NCBI RefSeq assembly: GCF_024355225.1
Contig: NZ_VCNH01000003.1
Location: 53,376-117,375, forward strand
From: Roseovarius sp. M141
Lineage (GTDB): Bacteria > Pseudomonadota > Alphaproteobacteria > Rhodobacterales > Rhodobacteraceae
Length of the DNA: 64,000 nucleotides
Reading direction: 5' to 3'
The notes beneath the pieces were generated by a model. The model searched no databases. It worked only from the letters and a program-made list of their open reading frames with translations, and was not told the DNA's origin. Numbering within the stretch: the stretch's first letter is position 1; each line of letters opens with the position of its first letter. Shown here piece after piece: positions 1 through 64,000 of this stretch. The position numbers and the translations under genes are program-made.

Positions 1-306
1 TTCCCGTTTCAGCAAACCGTTATCGGCAAAGCGGGAGCGCCAGCGCTGAACCGTCACGACGGTAGTCGACAGCCGCGCAGCGCTGTCGTCCATGCGCCCG
101 AGATAGCCGCTGTCGCGAATGTCCTGACAGATATCGGCAAGCACCCGGCAGGCAATGTTCTCCTTGGCCTTGTTGTAATGCGCCTTGACCTGGCGGAAGA
201 GATCGATGTTCACGCCGAGCTCGCCGGGCCCGAGCGCCTCCGCCTCAGGTGGCCCCTCGAAGAAGGTGACAGGCGTCGCGCCAAATAATGTCTTTTCTTC
301 GGTCAA
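1..306 (-). CDS. Partial hypothetical protein, helix-turn-helix-like C-terminal part
   Basis: The minus strand is open from about 336 down to base 1, so the 3' end lies outside the window. I favour the TTG at 306 as start because a GGAAGAGACGAG purine stretch precedes it. An ATG at 336 is in frame but has a weaker ribosome site. About 102 codons are visible. The part nearest the window edge (VTVQRWRSRFADNGLL) reads like a helix-turn-helix segment of the kind found in transposase or plasmid regulators, but I do not recognise the family. The neighbour downstream is not visible. Confidence 0.5.
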   Translation of the reverse strand, partial: MTEEKTLFGATPVTFFEGPPEAEALGPGELGVNIDLFRQVKAHYNKAKENIACRVLADICQDIRDSGYLGRMDDSAARLSTTVVTVQRWRSRFADNGLLKRE

Positions 307-307
307 T

Positions 308-535
308 TTATGCTCGTCTCTTCCGCATGGTCTCATTCCCAATACCTGTTGCGCCTGTCCCGAACCCGGGAAGACGCAGAAGGCGTGCGCCTGTCATTCC
401 TGCAAACGCTTTGCATCCGATCCGGGCATTCAGATCGAATGCAAAACGCTCTGCCTTGCCTGCGCATTGCTGCTTGCGCAGGTGACGCTGTTTATAATCC
501 AGTCGGACTTTAGGGGAAGGGGCGATCTGTGTCAT
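308..535 (-). CDS. Possible small basic protein (75 aa)
   Basis: An ATG at 535 is preceded by GGAAG at good spacing. The frame ends in TAA at 308-310, one base before the TTG start proposed for the next gene, which would allow translational coupling. The composition is Arg/Ala/Gly-rich, and I recognise no family. Part of the sequence could equally be a non-coding repeat, so this is a weak call. Confidence 0.25.
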   Translation of the reverse strand: MTQIAPSPKVRLDYKQRHLRKQQCAGKAERFAFDLNARIGCKAFAGMTGARLLRLPGFGTGATGIGNETMRKRRA

Positions 536-575
536 CCGGGCTTCCAAGACCGCATTGTGACGGGGTGGGAGGATT

Positions 576-613
576 GATCGGCCCCGGCGGTGGGAGGGTC
601 CACCGGGACCGAT
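576..613 (-). terminator. Hairpin after the single-domain DUF736 gene
   Basis: Immediately downstream of the DUF736 stop, read on the minus strand, GATCGG-T-CCCGG pairs with CCGGG-GCCGATC, with a small bulge. There is no clean U-run, so this is a terminator-like hairpin rather than a proven terminator. Confidence 0.45.
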
Positions 614-620
614 CTCGGGG

Positions 621-980
621 TCAGGCGACCATCTGGTTGCTGGCGGCCTGGGGTTCGCGGGCCGACCAGAGCATCAGGTGGGTGACACCGTCATCACCGA
701 TCTCGTCGAGCGCGATCACGTTGGCGTAGATCGCCATGGCACCCAGTTCGGGGGCGGCCATTTTCACTGACAGGTAGTCGTTGCCGGTGGTCTCGGAGGT
801 CTTCTTCCAGGCGGCGCCGATTTCGTAGGTGCCATTGGCGAAGACGCGGTAGTCCGGCTGATCGCTGTGGGCCTTCGCGTTGGGGACGATGGTGATCTTC
901 GAGCGAACGGCCATGGTGGCGAGCGTGCCGGTGAAGATGTTCTTGTCGTTCCGGATGAGAGATGCGAGTTTGTTGCTCAT
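621..980 (-). CDS. DUF736 family protein (119 aa)
   Basis: This is a small cytoplasmic protein of the DUF736 family, common on alphaproteobacterial plasmids and integrative elements; its function is unknown. The start at 980 is set by GAAGAGG upstream. Family hallmarks visible are the opening 'NIFTGTLAT' strand, the central 'PDYRVF', 'GAAWKKTSETTGNDYLSVK' (the most conserved stretch) and a C-terminal strand. The same 'RTGNDYVS' type motif appears twice in the tandem DUF736 protein at 9.5-10.25 kb. It sits downstream of the SSB-like gene across a 620-bp gap and ends at a hairpin. A DNA-transfer or replication role would be inference from context only. Confidence 0.85.
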   Translation of the reverse strand: MSNKLASLIRNDKNIFTGTLATMAVRSKITIVPNAKAHSDQPDYRVFANGTYEIGAAWKKTSETTGNDYLSVKMAAPELGAMAIYANVIALDEIGDDGVTHLMLWSAREPQAASNQMVA

Positions 981-1600
981 GGTATTTTCCTCTTCTTTGG
1001 TGTCAGGAACCATTTCCTGATGACACTGGACCAGCATGGGTGAAGCCGAGAAAACGCACCAAGAAAACCCGAGTGGTGCGGCTCGCAGCCAACCAAGCGC
1101 AGCGCCGGGCGGCGAGAACTCGGTCGGGCTTTTTGACATTGCGTTTTGGAGCGCCCATGCCCAGTGGCGGTCAATCAGGAACTGGTCCCTGACAGCCGGG
1201 TCAAGTGAGGAAATTCCCTTGGGCAATGTGCACCTCACCCCACGTGAACGGCGATGACGGCACCGGCCCCTGCCCCATTCCCGGCCCCGTGCAGGATCAT
1301 GGCCCCAACGCGAAAGCCCACAGCGATCAGCGCTGCATCGCATCGCCATCAGGTGCCCGATCGCGCTGACGCCGGAGACCTCCGGGACCACCGGCATCGA
1401 CCGTTCTGCGAAAATGGGGCTCAGGCGGTGCCGTAGCCCCTACGCCAATATGTTTGCGGGACGGGATCCGTGGCGCGTTTCATCCGGCCGATGCTCTGGT
1501 CTGCTCCACAGCCCGGCAGCCAACTGATGGCACCACTCCCGTGATCCGGTGCATACCCGCCCGCCGCCGGGGGCGTTCGATCCTCCCGTCAACCGCCATC
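981..1600. other. Intergenic region without a supported gene
   Basis: This is 620 bp between the DUF736 start and the SSB-like stop. Open frames exist but none has a convincing ribosome site or a recognisable protein. The 40 bp next to the DUF736 start hold its ribosome site (GAAGAGG) and presumably its promoter. I see nothing else. Confidence 0.5.
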
Positions 1601-1939
1601 TCAGGGATCGGTGGGGCCGTCGATATGTTTGTGAAGGAGATCGAACCGCTGGATGACAAGATCCACCGCGCGCCGTTTGGCATCCGCATCGTCGGTAAAG
1701 GTGCCGGTGCGCACATACCCATGAAAATGGCACAGATCGCCCGGCGACAGGTGGTCGGCGATCTGGTCGCGCAGCGGTCGCTTGAAACAGACGATGGTGT
1801 TCCATGCCGGGCGATCCGGGCTTCGCGGGCTTACCGGGTGAGCATCAAGGGTATGGAAGACCGTCAGGACAAGCGCCTTCTCATAAGGCTTGATGGTGCC
1901 GATGCGCACGATCGCATCCCATGTGAAGGACCCACTCAT
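1601..1939 (-). CDS. SSB-like OB-fold protein (112 aa)
   Basis: The layout matches the single-stranded-DNA-binding protein family: an N-terminal strand, then 'WNTIVCFKRPLRDQIADHL', 'GDLCHFHGYVR' and 'AVDLVIQRFDLL', which correspond to the W-N-x-V/I strand, the central loop, the G-D/V-HV-G-R strand and the closing strand of bacterial SSB. It lacks the long acidic C-terminal tail used by housekeeping SSB to recruit partners, so it is more like plasmid-borne or PriB-size variants. It follows the thermonuclease-fold gene by 26 bp in a four-gene run (3012 down to 1601). Likely role: ssDNA binding during replication or transfer. Confidence 0.65.
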   Translation of the reverse strand: MSGSFTWDAIVRIGTIKPYEKALVLTVFHTLDAHPVSPRSPDRPAWNTIVCFKRPLRDQIADHLSPGDLCHFHGYVRTGTFTDDADAKRRAVDLVIQRFDLLHKHIDGPTDP

Positions 1940-1965
1940 CGCCTATGTCCCGCCGGTGGTGCGCA

Positions 1966-2388
1966 TCAGCGGCACCAGGGTGACGGGCCACGCCGCCCGA
2001 ATGGTTCTGCCAGCCCGGCGGCGATCATGGCGAGGCCGACCTCGCCCTCCCGGACCCAGAGCCGGGCGAGACGGCGACCGTATCGGTCCCGCCCGCCATA
2101 GGCGATCCGGGTCAGGCCGGTGGTGAGGAGCCGCGTGAGCTCAAATCTTGCCGCCTGCGCCAGACGCCGCTCATTGGCGCAACGCCCTTCGATCTCGGGC
2201 GCATCGATGCCGAGCAGACGGATCTTGGTGCCCAAGTACCAGAGCGTGTCGACGACGCAGGTGATGCGGCGCTGGTACGGGCGGCACTCGCGCCAATCAA
2301 TCTGCTGTGCAGACGTCGCTGCCGGAGCAACCAGCACGACCGTCAGCACGGAAGCCAAAGCCCCGTCAGTGATCATATGCAGCCTCAT
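1966..2388 (-). CDS. Thermonuclease-family (SNase-like) exported protein
   Basis: This 140-aa protein has a hydrophobic N-terminal segment ending around 'TSAQQ', which looks like a cleavable signal peptide, followed by a staphylococcal-nuclease-like OB domain. Visible motifs are 'CVVDTLWYLGTKIRLLGIDAPEI', 'A' helix 'RRLAQAARFELTRLL' and 'GRDRYGRRLARLWV'. These correspond to the D-G/T-D, R-L-x-G-I-D-A-P-E and D-x-Y-G-R blocks carrying Ca2+ and phosphate contacts. The ATG start overlaps the stop of the upstream gene (ATGA), so the pair is translationally coupled. Plasmid-borne SNase proteins of this type are common in Rhodobacteraceae; the substrate is unknown. Confidence 0.8.
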   Translation of the reverse strand: MRLHMITDGALASVLTVVLVAPAATSAQQIDWRECRPYQRRITCVVDTLWYLGTKIRLLGIDAPEIEGRCANERRLAQAARFELTRLLTTGLTRIAYGGRDRYGRRLARLWVREGEVGLAMIAAGLAEPFGRRGPSPWCR

Positions 2389-2822
2389 GTCGGGCGGAAC
2401 TCGAAGAGGTGCTGGAACTCGAGGAGCAGGCCGCGCAGATGGTAGGTGGCGAAGACGTCCGGAAGGTCGGTATGGCGCCTACTCAACCCCCGCAGATAGC
2501 GTTGAATATGCGTGCGGAAGCCCGGATCATCGACCGTGTAGGGAAAGCATTCCGCGGAGATGATCGCGCAGTCCTCGACGGCGATGATATACCAGCCCTC
2601 ATCCCGGAACCCGAACGTGTCGATCTGCTCTTGGGACAGGCGTCCGGTGGGCAGGGGCTGGCAGATGTCCGCGTTGACCGGCAGCGCGGAACGGGCGTGG
2701 ACGCTGACCACCTGTTGCCGACGGCGGAGCTGGTTCGCAAGCAGGAGCACCAGATCATCGTAGCGGTCCTGCTCAAGGGCACGGATCACGCTGGCTTTGA
2801 AACTGTCGACGACCTCGCTCAC
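2385..2822 (-). CDS. Hypothetical protein (145 aa)
   Basis: The start is a GTG at 2822, one base after the upstream stop, with AGGGG about 12 bases before it. The end overlaps the SNase-like gene by 4 bp. The protein is mixed charged and hydrophobic, with no signal peptide or membrane segment that I see; notable stretches are 'DLVLLLANQLRRRQQ' and the aromatic 'GFRDEGWYIIAVEDCAIISAECFPY'. I do not recognise the family. Tight packing with its neighbours says it belongs to the same operon as the SNase-like and SSB-like genes. Confidence 0.7.
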   Translation of the reverse strand: MSEVVDSFKASVIRALEQDRYDDLVLLLANQLRRRQQVVSVHARSALPVNADICQPLPTGRLSQEQIDTFGFRDEGWYIIAVEDCAIISAECFPYTVDDPGFRTHIQRYLRGLSRRHTDLPDVFATYHLRGLLLEFQHLFEFRPT

Positions 2823-2823
2823 A

Positions 2824-3012
2824 TCACTGCCCCTGAAGAGTCAGACTTTCATCGGTGGCTGCACCTTCCTCCAGCGCGGCGGTATTCGCGCGATTACAAA
2901 CATCCGCGACCCAGACGCGCATCGCCAGAAACAACCCCATAGTTGCCGCGGCGCGGCACAAAGAGAATAGCCATCGCCAGAAATGCCTGCGATTGAGCAG
3001 GTCCATGCTCAT
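2824..3012 (-). CDS. Small single-pass membrane protein (62 aa)
   Basis: The start ATG is at 3012, with a second in-frame ATG two codons on. The middle part (about residues 12-35, 'WRWLFSLCRAAATMGLFLAM') is hydrophobic and would make one membrane segment with a polar tail. The stop lies one base from the GTG of the next gene, so the two are probably co-translated. No family is recognised. Reality is supported mainly by the coupling. Confidence 0.45.
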   Translation of the reverse strand: MSMDLLNRRHFWRWLFSLCRAAATMGLFLAMRVWVADVCNRANTAALEEGAATDESLTLQGQ

Positions 3013-3783
3013 TTCAACCGAAAGTCGCGCAAGATCGCCGATGCTGGTGCGAGTATCACCGCGCCTCTTGCCGTAAGTGGAAGGTTTGAGATGACGCTGG
3101 AGACAGGTGAGCAGCCCCTCTGCGAGTGAAAGGATGCGCAGATAGCGCCGTGCTTCAGGTATCGGTGCTGGGAATCAGACCGTCATTCGGCTGGTGGAAA
3201 GGTCCCGTCCCGCGCGAGCGATCGTCACCGGATGGCGAAGACCGCGCCAGTGGGCTTCGGGAGCGTAGCGAGTAGAGCGCGGCCGGAACGGCGCGCCTGA
3301 AACGTCAACAACAGAGTTCTGGAAGATAATTTGCTTGGATCCCCGGGCGCAAATCCTGCCTAACTCGCCGCGAAGGAGTGCAAAAATCCCGAAAACCCGA
3401 AGACCCCCACCCGGTCATCGGGTTGGCCCCAGACGGCTGCGTTCACAATAGCGCTCCGGTGCGAAATACCTATCGTGAACCTGTCCCTCCGCTCCGGATG
3501 GTCGTTTTTGCGGGTGTCGCTCGAGCGGATCGAGACAGGATCGATGTCGGTTTCACCGATGGCGCGGGATGGCCGGGCTCTCATCGCATCGCGGTTTTTG
3601 CGAGACTAGGAGGTGGCTCAAGGGCGGCCTGAGCCTTTTGCGGTTCCCAGCGAAGGAGCAGGTTTTGATAGTTTGGCCGACAAGATCGATCATTGAGACC
3701 CTCGCCCTAATCGTGTCATCGACGCCGATCTGAATTATGGCCTCACCGCGATCTCTGGGGCATGCGCTGATCTGGCTTTGATG
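3013..3783. other. Intergenic region without a supported gene
   Basis: This is 771 bp between two minus-strand gene groups. Short frames of 74-84 codons exist on both strands but have no clear ribosome sites and no recognisable products. The right part would hold the promoter of the 3012-to-1601 gene run. I see no tRNA-like fold, and no repeat longer than a few bases stood out. Confidence 0.45.
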
Positions 3784-4860
3784 TTACCTGCACCAGGCTT
3801 GAGGACGTGGTGGACAGCTTGTCCGACCGCATCGGTACGGCACGGCCAGCCCTTCACCGATGAGTATGCGTCCCACATCCTCACCGTCAACAAACAACGA
3901 GCCACAAAGGCGTCCGAAGTTGCATTGCTCTGTGCCTTCCGTCCCGGGCCGACACGAACAGGCCACGCGCTCAAATTCAATCGACGCCGCGTCTCGCACC
4001 AGCTGATTGAGACGCGCTGTGGCGCGTTCCCCGACCTGACGTTCTGCAGTGCAGGAAGGCCTCCATGTCTCAGGCGCGTTAAACCCGACAAGACGCACAT
4101 TCGCCGTCACGCCTCGAATATCGACAGTATCACCATCAATGATCCGCACATCGCCGGCACGAAGGGATCGATCCTGCAGGGCGGGTCGTACCGCGGCTGG
4201 CGCCATCCCAGACAGGAAGCTGGAAGACATCCAGCCCGTCCCCAGGTTTGATCGAATTTGGGTCCACTGCCCTTCTTCGCGCAGTCTTTGGACGCGTGTC
4301 CCTTCGGCCAAAACACCCATAACGGCATTCGAAGTAGACGGCCCTGCACGTTGGTTGACACGCGTCCCTGTCACATAGACGTAAGCGGCATCTGTCGTCT
4401 GCGATGTGGGTGTCGCTGACGGGCTGGAAGATGTGGACGGTGAAGATGTTGAATCAAACAATGATCCAACCAACGCGAAGAACGCGACAGCAATAATCAG
4501 TGGCACCATAATTTGGCGTTCAGCCCTGCGCACGGCGCGCCGTGGTGCACTGATCGCACGGGTCACGGACATCGGACGGGATCTCGCCTGAACGGATCTG
4601 GTGCTGCGTTTTGGTGCTGGTTTGGAAGCGCCGTTGTCGGCTGCTGTCGGAGTCTGGGCCGGTCTCTCACGTTCCAGTTTCAAGGCTTTGTGCAGGCTGG
4701 CATACTGGGCTTTACTCAGGCGCGTCTCAGTCCCATGCCGCTGAAACCGTTCGGCCATGTTTGTGAGAAACGACACCTCCCAGTCGTTTGCCTTCCCGGA
4801 CCGCAGACGCGCATCAATGCGCGATTGAATCTCTTTGGTGCGTTCCGGAGAAAAGGGCAT
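3784..4860 (-). CDS. Membrane-anchored SH3 plus thermonuclease-fold protein
   Basis: About 358 aa from the ATG at 4860; a TTG at 4899 would add 13 residues. Order of parts: a charged N-terminal region (residues 1-115), a membrane segment around 'IMVPLIIAVAFFALVGSLF', a Ser/Thr/Pro-rich linker, a bacterial SH3 domain ('VTGTRVNQRAGPSTSNAVMG ... GTRVQ ... WTQIR ... GWMSSSFL'), then an SNase-like domain ('VRIIDGDTVDIRG', 'VRLVGFNAPETWRPSC', 'ERQVGERATARLNQLV') with a Cys-rich C-terminus. Topology places the SH3 and nuclease-like domains outside the membrane, presumably in the periplasm. It is the second SNase-fold protein in 3 kb and is not close in sequence to the first. Confidence 0.8.
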   Translation of the reverse strand: MPFSPERTKEIQSRIDARLRSGKANDWEVSFLTNMAERFQRHGTETRLSKAQYASLHKALKLERERPAQTPTAADNGASKPAPKRSTRSVQARSRPMSVTRAISAPRRAVRRAERQIMVPLIIAVAFFALVGSLFDSTSSPSTSSSPSATPTSQTTDAAYVYVTGTRVNQRAGPSTSNAVMGVLAEGTRVQRLREEGQWTQIRSNLGTGWMSSSFLSGMAPAAVRPALQDRSLRAGDVRIIDGDTVDIRGVTANVRLVGFNAPETWRPSCTAERQVGERATARLNQLVRDAASIEFERVACSCRPGTEGTEQCNFGRLCGSLFVDGEDVGRILIGEGLAVPYRCGRTSCPPRPQAWCR

Positions 4861-5050
4861 CGACTGAATAACCTGCGCGGTTGGTATACTACGCAACAAA
4901 TGTCATTTGCAGCACGGGTACAATAGACTGAGATTACATAGTGATGCCACTCAGCCAATCGCGCAACGGGATTGGCTGGACTGCAATCCCCAAGACTTTG
5001 GAGACTTGCGACGCGTCCAACTTTCGCGCGCTCCCGTTGAAACCGAAGAA

Positions 5051-5072
5051 AGGGCCGCCCGAAGGCGACCCT
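5051..5072 (-). terminator. Rho-independent terminator of the DUF2493 gene
   Basis: On the minus strand AGGGTCGCC-TTCG-GGCGGCCCT forms a 9-bp stem (one G-T pair) with a stable UUCG loop, 7 bases after the stop codon and followed by TTTCTTC. Confidence 0.8.
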
Positions 5073-5079
5073 CTCTTAT

Positions 5080-6009
5080 TTACTGATCTGCTTTCGTCTT
5101 CGCAGGATCCGTGACCCGCATGACCGTCAGACCTTTCGCTTCGGCCTTCTGTCCGAGATTCAGCGCGACCCCGTTGCCGCCGAAGAGAACGACCCCGGTC
5201 GCGGCGAACTTGTCGTCCAGAAGCTCGTCGTTACACTTGAACGGAGCCGCCCGCCCATGTGCGGACCAGCGCGGATCGAAGCGGGCCTGTGCGACGCCGC
5301 GCGCCCGCGCCCACCGGGCCGCGATCATCTCGGCCCCATGCTTGCCGCCCTTGTGGCAGATGAAGATGTCCTGATTGCGGGTCTGCTTGATGCGATCCCG
5401 AACCTTGTCGAGCGTGTTGAAGATGACGTCGATATCGCTCCAGTCGGTGGCACCCGAGACGATCAGGGGAACCCCCTCGACCTTCGACTTGGCAGCCGTC
5501 TCGCGATCATGCTGCTCGAGCAGCTGCCGAGCCTCGAAGACGGCTCCCGTCTCCTGTGCCCGGACGCTCGCGCGCGACCCCGCTGCCGGGATGAAGGCAT
5601 GGCCGGTTTCGACCTCGTAGCATTCCGCTGCCGCCTCGGACATCGTCTCAATGGCGCCGACGATCTCCCGTAGCTGCAGGAAGCGGGCCTGGGTCTCTTC
5701 CAGAGCGGTTTCCGCGATTTCCGATCCGTCGTGGCATTTCGCCAGTGCGCCGATCTTGTCGGCCGTGCGGTCAACCTCCTTCGTCAGAGTTACCTTGCGG
5801 CGCTGCAGGATGGTCGCGAGCCCATGCGCGAGCGGTTCGATCTCGGCCTCGAGACCGGTGCTCCGGAGTTGACCGAGCAGGGTTTCAAAGGTTTCGCGGA
5901 TGATGCTGTCCTTCAGGATGTCATCCCCGGGGATCGGAAGCTCGGCGTCCTTCTCCGTCAGCCCGAAAAGTTCGATGGTTTCATATGTGTTCGCTTGGTC
6001 GTAGGCCAT
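5080..6009 (-). CDS. DUF2493 (SLOG-type) domain protein (309 aa)
   Basis: The start is the ATG at 6009 (MAYDQAN), with GGAG 8 bases upstream. The ATG at 6015 is too close to that site. The N-terminal two thirds are helical with many charged residues. The C-terminal third is the DUF2493 Rossmann-like domain: 'VPLIVSGATDWSDIDVIFNTLD', 'DIFICHKGGKHGAEMIAARWA', 'ARFDPRWSAHGRAAPFKCNDELL', 'TGVVLFGGNGVALNLGQKA'. Such SLOG/YAcAr domains are thought to bind nucleotides or ADP-ribose-type ligands. This architecture recurs on alphaproteobacterial plasmids beside DUF736 genes. It ends at a clear terminator and seems monocistronic. Confidence 0.8.
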   Translation of the reverse strand: MAYDQANTYETIELFGLTEKDAELPIPGDDILKDSIIRETFETLLGQLRSTGLEAEIEPLAHGLATILQRRKVTLTKEVDRTADKIGALAKCHDGSEIAETALEETQARFLQLREIVGAIETMSEAAAECYEVETGHAFIPAAGSRASVRAQETGAVFEARQLLEQHDRETAAKSKVEGVPLIVSGATDWSDIDVIFNTLDKVRDRIKQTRNQDIFICHKGGKHGAEMIAARWARARGVAQARFDPRWSAHGRAAPFKCNDELLDDKFAATGVVLFGGNGVALNLGQKAEAKGLTVMRVTDPAKTKADQ

Positions 6010-6622
6010 GTTCATATCTCCGGATATCGGTTGTTGAGCCACCACGTGAGTGTGGGGGCATGGCCGAATGTCTGGTTCTCCGAATCTGTCCGGGTCAGGG
6101 ACGGCGCAGCCGCCGGCTTGCCGGGCGCAAAAGTTTTCCGAGCACGACGCCGACAACACGCGCGTCATCGCGCACTGGACCGACGTCCCCTCTCGCACCC
6201 CCCTCGCCGAAAAGTTTTGCGATCCTTGACGCGGGCTGATTCGGGGGCCATCCGGAGGATATGCTTCCGCACTCATGTGTGTGTGTTTGACGGTAGGTTT
6301 GCCCGACGCGAGCAGGCAAACGGCGCGACCGGACGCGGGAGACGGATGGAGCGGCGGGATCGTTTTGCCCCCGGGCAAAACAGACCAGAGCGCAATCCGG
6401 CGGAGCGGCCGGGGAGCGCCGTGCTCGCGAGACGGGCAGACCGGGAGGCCGGGTGCAACGCCGCGGTGAGGCCGCATGGCCGAATGCGCGATCGGCCAAG
6501 GGCCGATATCTCGCCTGCGACTTGGCTGCCGAGCAGGGGAGGCCGAAGGCTTCCGTCAGCTTGGCGAGCATTGTCAAGCAATGCACATAATGGTAGTCTA
6601 TTGGAACACCGAGAGGATCGTC
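6010..6622. other. Intergenic region between divergent units
   Basis: This is 613 bp between the DUF2493 start (minus) and parD (plus). It contains a near-inverted pair, GCAAAAGTTTTC near 6128 and GAAAAGTTTTGC near 6209, which differ from a perfect inverted repeat at one central base. No frame here is convincing. Promoters for both flanking units must lie in it. Confidence 0.45.
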
Positions 6623-6898
6623 ATGAGCGTACAGAAGCAATCCGTCAGTTTTACCGATACGGCCTACGCCTTCGCCAGAGAACTTGTCGAAGCCGGGGAA
6701 TATCCCAACATGAGCGCGGCGGTTTCGGGTGAACTGGCGAAGGCCAAAGCGGAGCGTGAGCACGAACGGGTCCTCCTTGAGGCGGAACTGGAGCGGCGGT
6801 TGTCGCTGCCGCTCGATCAGTGGGAGCCGGTCGGGAACGCCACTGACGTCACAGCAGGCGCACGTGCGCATCTGGCCGCAAAGACCCGCAAGACTTGA
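6623..6898 (+). CDS. parD: ParD-like antitoxin (ribbon-helix-helix)
   Basis: This 91-aa protein has its start fixed by GAGAGG upstream. The N-terminal half ('VSFTDTAYAFARELVEAGEYPNMSAAVS') has the strand-helix-helix pattern and the 'G-E/Y-x-x-x-S-x-A/V' turn of ParD/CopG DNA-binding antitoxins. The C-terminal part is charged and would wrap the toxin. The TGA stop overlaps the toxin ATG by one base (TGATG), the usual arrangement for coupled antitoxin-toxin expression. It probably represses its own promoter. It is transcribed opposite to the surrounding plasmid genes, as an independent stability module. Confidence 0.85.
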   Translation: MSVQKQSVSFTDTAYAFARELVEAGEYPNMSAAVSGELAKAKAEREHERVLLEAELERRLSLPLDQWEPVGNATDVTAGARAHLAAKTRKT

Positions 6899-7230
6899 TG
6901 CGCTTTGTTCGGCATCCGTTCTTCGAACGGGATCTGATTGGCATCGTCGATCACATCATCGAGGTCACACAGGGCGATACCGCGGCAGCGCTTCGACGTT
7001 TGGATGAGGTCGATGCCCTGCTGAAAGCGATCGCAGACAACCCGGCTTCGGGCGTCCGCCTTGCCGGAAAACTCGATGGCTGGCTGGTGCGACACGGGGG
7101 CTCCGGGCATCGCCTGACGATCGTTTTCAAACCGGATATCGGGGCCGGACAAATTTACCTGGCCCTGGCAGCCTTTGGCGGGCGGGACTGGATGAAGATG
7201 GCCTCCGCCCGCCGGACCTTTTCGGAATAG
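6898..7230 (+). CDS. parE: ParE/RelE-superfamily toxin
   Basis: This 110-aa protein has its ATG at 6898 overlapping the antitoxin stop. Features of the ParE branch: 'HPFFERDLIGIVDHIIEVTQGDTAAALRRLDEVDALLKAIADNP' (two helices with the A-x-x-L pattern), then the strand block 'GHRLTIVFKPD' and 'IYLALAAFGGRDWMKM'. ParE members poison DNA gyrase; other relatives cleave mRNA, and the sequence alone does not separate these. Together with ParD it would stabilise the replicon or island by post-segregational killing. Confidence 0.85.
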   Translation: MRFVRHPFFERDLIGIVDHIIEVTQGDTAAALRRLDEVDALLKAIADNPASGVRLAGKLDGWLVRHGGSGHRLTIVFKPDIGAGQIYLALAAFGGRDWMKMASARRTFSE

Positions 7231-7243
7231 AAGGTGCGCAACG

Positions 7244-7429
7244 TCAGCTGGTATTCGCTTCCGAGCCGCCGGACATCACGGTCCGGTTGTCATCGCGCGA
7301 CATCACTTTCCAGTACTTCAGAAGAGCAAGACGGCTCACCAGAACCATGATGATGGGGGCTGTCGGATGCTTGACATGCTCGTCTCTCAGGCGTTGGCCA
7401 ATCCTGCATCCGTGAATACGCTGGCTCAC
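7244..7429 (-). pseudogene. Truncated, frameshifted copy of the 127-aa gene at 8665-9048
   Basis: The frame ending at 7244 reads 'HPTAPIIMVLVSRLALLKYWKVMSRDDNRTVMSGGSEANTS'-like sequence, clearly paralogous to the C-terminus of the protein at 8665-9048 ('HPTTPIIMELMNRLAVLKR ... IFGGSDANSA'). Upstream, nucleotide similarity continues (GGATTGGCCA shared) but a 1-base deletion shifts the frame and a stop follows. Only about the last 55 codons are left. It lies directly downstream of radC, so the unit looks like the leftover of a duplication. Confidence 0.75.
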
Positions 7430-7470
7430 TCCGACAGCATACCGGCCGCCCGCATGCTGAAGGCGTTCTT

Positions 7471-7932
7471 CTACCGGCCGAAACCGACAATCACGTGATC
7501 GTGGACCACGATCTCCATCACCTTGCAGGCCGCCACGATCTTCCGGATGAGGTCGATGTCGGTCTGGCTCGGATGCGGATCGCCGGACGGGTGATTATGG
7601 CAGAGGATGATGGCAGAAGCATCGAGAACAAGCGCTGAGCGGAGGACCTCGCTGACATAGACCGGGACGTGATCGATGCTGCCACGGGTCATGACCCTGT
7701 CGCGGATCAGCTTGTTCTTCCGGTCGAGTAGCAGCACCCGAAACACCTCGACCCGTTCGTGAACAGCGTTGAGTGCGAGGTAGTCGGTCAACATGCTCCA
7801 GGACTGCAGGGCGGCGGTGGACCGGGCGTGCCTGCGCAGGATCGCCCGGGCGGCGTCGATAGTCGCAATCTCGGCCTCGGAGAAGTCGGGCAAACGCCGC
7901 TCGGCGATCTGATCGGGGTCGTGCAGGGTCAT
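7471..7932 (-). CDS. radC: RadC-family JAB/MPN+ domain protein
   Basis: This 153-aa protein carries the JAMM-type metal motif 'HNHPSGDPHPSQTD' (H-x-H ... S-x-x-D), preceded by 'VFRVLLLDRKNKLIRDRVMTRGSIDHVPVYVSEVLR', the standard RadC core. It lacks most of the N-terminal helix-hairpin-helix part of chromosomal RadC, which is typical of mobile-element copies. The molecular function of RadC is not settled; metal-dependent hydrolase activity is inferred from the fold. The ATG overlaps the stop of the PP-loop gene by 4 bp (ATGA). Confidence 0.9.
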   Translation of the reverse strand: MTLHDPDQIAERRLPDFSEAEIATIDAARAILRRHARSTAALQSWSMLTDYLALNAVHERVEVFRVLLLDRKNKLIRDRVMTRGSIDHVPVYVSEVLRSALVLDASAIILCHNHPSGDPHPSQTDIDLIRKIVAACKVMEIVVHDHVIVGFGR

Positions 7933-8681
7933 GCTGCCTCCAATCGATCGAGAGTGTCGCGGAGGCTCGTCCCGTCGGGACGCAGGGTATGGTCGATCTC
8001 GTCTTCAAGCGCAATGTAGGTGGAAAGCAGATCTGGCCTCAGCCGTGCGGCGCATTGCAGATCGGCGAGCGAAGACATTATGCAGAAGCTGCAGGACAGA
8101 CGCGACATGCCGCGGCCATAGGCCCAATGCGGCTCCTGCCCCGCAGCGGCGATGGTGTCAAACACCTCCCGCCTGGTGAGGCCATGGATTGGCAGCCAGT
8201 CGATCCAGGTTCGGCCCGCCACACCGTTTCGGGCATTCGGCCTGACCACGGGACGGCATCGGCGCGCGGCGCTTTCTTCGGCCCGCATCCCCATCGCGCT
8301 GACGATCCGCCCGGCGAACCGGGGGTTGGCCGCGAGATAGCGGCGCAACTCGCGCTCGATCGGACCCCGTTTCTGGTCGGATGTGCATTGGCGATATCGT
8401 GGGGATGGGAACATGCCCCGCGCCCGGACCATCTCGAAGAACGACCTTCGGGGTCGTGCGATCACCAGCGGCAGTCCGAAAGTGGTCTTCCGGATATGGC
8501 TGATCGTGCCGGGCCATTCGATGTCGCCGAGGGTGGCGTGGACGATGAGGAGCTGATCACGCGGGATGCCGGCCTCGACCAGTTTGATCGTCATCGCCTG
8601 GCTGTCCTTACCACCGGAATGGTTGATCGCCACGAGGGCGCCGCGCTCAATCAGGTCGGTGATGTCAGGCGGAATTCGCAT
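7929..8681 (-). CDS. PAPS-reductase-family (PP-loop) protein
   Basis: 250 aa from the ATG at 8681, with GGAGG five bases upstream. The PP-loop 'NHSGGKDSQAM' near residue 20 binds ATP-type substrates. Cysteines occur in 'YRQCTSDQKRGPIERELRRY' and 'LSCSFCIMSS', the latter a CxxC pattern seen in plasmid and phage relatives of PAPS reductase and in DndC-type proteins. The usual CysH C-terminal 'ECGLH' active site is not visible, so true sulfate assimilation is unlikely. A sulfur-transfer or nucleic-acid-modification role is inference. The gene overlaps the 127-aa gene by 17 bp and radC by 4 bp: a tight trio. Confidence 0.8.
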   Translation of the reverse strand: MRIPPDITDLIERGALVAINHSGGKDSQAMTIKLVEAGIPRDQLLIVHATLGDIEWPGTISHIRKTTFGLPLVIARPRRSFFEMVRARGMFPSPRYRQCTSDQKRGPIERELRRYLAANPRFAGRIVSAMGMRAEESAARRCRPVVRPNARNGVAGRTWIDWLPIHGLTRREVFDTIAAAGQEPHWAYGRGMSRLSCSFCIMSSLADLQCAARLRPDLLSTYIALEDEIDHTLRPDGTSLRDTLDRLEAA

Positions 8682-9048
8682 CGGAGCCTCCAAAGATTGC
8701 GGCCCAGTTGTTCCCGGTGCCCATCTCGTCCCGGCGTTTCAGGACGGCAAGACGGTTCATCAGTTCCATGATGATGGGCGTCGTCGGATGATTGGCGCGC
8801 TCGCCTTTCGACGGTCTGGCCAATCCAGGAGGGCCGTATTTGAGGAGCTCAATCGCAGCCTCGAGCGATGGCACATGAGTCTCGCGGTCGATGAGCTCGC
8901 GAGGCATGGCCGCTCCGTGGGCAGCGAGTGCTCGGTTCCGCGCCTCGCTCAGACGGCGCCCGTCGATCCTTTGGGCGGCATCGACCCATTCTGAGACGTC
9001 GGACCAGGTAAGCCGCGCGCCCGGCGTGGTGTATCTATCATGTGTCAT
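8665..9048 (-). CDS. Hypothetical 127-aa protein, first gene of the PP-loop/RadC trio
   Basis: The start is the ATG at 9048, behind GAGGG. The sequence is Arg/Ala-rich and helical ('WSDVSEWVDAAQRIDGRRLSEARNRALAAHGAAM'), with a conserved C-terminal block 'NHPTTPIIMELMNRLAVLKR ... FGGSDANSA'. No signal peptide or membrane segment. Family unknown to me. The end overlaps the PP-loop start by 17 bp, so the two are co-translated. A damaged second copy of its C-terminus lies at 7.24-7.43 kb, on the far side of radC. Confidence 0.75.
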   Translation of the reverse strand: MTHDRYTTPGARLTWSDVSEWVDAAQRIDGRRLSEARNRALAAHGAAMPRELIDRETHVPSLEAAIELLKYGPPGLARPSKGERANHPTTPIIMELMNRLAVLKRRDEMGTGNNWAAIFGGSDANSA

Positions 9049-9071
9049 GGGAAGCCCTCGATCCTTGCCGC

Positions 9072-9302
9072 TCAGATCATCCCGGCGATGACGAGGCCGG
9101 ATTTCATCGACGGGCGGCCGCAGGCCTCGCAGAACCCGGCGCGCTGATCGGGCTCGTGATCCGCCGTGTGGTCGCAATCGGGTGCCATGCAGATCGCGGG
9201 CACGATGTCGTCGAGCGCGTGGTCTTCCAGGAAGTCCGCGACCTCGGCGTAGCCCTCGGAAGTTGCGAGCGTGACCAGTTTGGGATGGGTGAGATTGAAC
9301 AT
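9072..9302 (-). CDS. Small cysteine-containing hypothetical protein (76 aa)
   Basis: The start ATG at 9302 follows AAGGA. The second half holds 'CMAPDCDHTADHEPDQRAGFCEACGRP', a C-x4-C ... C-x2-C plus His arrangement that could bind zinc; the first half is acidic. This resembles small conserved plasmid proteins of Rhodobacteraceae but I know no assigned function. It lies 23 bp upstream of the 127-aa gene and is likely the promoter-proximal member of that operon. A hairpin terminator sits about 30 bp before its start. Confidence 0.65.
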   Translation of the reverse strand: MFNLTHPKLVTLATSEGYAEVADFLEDHALDDIVPAICMAPDCDHTADHEPDQRAGFCEACGRPSMKSGLVIAGMI

Positions 9303-9334
9303 GGGTGTCGTCCTTCTGTCGGGGTGAAACGAAA

Positions 9335-9366
9335 AGAGGGGAGCCGCCTCACTGCGGCTCCCCTCT
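9335..9366 (-). terminator. 13-bp-stem hairpin terminator
   Basis: AGAGGGGAGCCGC pairs perfectly with GCGGCTCCCCTCT around a 6-base loop. On the minus strand it is followed by TTTTCGTTT. It lies between the tandem DUF736 gene and the 76-aa gene, so it would end transcripts of the former just before the latter, or act as an attenuator. Confidence 0.85.
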
Positions 9367-9521
9367 CGGGGATCTGCCTCCTACGGACAGGGGACGCTGA
9401 CCGGCCGGAGACATGCCGACAGCGCTCCGTCAGGCCTGTTTCATGGGAGGAGGATCAGGCCTGCACGGGTGAGAGGCGCCCCGGTTGCCCGGGACGCCAG
9501 TTCTGTAGAAGTCGCTGCCTG

Positions 9522-10250
9522 TCAGCCGACCAGGGCGAGCCCGGCGTTTTCAGCGCGGTCCTGGCCGGCGCTCTCGACGAAGGGAATGATCGAGAAGGTC
9601 TTGCCGCCCCGCTGCTCCTCATTCTGCACGGCATTCACCCGCAGATCGCCATCGGGCGTGTTGATGAGGAGCGAGACGTAGTCGTTGCCGGTGCGATTGC
9701 TCTTCGCCATCCAGGCCGAGCCGACGCGGATCGGGTGGCCGCGCGGCGAGCTGACCTCGATCCGGTAGTCGGGATGGGTCTCCTCGCTCTTGAACTCGTT
9801 CTCGATGAGCATGAAGTCCAAATCGAACATCATGTTGGCGATGTAGCCGGCGAAGGCGTTGTCGGCATCCATCGCGGTCAGTTCGCCCGAGATCGAGCCG
9901 GACTTCATGGCCCCGTTCGAGACCAGCGGGATGATCTCGAATTCACCGGTCATCGCTTCGCGTGCTTCCTTGGTCTGCACGGCGTTGACCCGGAAGGGTC
10001 CGAGGCCGACATCGATCTGCATCGAGATGTAATGGTTACCGGTGGTATTGCCGGTCTCGTTCCAGGCCGTGCCGATACGCACCTTCCGGCCGGACTTGTT
10101 CACCGCGGTCACATCGAAATCCGGGCTGCGCTCGGACATCTTCGTGCGGGTCTCGAGCTGGATCGCGATGTCGAACCGGCTCGAGTGGATCATGCCGGAA
10201 TAGGCGGTGGCTGCGGTCTCGGCATTCTTGGTCAGGGTTCCTGCGAACAT
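9522..10250 (-). CDS. Tandem DUF736 protein (242 aa, two domains)
   Basis: The start ATG at 10250 has AAGGAG upstream. Two DUF736 repeats are fused: the first contains 'VRIGTAWNETGNTTGNHYIS' and 'GPFRVNAVQ' (about residues 55-105), the second 'IRVGSAWMAKSNRTGNDYVS' and 'GDLRVNAVQN' (about residues 165-215). They are joined by a linker with 'AFAGYIANMMFDLDF'. Single-domain DUF736 proteins are about 100-120 aa, so this is a duplication-fusion. The domain function is unknown. A strong hairpin follows 156 bp downstream. Its own leader (10251-10423) is Pro/Arg-codon noise without a gene. Confidence 0.85.
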   Translation of the reverse strand: MFAGTLTKNAETAATAYSGMIHSSRFDIAIQLETRTKMSERSPDFDVTAVNKSGRKVRIGTAWNETGNTTGNHYISMQIDVGLGPFRVNAVQTKEAREAMTGEFEIIPLVSNGAMKSGSISGELTAMDADNAFAGYIANMMFDLDFMLIENEFKSEETHPDYRIEVSSPRGHPIRVGSAWMAKSNRTGNDYVSLLINTPDGDLRVNAVQNEEQRGGKTFSIIPFVESAGQDRAENAGLALVG

Positions 10251-10423
10251 GGGTCTTCTCCTTGGGTTTGCCGCTGCCCGGCACTTGGCCAGAGCACGCG
10301 GGATTGCTTTTCGACCCCTCATGGGATCGCAAAACCGAAAGCCCTCTTTCCTTTCTCTCCTGCCTGTCAGCCCGACCCGGCGCCGGAACGGGTGCCCGAC
10401 GTTGCCCCGCGCACCACCCTCCC

Positions 10424-10645
10424 CTACGATGCCGCAGCACCATGGTCCGGCTCAGATATGAAGAAGTCGGCCTCCGCCCCATTCAGCCGATGACCGCTTC
10501 GGTCGGTCAGACCGATGGTGCTGCCGTTCCGCACAAAGGTGATGAGGTATTGGCCGAGGCCATCCCGATGCACCCGGTAGCCCTCGTTCGCCCAGTGGAC
10601 GGATTTGCCGGCATCCACGGCGGCCTTGATCTCCGCGACGTTCAT
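10424..10645 (-). CDS. Hypothetical protein (73 aa)
   Basis: The start is the ATG at 10645 (MNVAEIK), because GGAG lies 6 bases before it; an ATG at 10657 is also in frame. The protein reads 'VDAGKSVHWANEGYRVHRDGLGQYLI', with a W-x-N/x-G-Y pattern followed by strands, and looks like a compact folded domain. I recognise it only as a type of small protein carried with DUF736/DUF6915 genes. It is separated from the gene upstream by a terminator. Confidence 0.65.
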   Translation of the reverse strand: MNVAEIKAAVDAGKSVHWANEGYRVHRDGLGQYLITFVRNGSTIGLTDRSGHRLNGAEADFFISEPDHGAAAS

Positions 10646-10681
10646 CTGGATCTCCATTTCAGTGTTGGCGTTGGAAACAAG

Positions 10682-10709
10682 AGAGGCCTGATCCGCAGAT
10701 CGGGCCTCT
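10682..10709 (-). terminator. Hairpin terminator after the DUF5983-like gene
   Basis: AGAGGCC-TGATC-CGCA-GATCG-GGCCTCT forms a long stem with one G-T pair. On the minus strand it is followed by CTTGTTT. It closes the three-gene unit 11833-10727. Confidence 0.75.
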
Positions 10710-10726
10710 GTACACCCGCATTCGAT

Positions 10727-11008
10727 CTACCAGTCGAAGACCTCGAGATAGGGCACCGGCGGGACATCCCGATCGAACAGGACGTAGTCGCACCCGGCAT
10801 CCAGCGCCAACGCCATGACCGTCTTGAAGGCGTCACAGTCGACGCCTGCCGGAAGATCGGCGAGCGTTTCCGGGACGGAGAACAGCCAGCCATACTCGTT
10901 CCGCATGGTCGGCGATTTGGCAAAGAGCCCGTTCTCGATGGCCTGCGCGGTTTGCGCCGGCAGATGTGCGGTGCTGCAATCGTAGAACCTGCGAACGTTG
11001 CGCATCAT
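10727..11008 (-). CDS. DUF5983-like protein (93 aa)
   Basis: This short protein has 'YDCSTAHLPAQTAQAIE' near the N-terminus and the ending 'ALDAGCDYVLFDRDVPPVPYLEVFDW', which I associate with the DUF5983 group (S-T-x-H-I/L start, 'G-C-D-Y-V-L-F-D' and terminal aromatic). Function unknown. The ATG overlaps the DUF6915 stop (ATGA), so it is the last gene of a coupled three-gene set and is followed by a terminator. Confidence 0.6.
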   Translation of the reverse strand: MMRNVRRFYDCSTAHLPAQTAQAIENGLFAKSPTMRNEYGWLFSVPETLADLPAGVDCDAFKTVMALALDAGCDYVLFDRDVPPVPYLEVFDW

Positions 11009-11445
11009 GATCCCATCGCCTCCATCCAGTCCTTGAGGCCGAGGATCGTCTTGCCTTCAGCCACCTCGGCCAGCCATTCCGTGCGCGGATCGCCAACGGG
11101 CTCACGTGCCATCAGGTCGATATGCCCATTGGCCATCCAGGGTTCTGGCTGGATCCGACCGAGCCAGTCGGCGAGGCTCGGGATGCGGCCCTGGCAGTCT
11201 TCGCGGACATGCTGCTCGCCGATCCAGCGGATGGGAATTTCGCGCCCCGTCGCGTTGATGAGCGAAAGCCCGAAGACCCGTTCGGCCTCAAAAATGCCTT
11301 GCGTGTGATGGCGTAGCGCACGGTGGGTGAAAATGGCGAGATGCTCCTTGGAGGCATCAAACCAATCGTGAACAGCCTGATAGTCGGATGGCGTTCCGCC
11401 GAACTTCCGGGCCGAGCTCTCGGCATGATGGAGGGGATGGGCCAT
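11005..11445 (-). CDS. DUF6915 family protein (146 aa)
   Basis: The start ATG at 11445 follows GAGGGG. The N-terminal block 'MAHPLHHAESSARKFGG' and 'HDWFDASKEHLAIFTHRALRHHTQGIF' are what I recognise as DUF6915, rich in histidines. The C-terminal third ('DWLGRIQPEPWM') is less conserved. Function unknown; the His clusters might bind metal. It starts 1 bp after the DUF6878 gene ends and overlaps the DUF5983-like gene by 4 bp. Confidence 0.75.
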   Translation of the reverse strand: MAHPLHHAESSARKFGGTPSDYQAVHDWFDASKEHLAIFTHRALRHHTQGIFEAERVFGLSLINATGREIPIRWIGEQHVREDCQGRIPSLADWLGRIQPEPWMANGHIDLMAREPVGDPRTEWLAEVAEGKTILGLKDWMEAMGS

Positions 11446-11446
11446 G

Positions 11447-11833
11447 TCAGAGCCCCTCGTCGCATGTGTGGGTGCATTCGACGTAACGGTCGGCATGATC
11501 GAGCGTGATACTGTCGGCGGTGACATCCCAGGTCAGCGTACCGTAGCCGCCCTCGTTGTTCTCGAAGCCCGGATGCTGGTGATAGGCGACGGACCAGACG
11601 AAGTCGCCGAGCTTCGTGCAGAGTTCGTCAGGGAGCGCAATGCCTGCGGGCTGCACCGTCACATCTTCGATATTGCCGGAATCGCCGTAGCCTTCGTATT
11701 CGGCAATCACTTCGGTAATCCCGAGGCCGCGCAATTGCGGGAGCAATTCACTCCGGGCAGCCCTGTTCGCGGCCTCGCGCTCGGCCTGCCATTTCGCCAT
11801 CGTCTCGGCGAAGTTTATCTGGGGATTGGTCAT
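11447..11833 (-). CDS. DUF6878 family protein (128 aa)
   Basis: The start ATG at 11833 has AGAGGACGAG upstream. The N-terminal helix is 'AETMAKWQAEREAANRAAR', then 'IAEYEGYGDSGNIEDVTVQPAG' and the C-terminal signature 'GTLTWDVTADSITLDHADRY', which I recognise as DUF6878. Function unknown. First gene of a tight set with DUF6915 and the DUF5983-like gene; the promoter should lie in 11834-12000. Confidence 0.75.
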   Translation of the reverse strand: MTNPQINFAETMAKWQAEREAANRAARSELLPQLRGLGITEVIAEYEGYGDSGNIEDVTVQPAGIALPDELCTKLGDFVWSVAYHQHPGFENNEGGYGTLTWDVTADSITLDHADRYVECTHTCDEGL

Positions 11834-12324
11834 GGGTCTCGTCCTCTTGTCTGAGATTGGGGACAGCGCCGACGGGACAGGAGGTCCGCCACGGTGCCGG
11901 AACGCGGGCGGGCAAACCCCCTTCCGCGTTCCCCCGACCCAAGGCCCGCTTCCGTAATGGGGCGGGCCTCTGTCAAGGGTTTCGGGCAAGTCAAAAATCC
12001 CGGCGAAGATCTCATTCTTCACCGAGTTTTAAGGCACAAATTCAAAAGCTTACTTTTCCTTTTTCACTGCAACCGCACATCAGGACTGAGGGACACCCCC
12101 TACCCGGGCTTCGTTCTTCCGTCCGTAGTCAGCCTCATAGCTGCCACTCTATGCCTGGTCCAAATCTGGTCCTGGGTGCCCATCTTTCCCGCGTATTCAG
12201 CATTTGCTGATAACTTGCGGGCCTTCGGCATCTCCAGGAACCTCGTCCCGGCAAGGGACCTCGACGTACCTGTCATGAGGCGCAGCTCAACCCTCCGCTC
12301 TGAATTGTCCTTGAAGCTTCCCGC
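11834..12324. other. Intergenic region: leader of the DUF6878 set and 3' side of the IS110 element
   Basis: This is 491 bp. AGGCCCGC at 11942 and GCGGGCCT at 11962-11969 form an 8-bp stem hairpin upstream of the DUF6878 gene. The part next to 12324 should contain the 3' end of the IS110 element, whose exact edge I cannot place because IS110 elements lack long terminal inverted repeats. No gene is supported. Confidence 0.45.
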
Positions 12325-13356
12325 TCATGCAGTCGCGCCGGAGTTCTGCGTGTAGCGGAACGGCGTGCCGTCTATCCACATGCGGTGCAAGACGACGCCA
12401 ATGCGTCGAGCAAGTGCAATCATGGCCCTCTTCGCTCCACGCCTGTGCGCTACTTTAAGTGCCCAAGATTGCAGCCAGTTCGGGGCACCACGGTGCATCA
12501 GGATCATCGCTGCCTGATACAACGCGGTTCGAAGCCCGCGATCACCGGCTCGCGTGATTTGTCCAACGATGTCCATCTCTCCGGATTGCGTGCGCCTTGG
12601 CGTAAGCCCCGCCCACGGTCCGACATCCTTCGACCGCGCAAAGCGGGTCGGATCATCAATCGCAGATTTGACTGTCAGGGCGACGATCGGACCGACACCT
12701 GGCATCGTCATCATCAAACGGCAAACATCGTCGTGTTTTGCCAGACCCGCGATTTTGGCATCCAAGTCAGCCAACTCGGCGCGCAACTGGGAACGCGCGC
12801 GCAGAAGAGCCTCAGTCGACGCCGACAGGATTTCATTCTGCTCAACCAGTTCCCTCACCCGGGCCTCGTACCTAATCCGGGTGACATGCCCCAGCTTCAT
12901 GCCAAAGTTTCGCAGAACACCCCGCATCGAAAGCTCAAGGTTGATGATGGCCTGCTGAACTGACTTGCGCGCCGTCAGCAACGCGCGGATTTCCTGGGAG
13001 GACACAGATTTGCGGTGCACGGGCCTGTACCATCCCATTTGAAGCAAGCGCGCAATGCCCTGAGCATCGCGCCTGTCGGTCTTGATCGGCATGGCTTTCA
13101 AGGCTGCCTTCACCAATCGTGTTTCCATCATGACCACGTCAAAGCCAGCTTCTTCCATTCCCTTGCTCAGCCATTGGGACAAAGGTCCGGCTTCGAGCCC
13201 GATCGCATCGATCGAATATGACAATGACGCTATTGCACGTACCAATGCCTCAGGCTCGCTCTCCGCCTGTAATTCTTCAACGATCCTCCCCTGTGGCCCC
13301 AGCACACAAATCGCAGTGCTTGCCAGAGATACATCCAATCCGATAAATACATTCAT
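12325..13356 (-). CDS. IS110-family transposase (343 aa)
   Basis: The N-terminal RuvC-like DEDD domain is visible: 'FIGLDVSLASTAICVLG', 'GLEAGPLSQWLSKGMEEAGFDVVMME', 'IKTDRRDAQGIARLLQMGWYRPVH'. The C-terminal Transposase_20 domain has 'MMTMPGVGPIVALTVKSAIDDPTRFARSKDVGPWAGLTPRR' and 'RAGDRGLRTALYQAA', including the conserved serine region. Length is normal and the frame is intact, so it is probably active. IS110 enzymes act with an element-encoded bridge RNA; the 160-bp structured region upstream of the start (13357-13515) is the candidate. The element separates the strawberry-notch gene from the DUF6878 set. Confidence 0.93.
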   Translation of the reverse strand: MNVFIGLDVSLASTAICVLGPQGRIVEELQAESEPEALVRAIASLSYSIDAIGLEAGPLSQWLSKGMEEAGFDVVMMETRLVKAALKAMPIKTDRRDAQGIARLLQMGWYRPVHRKSVSSQEIRALLTARKSVQQAIINLELSMRGVLRNFGMKLGHVTRIRYEARVRELVEQNEILSASTEALLRARSQLRAELADLDAKIAGLAKHDDVCRLMMTMPGVGPIVALTVKSAIDDPTRFARSKDVGPWAGLTPRRTQSGEMDIVGQITRAGDRGLRTALYQAAMILMHRGAPNWLQSWALKVAHRRGAKRAMIALARRIGVVLHRMWIDGTPFRYTQNSGATA

Positions 13357-13515
13357 GTCGTTGCCCTTCTATTCTTAGGAATTGAGGCGCATGGAAACAT
13401 ACGACCTCGTAGACGCGCTGCAGGCGCATCAAGGGCAACGGCACTTCAGATCATGCTGACAAACAAGCGAAACGTGCTCGATTCGCCGATAGCCCCATTA
13501 CGGCATCTTTTCCTT
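13357..13515 (-). ncRNA. Candidate IS110 bridge-RNA region
   Basis: This non-coding stretch lies directly upstream of the transposase start. It contains a perfect 10-bp inverted repeat, CGTTGCCCTT (13359-13368) and AAGGGCAACG (13431-13440), enclosing the palindrome TACGACCTCGTA (13400-13411) and GCGC-rich stems. Such a closed multi-hairpin layout fits the bridge RNA made from the non-coding end of IS110-group elements. The limits of the transcript are not determined. Confidence 0.5.
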
Positions 13516-16500
13516 TCAGGCGGCCCGATCAGTCCTCGAGGATGATCCCTTCCCGACAATCCTGCCCAGGATCGCGGCGGTATCGACGCCCTCCCCGTGC
13601 GGAACGAAGACCCGGAGCTGGAAGGCGATGATCTCCGTGAAGCACCCCATGGCCTTCAACCCCTCGATCGTGCCCCGGTCTGCCCCGTCGATCTCGAGAC
13701 GTGCCACGCCCGCGACGCGGCGGCGGGTGAGGGAGAGACCTCGGCCCAGATCGACAGGTGCGGAAGAGCCAAGCGCGGCCGTCAGCATCTCCTGCGGGGT
13801 TTTGGGCGTGCCCACCATGAACCGCGCACGCAGCGCCGCGGCGCCATCCTCACTCACGGTCCGGCCGATCATGCTCCCCTGCCCTTCCGGCGTGACGCGG
13901 TAAATGCGCTCATTGCCCGAAGGAATGTCCTTCCAGATCGGCAACAGAAGCCCGGTCAACAGATAGAACCTCGTCGTGGTCACCTTGGGCAGGCTGTCGG
14001 CCTCTTCGTCCCAGAGGCGGCGAAACTCAGGCGGCTCGATCTCCTCCCATACGGACGCTTGGAACTTCCCTTCCTCGACATAGGCGGACCCGGTCGGCCG
14101 CGTCACCTTGCGCATGAGCGTGACGATCTCCTCGTCATACATCTGCATGGGCCGGGACGAGATCAGCGCCACGCGCCCGGAGGCACGGTTGGTCATCGGC
14201 AGTTTGTCGGGGTTCCGATTGAGCGCTTCCTCGGCCGAAAGAACCTTCACTGGGTCGGTGACCTCGAGGCCGATGATCCGCGTCACTGCCCCCGAGCGCG
14301 GACAGGTCCAGAGATCTTCCGTCGAGACCTGCACGATCCTCTCCCCGCGTAGCGTCTCCACCCCGAGATCAAGCAAGCCGGCCGCGCGGGCGCGTTCGGT
14401 CTGATCGGCAATCCGGGTCATGAACTCGGCAAAGAGCGCATTCTGCATATGGATCGGCAGCGCCAGCACCCGGTTGAGGAACCGCTGGATCGGCGGCAAC
14501 TCTTCGAGCAGCACGCCGTCCTGGTCGATCAGCCTCAGGGCGGTCCAGTCCGTGAACCGCTCGTAGCTCATGGCCGCCGCGTGCCCGGCGGCCAGATCGG
14601 CGTAATAGCCGCGCAGCGCCGCCCGTGCGATCGGGCTTTCGAGATTGTCCTCGGCGCGGAACATGCCCTGCGAGCCGGTCTCGCGCTGACCCTTGGTGAG
14701 CGCCCCCAGCTGATCGAGCCGCCGGGCGATCGTCGAAGTGAAGCGCTTCTCGCCATGGACATCCGAGGTGCAGACCCGGAAGAAGGGCGCACTGACCTGT
14801 GCCGAGCGATGCGTGCGGCCGAGCCCCTGGATCGCCGCGTCGGCCCGCCAGCCGGGTTCGAGCAGATAGTGCCGCCGCCGCTTCTGGTTCTTCGCGGTCT
14901 GGGCCGCGTGATAGGAGCGCCCGGTGCCGCCGGCATCGGAGAAGATGAGGACGTCCTTCTCCCCATCCATGAAGGCACGGGTTTCCGATGAATTGCTGCT
15001 GGCACTGCGCTTCTCAATGAAGAGCGCGCCGTCCTGCGATTTCAGCGGCCGGATCGAGCGCCCGGTCACTTCGGCCACCGCGTCGTCGCCAAAGGCCCAG
15101 AGAATCTGATCTAGCGCCGAGGGGATCGGTGCCAGCGCCATCAGCTCCATCATTGCCGCATCGCGCAAGGTGAGCGCCTCGCGCGAGACGACCAGGGCGC
15201 CATTCGCATCCCGCAGCGGTTCGGCCACCATGTTTCCATCGATCTCGACCAGCTTCCGGGCGTGGATCGGGAAAGCCTGTTCGAGATACGAGAGCACGTA
15301 GTCCCGAGGCGTCAAAGCGCCCTCGACCAGTTCGTCTTCGGGATCCATCGCTTCGAGCCGACGTTTCAGGAGGCTTTCGCCGGTGGAAACCACCTGGACG
15401 ACGCAGGCATAGCCATCCGCCACGTCCTGCTCGATGGCGCGGATGATGGTCGGGGCCTTCATGCCCATCAGGAGATGGTTGAAGAACCGCTGCTTGGTGC
15501 TCTCGAACCGAGATTTGGCCGAGGCCTTGGCGGCGGAGGCGTTCGTCTGACCGGACGCATCGTTGACGCCGGTGGCGGTCAGCGCCGCCTCGAGATTGTG
15601 GTGGATCGTCCGGAAGGCCCCTGCGTAGGCGTCGTAGATCTCGACCTGGGCCGGTGTGAGGGCATGTTCGAGAACGTCATATTCCACGCCGTCGAAACTG
15701 AGCGCCCGCGCCGTGTAGAATCCGAGCGTTTTGAGATCGCGCGCCACCACTTCCATCGCCGCCACCCCGCCGGCCTCCATCGCGGAAACAAAACTCTCGC
15801 GGCTCGGGAACGGATATTCCGGCCCCTGGCCCCAGAGTCCGAGGCGCGCGGCATAGGCCAGGTTGTGCACGCTGGTGGCGCCCGTCGCCGAGACATAGAA
15901 GACCCGCGCCCGCGGGGCCGCGAGCTGCAGGCGCAGCCCGGCGAGACCCTGCTGGGAGGGTTTGACCCCCCTGCCCGCCTCAGACCCGGCAGCATTCTGC
16001 ATGGCATGGGCTTCATCGAAGGCGAGCACGCCGTCGAACTCTGCGCCCATCCAGTCGAGAACCTGGCTCAGCCGCGTGGTGCCGCATTTACCCGCGGAGC
16101 GCAGTGTGGCGTATGTCACAAAAAGGATTCCGTCACCCATGGTGACCGGCTGGTCCGGCTTCCATTTCGAGAGCGTCTGGATGTCGGCGGGCGAGCCGCC
16201 GATATCCGTCCAGTCGCGGATCGCGTCCTCGATGAGCGTGGCAGATTTGGAGATCCAGACCGCCTTGCGCCGTCCCGCGAGCCAGTTCACCAGGATGAGC
16301 CCGGCGCATTCTCTCCCCTTGCCGCAACCGGTGCCGTCTCCGAGGAAATACCCGAGGCGATAGGCGCGCGCCGCCGGGTCATCGTCCCTGCGGGTCATCC
16401 GGGTCTGGTCCTCGTCGATCGTGAACCGGCCCGGCAAGTCGCGCGCGTGCGCGTCGTTCGCCATGAGAATGGTCTCGAGCTGCGCCTCGGAGAGATGGCC

Positions 16501-16578
16501 CTCCTCGATCAGGCGACCGGGCAGGCGCAGATCGGTCGCAGCCTCGCTCGACGGCACCGGAGGCGCCACCGACGCCAT
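13516..16578 (-). CDS. Strawberry-notch-type (SNO) helicase-like protein, 5'-truncated
   Basis: 1020 aa from the ATG at 16578; the same frame stays open and coding-like up to about 16,757 ('VSDIYARYRPQRIEIAGAQEHPTPLVESIAM'), where it meets an unrelated ABC-ATPase. Superfamily-2 motifs: Walker A-like 'GDGTGCGKGR', DEAH box 'LAFDEAHAMQN', motif III 'VFYVSATG', and C-terminal 'FSDAGGTGRSYHAA' and 'QGLGRTHRSAQ'. Plasmid-borne family members are longer (about 1400-1500 aa) with an N-terminal methyltransferase-like domain; that part is missing here. Whether the remainder is expressed is doubtful, since no promoter region survived. An IS110 element lies just beyond its stop. Confidence 0.8.
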   Translation of the reverse strand: MASVAPPVPSSEAATDLRLPGRLIEEGHLSEAQLETILMANDAHARDLPGRFTIDEDQTRMTRRDDDPAARAYRLGYFLGDGTGCGKGRECAGLILVNWLAGRRKAVWISKSATLIEDAIRDWTDIGGSPADIQTLSKWKPDQPVTMGDGILFVTYATLRSAGKCGTTRLSQVLDWMGAEFDGVLAFDEAHAMQNAAGSEAGRGVKPSQQGLAGLRLQLAAPRARVFYVSATGATSVHNLAYAARLGLWGQGPEYPFPSRESFVSAMEAGGVAAMEVVARDLKTLGFYTARALSFDGVEYDVLEHALTPAQVEIYDAYAGAFRTIHHNLEAALTATGVNDASGQTNASAAKASAKSRFESTKQRFFNHLLMGMKAPTIIRAIEQDVADGYACVVQVVSTGESLLKRRLEAMDPEDELVEGALTPRDYVLSYLEQAFPIHARKLVEIDGNMVAEPLRDANGALVVSREALTLRDAAMMELMALAPIPSALDQILWAFGDDAVAEVTGRSIRPLKSQDGALFIEKRSASSNSSETRAFMDGEKDVLIFSDAGGTGRSYHAAQTAKNQKRRRHYLLEPGWRADAAIQGLGRTHRSAQVSAPFFRVCTSDVHGEKRFTSTIARRLDQLGALTKGQRETGSQGMFRAEDNLESPIARAALRGYYADLAAGHAAAMSYERFTDWTALRLIDQDGVLLEELPPIQRFLNRVLALPIHMQNALFAEFMTRIADQTERARAAGLLDLGVETLRGERIVQVSTEDLWTCPRSGAVTRIIGLEVTDPVKVLSAEEALNRNPDKLPMTNRASGRVALISSRPMQMYDEEIVTLMRKVTRPTGSAYVEEGKFQASVWEEIEPPEFRRLWDEEADSLPKVTTTRFYLLTGLLLPIWKDIPSGNERIYRVTPEGQGSMIGRTVSEDGAAALRARFMVGTPKTPQEMLTAALGSSAPVDLGRGLSLTRRRVAGVARLEIDGADRGTIEGLKAMGCFTEIIAFQLRVFVPHGEGVDTAAILGRIVGKGSSSRTDRAA

Positions 16579-16756
16579 TGCGATGCTCTCGACCAGCGGG
16601 GTTGGATGCTCCTGCGCGCCCGCGATCTCGATGCGCTGCGGACGATAGCGGGCATAGATGTCGGAAACGGGGGTGTTTTCACGCGGGTTGGAGAGGGAGG
16701 TGAACGCGAGAGGGACGGCGGCATGTGTCGTCGGTTTGGCGGTGGAGGATGTGGTA

Positions 16757-16867
16757 ACCCGACGGCCCGATCAGGCAGGTGATCCGGCCCTCGCGCAGCG
16801 CGCAGGAGAAATCGGTGACCAGCGGCACTGATCCGGCCCGGACCGTCAGATCCTCAACCCGCAGCAT
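16757..16867 (-). pseudogene. ABC transporter ATPase, cut after the start of Walker A
   Basis: From the ATG at 16867 the frame reads 'MLRVEDLTVRAGSVPLVTDF ... ITCLIGPSG', the normal first 36 or so residues of a nitrate/taurine/thiamine-type ABC ATPase. At about 16,757 the expected 'GKST' is replaced by sequence belonging to the strawberry-notch frame. The rest of the ATPase (about 200 residues) is absent. It overlaps the permease stop by 14 bp, so it was the last gene of the riboswitch-controlled transporter operon. Confidence 0.8.
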
Positions 16868-17623
16868 CGCGCCCCCTTGCATGTCCGTGGGCCGTGAGCC
16901 TCTCGATCAGGCGCAACGTGCCGAGCATCAAAAGCGTGACCGCGGCCGAGACGACGACGGCGGCAAGCACCAGATCGGCGCGGAAATTGTTCTTGGCGGT
17001 GAGGATGTAAATCCCCAAGCCCCGCCGCGCCCCGGCGTATTCGGCAAAGATCGTGGCCACGATGGCGTAGGTGGCCGAAATCCGCAGCCCGGCGAAGAAC
17101 GAGGCCCGCGCCACCGGCAGTGTTGCGCGCCGGAAGATCCGGCCTCGTCCCGCGCCCATCGCGGTCAGAAGGTCGAGATAGGCCTGCGGCACCTGACGGT
17201 AGCCCGACAGCAAACTGACGAGCATGGGAAAGAAGGTGACGAGGATGACCAGCAGCACCTTTGGCAGCATACCGAAGCCGAACCACAGGATCATCAGCGG
17301 CGCCAGCGCCACCAGCGGGATCGTCTGGCTGGCGACGAGCAGCGGCATCAGCCCGCGTTGCAGCCAAAGGCTGAAATGCAGGGCGACCGAGGCGCCGAAG
17401 GCGAAGACCACCGACAGCGCGAAGCCCAGCGTGGCGACCGCAAGCGTGGCACGCGTATGCGGTCCGATCCGTGCCCGCTCGATGACGAGCGAGCGCAGAA
17501 CGTCGGTCGGGGCCGTGGCAGGACCAGCGCCGAGACGCCGCTTGCCATGCAATAGATCTGCCAGGCCAGCAGCAGGGCCAGCGCGATCAGCGCGGTCGGC
17601 AGGATATGGCGCAAGGGGTGCAT
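16854..17623 (-). pseudogene. ABC transporter permease (ThiX/SsuC type), frameshifted
   Basis: The N-terminus from the ATG at 17623 (signal-anchor 'LPTALIALALLLAWQIYCMASG', then 'SALVLP') is in one frame; the rest ('APTDVLRSLVIERARIGPHTRATLAVATLGFALS ... TIPLVALAPLMILWFGFGMLPK ... GLRISATYAIVATIFAEYAGARRGLGIYI') is in another. Joining them needs one extra base near 17,515-17,522. The EAA-type loop is intact ('LLTAMGAGRGRIFRRATLPVA'). About six membrane segments are expected. This is either a true frameshift mutation or a base error; with the ATPase also broken, decay is likely. Confidence 0.75.
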
Positions 17624-17662
17624 GAAAGCTCTTGCCGCGAACCGGGCGCGGCGCAAGGGGTG

Positions 17663-18274
17663 TCAGGCAAGGCTGGGGCTGTTGGCCGATGCCGTGAGGT
17701 CGATGGTGACATGCCCCTCGGCGGGACCGAAGCGCAGGAACGCCTGGCGCAGCGCCTCGAAAACCGCGCCCGCATCGCCGCGCAACCGTGTGCAGAAGTT
17801 CTTGGACTTCAGGAAAGTGCCCGACCCCTTCAGGAAGTCGATGCAGCCATAGATTTCGTCCATATGCCGGTCCTGGCCCAGCACATAGAGCGAGAACTGC
17901 ACGTCGATGCCGACACCGAGATCGGGCGCGGCACCCACCGCCTCCCGCGCCAGGGCCTGACGTTGGGACAGGCTCTGGCCCTGGGCCTGCACCAGCGCCT
18001 CGCAGCAGCAGTTTGGGTCGTCCGGCTCGCCCGGGCATCCGCGCGACAGGGTGACATGCATGGTCACGTGATCGGGCTGCCGCGCCACGGCGGCAAAGAG
18101 ATCGCGGATCGCGTCGATCAGGGGGCCGGGCGCCCCGACCATGAGCGTCGAGACATCGTCGGTCTCGATCCGCAATGCGCTTCTGTGGGGATTGAGGGCC
18201 TCGAGCCCGGTGGTGATGACATCGACGAAATCCGACGTCATCGGATAGAGTGACACTTGTGCGCCTATGAACAT
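17663..18274 (-). CDS. ykoF: YkoF-like thiamine/HMP-binding protein
   Basis: 203 aa from the ATG at 18274, preceded by GAGGGA. The sequence shows two related alpha/beta halves: 'FIGAQVSLYPMTSDFVDVITTGLEAL' and 'GIDVQFSLYVLGQDRHMDEIYGCIDFLKGSGTF', matching the YkoF/YKOF-related layout in which each half binds thiamine or its pyrimidine (HMP) moiety. No signal peptide, so it acts in the cytoplasm. First gene after a TPP riboswitch and followed by permease and ATPase remnants, which supports a thiamine-precursor uptake operon. Confidence 0.8.
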   Translation of the reverse strand: MFIGAQVSLYPMTSDFVDVITTGLEALNPHRSALRIETDDVSTLMVGAPGPLIDAIRDLFAAVARQPDHVTMHVTLSRGCPGEPDDPNCCCEALVQAQGQSLSQRQALAREAVGAAPDLGVGIDVQFSLYVLGQDRHMDEIYGCIDFLKGSGTFLKSKNFCTRLRGDAGAVFEALRQAFLRFGPAEGHVTIDLTASANSPSLA

Positions 18275-18280
18275 ATTCCC

Positions 18281-18362
18281 TCGCTCCGCCGGCATTACCC
18301 GGATCAGCTGTGAAGGGTTCGCGCGGTCTTGCGCATCTCAGCTCCTGAACGGAGCACCCCTG
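18281..18362 (-). promoter_or_regulatory. TPP riboswitch (THI element)
   Basis: Read on the minus strand: GGGGTGCTCC, then GCTGAGATGC, GAACCCTT and the pyrophosphate-helix block GCTGATCCGGGTAATGCCGG. All conserved THI-box segments are present in order. It ends a few bases before the ykoF ribosome site, so thiamine pyrophosphate binding would most simply hide that site and block translation. Confidence 0.95.
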
Positions 18363-18494
18363 GATGACTTTAGGGTATCCCATGCACCCGGCGTGTCAAG
18401 CGTGACTCGCCACAGCCTGCGACAGGCCGCCTGGACCACCTGAGATGAACCTATAGAGTTGGCAGCGCTTGGCGACTGCAGTAACCATTCCACC

Positions 18495-20543
18495 ATGACT
18501 CGCGACTCCGTTCCCCTGATCGATGCCATCGCCGCCGCGCCCGATGATGCCGCACAGGCCCGACTGCTCCGCGATGGGGCCCGCGACCTAATGGCCGGTC
18601 CCGCTGCCATCCCGGATATCGCCACCGTCGCGCTGGAGTCGACCGACGATGCCGAAACGCAGGCGGCCGCGGCGCTCTTGTCCAGCGCGCTTGACGAGGC
18701 ACGGATGGCCCGGGAGAACGACGCGCCCGAGGGCGCGGCCCTGATCGACACCCTCGATGAGGCGCTGACAGCGCGGGACGCGGCCCGGCCGTTCGCGCCG
18801 GCCCTGCGCCTGCGTCTCGCGCAGATCTACGCGCGTGCGGGCCTTGCGCCGCCGGAATTCGCCATGCTGACCGCCGACGTCATGGACGGGGACGAGGCCG
18901 GGTCCGAAGAGATGCCCGATCTCGGCGCGTTGATCGACCCGATCCTGCAGGAGATCGGTGATGACCCCCTTCAGGTTCATGCCGCGCTTGTCGAGCTCCT
19001 CGCCGGGCTGCCGCCGGAGCTGGCGGCGATGCTGGTTTCCATGACGGTCGCGCGGCCGGGCGCGGTGGAGGCGCGGCTCGGTCTTTACTGGCTGCTCGAT
19101 GCACAGCCCGACCTTCGCCTCGCCGCCGCAACGGCGCTTGTGTCCCGTGCCGAGGCGGGGACACTGACGCCGGAGATTGGCGCGCTGCTGCCGACGCTGC
19201 GCAAGTGGCTGCCCGAGGATGCCGCGCGCGCCGCGCTCGATGGGGTGATCCGCCGGCAGATGCAGCATGGCGCATCCCGGACGGCGGGGCGCGGGCCGAC
19301 CATCCACCGGGCCGCCATAAGCCTGCCGGACGGTGCCGGCGCACAAAGCCTGATCGCCGCCGTCCAGATCGGCAGCCGACGCGCGGTTGCCATGGCGATG
19401 CTCAAGCAGGGCCACGGCGTGAAGGATGCCTTCGTCATCCCCTGCACAAGTGCGACCGAACAGAAGCAGATGCTGGCCCGCATCCTGGACGAGATGGAAA
19501 CCTTCGAGGACGCGCCGGACATGCTCGCCGCGATGCTGGCGCGCGGTCTCGGTGAGGGGCTGGAGCTGGGTCTGATGCCGGCGCCCGGCATGGTCGATCT
19601 GGCCGAAATCCTCGGCCCCGACGCACTGACCCCCGCCGCCGGCGATACCGAGGCCATTCTCGACGCCATCGGCGCGGCCGAGGCGCTCGAAAGCCTCCCG
19701 GCGCCCCGCCGTACCGCGCTGGTCAAGGCCAGCGCCGACTGGATGGGGCATTTTGAGCAGGCCGACAGCTGGTTCGAGGACACCGGTGCATTGCGCGACG
19801 CCATTGGCCGCGCGCGAACGGACAAGGGGCGCGAAACCGCTGTCTGGAAACATCTCGCGGGCCGGCGGGCCTGGTGGGCGCGGCAGTTCGCGGTCTCTGC
19901 GGCGGTGCTGAAATCAGCAGCCGGCGTGGACCAGGCGCTCTGGCTGTCCTTCGCCGCAGTAGCACAGGCACTGGTCGACGGGCGATCCCTGAAGCGGATC
20001 CCGATCATGGCCGACATCATGGCGATGACGCTGGACGCGGCCGCAGCGCGCGACGGGGATATTTTGCCGATATCGCGCTCCGGTGCGCCGGATGACATCG
20101 GCGCTCTGCTCGCCGAGGCCGGGATGAGCGCGGCCTATCTGCAGGGCTATCTCACGGCCCTGGCGATCGCACCGCTGCAGCCGTCGCCGCAGGACTGGCT
20201 GGGCGCGCTTCTCGGAGGGATCGAGTTTCCGGGCGAGGGTGTGATCGACCACCTGATGGGATTCCTGATGATGCAGGCCAACCAGACCGATGACGACGCC
20301 GCAGACCCGGAAATCGTTGCCCGCAACCTTACTGCCCTGGACGAAGACGGCCTGAAGGACTGGGCTGCAGGTTTCGACAACCTCGTGATGGCGACCCGTG
20401 GTTCCTGGCCCGCAAAGCTTCTGGGTGCCGACGACAAGCGCATTCTGCGCGACCTCAAGAAGATCGCCACGGGCGCCGAAGGCGACACGCTGCGCAATGT
20501 GCTGCCATCCTGGGTACCCCGACGCCACGAATTGCGGCGGTAG
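18495..20543 (+). CDS. UPF0149/YecA-family C-terminal domain protein (682 aa)
   Basis: The start is taken as the ATG at 18495 (MTRDSVPLID). The first 500 residues are Ala/Leu/Asp-rich helical repeats that look like an alpha-solenoid (for example 'LDEALTARDAARPFAPALRLRLAQIYARAG'). The C-terminal 150 residues hold the UPF0149 pattern 'WLGALLGGIEFPGEGVIDHLMGFLMMQ ... NLTALDEDGLKDWAAGFDNLV'. Function unknown; the family is cytoplasmic. No SEC-C zinc tail is seen. The TPP-riboswitch operon runs divergently from its 5' side. Not obviously part of any mobile element. Confidence 0.7.
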   Translation: MTRDSVPLIDAIAAAPDDAAQARLLRDGARDLMAGPAAIPDIATVALESTDDAETQAAAALLSSALDEARMARENDAPEGAALIDTLDEALTARDAARPFAPALRLRLAQIYARAGLAPPEFAMLTADVMDGDEAGSEEMPDLGALIDPILQEIGDDPLQVHAALVELLAGLPPELAAMLVSMTVARPGAVEARLGLYWLLDAQPDLRLAAATALVSRAEAGTLTPEIGALLPTLRKWLPEDAARAALDGVIRRQMQHGASRTAGRGPTIHRAAISLPDGAGAQSLIAAVQIGSRRAVAMAMLKQGHGVKDAFVIPCTSATEQKQMLARILDEMETFEDAPDMLAAMLARGLGEGLELGLMPAPGMVDLAEILGPDALTPAAGDTEAILDAIGAAEALESLPAPRRTALVKASADWMGHFEQADSWFEDTGALRDAIGRARTDKGRETAVWKHLAGRRAWWARQFAVSAAVLKSAAGVDQALWLSFAAVAQALVDGRSLKRIPIMADIMAMTLDAAAARDGDILPISRSGAPDDIGALLAEAGMSAAYLQGYLTALAIAPLQPSPQDWLGALLGGIEFPGEGVIDHLMGFLMMQANQTDDDAADPEIVARNLTALDEDGLKDWAAGFDNLVMATRGSWPAKLLGADDKRILRDLKKIATGAEGDTLRNVLPSWVPRRHELRR

Positions 20544-20891
20544 CTGCGCCGACTTGCGATCATGCATCGGCGGCGGAGGTTTGGCATATCCGGCCCACAG
20601 CCGCCGTTGGAACGCCGCCCGCGGTGCCGCAGAGCAGAGTCACCGGAGCCGCTGTCCAGACACGCTCCCGCTTAGCCGGGCGCGACGATGCCAGCTTAAT
20701 CGAGCGCTATCTCACGCGTTCCCCCGCCACAACCATCCGGCTGCTGCTCGCTGATCGCCAGTCCATCGGCACCGATCGGCTGAAATTCCCTGAACAATAA
20801 CGATATCTCCTTCGCCATACACCTGAGGGAGAATCTCCGCGGCACCACAGAGGACGGCCATTGACTGACTGTTGATTTGAGGTGTCGTTAC
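20544..20891. other. Intergenic region next to IS6 copy A
   Basis: This is 348 bp between the UPF0149 gene and the IS. A plus-strand frame near 20,630-20,800 ('IERYLTRSPATTIRLLLADRQ') may be a gene remnant but has no start and no family that I know. I see nothing else. Confidence 0.4.
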
Positions 20892-21701
20892 GGCATTGTC
20901 AGCTTGTTCTATCGCGACGTGACGAAGACCGGCGCCACCATCATGCGGCCATTTCAGCAGCACAATCGTTCCACAGACTGAACGCATCAGCCCGGGAGTG
21001 GCGATAGGATATTGCGGAGAGGCGATGGCGTTTCGGGCGGAACAGGGTTGCGGTCTGATCGTGAACGGAAAAAAACCGCTGCGCTTGGCGCGGAGATTTG
21101 AAGCGGCCCATGATCTTTTCTCGTCGTCTTGTGTGTCGATGCGACGCTTCCGACCGGTTGTTCAACCCCTTGTGCGAGCGGTGCTCGACGCTTGGGCAAA
21201 GCCCCCGAACGGCGACGCCATAGCTGCGCAGCTTGTCGGTCACGATAACCCGCGGCACGCCCCACCGCCGCATCAGTTTTCGAAGAAATCGCTTGGCAGC
21301 ATGGGCATTCCTGCGACTTTGGGCCAGGATCTCCAGCACGTCGCCGTTCGCGTCGACCGCCCGCCAAAGCCAGTGCTTCTGGCCCCGGATTGAGATCACG
21401 ACCTCGTCGAGGTGCCATTTGTCGGCCGGGGTCGGACGGTCGCGACGAATGCTGGCGGCGATCTGTGCTCCGAACCGTTGGCACCACACCCGGATGCTTT
21501 CATACGAGACGATCACGCCCCGCTCGGCCAACAGATCCTCGACATCGCGCAAGCTCAGGGCAAACCGATGGTACGCCCAGACGGCATAGGAGATGATCGA
21601 ACGAGGGAACCGGAAGCCCTTCAGGCGAGGCTGTGAAACTTGGCTGATCATGTGCGGTCGCTATGCATGAACCCAGGCAACGTCAATAACCTGACAATAC
21701 C
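20892..21701 (-). mobile_element. IS6-family insertion sequence, copy A (810 bp)
   Basis: The ends are GGCATTGTCAGCTT at 20892 and, on the other strand, GGTATTGTCAGGTT from 21701: imperfect terminal inverted repeats. The element is the same length and, as far as I compared it, the same sequence as copy B (49046-49855), but inverted. Flanking octamers are GTCGTTAC (left) and CTCCCTGA (right), so there is no target duplication. The right end is fused into the NDH-2 gene. Confidence 0.9.
20941..21651 (-). CDS. IS6-family transposase, copy A
   Basis: This 236-aa DDE transposase of IS26/IS240 type has an N-terminal helix-turn-helix ('LSLRDVEDLLAERGVIVSYESIRVWCQRFG'), then the catalytic core: first Asp in 'WHLDEVVISIRGQKHWLWRAVD', second in 'RVIVTDKLRSYG', Glu in 'NNRSEASHRHTRRREKIMGRFK'. 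All three are present and the frame is intact. The protein is identical to copy B. Confidence 0.95.
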   Translation of the reverse strand: MISQVSQPRLKGFRFPRSIISYAVWAYHRFALSLRDVEDLLAERGVIVSYESIRVWCQRFGAQIAASIRRDRPTPADKWHLDEVVISIRGQKHWLWRAVDANGDVLEILAQSRRNAHAAKRFLRKLMRRWGVPRVIVTDKLRSYGVAVRGLCPSVEHRSHKGLNNRSEASHRHTRRREKIMGRFKSPRQAQRFFSVHDQTATLFRPKRHRLSAISYRHSRADAFSLWNDCAAEMAA

Positions 21702-23198
21702 CTCCCTGAAGTTGCCGCTGGTGCGATCGCATCGCGGGACGCCTTGTCACCGCTGCGCCAATTGTTGCCCGGCGTCAAAGTGCGTCAGGCCAAAATATTC
21801 GCGGTCGACATCCAACGAAAAGTCGTGACGATTTTTCAGGGCGAGCAGAGGCGCTATACCGAAGTTGGATTCGATCATTTGATTATCGCACTTGGCCAGA
21901 CAAGCAACTTGGCACATATTCCTGGCCTAGCCGAACACGCCTTGCCGATGAAGTCGATGGCCGACGCCCTGGAATTGCGCAATCACGTCATCGAGAAACT
22001 GGAGCACGCCGATGTCACGGAGATGGCAGAAGTCAAGGGCCAGCTTCTGACGTTTGCTGTGGTTGGGGCCGGTTTTTCTGGCGTGGAAACAGCTGGAGAG
22101 ATAAAGGACCTAGTTGACCGGTCGCTTCAGTACTATCCGAATATCGATCCCGCCGAGGTCCGCGTCGTTGTCCTTGAATTCGGAGACCGCATACTGCCTG
22201 AATTGCCAGAAAGTCTTGCCAGTTACGCACAGATGAAATTGACGAAGCGTGGCATCGAAGTATTGCTTAATACCGGCGTGACCGAAGCCACGGCGACGCA
22301 GATAGTCACCTCTGACGGTCAGCTTTTGGGAACGAGAACAGTCATTGCAACCGTTGGAAACGCTGCGACCGAGGTGGTCCAGGAAATGAACCTGCCTCAG
22401 AAGCGCGGACGCATCTACGTCGAGCGGACGCTGCAGGTGGCGGGTCACCAGAATATCTGGGCATTGGGCGATGCGGCGTTGGTCCCGATGCAGGAAGGCG
22501 CGACAGAGGATGGCGATTTTGCGCCACCGACAGCACAATTTGCGGTTCGCGAAGCCCGCCTCGTCGCGCGGAACATCGAGACGGTGTTGCAGGGCGGAAC
22601 GCCCTCGCCATTCCTCTACAGGTCCAAGGGTGCGCTTGCGTCACTGGGGTCCAGTCGCGGCGTTGCAGAGGTGTTTGGCATCAGAATCACCGGGTTCGCG
22701 GCATGGATTCTTTGGCGCAGCTACTATCTGTCATTCGCGCCAGGCTTTGGCACCAAGCTACGGATCGCGGTCAACTGGCTGCTGGATTCGCTGATCAACC
22801 GCAGCACAGTTCAAATCAAAACTCGCAGGCGCGCCGCCGCCCGCTATGTCCGCTATCGCGCTGGCGACAAAGTATTCGAACACGGCAACCGAGCGGATGG
22901 CCTCTATTCGGTCCTTGAGGGCAGTTTCGAACTTATCATCAAGACCCCGGATGGGTCGGTCGCAACGCAGAGAACGTTTCGCCGGGGAGAGCACTTCGGC
23001 GAGCGGGTCCTGCTCGGCGAGGGCCTACGCACGGGATCGGTTCGCGCAGTGGAAGATTCGCGCGCACTGATGCTGGATTCCGACGACTTTCAGAAACTAA
23101 CACGCGGTATGTCGGCGTTTCGAATGATATTCGCAAAAGAACTGGGATTGGGCGAAGAGCCATCTCCGCGTTCTGCCGGCGAGGCCGGAGATGTTTGA
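21702..23198 (+). pseudogene. ndh: Type II NADH dehydrogenase with C-terminal cNMP-binding-like domain, 5'-truncated
   Basis: The frame is open from the IS edge ('LPEVAAGAIASRDALSPLRQLLPG'). The first 50-60 residues, including the FAD-binding GxGxxG, are missing. What remains: 'FDHLIIALGQTSN', NAD-binding 'FAVVGAGFSGVETAGEI', FAD-contact 'NIWALGDAALVP', a membrane-associating segment 'FAAWILWRSYYLSFAPGFG', then a Crp-type beta-roll (about residues 370-480: 'RYRAGDKVFEHGNRADGLYSVLEGSFELII', 'RRGEHFGERVLLGEG'). NDH-2 oxidises NADH and reduces quinone without proton pumping. It overlaps cydA by 8 bp, so it fed electrons to the CydAB oxidase. Confidence 0.85.
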
Positions 23199-24585
23199 CG
23201 CACTCGAACTTGCCAGATTGCAGTTTGCGTTTACGGTGTCGTTTCACATCCTGTTTCCAGCATTCTCGATTGGTTTAGCGAGTTTCCTGGCCGTGCTGGA
23301 AGGCCTGTGGATACTGCGGAAGGACAATACCTACCTACGTGTCTTCGACTACTGGAAAACAATCTTCGCCGTAATCTTCGGCATGGGTGTCGTCTCCGGC
23401 CTGGTGATGAGCTATCAGTTTGGCACAAACTGGGCGGTGTTTTCCGACAAGACGGGGCCGGTTCTGGGGCCGATGATGGGGTACGAAGTTCTATCGGCCT
23501 TTTTCTTGGAGGCCGGCTTTTTAGGCGTCATGCTTTTCGGTCGCAACAAGGTTGGGTTGCGCCTGCATTTCTTCTCGACGCTGATGGTTGCGGTCGGCAC
23601 TTTGTTCTCGGCTTTCTGGATACTGTCGGTGAACTCGTGGATGCAAACCCCGGTGGGTTATGCAATCAATGACGTCGGTCAATTTGTGCCTGAGAACTGG
23701 TTGGAGATCGTTTTCAACCCGTCTTTTCCTTACAGGCTGGTGCACATGGTGTTGGCGGCCTATCTGACGACGGCCTTTGTGGTCGGCGGCGTTGGCGCGC
23801 GGCACCTACTGTTGGGCCAGGGCGGCAAAGAAGCGCGCGTCATGTTTTCAATGGCGCTTTGGATGGCGGCGTTCGTTGCGCCGATGCAAATAGTTGCGGG
23901 TGACTTCCATGGGCTCAACACGCTTGAACACCAGCCTCAGAAGATCGCCGCGATGGAGGGTCATTTCGAAACACGTAAAGGTGCTTCGCTGATCCTGTTC
24001 GGCATCCCGGATGAAGAAGCCGAGACCGTCAATTGGGCTGTAGAGATACCCAAGCTTGGCTCGATGATCCTTACCCACCACTGGGATGGCGAGATTAAAG
24101 GATTGAAGGAATGGCCGCCTGAAGATCGTCCGCCCGTGACCATAGTTTTCTTCTCATTTCGGATTATGGTTGGGATTGGCATGGCAATGACGGCGATTGG
24201 GTTTTGGAGCCTATTAAGCCGCGCCATTTGGGGCATCGACCGTGCCAGGTGGCTGCAACGCGCCACAGTCCTAATGGCTCCCAGCGGGTTCATTGCCGTT
24301 CTTGCTGGCTGGGTCACAACTGAGGTCGGGCGTCAGCCTTGGACCGTCTACGAACTGCTAAGAACGTCGCAATCCGCCTCACCACTCGATGCACCGGTCG
24401 TTGCGACATCGCTGATTGCGTTTATCATCGTGTATTTCGTGCTGTTCGGTGCCGGAACCTATTACACTTTGCGCCTGATGCGGCGACCGCCAAATTCCGG
24501 TGAACCGACCGAGATCGCCGGTCCCGTGCGCACAGCGAACCGCAAGCTGATCGAGGGCATTTCTCATGTGAGCGGGGAGGATTGA
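23191..24585 (+). CDS. cydA: Cytochrome bd-type (cyanide-insensitive) quinol oxidase subunit I
   Basis: 464 aa. Axial haem ligands are recognisable: His19 in 'VSFHILFPAFSIG', the His in 'PYRLVHMVLAAYLTTAFV' and the Met in 'VAPMQIVAGDFHGLNTLEHQPQK', which also opens the quinol loop. The periplasmic Q-loop is short, the form seen in CIO-type enzymes rather than in E. coli CydA. 'GWVTTEVGRQPWTVY' is conserved. About nine membrane helices. The start overlaps the end of ndh; cydB follows after 6 bp. The oxidase reduces O2 to water with high affinity or under conditions that inhibit haem-copper oxidases. Confidence 0.95.
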   Translation: MFDALELARLQFAFTVSFHILFPAFSIGLASFLAVLEGLWILRKDNTYLRVFDYWKTIFAVIFGMGVVSGLVMSYQFGTNWAVFSDKTGPVLGPMMGYEVLSAFFLEAGFLGVMLFGRNKVGLRLHFFSTLMVAVGTLFSAFWILSVNSWMQTPVGYAINDVGQFVPENWLEIVFNPSFPYRLVHMVLAAYLTTAFVVGGVGARHLLLGQGGKEARVMFSMALWMAAFVAPMQIVAGDFHGLNTLEHQPQKIAAMEGHFETRKGASLILFGIPDEEAETVNWAVEIPKLGSMILTHHWDGEIKGLKEWPPEDRPPVTIVFFSFRIMVGIGMAMTAIGFWSLLSRAIWGIDRARWLQRATVLMAPSGFIAVLAGWVTTEVGRQPWTVYELLRTSQSASPLDAPVVATSLIAFIIVYFVLFGAGTYYTLRLMRRPPNSGEPTEIAGPVRTANRKLIEGISHVSGED

Positions 24586-24591
24586 TCCGGC

Positions 24592-25614
24592 ATGGTTGAC
24601 CTATCTTTTGTCTGGGCCGGGATCATTGCGTTCGCAATTCTGGCATATGTCATCTTGGACGGTTTCGATCTAGGTGTCGGAATACTCTTTCCTGCAATCC
24701 GACCCGGATCCGGAATGCGCAGCCGGATGATGAACTCGATTGCGCCGGTTTGGGATGGCAATGAAACTTGGTTGGTGATGGGCAGCGGCGGGCTTTTCGC
24801 AGTTTTCCCTCTTGCCTATGGGATAGCGCTGACCGCGCTTTATGTTCCAATCTTCGCCATGCTATTTGGACTGGTCTTTCGCGGCGTCGCTTTTGAGTTT
24901 CGTTGGCGCGTTGAAGAGCGAAACAAGTTTTACTGGGATTGGGCCTTTATCGGCGGCTCGTATACGGCGGCGTTCTTTCAGGGCGTCGCACTTGGCGCAC
25001 TTGTCCAAGGCATCAAGGTTAGCGACCGCGCCTATGCTGGCGGTTGGTGGGATTGGCTCACGCCATTTTCATTGACCTGCGGCCTTGCAGTCGTGATCGG
25101 CTACGCGCTCTTGGGCGCCACTTGGCTTGTAATGAAAACTGACGGATGGTTACAGCGCCGGATGCGTGAGTATGCATGGCGGGCCGCTTTCGGAACAATC
25201 TTCTTGATTATGGTGGTCAGCCTTTGGACTCCGTTTCACAACCCGGAATACCTAACCCGGTGGTTTTCGTGGCCGAGCGTTCTGTATTCCGCGATTGTGC
25301 CGTTCTGCATGTTCGTTCTCACAATTCTTCTGTTTGCCGGCCTGGAGACGCAGAAGGATGTGCAGCCATTCCTGTGTGGACTCGGCATATTCTTCCTTTG
25401 CTTTGTCGGAATTGGAATCAGCTTCTATCCTCAGATCATCCCGCCAGATATCGAGATCCGCGAAGCAGCTGCGCCGGACAAGAGCTTGGCATTCCTATTG
25501 GTAGGAGCTGCATTCATGCTACCGGTCATCTTGACTTATACTGCGTTTTCCTACTGGGTTTTCCGTATGCGCTGGCCACATCCCATTGATTTGAGGTCTT
25601 CCGGGCTTCTTTGA
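24592..25614 (+). CDS. cydB: Cytochrome bd-type oxidase subunit II, 3' end altered by IS66
   Basis: The frame matches CydB/CioB throughout ('[16 protein letters not shown]', '[20 protein letters not shown]', 'GVAFEFRWR') up to 'FSYWVF' at 25,564. There an IS66 element is inserted and the protein ends with about 16 IS-encoded residues ('[15 protein letters not shown]'). The native ending 'RGKVNEAGGYH' plus TAA lies beyond the IS at 28283-28325. Only 11-12 terminal residues are lost, after the last membrane helix, so the subunit may still function. Eight membrane helices expected. Confidence 0.9.
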
Positions 25615-25655
25615 TTGGCCGGATACATTCTCCATTGTTTCTGTTGGAGGCTGCT

Positions 25656-26120
25656 ATGGCAGATGGAAGTGGACTTGTGGGTCGGCTGGAGATTGTCGAG
25701 CCCCGCCGGGGCAACCGGCGTTGGCCTGACGACGTGAAAGCACGGATTGTTGCGGAGAGTTTTCAACCCGGTGCGCGCGTTGTTGACGTGGCGCGGCGCC
25801 ATGACATTGTCCCCCATCAACTATCGGACTGGCGACGGATGGCGCGAGAAGGTCATTTGGTTTTGCCTGCGGATGTCATGACATCAGTTGGTGATGCAGA
25901 GATTTCGTGCCATCGGTCTGAGCCTGCGTTTGTTCCGCTGGAGATTGCGATGGCATCGCCGGCAGCTGATAGCACATCAGTGCAAGCACAGAGCGAGCGC
26001 GCCGGGATGGGCGGCGAGATATCGGTGACGATTGGGTCTGATGTGATGATCCGAATTCCTGGCACTGCTGATGTGGCGCGTGCTGCTGACTTGATCCGCG
26101 CGGTACGGGGGGTCTCGTGA
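25656..26120 (+). CDS. tnpA: IS66 TnpA
   Basis: 154 aa; ATG at 25656 behind GGAGG. The helix-turn-helix '[44 protein letters not shown]' is typical of the IS66 first protein (Tnp_8 family). The rest is variable, with a C-terminal '[21 protein letters not shown]'. Required with TnpB for transposition in the IS66 family. Overlaps tnpB by 4 bp. Confidence 0.95.
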
Positions 26121-26470
26121 TTGTTGCGGGTCAGCGGCTGCCAATCGTGATTGCGACGAAGCCGGTCGATTTCCGTCGAGGCCATGACGGGCTCGCAGCA
26201 ACTGTGCAAAACGAGCTGGGGCTTGATCCCCATTCCGGCATGACGGTGGTGTTCCGTTCCAAGCGTGGCGACAGGTTGAAGATCTTGGTTTGGGATGGAA
26301 CCGGGCTTGTCCTGATCTACAAGCGGTTGGAGGTTTCCAACTTCGTGTGGCCCAAGATTCAGGACGGCGTCATGCAGCTTTCCCGGGCCCAGTACGAGGC
26401 CCTTTTCGAAGGTTTGGACTGGCGCCGGATGGTGGCAAAACCGGTGGTTGCACCTGCTGCGGCAGGGTGA
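26117..26470 (+). CDS. tnpB: IS66 TnpB
   Basis: 117 aa with a GTG start overlapping the tnpA stop (GTGA). Contains the family signature '[16 protein letters not shown]' and '[22 protein letters not shown]', 'FEGLDWRR'. A small accessory protein of unknown biochemical role, needed for IS66 transposition. Confidence 0.95.
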
Positions 26471-26532
26471 CTCAGGACCAAATTTGAGCGTTGTTTTATT
26501 GGCTTTTCTTCCTGTTCAGGGTAGAAAAGCGC

Positions 26533-28203
26533 ATGTCAGAACCGTTCGATATTCGCCAGTTTCCAGGTCTGCCGCCCGAGGTCGTGAAGGCCTTTGAGGC
26601 GCAGCAGTTCGAACTGGCTGTAGAACGTGCGGCGCGGCAACATGAACAGGCTGTCGGTGCCGAGAAGGACGTCTTCATCACCGAACTGAAAGCGCTGGTC
26701 GAGAAGCTGGAAAGTCAGGTTGCCGATCATCGGCGCACCAAGTTCGGACCCAAGTCGGAAAAGCTTAGCCCCGATCAGCTGGAACTGGCGCTCGAAGACC
26801 AAGAAACCGCCATAGCCGAGACGCAGCAACAGATCGATGAGGTGCAGAACAAGCTCGACCAGCTCGACAAGACTGCAAAGGACAAAAAGCCCCGCAAACC
26901 GCGCAAGCCCCGCACCCTTCCAGAGGGGCTGCCGCGCGTCGAGCGGGTCATCAATCCCGAAAACATCGTTTGTCCCTGCGGCTGTGGCGATATGGTCAAG
27001 ATCGGGGAGGATCGTTCGGAGCGGCTGGATGTCATTCCTGCGCAATACCAAGTCGTTGTCACTGTGCGCCCGAAATACGCCTGTCCCAAAGGACGCACGG
27101 GCGTGGTCCAAGCCAAGGCCCCGGCGCATCTGCTGGAAAACAGCTGGCCGACCGAAGCCCTGCTGGCGCAGATCACTGTGGCCAAATTTTGCGACTTCAA
27201 TCCTTTGAACCGGCAATCCGTGGCCATGGCCCGCAACGGCGCGCCGATCGATCGTTCAGTCCTGTCGGACTGGATGGGCCGCACAGGCGCACTGATTGCC
27301 CCCGTGGTCGATCACATGGCCATGCTACTTCTGAAAGGCAGCACACGGCTTTATGTCGACGAAACAACAGCGCCCGTGCTTGATCCCGGACGGGGCAAAA
27401 CCAAGACAGGGTACTTCTGGGCTGTTATGCGGGATGATCGCGGCTGGAACGGACCGTCGCCACCTGGCGTCGTGTTCCATTATCGCCCCGGACGAAATGG
27501 CAAATATGCCGAAGAAATCCTCAAAGGCTTCGATGGCACAATCCAGGTGGATGCCTATGGAGGCTACACCGCCTTAGGCACTTCCAAGCGGGTGGGTGGC
27601 GCACCCTTGAAGCTCGCCTATTGCTGGTCGCATGGGAGGCGCGCCTTGATCAAGGCGCAGCCCAAAGCAGGATCGCCGATCGTCGACGAGGCCCTGCTGC
27701 AGATCGCGGCCATCTACAAGATCGAGGCCGAGATCCGTGGGCTGCCGGCCGCGCAAAGGCGTGCGGTCCGGCAGGAGAAATCCTGCCAGCTGGTCGATAA
27801 ATTCTTTGTTTGGCTGAACGCTCAGGCCGGCCGTGTCTCGCGCAAGTCCGAATTGGGAAAAGCTTTGGCCTACATGCTGCGACGTCAGGAGGGCTTCCGT
27901 CTGTTCCTGGACGATGGCCATGTCGACATGGATTCCAACCTGGTAGAAAATGCGATCAGAAGCCCCGCCATGACACGCCGCAACACACTTTTTGCCGGTC
28001 ACGATGATGGAGCCCGTTGTTGGGCAAGGTTCGCGAGCCTGATCGGAACATGTCGCATCAACGGCGTCGAGCCCTATGCCTACTTGCTCGATCTGTACAC
28101 CAAGCTGGCCAACGGGCATCTCAAGAAAGACATCGATACTTTGATGCCGTGGGCTTATGCCGCCGCCACGTCCTCACAAATGAGCTCGCCCGGGACTCCC
28201 TGA
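26533..28203 (+). CDS. tnpC: IS66 TnpC (DDE transposase)
   Basis: 556 aa from the ATG at 26533. Order: leucine-rich coiled coil ('ELALEDQETAIAETQQQIDEVQNKLDQL'), a Cys-rich zinc segment ('CPCGCGDMVKIGEDRSERLDVIP ... YACPKGR'), then the catalytic domain with 'LYVDETTAPVLDPGRGKTKTGYFWAV', 'QVDAYGGYTALG' and the Glu helix in 'DSNLVENAIRSPAMTRRNTLFAG', closing with the IS66_C-type 'YAYLLDLYTKLANG'. Complete. Confidence 0.95.
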   Translation: MSEPFDIRQFPGLPPEVVKAFEAQQFELAVERAARQHEQAVGAEKDVFITELKALVEKLESQVADHRRTKFGPKSEKLSPDQLELALEDQETAIAETQQQIDEVQNKLDQLDKTAKDKKPRKPRKPRTLPEGLPRVERVINPENIVCPCGCGDMVKIGEDRSERLDVIPAQYQVVVTVRPKYACPKGRTGVVQAKAPAHLLENSWPTEALLAQITVAKFCDFNPLNRQSVAMARNGAPIDRSVLSDWMGRTGALIAPVVDHMAMLLLKGSTRLYVDETTAPVLDPGRGKTKTGYFWAVMRDDRGWNGPSPPGVVFHYRPGRNGKYAEEILKGFDGTIQVDAYGGYTALGTSKRVGGAPLKLAYCWSHGRRALIKAQPKAGSPIVDEALLQIAAIYKIEAEIRGLPAAQRRAVRQEKSCQLVDKFFVWLNAQAGRVSRKSELGKALAYMLRRQEGFRLFLDDGHVDMDSNLVENAIRSPAMTRRNTLFAGHDDGARCWARFASLIGTCRINGVEPYAYLLDLYTKLANGHLKKDIDTLMPWAYAAATSSQMSSPGTP

Positions 28204-28282
28204 CGACCTCCCGCACGCGACAGCCAAATGCCTGTCAACATATGCACTCTGAAAATCTCAATGGGACGCAGGCAGCGCATAC

Positions 28283-28325
28283 GGTTTTCCGGGGAAAAGT
28301 TAACGAGGCGGGTGGCTATCACTAA
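28283..28325 (+). pseudogene. cydB: Displaced 3' end of cydB
   Basis: After the duplicated octamer the original cydB frame continues as RGKVNEAGGYH and TAA, the usual CydB-type ending. Removing the IS66 plus one octamer restores an uninterrupted subunit II. Confidence 0.9.
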
Positions 28326-28332
28326 CTCGTCC

Positions 28333-28431
28333 ATGAAACAGGTTCTTTGGTTCATCGCGATCTGGGTCGGCAGCGTTACGGCACTCGGTCTTGTGGGCCT
28401 GATAGTTCGCAACATTTTGGCTCTGAACTGA
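28333..28431 (+). CDS. DUF2474/CydX-type micro-protein (32 aa)
   Basis: The ATG lies 7 bp after the native cydB stop. The product MKQVLWFIAIWVGSVTALGL... is one hydrophobic helix followed by 'RNILALN'. This size, position and 'K-x-x-x-W-F-I-A-x-W' start are those of the DUF2474 proteins found behind cydAB in alphaproteobacteria. They are thought to serve as a small third subunit, like CydX. The IS66 insertion now separates it from cydA-cydB. Confidence 0.8.
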   Translation: MKQVLWFIAIWVGSVTALGLVGLIVRNILALN

Positions 28432-28493
28432 ATAGGCCATTCAACTGGACAACAGGTTGGGGACTGATGGAGTATTTGGCTTGGCCCTGAAGC

Positions 28494-28704
28494 CTGACGA
28501 TACTATCTGTTCGTCGGATCACCACCCGGCGGACGAGCCGCCGCCATCGCCTACACCCTGATTGAGACGGCCACGCTGAATGGCGTCGACCCGCAGGGAT
28601 GGCTCGCCGATATGCTGGCCTGCATCCCAGACCACAAGATCACCCGCGTGGATGATCTTCTGCCATGGAACTGGTCACAGCGCGCGGTCTGACCGGACGC
28701 TTAC
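28494..28704 (+). pseudogene. 3' remnant of a second IS66-family tnpC
   Basis: The open frame reads 'YYLFVGSPPGGRAAAIAYTL', 'NGVDPQGWLADMLACIPDHKITRVDDLLPW' and stops at 28692. This is the C-terminal tail of IS66 TnpC proteins, not related at base level to the complete copy nearby. The terminal CGGACGCTTAC at 28694-28704 matches the GTAAGCGTCC-type right end of IS66 elements. The 5' part is gone. Confidence 0.75.
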
Positions 28705-28940
28705 CTTGATAATGCCTTCACGCGATCCGGAAAATTACACCACCTTTATGGGGTGACCCATATCTCACGGCGCGCCAAGATTGCGGGCGTCGGATAGTTT
28801 TTCGGTTTTCTGATTTCGGTCAGAGACTTTCTTGGGCATTGGACCAAAGCTGGCTATATGAGCGCCCTGCGCTCAACGGGGAGGGCGGTAGATTGCAATC
28901 TGGAGACGCTAGGACACCTTTCACAGCGGCCAACTTGCCT

Positions 28941-29756
28941 CTACTGCGGGCCTCCTCTCCGGGTGATCTGCGACCTCGGTGCGTTCAGAACAATCCGACG
29001 TTTCCTAGAAACACTGGTTCGCAGGTCAAGGCCCTGGGCCTCCTTGTAAGATGCTTCAACAAAATTGATGTGCTCCTCCGCGGCAGCGGCCGCAGCATCG
29101 GCCTCGCGGTTGATAATCGCGTTGCCAATTTTCTGATGCTGTTCCAGCAGTTTCTTTCCGTGACCGTCGACAAGATATTTCGAGCTGCGATGAAGAAATA
29201 CGCCTCGAGCAAGCAGTTCGTAGACCGACGCCATGGTATGGACCAGCATCGGGTTGTGCGTCGCGTCAACGATTGCGCCGTGAAACTGGACGTCGGACAG
29301 CAGTTCGAGTTTGGTATCGGCATTATTCAAGGCTTCCGCCATGTCATCGAGCGTATTAATAATGATTTGAATGTCGTCCTCAGTGGCACGATGTGCCGCA
29401 ACGAACGCCGCAAAGCCTTCGACCTCCCGCCGAAATTCAAGATATCCACCGAAAGCTGCGGGATGGCGTGTAAACAGGTCGATCATAGCCGGCGCAAAGG
29501 CTGTGCCCGTCAGCCGCGTCACAAACGTACCTTCGCCATGTTGTACCCTCAGCAGCCCGCGATGCTCCAAGATCTTGATAGCGTCCCGGATCTTGGGCCG
29601 AGACACGCCGATCTGTTCGGCCAGTTCCCGTTCGGATGGCAAGCGTTGACCGCTACGCAAGACGCCCGAAATGATCAGATTCTCGATTTGAGCAACCACG
29701 GCGTCGGCAACGCTGTCGTTCTCAATCCTGTCATAAACGCTGTCTCCGTCGTTCAT
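28941..29756 (-). CDS. GntR-family (FadR subfamily) regulator, LldR/PdhR-like
   Basis: 271 aa from the ATG at 29756, with GAGGAG upstream. N-terminal winged helix: 'VAQIENLIISGVLRSGQRLPSERELAEQIGVSRPKIRDAIKILEHRGLLRVQHGEGTFV'-type sequence in full. C-terminal FCD ligand domain: 'FRREVEGFAAFVAAHRATEDD', metal/ligand residues in 'SDVQFHGAIVDATHNPML' and 'AAEEHINFVE'. FadR-type regulators with this domain commonly sense lactate, pyruvate or other small acids. It is transcribed away from the phaA-to-phaC run, 730 bp distant, so it is the obvious candidate controller of that run and of itself. Confidence 0.88.
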   Translation of the reverse strand: MNDGDSVYDRIENDSVADAVVAQIENLIISGVLRSGQRLPSERELAEQIGVSRPKIRDAIKILEHRGLLRVQHGEGTFVTRLTGTAFAPAMIDLFTRHPAAFGGYLEFRREVEGFAAFVAAHRATEDDIQIIINTLDDMAEALNNADTKLELLSDVQFHGAIVDATHNPMLVHTMASVYELLARGVFLHRSSKYLVDGHGKKLLEQHQKIGNAIINREADAAAAAAEEHINFVEASYKEAQGLDLRTSVSRKRRIVLNAPRSQITRRGGPQ

Positions 29757-30487
29757 CGATCTCTCCTCAGAGATGGACATTATACTCCGAGACGATTGAT
29801 CTTCAACCACTTCGCGCAACGCGTTGTCGATTCCGTGATCACTGTTGTTTACTCGTATCACGCTCCGACGAGAGACGAGTATGGTGCTAGTAGGTATAGA
29901 TTTTTTGCATTCACAGGTTCATGGTCTGGCGTTTGCCGCACCTTAGATGGATGCCTAAGCGAAGTACTGTTTCAGTATGAACAAGGAACGAGAGGTCAAG
30001 AAACTTAATGTCAAAATGTTCCGCAACATCACCCAGACCGGAGCCAAACGGGCGCGCCAAGTCCATAGTCTTCATGCGCGCGCTTTCAAGGAAGACCGCA
30101 CATGGAGACCCCAGATGAATCGCGCCACTACTCTCGAAGTTGTTGCCGCAACTACTATCAGCATGGTTTCGGCCCCAGGCACTTGGACCCGGGAGGGAAA
30201 GTCATGCAGAAACTGGGTGTTGCCACTTCGCTCCTGCTTGGCGACGAGATCTTTCCGGCATTGTAAAAGTGCAACGAGCAGAAAGCGCGCAGGAAACGGA
30301 TGCTGGTCATCTTCGACAGTCACGGTGTCGAATACGCCGCCGAGCACAATGTCGGCCAAATCGGGCAACTCTAGGCGACAAAAACTGAACTCGCCGTCTT
30401 CTACATGGCCTGCGATCCGTCCAACAGTTTCAACCCGGGCATCGGCAAGATGACTAAAGCCCGAAACTGCCTTCAGGAGTTCATCAC
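29757..30487. promoter_or_regulatory. Divergent control region between the GntR gene and phaA
   Basis: 731 bp. The part near the GntR gene is AT-richer and carries TACTCGT (29850-29856) and ACGAGTA (29875-29881), a 7-bp inverted repeat around CTC-CGAC-GAG, a possible operator. Short frames at about 30,100-30,480 (for example 'HGFGPRHLDPGGKVMQKLGV') read like degraded coding DNA, but I cannot name a source. AGGAG before phaA is its ribosome site. Confidence 0.4.
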
Positions 30488-31663
30488 ATGACCAATGTTG
30501 TAATCGTCTCTGCCGCGCGCACCGCTGTAGGCAGCTTCAACGGCTCTTTTGCCAACACGCCCGCCCATGACCTCGGCGCTGCGGTCATCGAAAGCGTGAT
30601 CAGCCGCGCCGGAATCGGCAAAGCGGATGTCTCCGAGACGATCCTCGGCCAGGTACTGACGGCCGGCCAAGGGCAGAACCCGGCCCGCCAAGCGCATATC
30701 AAGGCCGGGCTCCCGAAAGAGGCTAGCGCCTGGTCTCTGAATCAGGTTTGCGGCTCGGGCCTGCGCGCGGTCGCCCTTGGCGCACAGCATGTGCAACTCG
30801 GCGATGCCGCCATTGTCTTGGCCGGCGGGCAGGAAAGCATGTCGCTCTCGCCCCATGTGGCGCATCTGCGGGCCGGGCAGAAGATGGGCGACCTAAAGTT
30901 CATCGACTCGATGATCAAAGACGGTCTTTGGGATGCGTTCAACGGCTATCACATGGGCCAGACCGCCGAGAACGTCGCCGAGAAATGGCAGATCAGCCGC
31001 GAAGCACAGGACGAATTCGCCGTCGCCAGCCAGAACAAGGCCGAAGCCGCGCAGCAGGCCGGCAAGTTCAAGGACGAAATCGTGCCTTTCACGATCAAGA
31101 CCCGCAAGGGCGACATCGTGATGGACAGCGACGAGTATATCCGCCACGGCGCCACCATCGAATCGATGCAGAAGCTGCGCCCGGCTTTCACCAAGGACGG
31201 CTCGGTCACTGCCGCCAATGCGAGCGGATTGAATGACGGCGCCGCCGGAGTGCTGCTGATGTCCGCCGAGAACGCCGAGAAACGCGGCATCGAGCCCTTG
31301 GCCCGCATCGCCTCCTACGCCACGGTCGGACTGGACCCGTCGATCATGGGCGTGGGCCCGATCTACGCATCGCGCAAGGCGCTCGAGAAGGCTGGCTGGA
31401 AGGTCGAGGATCTGGATCTGGTCGAGGCCAACGAAGCCTTCGCCGCCCAGGCCTGTGCGGTCAACAAGGACATGGGCTGGGATGCGTCGATCGTGAACGT
31501 CAACGGCGGCGCTATCGCCATCGGCCACCCGATCGGCGCCTCCGGCGCGCGCGTCCTGAACACGCTGCTCTTCGAGATGAAACGCCGCGGAGCGAGAAAG
31601 GGCCTCGCGACGCTGTGCATCGGCGGGGGCATGGGCGTGGCCATGTGCTTGGAGCGCGACTGA
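30488..31663 (+). CDS. phaA: Acetyl-CoA C-acetyltransferase (beta-ketothiolase)
   Basis: 391 aa, the usual thiolase length. Condenses two acetyl-CoA to acetoacetyl-CoA. Active-site Cys88 in '[10 protein letters not shown]', His in '[15 protein letters not shown]' and Cys in '[12 protein letters not shown]' are all present, as is the '[11 protein letters not shown]' loop. RBS AGGAG. First gene of the run and 61 bp before phaB, so the product is meant for PHB synthesis. Confidence 0.95.
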
Positions 31664-31724
31664 CCTGAGAGTTTCCCCAACCCGGGCACAGCCTGCCGGG
31701 ACCAACTGACTTAGGAGACCTATC

Positions 31725-32447
31725 ATGGCACGAACTGCACTCGTCACCGGTGGATCGCGCGGCATCGGCGCGGCCATCTCGAAAGCTCTGCAAGCTGATG
31801 GCCACACCGTCGCCGCCACCTATGCCGGCAATGACGATGCCGCCGCTGCTTTCACAGCGGAGACCGGCATCAAGACCTACAAATGGAACGTGGCGGATTA
31901 CGCCGATTCCGCCGCCGGCATCGCCAAGGTAGAGGCCGACGTGGGCACGATCGACATCGTGGTCGCCAATGCCGGAATCACCCGCGACGCGCCGTTCCAC
32001 AAGATGACGCCCGAGCAGTGGCACCAGGTGATCGACACCAACCTGACGGGCGTGTTCAACACCGTCCACCCGGTCTGGCCGGGGATGCGTGAGCGCAAGT
32101 TCGGCCGGGTGATCGTTATCAGCTCGGTCAACGGCCAGAAAGGCCAGTTCGCGCAAGTGAACTATGCCGCGACCAAGGCCGGCGATATCGGCATCGTCCG
32201 TAGCCTGGCTCAGGAAGGCGCCCGCGCCGGCATCACCGCCAACGCCGTCTGCCCGGGCTATATCGCCACCGAGATGGTGATGGCGGTGCCCGAGAAGGTC
32301 CGCGAGAGCATCATCGCCCAAATCCCGGCCGGCCGGCTCGGTAAACCAGAGGAGATCGCCCGTTGCGTCGCGTTCCTGGCCTCCGACGATGCCCAGTTTA
32401 TCAACGGATCGACTATCTCCGCTAACGGCGCGCAGTTCTTTGGGTGA
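31725..32447 (+). CDS. phaB: Acetoacetyl-CoA reductase
   Basis: 240-aa short-chain dehydrogenase. Cofactor motif 'TGGSRGIGAAIS', 'NAGITRDAPFHKM' and catalytic Ser-Tyr-Lys in 'VISSVNGQKGQFAQVNYAATKAG'. The 'GQFGQxNYxAAKAG' context and length match PhaB, which reduces acetoacetyl-CoA to (R)-3-hydroxybutyryl-CoA with NADPH. A C-terminal 'GSTISANGAQFF' closes the fold. The transhydrogenase genes in the same run could supply its NADPH. Confidence 0.93.
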   Translation: MARTALVTGGSRGIGAAISKALQADGHTVAATYAGNDDAAAAFTAETGIKTYKWNVADYADSAAGIAKVEADVGTIDIVVANAGITRDAPFHKMTPEQWHQVIDTNLTGVFNTVHPVWPGMRERKFGRVIVISSVNGQKGQFAQVNYAATKAGDIGIVRSLAQEGARAGITANAVCPGYIATEMVMAVPEKVRESIIAQIPAGRLGKPEEIARCVAFLASDDAQFINGSTISANGAQFFG

Positions 32448-32459
32448 GGGCATTCTGAC

Positions 32460-35117
32460 ATGAGCGAACAAGAGCAAGACATCGACGCCACCGAAACGCT
32501 GGAATGGCAGGAAGCCATCGCCGACGTCATCGAGCGCGACGGGGCGAACCGTGCGTATTACCTGCTGGACAAGGCCGTCAACCAGGCGCGTGCCGCAGGG
32601 GCAAACCTGCCGTTTTCATCAACCACGCCCTACCAGAACACTATCCAGCCTGACGACCAGGAGGTCTATCCAGGCGATCTGGAGATGGAGTGGCGCATCC
32701 GCACCATCAACCGATGGAACGCGATGGCGACCGTCGTGCGCCGGAACAAGGTCTCCAGCGAGTATGGCGGGCATATCGCCTCCTACGCGTCCTCGGCGGT
32801 GATGTACGACATTGGGCTCAACCATTTCTGGCGCGCGAAGTCGGCGATCCACGGCGGCGATTTCGTGTTCTTCCAGGGTCACGTGATTCCCGGCATCTAC
32901 GCGCGGTCCTTCATGGAAGGCCGGATCGGCGAGGAGACGCTGGAGAACTTCCGCTCCGAGGTCGATGGCAAGGGCCTCTCCTCTTATCCGCACCCTTGGC
33001 TGATGCCGGATTACTGGCAGTTCCCGACCGTCTCGATGGGCCTCGGCCCCTTGATGGCGATCTACCAGGCGCGGTTCATGAAGTACCTGCACAATCGCGG
33101 CCTGATCGACATGGCCGACCGCAAGGTCTGGTGCTTCCTCGGCGACGGAGAGATGGACGAGCCGGAAAGCCTTGGCGCGATCAGCCTTGCGGCGCGGGAA
33201 AAGCTCGACAACCTCATTTTCGTGGTCAACTGCAACCTCCAGCGCCTCGACGGCCCGGTGCGCGGCAACGGCAAGATCGTGCAAGAGCTGGAGGGAGAGT
33301 TCCGCGGCGCCGGCTGGGAAGTCATCAAGCTTCTCTGGGGCAAGGGCTGGGACGAGCTTCTGGAGAAGGACACGACCGGGAGGCTCCGTCAGCTGATGGA
33401 CGAAACCGTGGACGGCGATTACCAGACCTTCAAGTCGAAGGACGGCGCCTATATCCGCGAGCATTTCTTCGGCAAGTATCCCGAAACCGCCGCACTGGTC
33501 GAAGACTGGTCCGACGATCAGATATGGGCACTCCGGCGCGGCGGACACGATCCCGAAAAAGTCTATACCGCCTTCAAGCGCGCGGCCGGGGTCGAGGGCC
33601 AGCCGACCTGCCTTCTCGTCAAGACCGTCAAGGGCTACGGCATGGGCAAGGCGGGTGAGGGCCAGAACATCACCCACCAGCAGAAGAAGATGGCGGAGGA
33701 TCAGCTCCGCGCCTTCCGCGACCGCTTCAAGATCCCGGTCAGTGACGAGGATTTGCCGAAGGCGCCCTTCGTCAAGCTGAACAACGCCCAGAAGGCCTAT
33801 CTCGCCGAACGGCGGCAGGCTTTGGGCGGCGAGTTCCCGAAACGCCATTGGCGCGACGTGCCGAAGCTTGAGATCCCGGCCCTGTCGGCGTTCGAGGCGC
33901 AGCTGAAAGGCACGGGCGACCGCGAAATCTCGACCACGATGGCATTCGTGCGGATCCTCACGACGCTTCTCCGCGATAAGAACATGGGCAAGAATGTCGT
34001 ACCCATCGTGCCGGACGAGAGCCGCACCTTCGGGATGGAGGGGCTTTTCCGCTCCGTCGGCATCTACAACCCCTTGGGCCAGCACTACACGCCCGAAGAT
34101 GCCGACCAGATGATGTATTACAAGGAAACAACCGACGGTCAGGTGCTTCAGGAAGGCATCAACGAAGCGGGCGCCATGGCCGACTGGATCGCGGCGGCGA
34201 CGTCCTATGCCAATCACGGCGTTCCGATGGTGCCGTTCTACATCTACTACTCGATGTTCGGTTTCCAGCGGATCGGCGATCTCGCCTGGGCAGCCGGCGA
34301 CAGCCGCGCGCGCGGCTTCATGCTGGGCGGCACCGCGGGGCGGACGACGCTCAACGGCGAGGGCTTGCAGCACGAGGACGGGCACAGCCACATCCTTGCC
34401 GGCACGATCCCGAACTGCATCACCTACGACCCGACCTTCCAGTACGAGGTCGCGGTGATCATCCATCACGGGTTGAAGCGGATGTATTCCGATCAGGACG
34501 ATGTCTATTTCTACCTGACCCTGATGAACGAGAACTACGCCCATCCCGACATGCCGCCCGGCGTGGAGGAGGGGATCATCAAGGGCCTCTACCGTCTGCA
34601 AAAGACCGCGAAGCCCGGCAAGAAGCACGTGAACCTCTTGGGGTCCGGCACGATCCTGATGCAGGCGCTGAAGGCCGCCGAGATGCTGAAGGCCGATTTC
34701 GGCGTGACCTCCGACATCTGGTCGGCCACCAGCCTCAACGAACTGGCGCGCGACGGGCAGGACGCGGCGCGGCACAACCGGCTCAATCCCCTCGCCGCCG
34801 AGCGGGTGCCTTATGTGACCGAGGCGCTGTCCTCCGCCAAGGGGCCGGTCATCGCGGCGACCGACTACATGAAGAACTACGCCGAGCAGATCCGCGCCTT
34901 CGTGCCGAACCGCTTCACGGTTCTCGGCACCGACGGGTTCGGGCGGTCCGACAGCCGGGTCAACCTGCGCCGCTTCTTCGAAGTGGATGCGAACCACATC
35001 GCGGCGGCGGCGATGGCCGATCTTTTCCGCGAAGGCGCGGTGACGGAGAAAGACCTGCAGGCAGCATTGAAGAAATACGACATCGATGGCGGCAAGCCGA
35101 ACCCCCGGCTGGTCTGA
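32460..35117 (+). CDS. aceE: Pyruvate dehydrogenase E1 component, homodimeric type
   Basis: 885 aa, full length for AceE. The thiamine-diphosphate motif 'CFLGDGEMDEPESLG ... NCNLQRLDGPVRGN' is present; the substrate histidines lie in 'HVIPGIYARSF' and 'EDGHSHI'. Decarboxylates pyruvate and passes the acetyl group to E2 lipoyl. Most alphaproteobacteria use the two-chain E1 (PdhA/PdhB) instead, so this AceE form points to acquisition from a beta/gammaproteobacterial-type source or a second, dedicated complex. Starts 12 bp after phaB. Confidence 0.96.
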   Translation: MSEQEQDIDATETLEWQEAIADVIERDGANRAYYLLDKAVNQARAAGANLPFSSTTPYQNTIQPDDQEVYPGDLEMEWRIRTINRWNAMATVVRRNKVSSEYGGHIASYASSAVMYDIGLNHFWRAKSAIHGGDFVFFQGHVIPGIYARSFMEGRIGEETLENFRSEVDGKGLSSYPHPWLMPDYWQFPTVSMGLGPLMAIYQARFMKYLHNRGLIDMADRKVWCFLGDGEMDEPESLGAISLAAREKLDNLIFVVNCNLQRLDGPVRGNGKIVQELEGEFRGAGWEVIKLLWGKGWDELLEKDTTGRLRQLMDETVDGDYQTFKSKDGAYIREHFFGKYPETAALVEDWSDDQIWALRRGGHDPEKVYTAFKRAAGVEGQPTCLLVKTVKGYGMGKAGEGQNITHQQKKMAEDQLRAFRDRFKIPVSDEDLPKAPFVKLNNAQKAYLAERRQALGGEFPKRHWRDVPKLEIPALSAFEAQLKGTGDREISTTMAFVRILTTLLRDKNMGKNVVPIVPDESRTFGMEGLFRSVGIYNPLGQHYTPEDADQMMYYKETTDGQVLQEGINEAGAMADWIAAATSYANHGVPMVPFYIYYSMFGFQRIGDLAWAAGDSRARGFMLGGTAGRTTLNGEGLQHEDGHSHILAGTIPNCITYDPTFQYEVAVIIHHGLKRMYSDQDDVYFYLTLMNENYAHPDMPPGVEEGIIKGLYRLQKTAKPGKKHVNLLGSGTILMQALKAAEMLKADFGVTSDIWSATSLNELARDGQDAARHNRLNPLAAERVPYVTEALSSAKGPVIAATDYMKNYAEQIRAFVPNRFTVLGTDGFGRSDSRVNLRRFFEVDANHIAAAAMADLFREGAVTEKDLQAALKKYDIDGGKPNPRLV

Positions 35118-35141
35118 TCGGGACGAAAGGAGACTAATCAC

Positions 35142-36413
35142 ATGGCAATTGAAGTCAAAGTGCCCGACATCGGGGATTTCAGCGACGTCCCGGTCATCAA
35201 CATCCTCGTTGGCGTCGGCGACGTCATCGGCAAGGAAGACCCGCTGGTCGAGCTGGAAAGCGACAAGGCGACGATGGAGGTTCCGTCCCCCGCCGCAGGC
35301 AAGGTCGCGGAGATCAAAGTCAAAGAGGGCGACAAGGTCTCGCAAGGTTCGCTGCTCCTCATGCTCGAAGGCGACGGCGCGGGTGATGCCCCGGCCAAGG
35401 AGGAGAAGAAGTCCGAAGCTCCGGCACCGGCCAGCACGCCATCGGACCCCGGCGCCCCGGTCGCCGCACCCGCTGCCGCCCCGGCCGCCGTCACTGATGC
35501 CGGTTTCGGCAAGGCCCATGCCTCGCCCTCGATCCGCGCCTTCGCGCGGCAATTGGGCATCGACCTCGCCATCATCAACGGCACCGGCCGGAAGGGTCGG
35601 ATCCTGCGCGAAGACGTGACCGCGGCCTTCAAGGGCTCGGGCGCGCCCGCCACCGGCGGCGCTGTCGGGGGCGGCATGGGTATCCCGCCGATCCCGCCTG
35701 TCGACTTCTCCAAGTTCGGCGAGGTCGAAGATGTCGAGATGCCGCGCATCAAGAAGCTCTCCGGCCCGGCGCTGCACCGCTCCTGGCTTAACATCCCGCA
35801 TGTCACCCATCAGGAAGAGGCGGACATCACCGAGTTGGACAAGTACCGCAAGGAACTTGATACCGACGCCAAGAAGGACGGCTACCGAGTCACGCTTTTG
35901 TCGTTCATCATCAAGGCCAGCGTCTCGGCCCTGAAGGAGCACTGGGAGTTCAACTCCTCGCTCCACCCCGACGGCGACAAGCTGATCCGCAAGCACTACT
36001 ACAATATCGGCTTTGCGGCGGACACGCCGAACGGGCTGATGGTGCCGGTGATCAAGGATGCCGACCGCAAGGGGATCGTGGCGATCTCGAAAGAGCTTGG
36101 TGACCTTTCCGCCGCGGCGCGTGACGGCAAGCTGAAAAGCCAGGACATGCAGGGCGCGACCTTCACTATTTCGTCCTTGGGTGGGATCGGCGGCACCGCC
36201 TTCACTCCCATCGTCAACGCACCCGAGGTGGCGATCCTCGGCCTGACACGCTCCAAGATGGCGCCGGTCTGGGATGGCGAGGCGTTTCAGCCCCGCAACA
36301 TACTGCCAATGTCGCTCAGCTACGACCACCGCGCCATCGACGGCGCGCTGGCCGCCCGCTTCGCCGCGACCCTGAAACACCTGCTCGGCGACGTGCGCCG
36401 GCTGATGCTGTAA
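35142..36413 (+). CDS. aceF: Pyruvate dehydrogenase E2 (dihydrolipoyl acetyltransferase)
   Basis: 423 aa. One N-terminal lipoyl domain with the lipoylated Lys in 'ESDKATMEVPSPAAG' (about residue 43), an Ala/Pro linker, the peripheral subunit-binding domain 'ASPSIRAFARQLGIDLAIINGTGRKGRILREDV', a second linker, then the catalytic core ending 'LSYDHRAIDGALAARF' (His and Asp of the HxxxD motif). Shorter than E. coli AceF, which has three lipoyl domains. 24 bp after aceE. Confidence 0.96.
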   Translation: MAIEVKVPDIGDFSDVPVINILVGVGDVIGKEDPLVELESDKATMEVPSPAAGKVAEIKVKEGDKVSQGSLLLMLEGDGAGDAPAKEEKKSEAPAPASTPSDPGAPVAAPAAAPAAVTDAGFGKAHASPSIRAFARQLGIDLAIINGTGRKGRILREDVTAAFKGSGAPATGGAVGGGMGIPPIPPVDFSKFGEVEDVEMPRIKKLSGPALHRSWLNIPHVTHQEEADITELDKYRKELDTDAKKDGYRVTLLSFIIKASVSALKEHWEFNSSLHPDGDKLIRKHYYNIGFAADTPNGLMVPVIKDADRKGIVAISKELGDLSAAARDGKLKSQDMQGATFTISSLGGIGGTAFTPIVNAPEVAILGLTRSKMAPVWDGEAFQPRNILPMSLSYDHRAIDGALAARFAATLKHLLGDVRRLML

Positions 36414-36425
36414 GGGGGCTGTAGG

Positions 36426-38168
36426 ATGGAAGTCAAAGTCCCCGATATCGGCGATTTCAAGGATGTTCCCGTCATCACCATCATGGTGAAGCCGGGTGAC
36501 ACCATCGCCAAGGAAGACCCGCTGATCGAACTGGAAAGCGACAAGGCGACGCTGGAAGTGCCGTCACCCGCCGCGGGCGTGGTGAAGGAGATCAAGGTCA
36601 AGACTGGCGACAAGGTCTCCGAAGGCTCCGCGATCCTCGTCCTCGAAGGTGCGGAGGTGGACGAGGCGCCGAAGGAAAGCGCGCCCGCAGCGCCCGCCAC
36701 CGAGGCGCCGAAATCCGTTGCCGCCACCGGCAGCGCCTCCGGCAAAGGCGATATCCACGGCGAAGTTGTTGTCCTCGGCTCCGGCCCCGGCGGCTACACG
36801 GCGGCCTTCCGCGCCGCCGATCTTGGCAAGAAGGTCGTGCTGATAGAGAAGGATTCCAATCTCGGCGGTGTCTGCCTCAACGTGGGGTGTATCCCGTCAA
36901 AGGCGCTTCTTCATGCCGCCAAGGTCATCACCGAGGCGGAAGAGATGGAGGATCACGGCCTCAAATTCGCCAAACCCAAAGTCGATCTGAAGAAACTCGT
37001 GGGCTGGAAATCATCCGTCGTCTCGAAGCTGACCGGCGGGCTTTCCGGTCTCGCCAAGGGCCGCAAGGTCGAGGTCGTGACCGGCATGGGCAAGTTCACC
37101 GGCCCCAACATGATCGAGGTCGAGGGCAAGGACGGCAAGAAAACCGTCAGCTTCGATCAATGCATCATCGCGGCGGGGTCGGAACCCGTCACGCTGCCGT
37201 TCATTCCGCATGACGACAAACGTGTGATTGATTCGACCGGTGCCCTGGAACTCGACGGCATTCCGAAGCGCCTCCTCGTCCTTGGCGGCGGTATCATCGG
37301 GCTGGAGATGGCCTGCGTCTATGACGCGCTCGGATCGAAGATCACGGTCGTCGAGCTGATGGACCAGATCATCCCAGGCGCGGACAAGGACATCGTCAAG
37401 CCGCTCCATAAGCGCATCGAGGGGCGCTACGAGAAGATCCTTCTCAAGACCAAGGTCACGGCGGTCGAGGCCCAGAAAGGCGGGCTGAAAGTCACCTTCG
37501 AGGACGACAAGGGCGAAACCTCCACCGACACGTTCGACAAGGTGCTCGTCGCCGTCGGTCGCCGCCCGAACGGCAAGACGATCGATGCCGAGGCGGCGGG
37601 CGTGGCGGTCGATGATCGGGGCTTCATCGCCGTGGACAGCCAGCAGCGCACCGGCCAGCACCACATCTTCGCCATCGGCGATGTGGTGGGCCAGCCGATG
37701 CTCGCCCACAAGGCGGTGCATGAGGGCAAGGTCGCGGCCGAGGTTTGCGCGGGCCAGAACCGCCATTTCGACGCCCGCGTGATCCCCTCGGTCGCCTATA
37801 CCGACCCCGAAGTGGCCTGGGTCGGTCTGACCGAAAATCAGGCGAAGGAGCGGGGCGTGAAGATCGGCAAGGGCGTCTTTCCGTGGGCCGCCTCCGGCCG
37901 CTCCCTGTCGCTCGGCCGCTCGGAGGGCATCACCAAGGTGATCTTCGATGAGTCCGACGACCGCGTCATCGGCGCGGGGATCGTCGGCCCGAATGCCGGC
38001 GATCTCATCGCCGAGGTGGCGCTGGCGATCGAGATGGGCGCGGACGCGGTCGATCTTGGCCACACGATCCACCCGCATCCGACGCTGTCGGAAACGGTGA
38101 ACTTCGCCGCCGAGATGTTCGAAGGCACGATCACCGACCTCATCCCGCCGAAGAAGCGAAAGACATGA
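36426..38168 (+). CDS. lpd: Dihydrolipoyl dehydrogenase with N-terminal lipoyl domain
   Basis: 580 aa, about 110 longer than plain Lpd. Residues 1-80 are a lipoyl domain ('ESDKATLEVPSPAAG') very close to that of aceF. The flavoprotein part follows: 'VVLGSGPGGYTAAFRAADLG', redox cysteines in 'GGVCLNVGCIPSKALLH', NAD site 'LVLGGGIIGLEMACVYDALG', FAD site 'HHIFAIGDVV', and the C-terminal His-Glu in 'HTIHPHPTLSETV'. Such PdhL proteins occur with AceE-type complexes in Cupriavidus-like bacteria. 12 bp after aceF. Confidence 0.95.
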   Translation: MEVKVPDIGDFKDVPVITIMVKPGDTIAKEDPLIELESDKATLEVPSPAAGVVKEIKVKTGDKVSEGSAILVLEGAEVDEAPKESAPAAPATEAPKSVAATGSASGKGDIHGEVVVLGSGPGGYTAAFRAADLGKKVVLIEKDSNLGGVCLNVGCIPSKALLHAAKVITEAEEMEDHGLKFAKPKVDLKKLVGWKSSVVSKLTGGLSGLAKGRKVEVVTGMGKFTGPNMIEVEGKDGKKTVSFDQCIIAAGSEPVTLPFIPHDDKRVIDSTGALELDGIPKRLLVLGGGIIGLEMACVYDALGSKITVVELMDQIIPGADKDIVKPLHKRIEGRYEKILLKTKVTAVEAQKGGLKVTFEDDKGETSTDTFDKVLVAVGRRPNGKTIDAEAAGVAVDDRGFIAVDSQQRTGQHHIFAIGDVVGQPMLAHKAVHEGKVAAEVCAGQNRHFDARVIPSVAYTDPEVAWVGLTENQAKERGVKIGKGVFPWAASGRSLSLGRSEGITKVIFDESDDRVIGAGIVGPNAGDLIAEVALAIEMGADAVDLGHTIHPHPTLSETVNFAAEMFEGTITDLIPPKKRKT

Positions 38169-38238
38169 GCAAACTCGTGAATGACATCGCGGGGCAACAA
38201 AGTGGCGCAACGGCGCCAGTCACCAAAGGAGATCAGCT

Positions 38239-38448
38239 ATGAGTGGTAGCGTTTACAAATACATTGAACTCGTGGGCACCAGCACCAAATCCTGGGAAGC
38301 CGCTGCCGTTGCAGCGGTAGAGCGCGCAAGCCAGACGCTGCGAGATCTGCGCGTCGCAGAAATCGTATCGCAAGACATGGTACTGGAGGACGGCAAAGTG
38401 AAGGCCTTTCGCTCCAAGGTCAGTGTCTCGTTCAAGTTTGAAGACTAG
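38239..38448 (+). CDS. Dodecin family flavin-binding protein
   Basis: 69 aa: 'YKYIELVGTSTKSWEAAAVAAVERASQTLRDLRVAEIV ... GKVKAFRSKVSVSFKFED' is the complete dodecin beta-alpha-beta-beta fold, which forms a hollow 12-mer storing flavin (or CoA/FMN) in the cytoplasm. RBS AAAGGAG. Its place between lpd and the phasin gene suggests it buffers flavin for the flavoenzymes of the run (Lpd, LutB partners). Confidence 0.93.
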   Translation: MSGSVYKYIELVGTSTKSWEAAAVAAVERASQTLRDLRVAEIVSQDMVLEDGKVKAFRSKVSVSFKFED

Positions 38449-38569
38449 ACCGATGTGGTGGGACTGCGATTCCACCAACTCTTCGCTGGCATTCCCGGTT
38501 GTGGCGAAACGTTTCATCAACTCCATGTGGCGCCGCCAATAGACTCAAGCTCCTGAAAGGATTCGTCCA

Positions 38570-39025
38570 ATGGCAAATAACCCCTTCGACCCGGCAGAAA
38601 TCTTCAAAGCCTTCAGTTCCGACGCAATGGCGAAGGTTTTCGATCCGACCGCGATGATGAACGTATTTCAGGATGCAGGCAAAAGCCTACCCGGCATGGC
38701 CGCCGTGATCGACGCCAACAAGCGTCACTTCGAGGCCACGGCCGAGGCTAACAAGGCTGCCGCCGCAAGCTACAAAGACATGCTCGAGAAACAGATGAAG
38801 ATTTTCAAGGAAGTGACCGAGCCGATTCAAAAGATGATGGCTGAAGCAACTGACCCGGCGACGATCAAGAATCAGACCAACGCCATGACCGATGCCGTTG
38901 AACAGGCTCTGGGTTTGATGCAGGGCATGGCTGAAGCGTCGCGCGTGGCTAACGAGAAAGCTTTCGAGGAAGCGAAGGACCAGGTTGCCAACGCTGTCAA
39001 AAAGGCCACCAAATCGGAGGCGTGA
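38570..39025 (+). CDS. phaP: Phasin (PHB granule-associated protein)
   Basis: 151 aa, almost wholly amphipathic helix: '[41 protein letters not shown]', with the 'NP-F' N-terminus '[15 protein letters not shown]' common in alphaproteobacterial phasins. C-terminal '[16 protein letters not shown]' is lysine-rich. Coats PHB granules and controls their size. Location in the run supports PHB as the end product. Confidence 0.85.
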
Positions 39026-39068
39026 CAGTTTTGTTCAGGGCATTTCAGAAATCGTCGAGGATCAAGAA

Positions 39069-40643
39069 ATGAGAATTGGAACACCGAAGGAAGTTCTCGA
39101 CGGCGAAGCGCGGGTCGCGATGACACCGGATAGTGCGGGGCAGCTTCGGAAACTGGGTTACGAGTGCCTGATTGAAACCGGCGCTGGCGCGAAAGCCGGG
39201 TTTTCGGACGTGGCTTTCGAGGAGGCAGGTGTAGAAGTCGTCAAGTCCGCCGCGGCGCTTTTCAAGGAGGCCGATATCGTTGCCAAGGTGCAGCCTCCGA
39301 CCGAGACCGAGGTCAAGCAACTCCGGAAAGGCCAGACGCTTGTCAGCTTCTTCTGGCCGGCTCAGAACGAGAAACTGCTGGAACTGGCGCGCGACGGGGG
39401 CGCCACCGTGATCGCAATGGACATGGTGCCGCGGATCAGCCGGGCCCAGAAGATGGACGCGTTGTCGTCGATGGCGAATATCGCTGGCTACCGCGCGGTG
39501 ATCGAGGCGGGCAACAACTTCGGCCGGTTCTTCACCGGCCAGGTGACAGCGGCGGGCAAGGTGCCGCCTGCAAAGGTCCTGATCGTCGGCGCCGGCGTCG
39601 CGGGACTGGCCGCGATCGGCACCTCGACCTCGCTCGGTGCCATCACCTACGCCTTCGACGTACGCCCCGAAGTCGCCGAGCAGATCGAGAGCATGGGCGC
39701 CGAATTCGTCTATCTCGATTTCGAGGAAAGCGGCCAAGACGGTTCCTCGACCGGGGGCTACGCGGCGCAGTCGAGCCCCGAGTTCCGCGAGAAGCAACTT
39801 GAGAAATTCCGCGAACTCGCCCCCGAGATGGACATCGTCATCACCACCGCGCTGATCCCGGGCCGGGACGCGCCGGTGCTCTGGACCAGGGACATGGTCG
39901 AGGCGATGAAGCCCGGTTCGGTGATCGTTGACCTCGCCGCCGAGCGCGGCGGCAACTGCGAACTGACCAAACCCGAGGAGAAGATCGTCACCGACAACGG
40001 CGTGACCATCGTCGGCTATACCGATTTCCCGAGCCGCATGGCGACGCAGTCCTCGACGCTCTACGCGACCAACGTCCGTCACATGATGACCGACCTCACG
40101 CCCGAGAAGGACGGGGTGGTCAACCACAACATGGACGACGACGTGATCCGGGGCGCGACCGTCGTGCATGAAGGCGAGATCACCTATCCGCCGCCGCCGC
40201 CGAAGGTAGCGGCGATCGCCGCCGCGCCTAAGAAGGAGAGGCCGAGGGAGCTGACGGTCGAGGAGAAGCGGGCGCAGGAACTCGCGGCCTTCAAGGCACA
40301 GACCAAGAGCCAGGTGACGCTCCTCGCCGTGGGCGGCGGGCTGATCCTGCTCGCGGGGTTCTACACGCCGGCCTCGTTCATGCAGCACTTCATCGTGTTC
40401 GTTCTATCCGTGTTCGTGGGCTTCCAGGTGATCTGGAACGTCTCGCACAGCCTGCACACGCCGCTGATGGCGATCACCAACGCGATCTCATCGATCATCA
40501 TCCTCGGCGCGCTGATGCAGATCGGATCGGGCTCGTTCCTGGTGATCGCACTGGCGGTACTCAGCGTCTTCATGGCCGGGATCAACATCTTCGGCGGCTT
40601 CCTCGTCACCCGGCGCATGCTCGCCATGTTCCAGAAATCCTGA
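39069..40643 (+). CDS. pntA: NAD(P) transhydrogenase subunit alpha
   Basis: 524 aa from the ATG at 39069, behind GAGGATCAAG. The N-terminal NAD(H)-binding domain I includes '[22 protein letters not shown]', and '[10 protein letters not shown]' follows. C-terminal residues 400-524 carry about four membrane helices. This is the single-chain alpha form (as in E. coli), not the split PntAA/PntAB found in several alphaproteobacteria. With PntB it uses the proton gradient to move hydride from NADH to NADP+. Confidence 0.96.
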
Positions 40644-40656
40644 AGGAGGCCGGGCA

Positions 40657-42144
40657 ATGGAAATCGGATTCACCACTGCCGCCTACGTGGTTGCGGCTAT
40701 CCTCTTCATCCTGTCGCTCGGCGGGCTCTCTGGTCAGGAAAGTGCCAAGCGTGCGGTTTGGTACGGCATCGTCGGCATGGGCCTGGCGGTCATGGCGACG
40801 CTGATTGGGCCGGGCTCGGGGCTCTGGCTTCTGTCGCTACTGCTGATTGCGGGTGGTGCTGTGATCGGCGTCTATGTGGCCAAGCGCGTACAGATGACTG
40901 AGATGCCGCAGCTGGTGGCGGCGATGCACAGCCTCGTGGGCCTCGCCGCGGTCTTCGTGGGATTCAACGCCCACATCGAGATCGGGCGCGTGGCGGCGGC
41001 CTTCGCCGAGGCCGGTGCGGGCTTCCCGCTGCCCAATGACGGCTCGGGCCACACGCCTAAGGCGATCGCCGAGATGTTCCGCGGCTTCGCCGCCGTGGTC
41101 TCACACAAGACCGGCGCGGAGATCAGCATCCTTCGTATCGAGCTTTTCCTCGGGGTCTTCATCGGTGCGATCACCTTCACCGGCTCGGTCGTGGCCTTCG
41201 GCAAGTTGGCGGGCAAGACGACCTCGGCCGCAACCAAGCTGCCAGGTGGGCACGTTCTCAACCTGGCGACGGCGATCATCTCGGTGATCTGCCTGATCTG
41301 GTACTTCTCGACGGGCGGCTTCTTCCCGCTCCTTCTGATGACGCTGGCCGCGCTCTTCATCGGCTATCACCTGATCATGGGCATTGGCGGGGCCGACATG
41401 CCGGTCGTGGTTTCGATGCTGAACAGCTACTCGGGCTGGGCGGCGGCGGCGATCGGCTTCTCGCTCGGCAATGACCTTTTGATCGTCGTGGGCGCGCTGG
41501 TGGGCTCGTCGGGTGCAATCCTCAGCTACATCATGTGCAAGGCGATGAACCGGCATTTCGTCAGCGTCATTCTCGGCGGCTTCGGGGGCGCTCAGGGCCC
41601 GGCAGCCGAAATCGAAGGTGAACAGGTTGCGATCGAAGCCGAAGGTGTAGCAGCGGCGCTCGAGGAGGCCGACAGCGTGATCATCATCCCCGGCTACGGA
41701 ATGGCGGTGGCCCAGGCTCAGCATGCGGTGAGCGAACTTGCCCGCAAGCTGCGCACCAAGGGCAAGAACGTGCGTTTCGCCATCCATCCGGTTGCCGGGC
41801 GCCTGCCAGGGCACATGAACGTGCTCTTGGCCGAGGCTAAGGTGCCCTACGACATCGTCTTGGAGATGGACGAGATCAACGACGATTTCCCGGACACAGG
41901 CGTGGCCATCGTCATCGGATCGAACGACATTGTGAACCCGGCTGCGCAGGACGATCCCAATAGCCCCATCGCCGGCATGCCGGTGCTGGAATGCTGGAAA
42001 GCCAAGCAGGTCTTCGTCTCAAAGCGAGGCCAAGGAACCGGCTATTCCGGCGTCGAGAACCCACTGTTTTACAAGGAGAACACCCGCATGTTTTACGGCG
42101 ACGCGAAGGTGAGCCTCGACAAGCTCCTGACGATGATCGGGTAA
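40657..42144 (+). CDS. pntB: NAD(P) transhydrogenase subunit beta
   Basis: 495 aa. N-terminal two-fifths contain eight to nine membrane helices ('[21 protein letters not shown]', '[21 protein letters not shown]', with the proton-channel His), then the NADP(H)-binding domain III: '[22 protein letters not shown]', '[21 protein letters not shown]', '[18 protein letters not shown]', '[21 protein letters not shown]'. Complete. Makes NADPH, the cofactor of PhaB, out of NADH produced by pyruvate dehydrogenase. Confidence 0.97.
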
Positions 42145-42251
42145 GTGGCCCGGACCGTTGCGCGCCACGGACAACGAAAATTCGCTGCAATAACAGCCTA
42201 TTCATCGAAACACGGCAGCGCGGTGTCGCCCCGCTGCATTGAGGAGGAAAG

Positions 42252-44021
42252 ATGTCCCAGCTATTCACATTCATATTGGCCTTGCTGCCAATCGCCACAG
42301 TGTTCATGCTATTGGTGGTTCTGGCGCGCTCTGCCAAGCTTTCGATGGGCGTGGCCTATCTTGTCACCGCCGCGACCGCGCTTTTGGTCTGGGGCACCGA
42401 TGTCAACAAGGTACTCGGAGCCACAGTCAATGGGGGCGTGACGGCAATCAGCCTACTTTACATCATCTTCGGCGCGATCCTGCTTCTCTACACGCTAGAG
42501 GAGAGTGGGGGCATCCGCTCAATACGAGCAGGATTCACAAGCATCTCTCCCGATCGGCGTGTGCAGGCGATAATCATCGCCTGGCTTTTCGGGTCGCTGA
42601 TCGAGGGAGCTTCCGGATTTGGAACACCGGCGGCGATCGCCGCGCCGCTTCTGGTGGCGATCGGTTTTCCGGCCATGGCCGCAGTTCTGGTCGCCCTGAT
42701 CATCCAGAGTACACCGGTCTCTTTTGGAGCAGTAGGCACACCGATTCTCGTGGGCGTCAACACCGGGCTCTCAGGACAGGCATCGGTCGAGGCCGCTATC
42801 GCGCCCTTGCCCTTCACCGAGTATCTCATGGAAATTGCCACTCGCGTGGCTATGATCCACGGGCTTATCGGGTTCCTGATACCCCTGATCCTGGTGGGAA
42901 TGTTGACGCGCTTCTTTGGTGTTAACAGGTCTTTCCGCGAAGGGTTCCGGATCTGGAAGTTCGCCCTCTTTGCAGGGTTGGCCTTCACCGTTCCCTACTA
43001 TGCCATCGCTGCGCTTCTTGGCCCCGAATTTCCGTCGCTGGTGGGCGGCATCATCGGATTGCTGATCGTCGTACCCGCAGCACAGCGCGGGTTTCTTATC
43101 CCGACCGAGACTTTCGAGTTCCCGCCGCGTGCGGCGTGGGAGCCGAGTTGGGTCGGCAAGCTTGACGATCTTGAGGATCACCGGGCCGGTCAGAAAATGA
43201 TGCCGCTGCTGAAGGCCTGGGCGCCCTATGTGTTCGTCGTGGCGCTGTTGGTCGTCACCCGCACCGTGGCGCCAGTCAAGGAATGGCTGACCTCACCAGA
43301 AATGACGCTGGCCTTTTCTGACCTGTTTGGTTCGGGTATCACGGCGCGAGTGCAGGTCGCCTATCTGCCCGGAACCGTGCTGATCCTTGCCTCTGTCTTC
43401 ACCTTCTTCCTACACGGCATGAAGCTGCGGGACTACGTAACCGCACTGAAATCATCTGGATCGACGATGATCGCCGCCGCTCCGGCGCTGCTGCTGGCCG
43501 TGCCGATGGTGCAAGTTTTCCTGAACTCGGCCTCGGACAGCATGGCCAGCATGCCGATCGTTCTGGCCGAGGGCGTCTCGGCGGCGGCGGGTGAGGCTTG
43601 GCCGATGTTTGCACCGCTGATCGGCGCGATGGGCGCCTTCGTGGCCGGCTCGAACACAATCTCGAACATGATGTTCTCGCTCTTCCAGTTCTCGACAGCT
43701 GAACAGATCGGGCTTGGCGCCGCTGGTGCCGGAACCGTCGTCGCCTTGCAGGCCATCGGCGGGGCCGCGGGAAACATGATCTGCGTACACAATGTGGTTG
43801 CGGCATCCGCAACCGTTGGCCTTGTCGACCGCGAAGGCGAACTCATCCGGAAAACTCTGATCCCGATGTTCTATTACATTGTGCAAGGGGGTTTCATCGG
43901 TTTCGCACTCCTCGCGGGAAGCCTCAGCCTTTGGTGGATCGCGGCATTGATCTGGCCCGCGGTTGTGCTCATCTTGATGGCACGCAATCGCGGAAGCGTT
44001 CCCGCCATCTCGCGAAACTGA
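42252..44021 (+). CDS. lldP: L-lactate permease (LctP/LldP family)
   Basis: 589 aa, RBS GAGGAGG. Twelve or more hydrophobic segments and the family pattern '[26 protein letters not shown]', '[16 protein letters not shown]', '[22 protein letters not shown]', '[24 protein letters not shown]'. Inner-membrane symporter for lactate (also glycolate) with protons. Directly followed by lutABC, which fixes lactate as the likely substrate. Confidence 0.95.
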
Positions 44022-44028
44022 GGTCGCC

Positions 44029-44796
44029 ATGTCCGAACAGCCACCCCCCCATGTCGGTCTTTTCGTGACCTGTATTGTAGACGCCATCCGACCCTGCATC
44101 GGTTTCTCCGCCCTGCAACTGCTGGAAGAGGCCGGCTGCAGAGTGGAGGTTCCAGAGGCGCAGACATGTTGCGGACAACCCGCCCTGAACAGCGGGGACG
44201 AAAAGGATGCAGCAGCACTGGCGCGACAGACCATCGCTGCTTTCGAGGGCTTCGACTATGTTGTCCTGCCCTCGGGATCCTGCGCGGGAACCATCGTGCA
44301 CGGCTATCCGGACCTGTTGGCCAACGATCCGGTCTGGGCGCCCCGCGCCCGGACCCTCGCCGCGAGAACCCACGAGATCACCAGTTTCCTAGTTGATGTG
44401 ATGGGTTTTCGGCCAAAAGGCCGTCGCCTGTCAGCGACGGCCACCTACCACGACAGTTGCGCAGGGCTGCGCGAACTGGGCATCGCCGCGCAACCCCGTG
44501 CGCTTCTGGCGGAAGTCGAGGGCCTGGAGATGCGGGGACTGGAAGGCAATGATGTCTGCTGCGGCTTTGGCGGCACGTTCTGCGTCAAGTATTCCGACAT
44601 CTCGAACGCCATCGTCACCGAAAAGGCCGAGGCGATCGAGCGCACCGAGGCCGACCTGCTTCTGGCGGGAGATCTGGGATGCCTGATGAACATGGCAGGC
44701 AAGCTGAACCGCCGGGGCGCAAGGACGCGCTGTTTCCACACCATCGAGGTTCTGGCGGGCCGGGCCGACGGTCCCGCCATCGGCGAGGAGGGCTGA
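44029..44796 (+). CDS. lutA: L-lactate dehydrogenase complex protein LutA/LldE
   Basis: 255 aa. Two cysteine-rich CCG-type domains: 'TCCGQPALNSGD' with 'PSGSCAG', and 'YHDSCAGLREL' with 'DVCCGFGGTFCVKYSDIS', as in LutA/GlpC-type iron-sulfur subunits that take electrons towards quinone. 7 bp after lldP and 5 bp before lutB. Confidence 0.94.
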   Translation: MSEQPPPHVGLFVTCIVDAIRPCIGFSALQLLEEAGCRVEVPEAQTCCGQPALNSGDEKDAAALARQTIAAFEGFDYVVLPSGSCAGTIVHGYPDLLANDPVWAPRARTLAARTHEITSFLVDVMGFRPKGRRLSATATYHDSCAGLRELGIAAQPRALLAEVEGLEMRGLEGNDVCCGFGGTFCVKYSDISNAIVTEKAEAIERTEADLLLAGDLGCLMNMAGKLNRRGARTRCFHTIEVLAGRADGPAIGEEG

Positions 44797-44801
44797 GAAT
44801 C

Positions 44802-46235
44802 ATGAGCGCACCAGAGGCAACTGTGCAGGTTTCGTTCAAGAACCGTGCCAAGACGGCACTGGCGGACCGGACGCTGAAGATCGCCATCGACCGCACCACC
44901 GGCACGGCCGAGGCCAAGCGCGCGGTTGCGGTGGCGGCGTTTCCCGAATTCCAGGCCGCCCGCGCCCGCGGACGCGCGATCAAGGATCACGTGATCGCCC
45001 ATCTGGACCATTATCTTGAACAGTTCGAGCGCAACGCCACCGCATCCGGTGCGACGGTCCACTGGGCATCCGACGATGCCGAGGCGCGGGCGATCATCAC
45101 CCGCATCTGCCTGGATGCCAAGGCCAAGCTGGTGACGCGGTCGAAATCCATGCTGGGCGAGGAAATCGGTCTGCCGCATGCCTTGGCCGATGCCGGGATC
45201 GAGCGGGTCGAGACCGACCTGGCCGAACACATCATCCAGCTTGCCGGAGAGGCCCCCTCCCACATCGTCTGGCCCGCGATGCACCGCACCCGCGAACAGG
45301 TGGCGGAGCTGTTCAAGATAGCTCATCACCCGCCGCCCGCCGCCGACGATCCGGCCACCATGGTGCAAAGCGCGCGGCGCGAATTGCGCGCCAAGTTTCT
45401 GGGGGCCGACATCGGCATTTCGGGGTCGAATTTCCTGGTGGCCGATACGGGTGCCACCTGCACGGTGACGAATGAAGGCAATGCCGAACTGACTACCACG
45501 CCGCCGCGCATTCATATCGTGACGGCGGGGATCGAGAAGATCGTGCCGACCACCGCCCATGCCCTGTCCCTGCTGCGCCTGCTGGTGCGGTCGGCCACGG
45601 GCGGCGAACTGACGCAATACACCACCTTCCACTGCGGACCCAAACGTCCTGGCGACGCCGATGGTCCCGAGGAGATGCACATCGTGCTGGTGGATAACGG
45701 TCGCACCAGGATGCTGGACAACGAGTTCCGCGAGATGCTGCGCTGCATCCGCTGTGGTGCCTGCATGAACCATTGCGTGGTCTATCGCCAGATCGGCGGG
45801 CACGCCTATGGCGGCACCTATCCCGGACCGATGGGTTCGGTTCTGACGCCGGTGCTGAACGGGCTGGCCGGATCGCGCGACCTGCCCAATGCCTGCACCA
45901 TGAACGGCCGCTGCGCCGAAGTCTGCCCGGTTGAGATTCCCATCCCCACGCTGCTGCGCGCCTGGCGGATCCGCAGTTGGCGAGAAAGGCTGGAACCGGG
46001 AAGCCTTCGCGTCGGTATCGGTATCTGGGCCGTTCTGGCCCGGCGGCCCGGTCTTTACCGGCTAGCCAGCCGGATCGGCGTGCGCGCCCTCCGGTTGTTC
46101 GGCAAGGGGGGCTGGATCGCGCGCCTGCCGCTGGCGGGCGGCTGGACGGCCCATCGCGACCTGCCGCGCCCGGCGGGCCGCACCTTCATGGACCAGTATC
46201 GCGCCCAGCAGGCACATAAGGAGGACCGCCCATGA
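44802..46235 (+). CDS. lutB: L-lactate dehydrogenase complex iron-sulfur protein LutB/LldF
   Basis: 477 aa from the ATG at 44802. N-terminal LUD-type domain ('SKSMLGEEIGLPHALADAGIERVETDLAEHIIQL', 'ADIGISGSNFLVADTGATCTVTNEGN'), then two 4Fe-4S motifs: 'CIRCGACMNHC' and 'CTMNGRCAEVCP'. C-terminal helices end in 'TFMDQYRAQQ'. Core of the flavin-independent L-lactate oxidase LutABC, which makes pyruvate. Overlaps lutC by 4 bp. Confidence 0.95.
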   Translation: MSAPEATVQVSFKNRAKTALADRTLKIAIDRTTGTAEAKRAVAVAAFPEFQAARARGRAIKDHVIAHLDHYLEQFERNATASGATVHWASDDAEARAIITRICLDAKAKLVTRSKSMLGEEIGLPHALADAGIERVETDLAEHIIQLAGEAPSHIVWPAMHRTREQVAELFKIAHHPPPAADDPATMVQSARRELRAKFLGADIGISGSNFLVADTGATCTVTNEGNAELTTTPPRIHIVTAGIEKIVPTTAHALSLLRLLVRSATGGELTQYTTFHCGPKRPGDADGPEEMHIVLVDNGRTRMLDNEFREMLRCIRCGACMNHCVVYRQIGGHAYGGTYPGPMGSVLTPVLNGLAGSRDLPNACTMNGRCAEVCPVEIPIPTLLRAWRIRSWRERLEPGSLRVGIGIWAVLARRPGLYRLASRIGVRALRLFGKGGWIARLPLAGGWTAHRDLPRPAGRTFMDQYRAQQAHKEDRP

Positions 46236-46879
46236 CCGCCCGCGACCGCATCCTGTCGGCGATCCGCGCCGCCCTGCCCCAGGAACGCCCGCCGCCCGAC
46301 GTCATCGCCGCCGAGGCCAAGGCCCTGCTGGCCGATCCCGACACCAGCCGCCCCCGGCTGGTCGCCGAGGGGCTGGTCGATGCCTTCATCCTGAAGGCTG
46401 AGGCGATCAGCACGACCATCGACCAGGTTGGCCGCATGGAAGCCGTTCCCGACGCCGTGCGGCGCTATCTGTTGGGACACGGCCTGACCCTTTCCCTGGC
46501 CCTAGAACCGACGCCTGCGCTGACCGCGCTTGACTGGACGGGTCTAGACACCGGTACCATCCTTGCGCCGGACCAGCCGGCAGCGCTCGGAATGGCGCTT
46601 TGGGGCATCGCCGAAAGCGGGTCCATGATCGTGCATTCGGGCTCCGATACGCCGATCCTGCTGTCTTTCCTGCCCCTGCATCACATCGTGGTGCTGCGGG
46701 AATCCGATGTCCTGTCCCATCTCGAGGACTATGCTGCGCGGTTGGCCGAGCGGCCTCATCCGCGCAACGCGATCCTGATCACCGGACCCAGCGGCACGAC
46801 CGATATCGAAGGGAGCTATGTGCGCGGGGCGCATGGGCCGGGCTTCCTGCATGTGATCCTTGTTTCAAGCTCAGATTGA
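46232..46879 (+). CDS. lutC: L-lactate dehydrogenase complex protein LutC/LldG
   Basis: 215 aa, LUD domain only. Typical N-terminal 'RDRILSAIRAAL', and the core 'GMALWGIAESGSMIVHSGSDTPILLSFLPLHHIVVLRESDVLSHLEDY' with 'ITGPSGTTDIEGSYVRGAHGP' at the end. The third subunit of the lactate-oxidising complex. ATG overlaps the lutB stop. Confidence 0.94.
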   Translation: MTARDRILSAIRAALPQERPPPDVIAAEAKALLADPDTSRPRLVAEGLVDAFILKAEAISTTIDQVGRMEAVPDAVRRYLLGHGLTLSLALEPTPALTALDWTGLDTGTILAPDQPAALGMALWGIAESGSMIVHSGSDTPILLSFLPLHHIVVLRESDVLSHLEDYAARLAERPHPRNAILITGPSGTTDIEGSYVRGAHGPGFLHVILVSSSD

Positions 46880-46962
46880 CAACCTACCGGTTGCCAATGC
46901 CCACCGCCGCCGACCTTTGCCAGCAGAGCCCGTCGCTCTATCTACCCCCAAGGAGAACCGGA

Positions 46963-48716
46963 ATGGACCAAAGCGAGATTGCCGAACAGACCGCGGAATT
47001 TGCCAGCCTGATGCAGCGGGCGCAGGGGCTGGCGCAGCGCAGCAGCGCCAGTGCCCTGGCCAAAGCCACGGGGCGCGACTTCACGGTGCTGGATTCCGGA
47101 ACGGTGGCGCAGGCTTATGCTCGCGCGGGGATGAAGCTGGCGCAGAACCCGTTTGCGCTGGCGCAGTTCCAGGTGGATCTCTGGGCCGACAGCGCCAAGG
47201 CCTGGGCCGGGGCTTGGGTGGGCGAGGGCCACGACAGCAAGGACCGACGCTTTCGGGACGGGCGCTGGAACAGCAACCCGGTCAGCCGGGGCCTGCGCGA
47301 CGTGCATCTGGCCATCGAAGGCGCCGCCGACCGGCTGATCGAGACCCTGCCCGACGGCGACAAGGACAGCCTGCGGGTGCGCTTCTATACCCGCCAACTG
47401 CTGAGCGCTCTGTCGCCCAGCAACTATCTGGCGCTGAACCCGGTACCGCGCGAGAGCGGTTCCTGGAAACCGATGGCCGCAGCCTGCTGGACGGGTTCCG
47501 CAACCTGCTGGATGATCTTGAGCGCGGCGAGGGACGGCTGGACATCAACATGACCGACCGCGCCGCCTTCGAGGTCGGGCGCGACCTGGCCACCACGCCG
47601 GGGCAGGTGATCTATCAGAACGAGCTGATCCAGCTCATTCACTACGAGCCGCTGACCAAGACCCAGTTCAAGCGGCCGCTGCTGTTCGTGCCGCCTTGGA
47701 TCAACAAGTATTACATCTTCGACATGAAGCCCGACAACAGTCTGGTCCGCTATATGCTGGAACAGGGGCACAGCGTCTTTCTGATCTCATGGGTCAATCC
47801 GACCAAGAAACATGCCGCGCTGAGCTTCGAGGATTACATGCGGCTTGGCCCGCTGGCCGCGCTGGAAGCGATCACCCAAGCGACGGGCGAGGACGAATTC
47901 GACATTCTCGGCTTCTGCATCGGCGGCATTCTGGTCACTGCGACGCTGGCCTATATGGCGGCCAAGGGCGACAAGCGGGTCAAGACAGCCACGACCCTGG
48001 CCACCATGGTGGATTTCACCGATGTGGGCGAGATCGGCGTCTTTATCGACCGCGACCGGCTGAAGGTACTGCGCGAACATATGGCCGAAAAGGGCCATCT
48101 GGAAAATCACCACCTGCAGGACATGTTCTCGATGATCCGGGAAAATGACCTGATCTGGTCTTTCCACGTGATGAACTATCTGATGGGCCGCAAGCCACCG
48201 GCCTTCGATCTGCTGTTCTGGAACGGCGACAGCACCCGCCTGCCTGCCGCGATGCTGCTGTGGTATCTGGAGAAGATCTATATCGAGAACGGGCTGCGCC
48301 AGCCCGGTCATCTGACCATGGACGGTGTGCCCATCGATATCGGCAAGATCGACATTCCCTTCTATGTCTTTGCCACGAAAGAGGATCATATCGCGCCCTG
48401 GAACTCGATCTATCCGACGACCGGGTTGCTGGGCGGTGACACGACCTTCGTTCTGGGCGGCTCGGGCCATATCGCGGGGGTGATCAACCCGCCCGCCAAG
48501 CGACCGAAATACGGTTACTGGACGTGCGCAGACTATCCAGAGCAACCGTTGGAATGGCTGGCAGGGGCCGAACATCAGGAGGGTTCGTGGTGGGCGCACT
48601 GGCTGGCCTGGATAGACAGCCAGTCCGACACCGAACAGGTGTCCGCCTATGTGCCGGGCAAGGGCAAACTTAAGCCGATCGAACCCGCCCCCGGCAGCTA
48701 TGTTCGCGCGGACTGA
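46963..48716 (+). pseudogene. phaC: Class I PHB synthase, frameshifted
   Basis: The start ATG at 46963 has AAGGAG. Residues 1-164 ('AQFQVDLWADSAKAWAGAWVG', 'DRRFRDGRWNSNP') are in one frame. From about 47,456 the match continues in another frame ('ERFLETDGRSLLDGFRNLLDDLERG'). A 2-bp excess in the GAGAG at 47452-47456 explains the shift. The downstream part is complete: 'LLFVPPWINKYYIFDM', lipase-like box 'GFCIGGIL' with the catalytic Cys, 'FWNGDSTRLPAAM', 'GSGHIAGVINPPA'. Total length would be about 584 aa, normal for class I. Polymerises hydroxybutyryl-CoA; last gene of the run. Confidence 0.88.
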
Positions 48717-48784
48717 TTGTCGCTGTCCGACGGTCGCTCCGCTGGGAGGGGAGCAAGCGCTGACAGGTGGTTGGGCCAGAAAGG

Positions 48785-48957
48785 TATCCGAGAGCGCTAC
48801 GATCGGGACGAGTTCCAGCACGATGCCGAGTTCGTCAGCGATCCGCGTCGCGCGACGGAAGCGATTGAGATGCTGAGCGGTGTTCTGCCGCCGATCTGCG
48901 GGCGGCGGCGCGCCTCTACGCGACCGGCGGCAATGGCGCGATCGTTCTTTTCGGATA
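48785..48957 (+). pseudogene. Possible formate dehydrogenase alpha-subunit remnant
   Basis: Two overlapping frames read 'DRDEFQHDAEFVSDPRRATEAIEMLSGV' and 'DLRAAARLYATGGNGAIV'. The second resembles the 'A-R-x-Y-A-T-G-G-N-A-A-I' stretch of molybdenum formate dehydrogenases. The two are out of frame with each other and a stop follows. Short and damaged, so the identification is tentative. Confidence 0.4.
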
Positions 48958-49045
48958 GAGCGCTTGAACGGTCAGGCCCCATTGGAAGGTTTGTTCGTAG
49001 GATCCCGTTAAGGCGGAACAACCAGAGAACATCTACTGTGCCGCG

Positions 49046-49855
49046 GGTATTGTCAGGTTATTGACGTTGCCTGGGTTCATGCATAGCGACCGCACATGAT
49101 CAGCCAAGTTTCACAGCCTCGCCTGAAGGGCTTCCGGTTCCCTCGTTCGATCATCTCCTATGCCGTCTGGGCGTACCATCGGTTTGCCCTGAGCTTGCGC
49201 GATGTCGAGGATCTGTTGGCCGAGCGGGGCGTGATCGTCTCGTATGAAAGCATCCGGGTGTGGTGCCAACGGTTCGGAGCACAGATCGCCGCCAGCATTC
49301 GTCGCGACCGTCCGACCCCGGCCGACAAATGGCACCTCGACGAGGTCGTGATCTCAATCCGGGGCCAGAAGCACTGGCTTTGGCGGGCGGTCGACGCGAA
49401 CGGCGACGTGCTGGAGATCCTGGCCCAAAGTCGCAGGAATGCCCATGCTGCCAAGCGATTTCTTCGAAAACTGATGCGGCGGTGGGGCGTGCCGCGGGTT
49501 ATCGTGACCGACAAGCTGCGCAGCTATGGCGTCGCCGTTCGGGGGCTTTGCCCAAGCGTCGAGCACCGCTCGCACAAGGGGTTGAACAACCGGTCGGAAG
49601 CGTCGCATCGACACACAAGACGACGAGAAAAGATCATGGGCCGCTTCAAATCTCCGCGCCAAGCGCAGCGGTTTTTTTCCGTTCACGATCAGACCGCAAC
49701 CCTGTTCCGCCCGAAACGCCATCGCCTCTCCGCAATATCCTATCGCCACTCCCGGGCTGATGCGTTCAGTCTGTGGAACGATTGTGCTGCTGAAATGGCC
49801 GCATGATGGTGGCGCCGGTCTTCGTCACGTCGCGATAGAACAAGCTGACAATGCC
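49046..49855 (+). mobile_element. IS6-family insertion sequence, copy B (810 bp)
   Basis: Same 810-bp element as copy A, inverted relative to it. Terminal repeats GGTATTGTCAGGTT (left) and, on the other strand, GGCATTGTCAGCTT (right). Flanking octamers GTGCCGCG and CCTGCGCG do not match each other or those of copy A in either orientation. Confidence 0.9.
49096..49806 (+). CDS. IS6-family transposase, copy B
   Basis: 236 aa, identical in protein sequence to the copy at 20941-21651, with the same D-D-E residues. Both copies intact, so either could catalyse movement or rearrangement of the 27-kb segment between them. Confidence 0.95.
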   Translation: MISQVSQPRLKGFRFPRSIISYAVWAYHRFALSLRDVEDLLAERGVIVSYESIRVWCQRFGAQIAASIRRDRPTPADKWHLDEVVISIRGQKHWLWRAVDANGDVLEILAQSRRNAHAAKRFLRKLMRRWGVPRVIVTDKLRSYGVAVRGLCPSVEHRSHKGLNNRSEASHRHTRRREKIMGRFKSPRQAQRFFSVHDQTATLFRPKRHRLSAISYRHSRADAFSLWNDCAAEMAA

Positions 49856-50169
49856 CCTGCGCGTGCTGATGCTGCGAATGAACACGAACGTACAGTCACT
49901 ATACAAGGTCGCGCTCCCCCAGACGTGATTCGAATCTTCCGTGTGGCTCCCCGCAACCCTATCCGCGCAGGCCCACGGCGCGCTGATCCTAATCAGAATC
50001 TCCAACAAGCTCAGCGGCTTCTTCCGCCTGACTAAGAGCGACTTGACAAAGAGGTAAACTAACATTACCATCGTGTTTACAAAAATAGCGGTGGTTTCAG
50101 ATAGTTGTATCAGATGCCCTGCGCATTCAGGAACCTATGAGACTTAAAGGTCAATAAAATAGCCACAAT
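49856..50169. promoter_or_regulatory. Upstream region of the Crp/Fnr gene
   Basis: 314 bp without a gene. TTGACA at 50043-50048 and TACCAT at 50066-50071, 17 bp apart, form a possible sigma-70 promoter for the regulator. A short frame 'ISNKLSGFFRLTKSDLTKR' could be a remnant; source unknown. Confidence 0.35.
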
Positions 50170-50970
50170 ATGGTGGCTCGGAAGAGAAGCGGACACAACA
50201 GTATGAAGCATCAGTATCCGAAGACCGAGCCAGGCTGTTCGTTGCTTTCCGCAATCTCTTGTAGGCAGGGCCGGACCCGGCGGCCTCGTCTTTGCTGTGG
50301 CGTGGAGATGCGGGCCGGAAAGCCTTGTGAGTATTGTCTGTTCGTTAGGGAATCGACGATCCGTACAATCCCGAAATGCACTATGCTTGCGCTTGCCGGG
50401 AGCCCGATTGATGTTGTGATCTTGGTCGAATCGGGCGTTCTTAAGCTGTCAGTTAACCTGGCGGACGGTCGGACCCAAATCGTGGGCCTTCGATTCCGCG
50501 GAGATGTTGTGACGACGCAAACTCTTGGGTCGCGATGGCTTGCGACAGTCGAGGTCGTTGAAGACGCTACATTGTACTTTCTGGATCAGGCAAGGATCAA
50601 CACCCTTAAAGCTGAGAATCCAGTGGTTCAGTCGACTTGGAATGCCTTTGCCAAGAGAGAAACCGAGATGACGCAAGATCTACTGGTGACACTTGGACGA
50701 CGGTCGCCGGTAGAGCGACTGGCAGTTTTTTTGCACGAGCTTGAAATTCGCCATTGTCGGAAAGCACTCAATCCGCATGAGATCTATATACCAATCTCTC
50801 GCGACGAAATTGGCCAATACTTGGGCATGGAAAGCGAAACAGTCAGCCGGCAGTTCACGCGTTTAAAGAATGCCAGGTGTATTGAACTGCTGTCTCCAAG
50901 TCGCGTCATTGTGAAAGATCGGCAGATTATGAAGCACTTGATTGCCGGTGTTAAAATCCCTCACCTTTAG
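50170..50970 (+). CDS. Crp/Fnr-family regulator
   Basis: 266 aa from the ATG at 50170; an internal ATG at 50203 is possible. The N-terminus is unusually cysteine-rich (seven Cys within about residues 23-56, including 'PRLCCGVEM' and 'PCEYCLF'), which suggests an Fnr-like iron-sulfur or redox sensor. Beta-roll 'VESGVLKLSVNLADGRTQIVGLRFRGDVV', dimer helix, then helix-turn-helix 'IPISRDEIGQYLGMESETVSRQFTRLKNA'. Target genes unknown; the nearby bd-type oxidase operon is of the type such regulators control. AT-richer than its neighbours. Confidence 0.88.
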   Translation: MVARKRSGHNSMKHQYPKTEPGCSLLSAISCRQGRTRRPRLCCGVEMRAGKPCEYCLFVRESTIRTIPKCTMLALAGSPIDVVILVESGVLKLSVNLADGRTQIVGLRFRGDVVTTQTLGSRWLATVEVVEDATLYFLDQARINTLKAENPVVQSTWNAFAKRETEMTQDLLVTLGRRSPVERLAVFLHELEIRHCRKALNPHEIYIPISRDEIGQYLGMESETVSRQFTRLKNARCIELLSPSRVIVKDRQIMKHLIAGVKIPHL

Positions 50971-51238
50971 GCAACATACCGGCTTGGATGATGTGACCGG
51001 CCCCCGACGGCCTCGATGTGCCAAGGTGATGGGGTTGTCTAATCGCTCTTGTAGCGTCAAGCGCTGCTTGCCTGAATGCGTGCCTGCCGGATGCATGGTT
51101 GTCTCCGCGGTCGGCATTGGCCGCCGCATTTTGGGCGTCGCGGGAATAGCCTTCAATGTGGATGACGCACTCTGTCTGAAAGACGGTGCAACCCCATCAA
51201 CGGAATAGCCCGGCCCACGTCCCGGCAGGGACGCCTCG

Positions 51239-51259
51239 AGCGTTCGGGACCCGAACGCT
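51239..51259. repeat. 10-bp inverted repeat at the 3' side of the IS110 remnant
   Basis: AGCGTTCGGG-A-CCCGAACGCT is a perfect palindrome with a one-base centre, 12 bp beyond the remnant's stop. No U-run follows on either strand, so it may be an end structure of the IS rather than a terminator. Confidence 0.5.
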
Positions 51260-51271
51260 ATCCGCTGGACT

Positions 51272-51525
51272 TCAGGTTGCAGCTCCTGGTTGCGGTTCGA
51301 AGACCTCGCCAGTCTTGAGCATCGCATGCATGATCACCGCCAGTTTGCGGGCCACGGCGACGGCGGCGCGCTTGAAGCCGAGCCTTTCCCGGAGCCCGAG
51401 CCCCCATGTGCGCAGACTGCCTTCGGTCCGAACGCGTGTCAGGATGATCGCCGCGGCTTCGTAGAGCAGCCAGCGCAGATGCCGGTCGCCGCGCCGAGAT
51501 ATATGGCCGTCATAGTCGACCTCCG
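51272..51525 (-). pseudogene. IS110-family transposase, C-terminal remnant
   Basis: The minus frame reads 'DYDGHISRRGDRHLRWLLYEAAAIILTRV', 'SLRTWGLGLRERLGFKRAAVAVARKLAVIMHAML' and stops at 51272. This is the last 80-85 residues of an IS110 transposase and differs from the complete copy at 12.3-13.4 kb. It breaks off at about 51,525, where a DUF1127 frame on the other strand begins. Confidence 0.8.
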
Positions 51526-51806
51526 CCGATCTTCAAGCCTATCACGCCGCGAACCCGCGCCCCCCACGTAAGGGCGGAGCTTTCGGTCGATGGATTGCTT
51601 CGACCACTCTGCGCTGGCAGCGACGCAAGATGATCGCTATGCTTGAGAGGCTCCGCGACGAAGTTCTCCATGATATCGGAATTGCCCGAGGCGATATACG
51701 CCGCGTGGTTGAAGGGTTCGACTCACGCGAGCTCCGGATGACACCGGTGGCGAATGCCAGGGCGGAGCGAAATGCCGATAACGAAGTTTATCGGCAAGCA
51801 GCTTGA
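51523..51806 (+). pseudogene. DUF1127 (YjiS-like) protein, 5'-truncated
   Basis: The frame 'SADLQAYHAANPRPPRKGG', 'FGRWIASTTLRWQRRKMIAMLERLRDEVLHDIGIARGDIRRVVEGFDSRELRMTPVA' is a good DUF1127 match: the arginine-rich helix and 'L-x-D-I-G-I-x-R-x-D-I' are diagnostic. It has no start codon, since an in-frame TAG lies just before it at the junction with the IS110 remnant. An internal ATG at 51,630 could express the C-terminal domain. Confidence 0.6.
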
Positions 51807-51893
51807 GCGAGATTCGATGTGGCGCCCGGCCGCCGACCCCGTACAATTGGTCGACCCGAAATTGGAAACCGACAAGATAGAGGAGTTAGACTA

Positions 51894-52109
51894 ATGATTC
51901 TCTACAAGCCAAATTTTGACAGCTTTCTTTCCTCCACCAAACGAGCGCGCAGTTATGTGTCTCGGCTTTCCGGGCTGGGTGAACTCAGCATCTCGCGTTG
52001 GGAGGACGATGGCGGCAGGACCCGCGCAGATCCGGAGAACGACGAAGCGGCAGGTTCGCGGTCGGCTCAAGGCAGCAAACGTATCGAGAGGGTCGGTGCC
52101 GTCCCATGA
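51894..52109 (+). CDS. Possible small protein (71 aa)
   Basis: ATG at 51894 with a strong GAGGAG 8 bases upstream. MILYKPNFDSFLSSTKRARS... is polar, with no known family. Support rests on the ribosome site only. Confidence 0.3.
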   Translation: MILYKPNFDSFLSSTKRARSYVSRLSGLGELSISRWEDDGGRTRADPENDEAAGSRSAQGSKRIERVGAVP

Positions 52110-52189
52110 TGCCACTGTCATCGGTGACATGGTGTACGGACGCTGACTTTAGTCGGATAGTGGCCGTTCGGACCGGACCGCTTCGGACT

Positions 52190-52430
52190 TGATTCCGCGC
52201 TTCACCGCAAGCGCGCGCACCGCCTCCCTCAAGGTCTTGTTGCCATCCATGAGGCGCCTGAATTGCGCTCCTGTCAGAATGAGAAGCGTCGATGGTGTGA
52301 GGACCCGCGCCTCGACTCGGTGTTCATTCTTGTCACCGCTTCAATTTGCCCGAACATCTCTCCGCGCCCCACCTCGATATCGCTTAGTTCAGCTTGAGCA
52401 ACGTCCAAGCTGAGCTTATTATGTTAAATA
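52190..52430 (-). pseudogene. Cyclic-nucleotide-binding-domain remnant
   Basis: On the minus strand one frame gives 'AELSDIEVGRGEMFGQIEAVT' and the next frame gives 'RVEARVLTPSTLLILTGAQFRRLMDGNKTLREAVRALAVKRGI'. Together they are the second half of a cNMP-binding beta-roll plus C-helix, as found at the end of some cation/proton antiporters. The frameshift and the missing start show it is dead. Confidence 0.5.
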
Positions 52431-52466
52431 ATGCGGCCATCCTGACCTAGTTCTCAAGTCGTTCAT

Positions 52467-52688
52467 TCAATCATAGATAACATCACTGTGCGGCGCTGCA
52501 GTCCATCTCGGAACAAGATCGCCAGTGTTCCATTCGTAAAGCCATCCAATATGCTCACCGGTATGGCGGTCATAAATGCGCTTTACAGCATGGGCGTGGA
52601 GGCGCTCTTCGCGCCCACTCTGCTTTTGGTTGGAGCCTCGACCTGCGGTGCGGTATGGCTTCACTTTGATCCTTACGACGGTTGTCAT
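52467..52688 (-). CDS. Small conserved hypothetical protein (73 aa)
   Basis: ATG at 52688 behind GGAGG at 7-base spacing. Basic N-terminus ('VRIKVKPYRTAGRG') followed by 'VKRIYDRHTGEHIGWLYEWNTGDLVPRW', an aromatic-rich segment I have seen in small Rhodobacteraceae proteins of unknown function. Intact and with a good start. Confidence 0.6.
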   Translation of the reverse strand: MTTVVRIKVKPYRTAGRGSNQKQSGREERLHAHAVKRIYDRHTGEHIGWLYEWNTGDLVPRWTAAPHSDVIYD

Positions 52689-52789
52689 GCAAAGTCCTCC
52701 AGTATTCTTGATGCTGGATCGGCACACCGATGTTTGATGTCGCGGTGCAGCAACGGCCACTTCCAGCCAAAATCCGCCACTCGGAATAG

Positions 52790-53890
52790 TTGAGCTTACC
52801 TGTTCGGCGTCATCACGATAAACTACGCAGAGGGGCGCAAAAGAACGAAAAACTGGCGCGCAAAATATTGATCAAGAATGGAAAATACTTTGTTGCACCG
52901 CAGAAATCTGGCGAAGACTTTAAGCAACTTTTTGCTCGTTTAGCGGCAGCAGGTGCGGGTAGACCGGTCGACCTTCAGGGGTTTCCTGACGGACCGTGGA
53001 CGCCGGAGACGTTGGCCGACGCAATTTCGTCAATCGAAGCCAACCGGAATGGTATCGATCTCCGCACTGTCCAGGTCTGGTTCCAGGACAACGACAACGG
53101 GATCAGCAGCGAGAACATCAGATGGCTTGCAAGGGTCTTCGGCTGTGATGATCCGGAGGCGGCGAGCGATTTGCAAACGGAGCTCAGTGCCGCCCGATCC
53201 AAACTGGACGCCAAACGGCGCGAAAAGCGCGGAGCGAAGGCCACCCCTGCCGCATCCGCTTCAAATCTGGAAGAGGGCAGCCACGCTGACGAAAACGCGC
53301 CAGACGACAGACCAGCGGAGGCAACAAAGCCCGAACTCGCCCCCAGCCCGACTTCACCTTTCGGTCTCATTTCGGCATCGGAGGCTCTGTTTAGCCGATC
53401 ACCGCTGAACTTGCCGGCCTCGGTCTTCGCGGGAGCCGTGGCACTTCAGTTCACCTCCTACTTTCTTGGAATCCACGAAGTGACTTTCGAGGCTCCCGAT
53501 GGCCTCGCCAAGCAAGTCGGCTTCCCAAAGTTGCAGGCACCCGAGTTGAAGTACCGTGCGTTATCAAGGCGACAAACCAACCACCCCCGGTTGCTTGCGC
53601 TGATGCGCGACCTCCTTGGTGAATTCAAGTGTGTTACCTACGTCTGCGACAAACGGTTCATGTTGACGCTCATGTTCGTCGACTACGCCGTGGAGCCCTA
53701 CTATTACGAGCGCGGTTTGGACTTCTACGCGAATGGCCAGAACTATGCGATGGCGTCCATGTTGCACATGGCTGGCCCGGCACTGCTCGGCGAACCGCAA
53801 TTTGAACGGCTGATGGAGTCTTTTCAGCGAGCTATGAAGGAGAAAACCTGCGAAGCACTGAATGACCTAGTGTCGGCAGCCAGAGCGACG
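52790..53890 (+). pseudogene. Chimera: membrane-protein N-terminus fused to a DUF3800 middle part
   Basis: A TTG start at 52790. Residues 1-245 ('ARKILIKNGKYFVAPQKSGEDFKQLF', 'GPWTPETLADAISSIEANRNGIDLRTVQVWFQDNDNGISSENIRWLARVFG', then the membrane start 'LPASVFAGAVALQFTSYFLGIH') look like the N-terminal part of a conserved alphaproteobacterial membrane protein. At about 53,525 ('KQVGFP/KLQAPELKYR') the sequence changes to DUF3800 ('CVTYVCDKRFMLTLMFVDYAVEPYYYERGLDFY'), lacking that family's N-terminal D-E-S block. It is then interrupted by IS256 at 53,890. Beyond 53,890 the frame runs a few residues into the IS. Confidence 0.7.
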
Positions 53891-55282
53891 GGTCGTGTCG
53901 CGAAGGTGGTAGAAATTCGAAGGTGGCGTAATCTCCGGGTGACTTGAACCCACCCAACCGGCGGCTGACACCGCCAGGGAGATCACGCCATGAAGAACAA
54001 TACCGACACTGCCACGCTTTCGCTACTGTCCAATGAAACGGGCCATGATCCGATCGAGGATCGCCTTCGAGAAAATATCCGCGCCACGATCGAGGCGGTT
54101 TTCGAAGAGGAATTGGAGGCGTTTCTGGGGCGCTGCCGCTATGACCGCAGCACCGACAAACCCACGGGCTACCGGCACGGCCACCGGGAGCGTCAGTTGA
54201 TTGGCACGTTTGGGACCGAGACGATAAGCGTGCCGCGTGCCCGCGCCGTCGATGAGACCGGCAAGACCACGGAATGGCGCTCGAAGGCGCTGCCGCGTTA
54301 TCAGCGGCTGACCAAGAAGGCTGAAGCGCTGATTGCCTCGGTCTACCTGGCAGGCACCAACACGCGGCGCGTGAAACGGGCGCTGTATGGGCTATTCGAA
54401 GGCGCGGTGAGCAAGGATGTGGTCAGCCGGGCCTGGCGCAAGGTGAAGGTCGACTGGGATGCCTGGGTGGCGCGCAACCTGGCCAATGAGGACATCGTCC
54501 GGCTGATCCTCGACGGCACGGTGATCAAGACGCGCATTGACAAGAAAGCCACCAACATCTCGGTGCTGGCGGCTATCGGCATACGCCGGGACGGGCAGAA
54601 GGTGCTGCTCTCGATTATGAATATGGGCGGTGAAAGCAAGGCTGCCTGGGCCGAGTTTCTCGGCGATCTCGACGCGCGCGGCCTGAAGCGACCGGAGTTT
54701 GTCATTGTCGACGGCGCTCCCGGTCTTGAGGCCGCTCTTGTCGCGCTCTGGGGAGAGGACCTGCCGATCCAGCGCTGCACGGTTCACAAGCATCGCAATC
54801 TTCTCGGCCACGCCCCGAAACGCATGCAGGACGAGTTGACCGAGGATTATCGCGACATGATCTATGCCGAAAATGCGGCTGAAATCGACAAGCGCCGCAA
54901 GGCGTTCCTGCGCAAATGGCGGTTGAAATGCCGCGCGGTGGCGGACAGCCTGGAAGAGGCCGGAGACCGGCTGTTCACCTTCACCCGGCTGGACCCGCCG
55001 CAGTGGAAATCAGCCCGCACGACAAACGCCATCGAGCGCCTGAACGAGGAGTTCCGCCGCCGCATCAAAACCCAAACCGTGCTGCCCTGCGCCGAAACCG
55101 TGCCGATGCTGCTCTGGGCGCTGATGGCATCGGGCCAGATCCAGATGCGGAAAGTGGACGGTTGGGAAACGCTGGCTCAGCCCATCGCCCCGATCAGCCT
55201 TGACCTCGCGGCCTGATCAGGCCCAAATCCCCATACTCGGAGAACGCCGCCGGGGAATTTCCACCAGATTCGAGACACCACC
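53891..55282 (+). mobile_element. IS256-family insertion sequence in the DUF3800 gene (1392 bp)
   Basis: Both ends begin GGT and share GTGTC, CGAA, TGGT and GAAATTC in register over about 30 bases. The octamer GAGCGACG flanks the element on both sides (53883-53890 and 55283-55290), a perfect target duplication. Removing the IS joins 'SAARAT' to 'NWRQMPEVIGPL', restoring a continuous DUF3800 frame. Confidence 0.95.
53990..55216 (+). CDS. IS256-family (mutator-type) transposase
   Basis: 408 aa, normal length. 'GYRHGHRERQLIGTFGTETISVPRAR', first Asp in 'VRLILDGTVIKTRI', second in 'EFVIVDGAPGLEAALVALWGEDLPIQRCTVHKHRNLL' (C/H pair typical of the family), and the Glu helix 'TTNAIERLNEEFRRRIKTQT'. 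Complete and probably active. Confidence 0.96.
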   Translation: MKNNTDTATLSLLSNETGHDPIEDRLRENIRATIEAVFEEELEAFLGRCRYDRSTDKPTGYRHGHRERQLIGTFGTETISVPRARAVDETGKTTEWRSKALPRYQRLTKKAEALIASVYLAGTNTRRVKRALYGLFEGAVSKDVVSRAWRKVKVDWDAWVARNLANEDIVRLILDGTVIKTRIDKKATNISVLAAIGIRRDGQKVLLSIMNMGGESKAAWAEFLGDLDARGLKRPEFVIVDGAPGLEAALVALWGEDLPIQRCTVHKHRNLLGHAPKRMQDELTEDYRDMIYAENAAEIDKRRKAFLRKWRLKCRAVADSLEEAGDRLFTFTRLDPPQWKSARTTNAIERLNEEFRRRIKTQTVLPCAETVPMLLWALMASGQIQMRKVDGWETLAQPIAPISLDLAA

Positions 55283-55851
55283 GAGCGACGAATTGGAGGC
55301 AGATGCCCGAGGTCATTGGTCCTCTCGCACAGTATGCCGATCGCGATTGTTTGTCGGCCATCGCCACCCCAGAACTGACCACCGACGTCGCGATGATTGT
55401 ACTGACATCGCTCATCACTCGGATGGAGGTGATGGCGGACGGCCCCTACCGGGTACAGCACGACCAGTCCAAGAATCTTGCTACCTATCATGAACTCTTG
55501 CAGCGTTTCATCAATCACGACGATACGGTCGAGTTTCGGGCGACCGAGATCACGACGCTTAGCTTTCCCCTCAAGCTCACAGACGTGGAACAGGTGGACT
55601 CGAAGAAGAGCCCGGCAGTGCAACTGGCAGATGTCATGGTTGGCGCTGCGATCGAGGCGGGGAATAATCTGGCTGGTTTACGCACTGGCGGCCTCAATCC
55701 CGAGCAAATGTTGGCTCTGTATGCCGACGACCAGTTCATCCACATGTTGCCGTCTACTGATTTCGAGGAGCAAAGGCGCTTTCGACAGGGCAATCAAGGC
55801 GGTGAACTGATCGACTATCTTGCTGCCAATCTAATGGGTTCCAAACGTTAG
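55283..55851 (+). pseudogene. DUF3800 protein, C-terminal part beyond IS256
   Basis: Continues the split gene: 'NWRQMPEVIGPLAQYADRD', 'DGPYRVQHDQSKNLATYHELLQRF', 'FPLKLTDVEQVDSKKSPAVQLADVMVGAAIEAG'. The last block with D-S-K and Q-L-A-D is the conserved catalytic-looking end of DUF3800 (RNase-H-like). The ATG at 55303 could start a fragment, but a functional product is unlikely. Converges on the restriction-enzyme gene, 20 bp apart. Confidence 0.75.
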
Positions 55852-55870
55852 ATCTTTCCGCCATTTTCTC

Positions 55871-56878
55871 TCAAATCCGTTCGCTCTTCATTTTGGCTAT
55901 CCACGTTTTCAAAGTGTCTCTGTCGGCGGCTTCTACGGGGTATTCCCTCGCCACGCGCATCGTTTCCGCGCCGGGGGACATGTATGAACTTGTAACGATA
56001 AGCCCTGACTCTGACTTCTCGTGGAGAACATCCGCATAGACGGATTTCAGTAACGCCTTTCCAATCTTTTCTTTCTGCCTTTTGCATTGAACAATAATTA
56101 GCGGTGGCATTTCCTCCAACTGCTCCCTTGGATATATTCTGAGGTCTATGCCATCATCATTTCGCCCGGGTCCCACATCCACGCGAAACCCCTCCCTTTC
56201 AAAAAATTCTCCCGCCAAACCTTCAAACTTGCGCCAGTGTATTTCTCCAACTTTTTCAAAGTTCCGCTCCAAATAATCGATGAACCGCTGATCGAAAAAA
56301 CTGCCATACATGGTTTCGAGCGACTCCGATTTGAAGAGAGTTTCCAGATCGGCTGTGTCCTTCCAATCGCGAGAGCGAATCCGGCCGTGCGGTGAAATAT
56401 GAAGCTGGTGGTTGATGCCCTTAATGACTTCCATTGCCATATCCAGGCCATCCTTCCCGTGCCCCTTCATTGCGGCCCTCATGAATGGCTCAGGGTCCAA
56501 TGCCGTCCCATAAGGCGGCGGATCAGCAAAAACCGACCTCATGAAGTCACTGTAACAGCCCATGACATGTTCGTAGCAGGCGAGCTTTTTGGGGTCGGAC
56601 TTTACCTTATGATAAAGTCGGAGGTGATGGGGGATGGTAGTTGGTTCGTCAATATTTCCAAGCTTGTACAGGATGTGCGCCGCAATCTCATCGAATTCAG
56701 ATGAATGAAAGCGAAAGCCCCCAATCTCCTCTGAAACGATTTTCTTTGATAATACTGCGTCATAATCCTGTAGAAGTTCCGAAAGTTCAACGTCTGTCAG
56801 AACGATCCCCGCCTTGAATCCCGCAAACTCCGTGAGTAAATCAACTGTGGTCTGTCGTGATATGTTAATGCTTCCCAT
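55871..56878 (-). CDS. Mrr-like restriction endonuclease
   Basis: 335 aa from the ATG at 56878. The N-terminal 190 residues are helical with no known domain. The C-terminal 130 residues are a PD-(D/E)XK nuclease of Mrr type: 'FEGLAGEFFEREGFRVDVGPGRNDDGIDLRIYP' (catalytic Asp), 'PLIIVQCKRQKEKIGKALLKSVYADVLHEKSESGLIVTSSYMSPGA' (Q-x-K), then 'VEAADRDTLKTWI'. No methylase lies next to it, so a type IV (modified-DNA) enzyme or solitary defence nuclease is likely. Base composition is clearly AT-richer than the surroundings, a sign of separate acquisition. Confidence 0.85.
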   Translation of the reverse strand: MGSINISRQTTVDLLTEFAGFKAGIVLTDVELSELLQDYDAVLSKKIVSEEIGGFRFHSSEFDEIAAHILYKLGNIDEPTTIPHHLRLYHKVKSDPKKLACYEHVMGCYSDFMRSVFADPPPYGTALDPEPFMRAAMKGHGKDGLDMAMEVIKGINHQLHISPHGRIRSRDWKDTADLETLFKSESLETMYGSFFDQRFIDYLERNFEKVGEIHWRKFEGLAGEFFEREGFRVDVGPGRNDDGIDLRIYPREQLEEMPPLIIVQCKRQKEKIGKALLKSVYADVLHEKSESGLIVTSSYMSPGAETMRVAREYPVEAADRDTLKTWIAKMKSERI

Positions 56879-57206
56879 GTTGCTCCAGTCCTGAGTGTAG
56901 TCATCCGTTCTGACGAAGTATTGAGCCGCGGTAGTTCTATAAGGCTTGTGTCAATCGCATTCGCCTTGGAACTATAGCATGCACGCTCGAGCACATATCG
57001 CACGTTCTGTGTCTCTTGTGGCCGATAAAGCGGCCATTGGTCTGCTCTGCAGGGAATTCGCGTTCCGTGCCAATTACTGGACCTTGTATGCCGGGAAAAG
57101 CATGTCCCATTTGGAGGCCCGTAGTGGCATGCCCCCCATCGTAGTTACCGCTCCGAGAGCGATATCCTCGGCTACCATCAGCGTACCAACCCTCTTCCGC
57201 CAAACT
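56879..57206. other. Intergenic region upstream of the restriction enzyme
   Basis: 328 bp. The minus strand is open over much of it from a TTG at 57203 ('EEGWYADGSRGYRSRSG'), 4 bp after the HIRAN stop, but the composition looks unlike a folded protein. Promoter of the restriction gene expected near 56,890-56,950. Nothing firm. Confidence 0.4.
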
Positions 57207-58316
57207 TCAGGCCGCCGGAACGGCACCCTTCTTACGAGCCCGCTCGACCAAGTCCGCATAGCGCTGCCCGATACCAACTTCGGAGAAATGCCTGCACCAG
57301 GCGGCTAGGAAAGCCTTCTCGCGCTCAACTTCTTTCTGCTTCGAGAGGATCACAGCAATCCGGTAGGAATAGTACGGCGCGGGTGTCATGCCGGACCGTT
57401 CCCATCCATCGAGTCCTTCGCTGACGATCTCCACCTGCTTGGCAAGGTCGTTGTCGTATTGTTTGATACCGCCGGCGTCCTCCAGAACCGAAGGTGATCT
57501 GTCGGCCTCCAGTTCGGCCAACTTGCGCTGAATTGTAGCTTCGTCGTCCTCGATGAAATCGATCCTATTCGTTTTCTGTCTCGCGGCCGCTTGCTTCGCT
57601 GTGAGGGCAGGCATCGCGTTCATGCGCTGGATCAAGGCATCGAGCTTCTCGAGTGCTTTCTCGTCCACTCTGGTGGCAGGTTTCGATGGCGCCGTCTCAA
57701 ATCCCATCTCCTGTCGCTGCTTGGCCGGTGGCCACAAACCTGCGCAGTTCAAGATGACGTCAACCTCCCCGATCCGGGATTTCTTCAGTTCCACGGCAAT
57801 TGGCATCCCCTCCGGAAAGCTTGCGACCTCGGCCGCCACATCGGCTGGCACATAGCCCAAGGCGACCCGTGACGTCGGCGCTTCGTGCGGACCAAGGATG
57901 CCGATGACTTGCATGGCGTTCTTATCATGCTTGTTGTCAGGCTCGGGGTTAAGCAATGCCCCGAAAGGCTCGCCCCGCATGTCGGCTTGAGCTGCCAGCC
58001 GAAGAAACTCCCTTACTCCCTCTTTGCGATTGAAGAGACCTTGGACATCGAACCATCCGCTTCCGATATTCCACTGTACCCAGTCGCCCGCGGGCGCATT
58101 GTCGCCAAACTTGTGAACTTCCCAACCCATCGGGACCGGAGCCCGCAAGCCGCGTTGCTCGGCGCGCAAAAGACCCTTGGGTTTTGCCACTTTGATAGAA
58201 GGCGGAGTTTCATCGAGACGCCCGTGCTGCCGGGCCGCCTTACTCGGCTTCCAGGTCCAGATTCCGAGAATGACAAGGACAATCCCGCCAACAATCCACC
58301 AGAACGAAAAACTCAC
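57207..58316 (-). CDS. Membrane-anchored HIRAN-domain protein (369 aa)
   Basis: GTG start at 58316 with GGAGGAAGA upstream. A single N-terminal membrane helix ('FWWIVGGIVLVILGIWTW'), a basic linker, then a HIRAN domain: 'WFDVQGLFNRKEGVREFLRLA', 'PDNKHDKNAMQVIG', 'LGYVPADVAAEVASFP'. HIRAN domains bind DNA 3' ends in Rad5/HLTF-type enzymes. The C-terminal 150 residues are charged helices. Positioned between a restriction nuclease and a YhaN/YhaO pair, it may link DNA-end sensing to the membrane; that role is inference. Confidence 0.75.
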   Translation of the reverse strand: MSFSFWWIVGGIVLVILGIWTWKPSKAARQHGRLDETPPSIKVAKPKGLLRAEQRGLRAPVPMGWEVHKFGDNAPAGDWVQWNIGSGWFDVQGLFNRKEGVREFLRLAAQADMRGEPFGALLNPEPDNKHDKNAMQVIGILGPHEAPTSRVALGYVPADVAAEVASFPEGMPIAVELKKSRIGEVDVILNCAGLWPPAKQRQEMGFETAPSKPATRVDEKALEKLDALIQRMNAMPALTAKQAAARQKTNRIDFIEDDEATIQRKLAELEADRSPSVLEDAGGIKQYDNDLAKQVEIVSEGLDGWERSGMTPAPYYSYRIAVILSKQKEVEREKAFLAAWCRHFSEVGIGQRYADLVERARKKGAVPAA

Positions 58317-58573
58317 TCTCTTCCTCCATCCGACAAGCGCCCTTTTACTACCAGCTGCGCAATGACAGCGTAATACCGCACTTGGCACTGCCAGCTGCAG
58401 CACTCGGGCTATTCCGACGCGACCGGACCGAATTTTCCAAAATCGTTATCGGACCGATGCCACTTTCGGCCCAAGAATAGAATGAGTGGACTTTCGTTTC
58501 GGCACCACCGGTCCGTTAAACAGGGCGGTGCCACGAAAGTCGTTACTCGGCGGAAAGCTGAATACCCAGTTGG

Positions 58574-61500
58574 TCAGGCCGGCATTTCCACAACGGCCAC
58601 TCCCGGAACCGAGGCGCGGGCCATCTCAACCAGGTGTGCGTGGTGGGTGAACAGGATCGCCTGCCCACTTGCCCCGATCTCGGCGCATAGTTGCAACGCG
58701 GCCCGGGCGCGCGTGTCGTCGAATGTTTCCATAATGTCGTCAAGGATCATCGGAAGGGCTCCGAGGTCGTTCGCAAAGCTGCGATACCCGGCCAGCCGCA
58801 AGGCGAAATACAGCTGGCCCATGGTCCCCGTCGACATCTTTTCGACTGGAACCTTAGCGCCGTCGGCGTCGATGCCGACCAACTTTTCTCCTTCGACCTG
58901 GCTCCAGACATCGACGCCGCGCCACTTGGGCGCGGTCATGGTGACAAAGGCCGCCTCGACATCGCGCAGCATGTCGCTACGTCGTTCCTCCGCCAGCCGA
59001 CGAAGTGCCCCACGGGCCGCCAGCACACCCAGCCGCGCAACGACCGCCTGGCGCCCGCCACTGCGGAGCGCCTCCAGTAACGTCGCCTGTTCGGTAACCA
59101 GATCGCTACGGTCGGCGGCGTCGAATGCTTCGCGGTACAAACGCTCGGCCTCACGTTGTGCATCGCGCGCGGCGTCTCGGCTGTCTTGCGCGTCTTGGAC
59201 CTGCTGTTCGAGAACAAGTCCGCGGGAGGCGTCCGGCATCCGATCGAGTTCCTCCCCGAAGAGATCTTCGTCGACGCCAACGATGGCCTGCTGCCTGTCC
59301 TGATCCGCCGCCAGACGGTTGGCGCGCAACCGATCCCGTTCAACCAGCCTTGCTATCCGATCGCTTGGCAGAAGGCTGTCATCCCCCTGACCGTTGAAAT
59401 GGGCATCTAGTTCGCTCCTTGCGGTCCCAAGCTCGGTCGTATGGCGATGTCGTGCCGCCGTGACCTTGTCCCGACGTGACTTGGCATCACCGCGCTTTTC
59501 GTCGGCGCGCGTTGCTGCCGCCAGACGCAAGCGCGCCTGGTCGATGGTCTGAATAGGTTCCAGCCCGACCTGATCCTCTGTCTCGCCAAGAATCTTCGCC
59601 AGCCGTGCGGCCCCCTCTGACAACGCCGAGGTCGCCTGTTGCAGAGCCTCGATCCGCTCATCGAGACGCTGATGATCGGTGTGCAGCCGAAGTAGGTTCC
59701 GCAACTGTGGAAGAGCATTCCGGACCCCCTCGACCGAGCGATCCCTCAGTGGCAAAGAGGAAGTCAACCGTTCGAACTCGACCTCTGCCCGCTTAAGATC
59801 GCCCTTCTTGACCAGCGCGTCGTCGTCCAGTTTGTCGATGGCCTTCTGGCCGTCCCGCCATTTACTCCAGGCTTTGCGGTCACTTTCTTCCAGCGTCAGA
59901 ACCCTTTGCACCCGGGCAGCTATTTCGCCCTTGCCCACGCCGAGGTCCAAGGCGCGGGCCGATTCCATCAATTCGGTGCGCAAGGCTTCTTCGCGGCGGC
60001 GGCGGGTATCCAACGCTGCTTGCGCGTTCGAGTGATCGGCAGCGGCGTTGGCCGCCGTCGCAAGGGCCTGGTGGCGTGGTCCGAAAGCCGCTGGAGGGGC
60101 GCCTGCTTCCAGACCGAGCTTAACTGATAGCCCCGAATGAACCTCTGACAAACTCTCGCGGCGATCGATCAGGTCTGCCAGCCGCGCTTCAGCGGTTTCG
60201 AAACGCGCCTTCGCTGTCTTTTCCCTTCTCTGCGCTTCAAGCCGCCGCTGGCGGATCTCCGCCCCAGCTACGAAATGGGCGCGTGCACTGTCGTCCGCGC
60301 GCATCGCCGTCTCGAATTCGTCGGCGGAGGGATCGGACAGGTCGTCGCGGTGGCGTATCCAAGCCAGGTCGCGGTGGCGACGGGTTTCCTCGGTTGTTGC
60401 GACATCCACCGCTTCGGGCGCGTCCTGCAAAGCCGAGAGATCGGCCGTGGCATCCTCCAATTCCTTCGAGCGCTCCTCGACGTTGCCCTTGGCTGCGGCG
60501 ATGTCCGAGGACAAGTCCGACCACTCCCGCGCTGCTTTCTCAAGCGTCTCAGGCGCAGGTAGGCCGGCGTCGACCAAGCCGGTCCAGTCCGAAGGCAAGT
60601 CGGCGGCAGCCTTCGTCAGTCGCGCGAGGGTCTGATCCCGCTCCGTTTCGCACATGGTCAAGTCCGAAACTGGCCTCCAGGCCTCGAATGCGTCGCGCAG
60701 GAGGGTCAGATCTTGCGGCTCGCTAGGCGCCTCGCCCTCCCGCGCTTTCGCCGCATCGGCAACGGCATTCGCCGTGTTCAACGCCTCGCCGGCCATACGG
60801 CACGCCTCGACAGCCCCGGCGATCTCTTCCAGCTCCGCCGTGTCGAGAACAAGATCCGACACCGCAGTACCGGACGGCGAGAGCCGCGTCAGCGCCGCTG
60901 AAATCTCCGTGGCGAGCGCATCCCGGTCTGCCGTCCGACGGTCGAGATCCGCGCGCGCCGTCGTGGCCCGGTCCATCAAAGGGGCTTCATCGATCGTCAT
61001 CTGATCAAGACGTTCCAATTCGGCGTTCAGCGCCGGAGCGAGCGTGTCAGCGGGATTCTCTTCAATGATCCGGTCAAGGCTGGCGACGTCATTGTCTGCC
61101 TCGGAGATCCGGTCCTCGAGCGAGGAGATTTTCTCCACCAGCGCCGCGACGCGCTCCGCCGTATCTTGGGGCAGGTCCCGGCCATCGGGGTAGTCCTTCA
61201 GGGCCTCGGCAAGTCGTTCCATCTCCTCGGTTCGGTCGAACCACGTACTGGCCGCCGTGGCGGCAAGACGACGTTTTTGCGCAGTGACCAGCGCTAAGTT
61301 TTCCGCCTCGAACAGCGCGGTCTTCTGTTCACAGTCCTGACGAAGAGTTCGTTCCCGTTCCGAGGTCAGCCGATCGGCTCGAAGCTCGCGGCTGATCTGT
61401 TTCAGGCGGTCGCTCGCCTGTTTCAGCTCCGTGGCACGGCCATGTTTTTTGTGGAATTTGTCGGCGCGCTCCGACAGTGCATTCAGCGTCTCCGAAATGC

Positions 61501-61981
61501 CGGTCAGACCCGAAACGCCTGCATGCAAAAGCTGACCGAGATCGCCCTTCGCACTGGCAATCCGTTCGCCGCCGTGCCGCAGACCTCTTTCATCCAGCGA
61601 GAACCTCTCCTCAAATTCCTCCCGCGTCAGCCCGTGCAAGGCGCTCGCGAGGATCGCGTCGGCGACCGGCCGATTGTCTGAATCCAGCAAGGACTGCGAC
61701 CGCTTGCTGTTTCGTCGCAGGACAGTTGCCCCGCGACCGGGTAGATCAAGCTCTGCCCCCACTAGCAAGTCGCTTCGCTCGAACCGGAATGCATAGGGAT
61801 GCGCACCAGCTCGGAAGCCAAAGAGAACTTCCAATAGCGCGTTAAACGCTGTCGACTTTCCGGCCTCGTTCGGCCCGTAAACCACAGTTACGTCGGGGGT
61901 GCCCGGCTCTGTCACCTGAAAGACGATCTCGGCGTTTTCGAAATTGCCGTAGCGGATAAGATGCAGCTCATTCAGCCTCAT
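58574..61981 (-). CDS. yhaN: YhaN-like AAA/SMC-type ATPase
   Basis: 1135 aa. Walker A 'VVYGPNEAGKSTAFNALL' at about residues 34-50. Head domain 'LHGLTREEFEERFSLDERGLRHGG'. About 800 residues of heptad-rich coiled coil without a zinc-hook CxxC. Then the signature 'MSTGTMGQLYFALRLA' and Walker B with D-loop 'LPMILDDIMETFDD'. This is the YhaN/SbcC-related architecture: a chromatin-like ATPase paired with an Mre11-type nuclease. The ATG overlaps the yhaO stop (ATGA). Likely acts in DNA repair or destruction of foreign DNA. Confidence 0.88.
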   Translation of the reverse strand: MRLNELHLIRYGNFENAEIVFQVTEPGTPDVTVVYGPNEAGKSTAFNALLEVLFGFRAGAHPYAFRFERSDLLVGAELDLPGRGATVLRRNSKRSQSLLDSDNRPVADAILASALHGLTREEFEERFSLDERGLRHGGERIASAKGDLGQLLHAGVSGLTGISETLNALSERADKFHKKHGRATELKQASDRLKQISRELRADRLTSERERTLRQDCEQKTALFEAENLALVTAQKRRLAATAASTWFDRTEEMERLAEALKDYPDGRDLPQDTAERVAALVEKISSLEDRISEADNDVASLDRIIEENPADTLAPALNAELERLDQMTIDEAPLMDRATTARADLDRRTADRDALATEISAALTRLSPSGTAVSDLVLDTAELEEIAGAVEACRMAGEALNTANAVADAAKAREGEAPSEPQDLTLLRDAFEAWRPVSDLTMCETERDQTLARLTKAAADLPSDWTGLVDAGLPAPETLEKAAREWSDLSSDIAAAKGNVEERSKELEDATADLSALQDAPEAVDVATTEETRRHRDLAWIRHRDDLSDPSADEFETAMRADDSARAHFVAGAEIRQRRLEAQRREKTAKARFETAEARLADLIDRRESLSEVHSGLSVKLGLEAGAPPAAFGPRHQALATAANAAADHSNAQAALDTRRRREEALRTELMESARALDLGVGKGEIAARVQRVLTLEESDRKAWSKWRDGQKAIDKLDDDALVKKGDLKRAEVEFERLTSSLPLRDRSVEGVRNALPQLRNLLRLHTDHQRLDERIEALQQATSALSEGAARLAKILGETEDQVGLEPIQTIDQARLRLAAATRADEKRGDAKSRRDKVTAARHRHTTELGTARSELDAHFNGQGDDSLLPSDRIARLVERDRLRANRLAADQDRQQAIVGVDEDLFGEELDRMPDASRGLVLEQQVQDAQDSRDAARDAQREAERLYREAFDAADRSDLVTEQATLLEALRSGGRQAVVARLGVLAARGALRRLAEERRSDMLRDVEAAFVTMTAPKWRGVDVWSQVEGEKLVGIDADGAKVPVEKMSTGTMGQLYFALRLAGYRSFANDLGALPMILDDIMETFDDTRARAALQLCAEIGASGQAILFTHHAHLVEMARASVPGVAVVEMPA

Positions 61982-63156
61982 TCCGGCCGCTCCGCATGAA
62001 TCGCAAGCATCACTTCAGCGATGGCATCTTCGAACAATGCGTCCAGAGCGCTGTCGTCCAGCTCTCCCGCGATTTCGCTCGGCAGGGCGGTATGGACTTC
62101 ATCAAGTTGCTGAAGGGCGGCTTGGCGGAAGCCGTCTTCGGCTATTTCGGCGCGCATCAGTCGAACAAGGTCATCTGTCTCGGTGTTGAGTGGGCGAGAG
62201 GGCGGTACGATTGTGATCTTGTCCAGAAAAACCCGATCGACGTCGCCCAAGATTTCTTCGGCGAGTTCCGTAACAAACGCGGCACTCTGCCTCAAGCTTG
62301 TGACCGTCAGCCGGACGGCGATATCCTGATTCCGCTCCTGTGCCGACAAAAGGCCGTCTCTAAGACTGCCAACTACGTCCTGCTGATCGTTGCAGGCCTG
62401 GAGGTCTAGTTCCAACTCGGCGAAACCCAACTGCGCAACGTCGCGCCGCTCGAATATGGGCGCGCCGTCTCCCATTTCGACAAGCGTGACTGTCCCGCCC
62501 CGGCGCTCACCGAAATGGCGCGGCTGCGGAATGCCCGGCATCATTGCCAAAACGGGGCCGTCCCGACGCTCAAATGGCGCATGTATATGACCGAGGCACC
62601 ATAGGTCGAAGCCGTGCGCCATCAAATCGGCCGCGGCACAGGGCGCATACGGATCATGACCGGGAGCCCCGTCAAGCGAGGTATGCATAAGACCGACGTT
62701 TCGCTTGTCCGGCACCGGCTTTGGGTAGTCGGGTAGGAAGCTCTTTCCGACATGAGACGCATCGTACGAAAGCCCGTGAAAGGCGGTATCGCCGATTTCG
62801 ACCGTTGGCATTTCCTTGTGCAGAAGATGGATGTTGGGACCAAGTTCTCCGTGGGCACGGTGGTCGAGCAACGCATCGTGGTTACCTCGGATCAAGACCG
62901 TTGGCACACCTGCCTCCGCGGCCCGTGACAACTGTGCGATCAGGAAGGCGCGAGACCGCAAATCCGGGTATCCATTGTCGAAAATGTCCCCCGCCAATAC
63001 GAGCGCATCCACGTTCTCGGTCACCGCCAGATCGACGATCCGTGCGAACGTGTCACGACTCGCCTGCTTCAAACGATCCCCAAGATCAGGGTTTCGCAGT
63101 GCGACCGACCTGATCGGAGAACCTAGGTGAATGTCGGCTGTAGCAAGTAGTCGCAT
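61978..63156 (-). CDS. yhaO: YhaO-like DNA repair exonuclease (Mre11/SbcD type)
   Basis: 392 aa. Calcineurin-like metal motifs are all present: 'LATADIHLGSP', 'LVLAGDIFDNG', 'LIRGNHDAL', 'GLMHTSL', 'WCLGHIHAPF'. The C-terminal 150 residues form a capping/partner domain ending in acidic helices. Mn2+-dependent DNA exo/endonuclease expected, working with YhaN as SbcD works with SbcC. First gene of the pair; the promoter must lie in 63,157-63,360, shared with the divergent AbiEi-like gene. Confidence 0.92.
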   Translation of the reverse strand: MRLLATADIHLGSPIRSVALRNPDLGDRLKQASRDTFARIVDLAVTENVDALVLAGDIFDNGYPDLRSRAFLIAQLSRAAEAGVPTVLIRGNHDALLDHRAHGELGPNIHLLHKEMPTVEIGDTAFHGLSYDASHVGKSFLPDYPKPVPDKRNVGLMHTSLDGAPGHDPYAPCAAADLMAHGFDLWCLGHIHAPFERRDGPVLAMMPGIPQPRHFGERRGGTVTLVEMGDGAPIFERRDVAQLGFAELELDLQACNDQQDVVGSLRDGLLSAQERNQDIAVRLTVTSLRQSAAFVTELAEEILGDVDRVFLDKITIVPPSRPLNTETDDLVRLMRAEIAEDGFRQAALQQLDEVHTALPSEIAGELDDSALDALFEDAIAEVMLAIHAERPE

Positions 63157-63366
63157 TATCCTTCGCCATTAGAATTCATGAATACAAGCGGTTACAAATT
63201 CTGCGATCTTTCGCCACTTAGTTCCAGTGATAATCACCCCTCAAAGCAGTGATACTCCGGACGACGCAGGGAACTGACTGTCTAGCCCATCTTCTTCTAG
63301 GTGTCGGTCGAGGCAGCTCCCTGAAGGTCACTTGGCTTTGGTTGTTGATGCAACCATGCTAGAGAT

Positions 63367-63383
63367 TCCGCTTTAGGCGCGGA
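63367..63383. promoter_or_regulatory. Palindromic operator candidate 1
   Basis: TCCGC-N7-GCGGA, followed by CAT. Same half-sites and same 7-base spacer length as the site at 63429-63445, although the spacer bases differ, which points to selection for a dimeric binding protein. Confidence 0.65.
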
Positions 63384-63428
63384 CATTTGAGCACGTATTG
63401 CTCAGAGATGGCAAATCATGTAAGAATT

Positions 63429-63445
63429 TCCGCTCAAAACGCGGA
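63429..63445. promoter_or_regulatory. Palindromic operator candidate 2
   Basis: TCCGC-N7-GCGGA, again followed by CAT, 62 bp from site 1 and 9 bp before the ATG of the AbiEi-like gene, where a ribosome site would be. Binding here would block expression directly. Confidence 0.65.
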
Positions 63446-63454
63446 CATACAAAC

Positions 63455-64000
63455 ATGGTTCATGATCAGCGATCTGCCCTATCTAGCTACATCACCGAGC
63501 TGCTGTCGGCTGGCCGATCCGTGTTCACGGCTGACGAAGCTGAGAGCGCCCTCAACGTGAGCCACGGCGCATTCCTGGACGCTGCAGAACGGCTACAACG
63601 TCGTAAGACCTTGTTGAGCCCTCGGCAGGGTTTCTACGTTGCCGTCCCTCCGCAGTATGCAACGTGGGGAGCACCACCACCATCCTGGTACATCGACGCT
63701 CTTATGGGACACGAGGGACAAAACTACTATGTCGGCCTCCTCAAGGCTGCAGAGCTTCACGGCGCGACCCACCAGGCCGTTATGGAATTCCAGGTCGTGA
63801 CGTCAAAGCGGTTTCCGAAAATTCGAGCCGGTCGTAATCTGATTGTCTTCTACTACCGCAAAGACATTTCGGAGGTCGCCGAAGGCGTAGAAAAGCGCAA
63901 AACGGACACTGGCAATATGCAACTTTCGTCACCGGCTCTGACCGCTCTCGACCTCCTCCGCTACCCCCAAGCATCTGCCGGCATCGACAATGTCGCCACG
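63455..64000 (+). CDS. AbiEi-family antitoxin (type IV toxin-antitoxin), partial at window end
   Basis: 182 codons are visible; the 3' end is outside the window. N-terminal winged helix 'YITELLSAGRSVFTADEAESALNVSHGAFLDAAERLQRRKTLLSPRQGFYVAVPPQY', then the AbiEi-type region 'PSWYIDALMGHEGQNYYVGLLKAAELHGATHQ', 'FQVVTSKRFPKIRAGRNLIVFYYRKD'. In known pairs AbiEi represses its own promoter by binding inverted repeats and counteracts the nucleotidyltransferase toxin AbiEii. The two palindromes upstream fit that. A toxin gene would be expected just past base 64000. Confidence 0.85.
   Translation, partial: MVHDQRSALSSYITELLSAGRSVFTADEAESALNVSHGAFLDAAERLQRRKTLLSPRQGFYVAVPPQYATWGAPPPSWYIDALMGHEGQNYYVGLLKAAELHGATHQAVMEFQVVTSKRFPKIRAGRNLIVFYYRKDISEVAEGVEKRKTDTGNMQLSSPALTALDLLRYPQASAGIDNVAT

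Follow-up and report, generated by a model that had tools for sequence, protein, structure and literature searches.

The window analyzed here is a 64-kb stretch of DNA, of which positions 30488-48716 carry fourteen genes, all on one strand, in the order phaA, phaB, aceE, aceF, lpd, dodecin, phasin-like, pntA, pntB, lldP, lutA, lutB, lutC, and phaC, with intergenic spacing of -4 to +121 bases. The initial annotation gave these genes at the same positions, and our family searches agree with it. The run and the features around it are as follows.

20892..21702, minus strand: IS6-family element, identical to 49045-49855, inverted
28941..29861, minus strand: FadR-subfamily GntR regulator (GlcC/PdhR/LldR group); Pfam GntR, FCD
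30165..30269, plus strand: dctP remnant (TRAP substrate-binding protein), from tblastn of the L055, L011, and L014 neighbours against the gap
30285..30467, plus strand: dld 3' end remnant (D-lactate dehydrogenase), from tblastn of relatives' neighbours against the gap
30488..31663, plus strand: phaA, acetyl-CoA acetyltransferase; TIGR01930 470 bits (cutoff 240.55); Cys, GHP, and CIGGG motifs
31725..32447, plus strand: phaB, acetoacetyl-CoA reductase; TIGR01829 337 bits (cutoff 302.1)
32460..35117, plus strand: aceE, homodimeric pyruvate dehydrogenase E1; TIGR00759 1440 bits (cutoff 859.9)
35142..36413, plus strand: aceF, E2 acetyltransferase with one lipoyl domain; TIGR01348 567 bits (cutoff 552.1); ESDKA and DHRAIDG motifs
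36426..38168, plus strand: lpd, E3 with N-terminal lipoyl domain; TIGR01350 521 bits (cutoff 408.8)
38239..38448, plus strand: dodecin; Pfam Dodecin 83 bits
38570..39025, plus strand: phasin-like granule protein; Phasin_2 below cutoff, PF09361 in homologues
39069..40643, plus strand: pntA, transhydrogenase alpha; NF006942 818 bits (cutoff 383)
40657..42144, plus strand: pntB, transhydrogenase beta; NF006974 661 bits (cutoff 689)
42252..44021, plus strand: lldP, L-lactate permease family; TIGR00795 349 bits (cutoff 341.15); PF02652
44029..44796, plus strand: lutA; PF02754, two stretches
44802..46235, plus strand: lutB, iron-sulfur subunit; TIGR00273 433 bits (cutoff 444.8); two Cys motifs
46232..46879, plus strand: lutC, LUD-domain protein; PF02589 71 bits (cutoff 22.6)
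46963..48716, plus strand: phaC, class I PHA synthase, in two frames; GxCxGG, DHI, and GH motifs in the second part
49045..49855, plus strand: IS6-family element; NF033587 224.6 bits (cutoff 125)

AceE, AceF, Lpd, PntA, PhaB, and the LctP-type permease pass curated NCBIfam cutoffs, and the dodecin, LUD, CCG, and PhaC_N domains pass those of Pfam. PhaA exceeds the cutoff of the general thiolase model only, PntB (660.6 bits) and, slightly, LutB (432.8 bits) score below theirs, and the phasin call is weak (Phasin_2 E value of 0.0018, under the cutoff), with PF09361 found in four of nine homologues that are 57-65% identical. LutB carries the iron-sulfur Cys motifs CIRCGACMNHC and CTMNGRCAEVCP, and the adjacent lutA, lutB, and lutC, with the LctP-type permease alongside, make up a lactate utilization gene set. 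The lipoyl stretch of lpd repeats that of aceF (77% over 177 nt). Of the PHB genes, the run includes both phaA and phaB along with a phaC of class I.

The phaC gene had been read as a single open gene, which no longer holds, as it is spread over two reading frames with the change near 47450. Residues 1-164 of an intact homologue match 46963-47454, and residues 162-583 match 47448-48710 in a different frame; the window thus contains no intact synthase reading frame, and the TTG start at 46860 is consequently an ORF-calling artifact. Because the N terminus sits in another frame, the best model, class I, reaches 586.6 bits against a cutoff of 622.65. Unbroken homologues are present in the clusters of Paracoccus zhejiangensis pPZ03 and P. 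tegillarcae pBM151. With the gene frame-shifted, the final PHB step in this host could depend on chromosomal PhaC. The chromosome holds further copies of aceE (87%), phaA, pntB (a paralogue at 76%), and phaC, and no second lutB was found on it. A CoA-transferase probe of the same genome gave two matches, both elsewhere.

The regulator, described earlier as standing divergently at the head of the run, is indeed divergent but is separated from phaA by 626 bases that include pseudogene scraps. Its product (306 amino acids from a GTG, with an ATG at 29780) scores 164.7, 163.8, and 162.0 bits with the NCBIfam models for GlcC, PdhR, and LldR, respectively, each under the cutoff, which is 330 bits for the PdhR equivalog. 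As its group holds PdhR, LldR, and GlcC, it is conceivable that the regulator responds to pyruvate, lactate, or glycolate. The palindrome GGTnnnACC is a PdhR site according to the available part of one study (PMC7660256); within 28900-49100 it occurs four times, always inside lpd or lutB, and neither it nor any other canonical PdhR or LldR box was found between the regulator gene and phaA. A footprint conserved upstream of phaA in most Paracoccus versions was likewise not found in the window. Scans for sigma-70-like promoters (2 versus a mean of 3.7) and terminators (9 versus 14.9) did not rise above shuffled sequences, and an Rfam search of 20000-52000 gave no match.

The gap between regulator and phaA contains a deletion scar. 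The dctP remnant (35 amino acids with an internal stop, 69-71% identity to relatives; family assigned by NCBIfam on L055) and the dld remnant (about 61 amino acids with an internal stop, 46-52% identity; family assigned by NCBIfam on L055 and L011) are scraps of TRAP-transporter and D-lactate dehydrogenase genes that are intact in relatives, which indicates that an older lactate operon once stood here.

A search of genomes for the ordered set showed that the order recurs in other species, which refutes the idea that it is unique to this assembly and places the arrangement beyond chance. A PHB-containing version of the run is present in seven Paracoccus genomes, all with phaA/phaB and phaC at opposite ends. 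Two of these versions lie on complete plasmids, pPZ03 and pBM151, and match the order of the window from FadR to phaC without pntAB and dodecin, although their regulator is merely 42-43% identical to that of the window. Among the module loci examined, pntAB and lut genes occur together only in the window, in one of the seven Paracoccus versions (L186), where pntAB occupies the equivalent place, and in L184, which has pntAB in an arrangement like that of the window, without phaB and phaC. For dodecin, tblastn (E up to 1) of 212 loci, not all of which cover the spot, returned only the window's copy. Runs of aceEF-lpd-lldP-lutABC with no pha gene are found in P. yeei pTT13-3 and L009, and the part seen of P. 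sanguinis pPspOM44 (aceF onward) likewise has PDH-lldP-lutABC without pha. A Geminicoccaceae MAG (L055) carries FadR, dctP, dctQM, dld, phaA, phaB, aceEF, lpd, and lutABC, and Roseomonas ponticola (L056) carries FadR, an LctP-like permease, dld, aceEF, lpd, and lutABC. The conserved lactate-to-PHB order is found on plasmids and also on a chromosome-sized contig.

Within the genus Paracoccus, 19 of 125 genomes have aceE at an identity of at least 85%, and in 15 of the 19 lutB shares the contig and strand of aceE and lies 8.4-12.0 kb downstream of it. The exceptions are G404, G386, and G377, with lutB off the aceE contig (4,580 bp long in G404 and 77 kb in G377), and G380, 71% complete, with no lutB match. 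Outside this genus the linkage is seldom seen. Of 295 genomes sampled from the family, seven have both genes (lutB at E up to 1e-60, aceE at E up to 1e-200), which share a contig only in the window's genome and one Paracoccus. The class sample gave lutB in 160 (E up to 1e-100) and aceE in 11 (E up to 1e-250) of 385 genomes; among the pairs listed with a position, which leave aside G468, a genome with both genes, only the window's genome has them on one contig. In 60 loci (L003-L062), aceE has lutB after it in 9 cases and phaA or phaB before it in 10, so that PDH usually stands without these partners.

The run is mosaic in structure. From within lutA to phaC, DNA identity to a Paracoccus plasmid copy is 87-97%, and upstream of this stretch it is 76-82%; for pPZ03 and pBM151, phaA to lldP stand at 75-82%. 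The jump in identity to Paracoccus plasmid copies falls at about 44150-44200 inside lutA (100-bp bins). In the aceE tree the window lies outside a 14-row Paracoccus group (support 100/100), in the phaA and phaB trees it groups with other Rhodobacteraceae (98/96 and 100/99), and in the lutB tree it joins Paracoccus plasmid copies within a group of 6 rows (100/99, although the bootstrap had not settled). Neither the lldP tree nor the phaC tree placed the window. Inheritance of the run as a whole together with Paracoccus is rejected, since the aceE, phaA, phaB, and lutB trees disagree. Judged from these sequence comparisons, the run most likely evolves by the swapping of pieces.

The identity step inside lutA, and a genome contamination given as 3.02%, might instead be taken to mean that two plasmids were joined by an assembly artifact. 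We consider this extremely improbable, as the step lies at a homologous place within the gene and a comparable local swap is seen in G314, whose lutB is 88% identical to that of the window while sister modules stand at 96-98%, and whose lutA (94%) and lutC (89%) resemble sister modules. Misassembly is also rejected as the origin of the gene order, since the whole order is present on complete plasmids from other species.

The run could also be a plasmid storehouse of separate operons (phaAB-PDH, pntAB, lldP-lutABC, and phaC), built up by repeated insertion and separately regulated. Consistent with this are the intervals of 70-121 bases ahead of dodecin, phasin, lldP, and phaC, as are the different placements of blocks by the trees and the uneven GC3 across blocks, which ranges from 0.64 in dodecin through 0.70 in phasin, 0.73 in lldP and lutA, and 0.79-0.85 from lutB to phaC to 0.81-0.86 in phaA to lpd and in pntAB. 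Random accretion would not, however, yield an order that recurs in G343 and others, and we regard this explanation as unlikely, if worth some weight.

The 117-kb contig that holds the run carries repC and is therefore very probably a plasmid; it also encodes a RepA-type ATPase and a DotH/IcmK protein, and the gene between repA and repC, the place considered for RepB, has no Pfam match. Regarding the earlier proposal of a horizontally mobile module, the trees and the recurrence support movement of parts between lineages, and the run may also have moved as one unit. It is bracketed by two identical 811-bp IS6 copies, and the genome has no other full-length match to them. Pseudo-compound transposons of the IS6 type feature direct orientation and 8-bp target duplications; the present pair is inverted, and flanks compared by eye showed no matching target-site duplication. 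The bracketed segment also carries an NADH-dehydrogenase-like gene and cydAB. Together with the pha-free Paracoccus and L009 runs and the frame-shifted phaC of the window, these genes would fit a lactate-catabolism cluster that serves growth, in which PDH supplies the TCA cycle, with the PHB genes carried along as passengers or acting as a minor valve for overflow. Against this, the keeping of phaA/phaB and phaC at opposite ends in seven Paracoccus genomes argues for a kept function, and a purely growth-serving cluster seems to us quite unlikely.

We consider it probable that the run is a modular cluster on a plasmid, assembled around a pyruvate dehydrogenase operon and leading from lactate to PHB. 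In such a cluster, LldP would import L-lactate and LutABC would oxidize it to pyruvate, which AceE, AceF, and the lipoyl-bearing Lpd would convert to acetyl-CoA and NADH. PhaA and PhaB would then form 3-hydroxybutyryl-CoA for polymerization by PhaC, with phasin coating the granule, PntAB could turn NADH into NADPH to supply PhaB, and dodecin may serve as a flavin buffer. The presence of PntAB suggests a role in balancing NADH and NADPH. On this reading, a single transcript, its induction by lactate, and a flow of carbon into PHB would be expected. Around aceE-aceF-lpd, the cluster probably gains and loses phaAB, pntAB, phaC, and the lactate importer and oxidase, the last two coming as either a TRAP-Dld or an LldP-LutABC module. 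In the available part of a study of Comamonas (PMC13108865), aceE mutants show less lactate and pyruvate toxicity to worms, an effect that its authors link to PHB; pyruvate toxicity was also relieved by an lldP mutant. Weighing against the lactate-to-PHB reading are the frame shift in phaC, the missing Paracoccus footprint, a promoter scan no richer than shuffled sequence, and the rarity of the linkage outside Paracoccus, where PDH mostly stands without these partners.

More tentatively, and with some doubt on our part, it could be speculated that the run is a single mobile regulon, from import to granule coat and NADPH, by which the plasmid makes host fermentation lactate into polymer, and that such units were repeatedly rebuilt around PDH, swapping TRAP-Dld for LldP-LutABC. 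No description of this cluster appeared in the titles and abstract openings searched, a set with no preprints and few subscription journals. Genes for carbon storage are usually considered separately from the catabolism that supplies them. If lactate uptake, PDH, and PHB genes form a conserved, exchangeable cluster, this would show that storage can travel as a trait tied to one substrate, and lactate-rich waste could be turned into PHB with a cassette that nature already provides. Across lineages, the series of TRAP-Dld and LldP-LutABC forms, some with and some without pha and pnt, allows the evolution of such an operon to be followed directly.

Several known systems share parts of this arrangement. 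In E. coli pdhR-aceEF-lpd, a FadR-subfamily GntR regulator likewise stands beside aceE-aceF-lpd, but unlike in the window, the regulator gene is within the PDH operon, and lldPRD, which uses LldD, is another operon. To our knowledge, E. coli has no PHB genes. The available part of PMC7660256 reports lldPRD mRNA up 3.3-fold in an E. coli pdhR mutant. GlcR of P. denitrificans belongs to the same subfamily as the window's regulator and clusters with the GlcC, PdhR, and LldR clades but represses glycolate oxidase genes, as far as the available part of its description goes (PMC11323563). Thiolase, reductase, synthase, and phasin are common to the window and to phaAB and phaCAB operons, whereas in the window the PHB genes are divided between both ends of a PDH-lactate run. 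In lldP-lutABC operons the permease precedes LutABC as in the window; three such runs (L122, L198, and L199) have FadR and dld without the PDH, pnt, and pha query genes, and L198 has a convergent phaC.

All fourteen one-strand genes claimed by the initial annotation are present in the window:

30488-48716, plus strand: phaA, phaB, aceE, aceF, lpd, dodecin, phasin-like, pntA, pntB, lldP, lutA, lutB, lutC and phaC, in this order

When simple sequence motifs were sought in eleven of the products, the regulator included, every motif matched except for two ill-formed patterns, one for phaB and one for lutA; the TGxxxGxG of phaB is evident in its translation. The terminal phaC is present but not as one open frame, being split into two parts, 46963-47454 and 47448-48710, that lie in different frames; its homologues have an intact reading frame. 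As a chromosomal phaC homologue in the same assembly is likewise in several pieces (3643614-3644849 of the chromosome-sized contig C8), sequencing error is possible for the split in the window. The fragmentation of the C8 copy itself suggests assembly frame errors or a pseudogene.

A misjoin would leave the order unique to this assembly, but it recurs in Paracoccus genomes. The complete plasmids pPZ03 (P. zhejiangensis) and pBM151 (P. tegillarcae) both carry the divergent FadR-type regulator gene followed by phaA, phaB, aceE, aceF, lpd, a phasin-sized protein, lldP, lutA, lutB, lutC and phaC. The architecture from tblastn adds P. lutimaris (L028), P. aurantiacus (L037) and genomes G405 (L188), G314 (L191) and G343 (L186, L187) from the same genus, with phaA, phaB and phaC within the run in seven Paracoccus genomes. 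G343 has pntA and pntB at the same position as the window, and G303 (L184) has both, with phaB and phaC absent. P. yeei carries aceEF-lpd-lldP-lutABC as a run without pha genes. Dodecin was found at none of the 212 compared loci, not all of which span this position, by a search that did recover the window's own copy as its positive control. Since the G405 copy sits on a 3.63-Mb contig, the module can be chromosomal. The cluster is thus a real, recurring and exchangeable lactate-PDH-PHB set, each part of which is already known; the titles and abstract openings returned by literature searches aimed at it gave no description of the combined cluster.

Linkage is rare beyond the genus Paracoccus. 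Of 125 Paracoccus genomes, 40 have lutB (E up to 1e-60) and 26 have aceE (E up to 1e-200); the aceE is at least 85% identical to the window copy in 19 and 52-58% identical in seven. In 15 of those 19, lutB shares contig and strand with aceE and lies 8.4-12.0 kb downstream of it. A sample of the family, 295 genomes at nearly one per genus, gave aceE in 50, lutB in 19 and both in seven, and only the window's own genome and one Paracoccus (G023) have the two on one contig. The class sample gave lutB in 160 and aceE in 11 of 385 genomes. As raw counts, uncorrected for contig ends, over 60 loci, all alphaproteobacterial by title (L003-L062), phaA or phaB is upstream of aceE in 10, and lutB (9/60) or pntB (3/60) is downstream; dld immediately precedes aceE or phaAB-aceE in six. 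Two more alphaproteobacterial loci, L064 and L066, are not part of this count; L064 has phaA, phaB and pntB near aceE.

The dld cases are L011, L014, L015, L033 and L056 (before aceE) and L055 (before phaAB-aceE), a linkage of D-lactate and PDH genes seen in several alphaproteobacterial lineages. At L198 (G404), the arrangement is FadR-dld-lldP-lutABC, with phaC convergent to that run.

The probable ancestry of the run gives the strongest independent support for grouping its lactate genes with its PDH genes. Between the regulator gene and phaA, 30165-30269 encodes 35 DctP-like residues, which match positions 169-203 in the proteins of L011 and L014, and 30285-30467 continues in the same frame with about 61 residues that resemble the D-lactate dehydrogenase C-terminus. 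These remnants contain stops, and 30165-30467 is a dctP-dld deletion scar. In L055, a MAG whose title gives Geminicoccaceae, FadR and phaA are separated by intact dctP, dctQM and dld; in Marivita (L011, L014) the same intact genes stand between FadR and aceE, where L056 (Roseomonas) has a permease and dld. The window FadR is 49-55% identical to this type versus 42-48% to FadR of the Paracoccus modules. Because of these scraps, their intact counterparts and the closer regulator, the run probably descended from a lactate operon with a different importer and oxidase, whose function LldP-LutABC would now bear. An annotated hypothetical protein of P. yeei pTT13-3 (L085:18510-18923) is a match to the C-terminal portion of D-lactate dehydrogenase.

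The run is a mosaic. DNA identity to pPZ03 is 76-82% from phaA to lldP, then 92% in lutA, 97% in lutB, 93% in lutC and 87% in phaC, with a step at about 44150-44200 within lutA that is also seen against L028. The trees for four genes are concordant: the window aceE is not a member of the Paracoccus group, the nearest rows are L023 for phaA (98/96) and L061 with L023 for phaB (100/99), and lutB is nested among Paracoccus copies of plasmid type (100/99); the lldP and phaC trees give the window no resolved position. Given the step and these trees, homologous recombination between two module versions would account for the mosaic. GC3 changes along the run without one clean step. At L191, lutB is another allele (88% to the window versus 96-98% in sister modules), with lutA and lutC like theirs, which we interpret as a second local swap.

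A gene set for a predicted lactate-to-PHB route is established from sequence. LutABC oxidizes L-lactate, PDH yields acetyl-CoA and NADH, PhaA-PhaB-PhaC make PHB, and PntAB produces NADPH at the expense of proton-motive force. As a precedent, in a Comamonas study aceE mutants relieve lactate and pyruvate toxicity to worms and an lldP mutant relieves that of pyruvate, and its authors put both genes upstream of PHB polymerization (PMC13108865). A precedent for shared control is reported in E. coli, where PdhR is a repressor of aceEF-lpd and, judged by mRNA level, of lldPRD (PMC7660256). Upstream of phaA, the Paracoccus versions keep a 46-bp stretch between diverged lineages; the pattern, derived from the same sequences it was matched to, gives eight locus records from six genomes (L189 and L190 resemble L028 and L037) and misses L084 by 1-2 bases. 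Because it is not found in the window, with the FadR-phaA gap also negative at up to 16 substitutions, regulation may have changed relative to the Paracoccus versions.

The 64 kb of the window form the right-hand part of contig C3 (117,375 bp), one of nine contigs in a 4.5-Mb genome. Profile searches identify RepC (PF03428) with an adjoining RepA-type ATPase, a DotH/IcmK protein and, below its cut-off, a TrbI-like protein, and C3 is for these reasons very probably a repABC plasmid; no terminal overlap of its ends was found. On C8, a plain aceE-aceF-lpd set includes a second aceE (87%), and there are homologues of pntB (76%), phaA (84, 53 and 38%) and phaC (39 and 41%, plus the one in pieces), whereas no second lutB was found in the genome. 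The plasmid set would hence add at least LutABC as a new function, together with a second set of later steps.

As to the proposed horizontal mobility, two identical 811-bp IS6 elements in inverted orientation flank 21703-49044, and the genome has no other full-length match to them; no 8-bp duplication was seen at their flanks. Between them lie also an IS66 transposase, cydAB and an NADH-dehydrogenase-like gene whose product has a cyclic-nucleotide domain. On pBM151, too, phaC adjoins an IS6 transposase. Both the window and pPZ03 have terminal-oxidase genes in the neighbourhood of the lactate module: at 21744-25614 of the window, cydA and cydB come after the NADH-dehydrogenase-like gene with its cyclic-nucleotide-binding domain, and on pPZ03 cbb3 oxidase genes lie upstream of FadR. 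At 49096-50967, an IS6 transposase gene precedes that of a Crp/Fnr-family regulator, which is nearest FnrL and below the FnrL cut-off. Elsewhere in the window are a Strawberry-notch-type helicase (AAA_34, Helicase_C_4; 13519-16578) and an AAA_27 ATPase beside a metallophosphoesterase (58577-63156).
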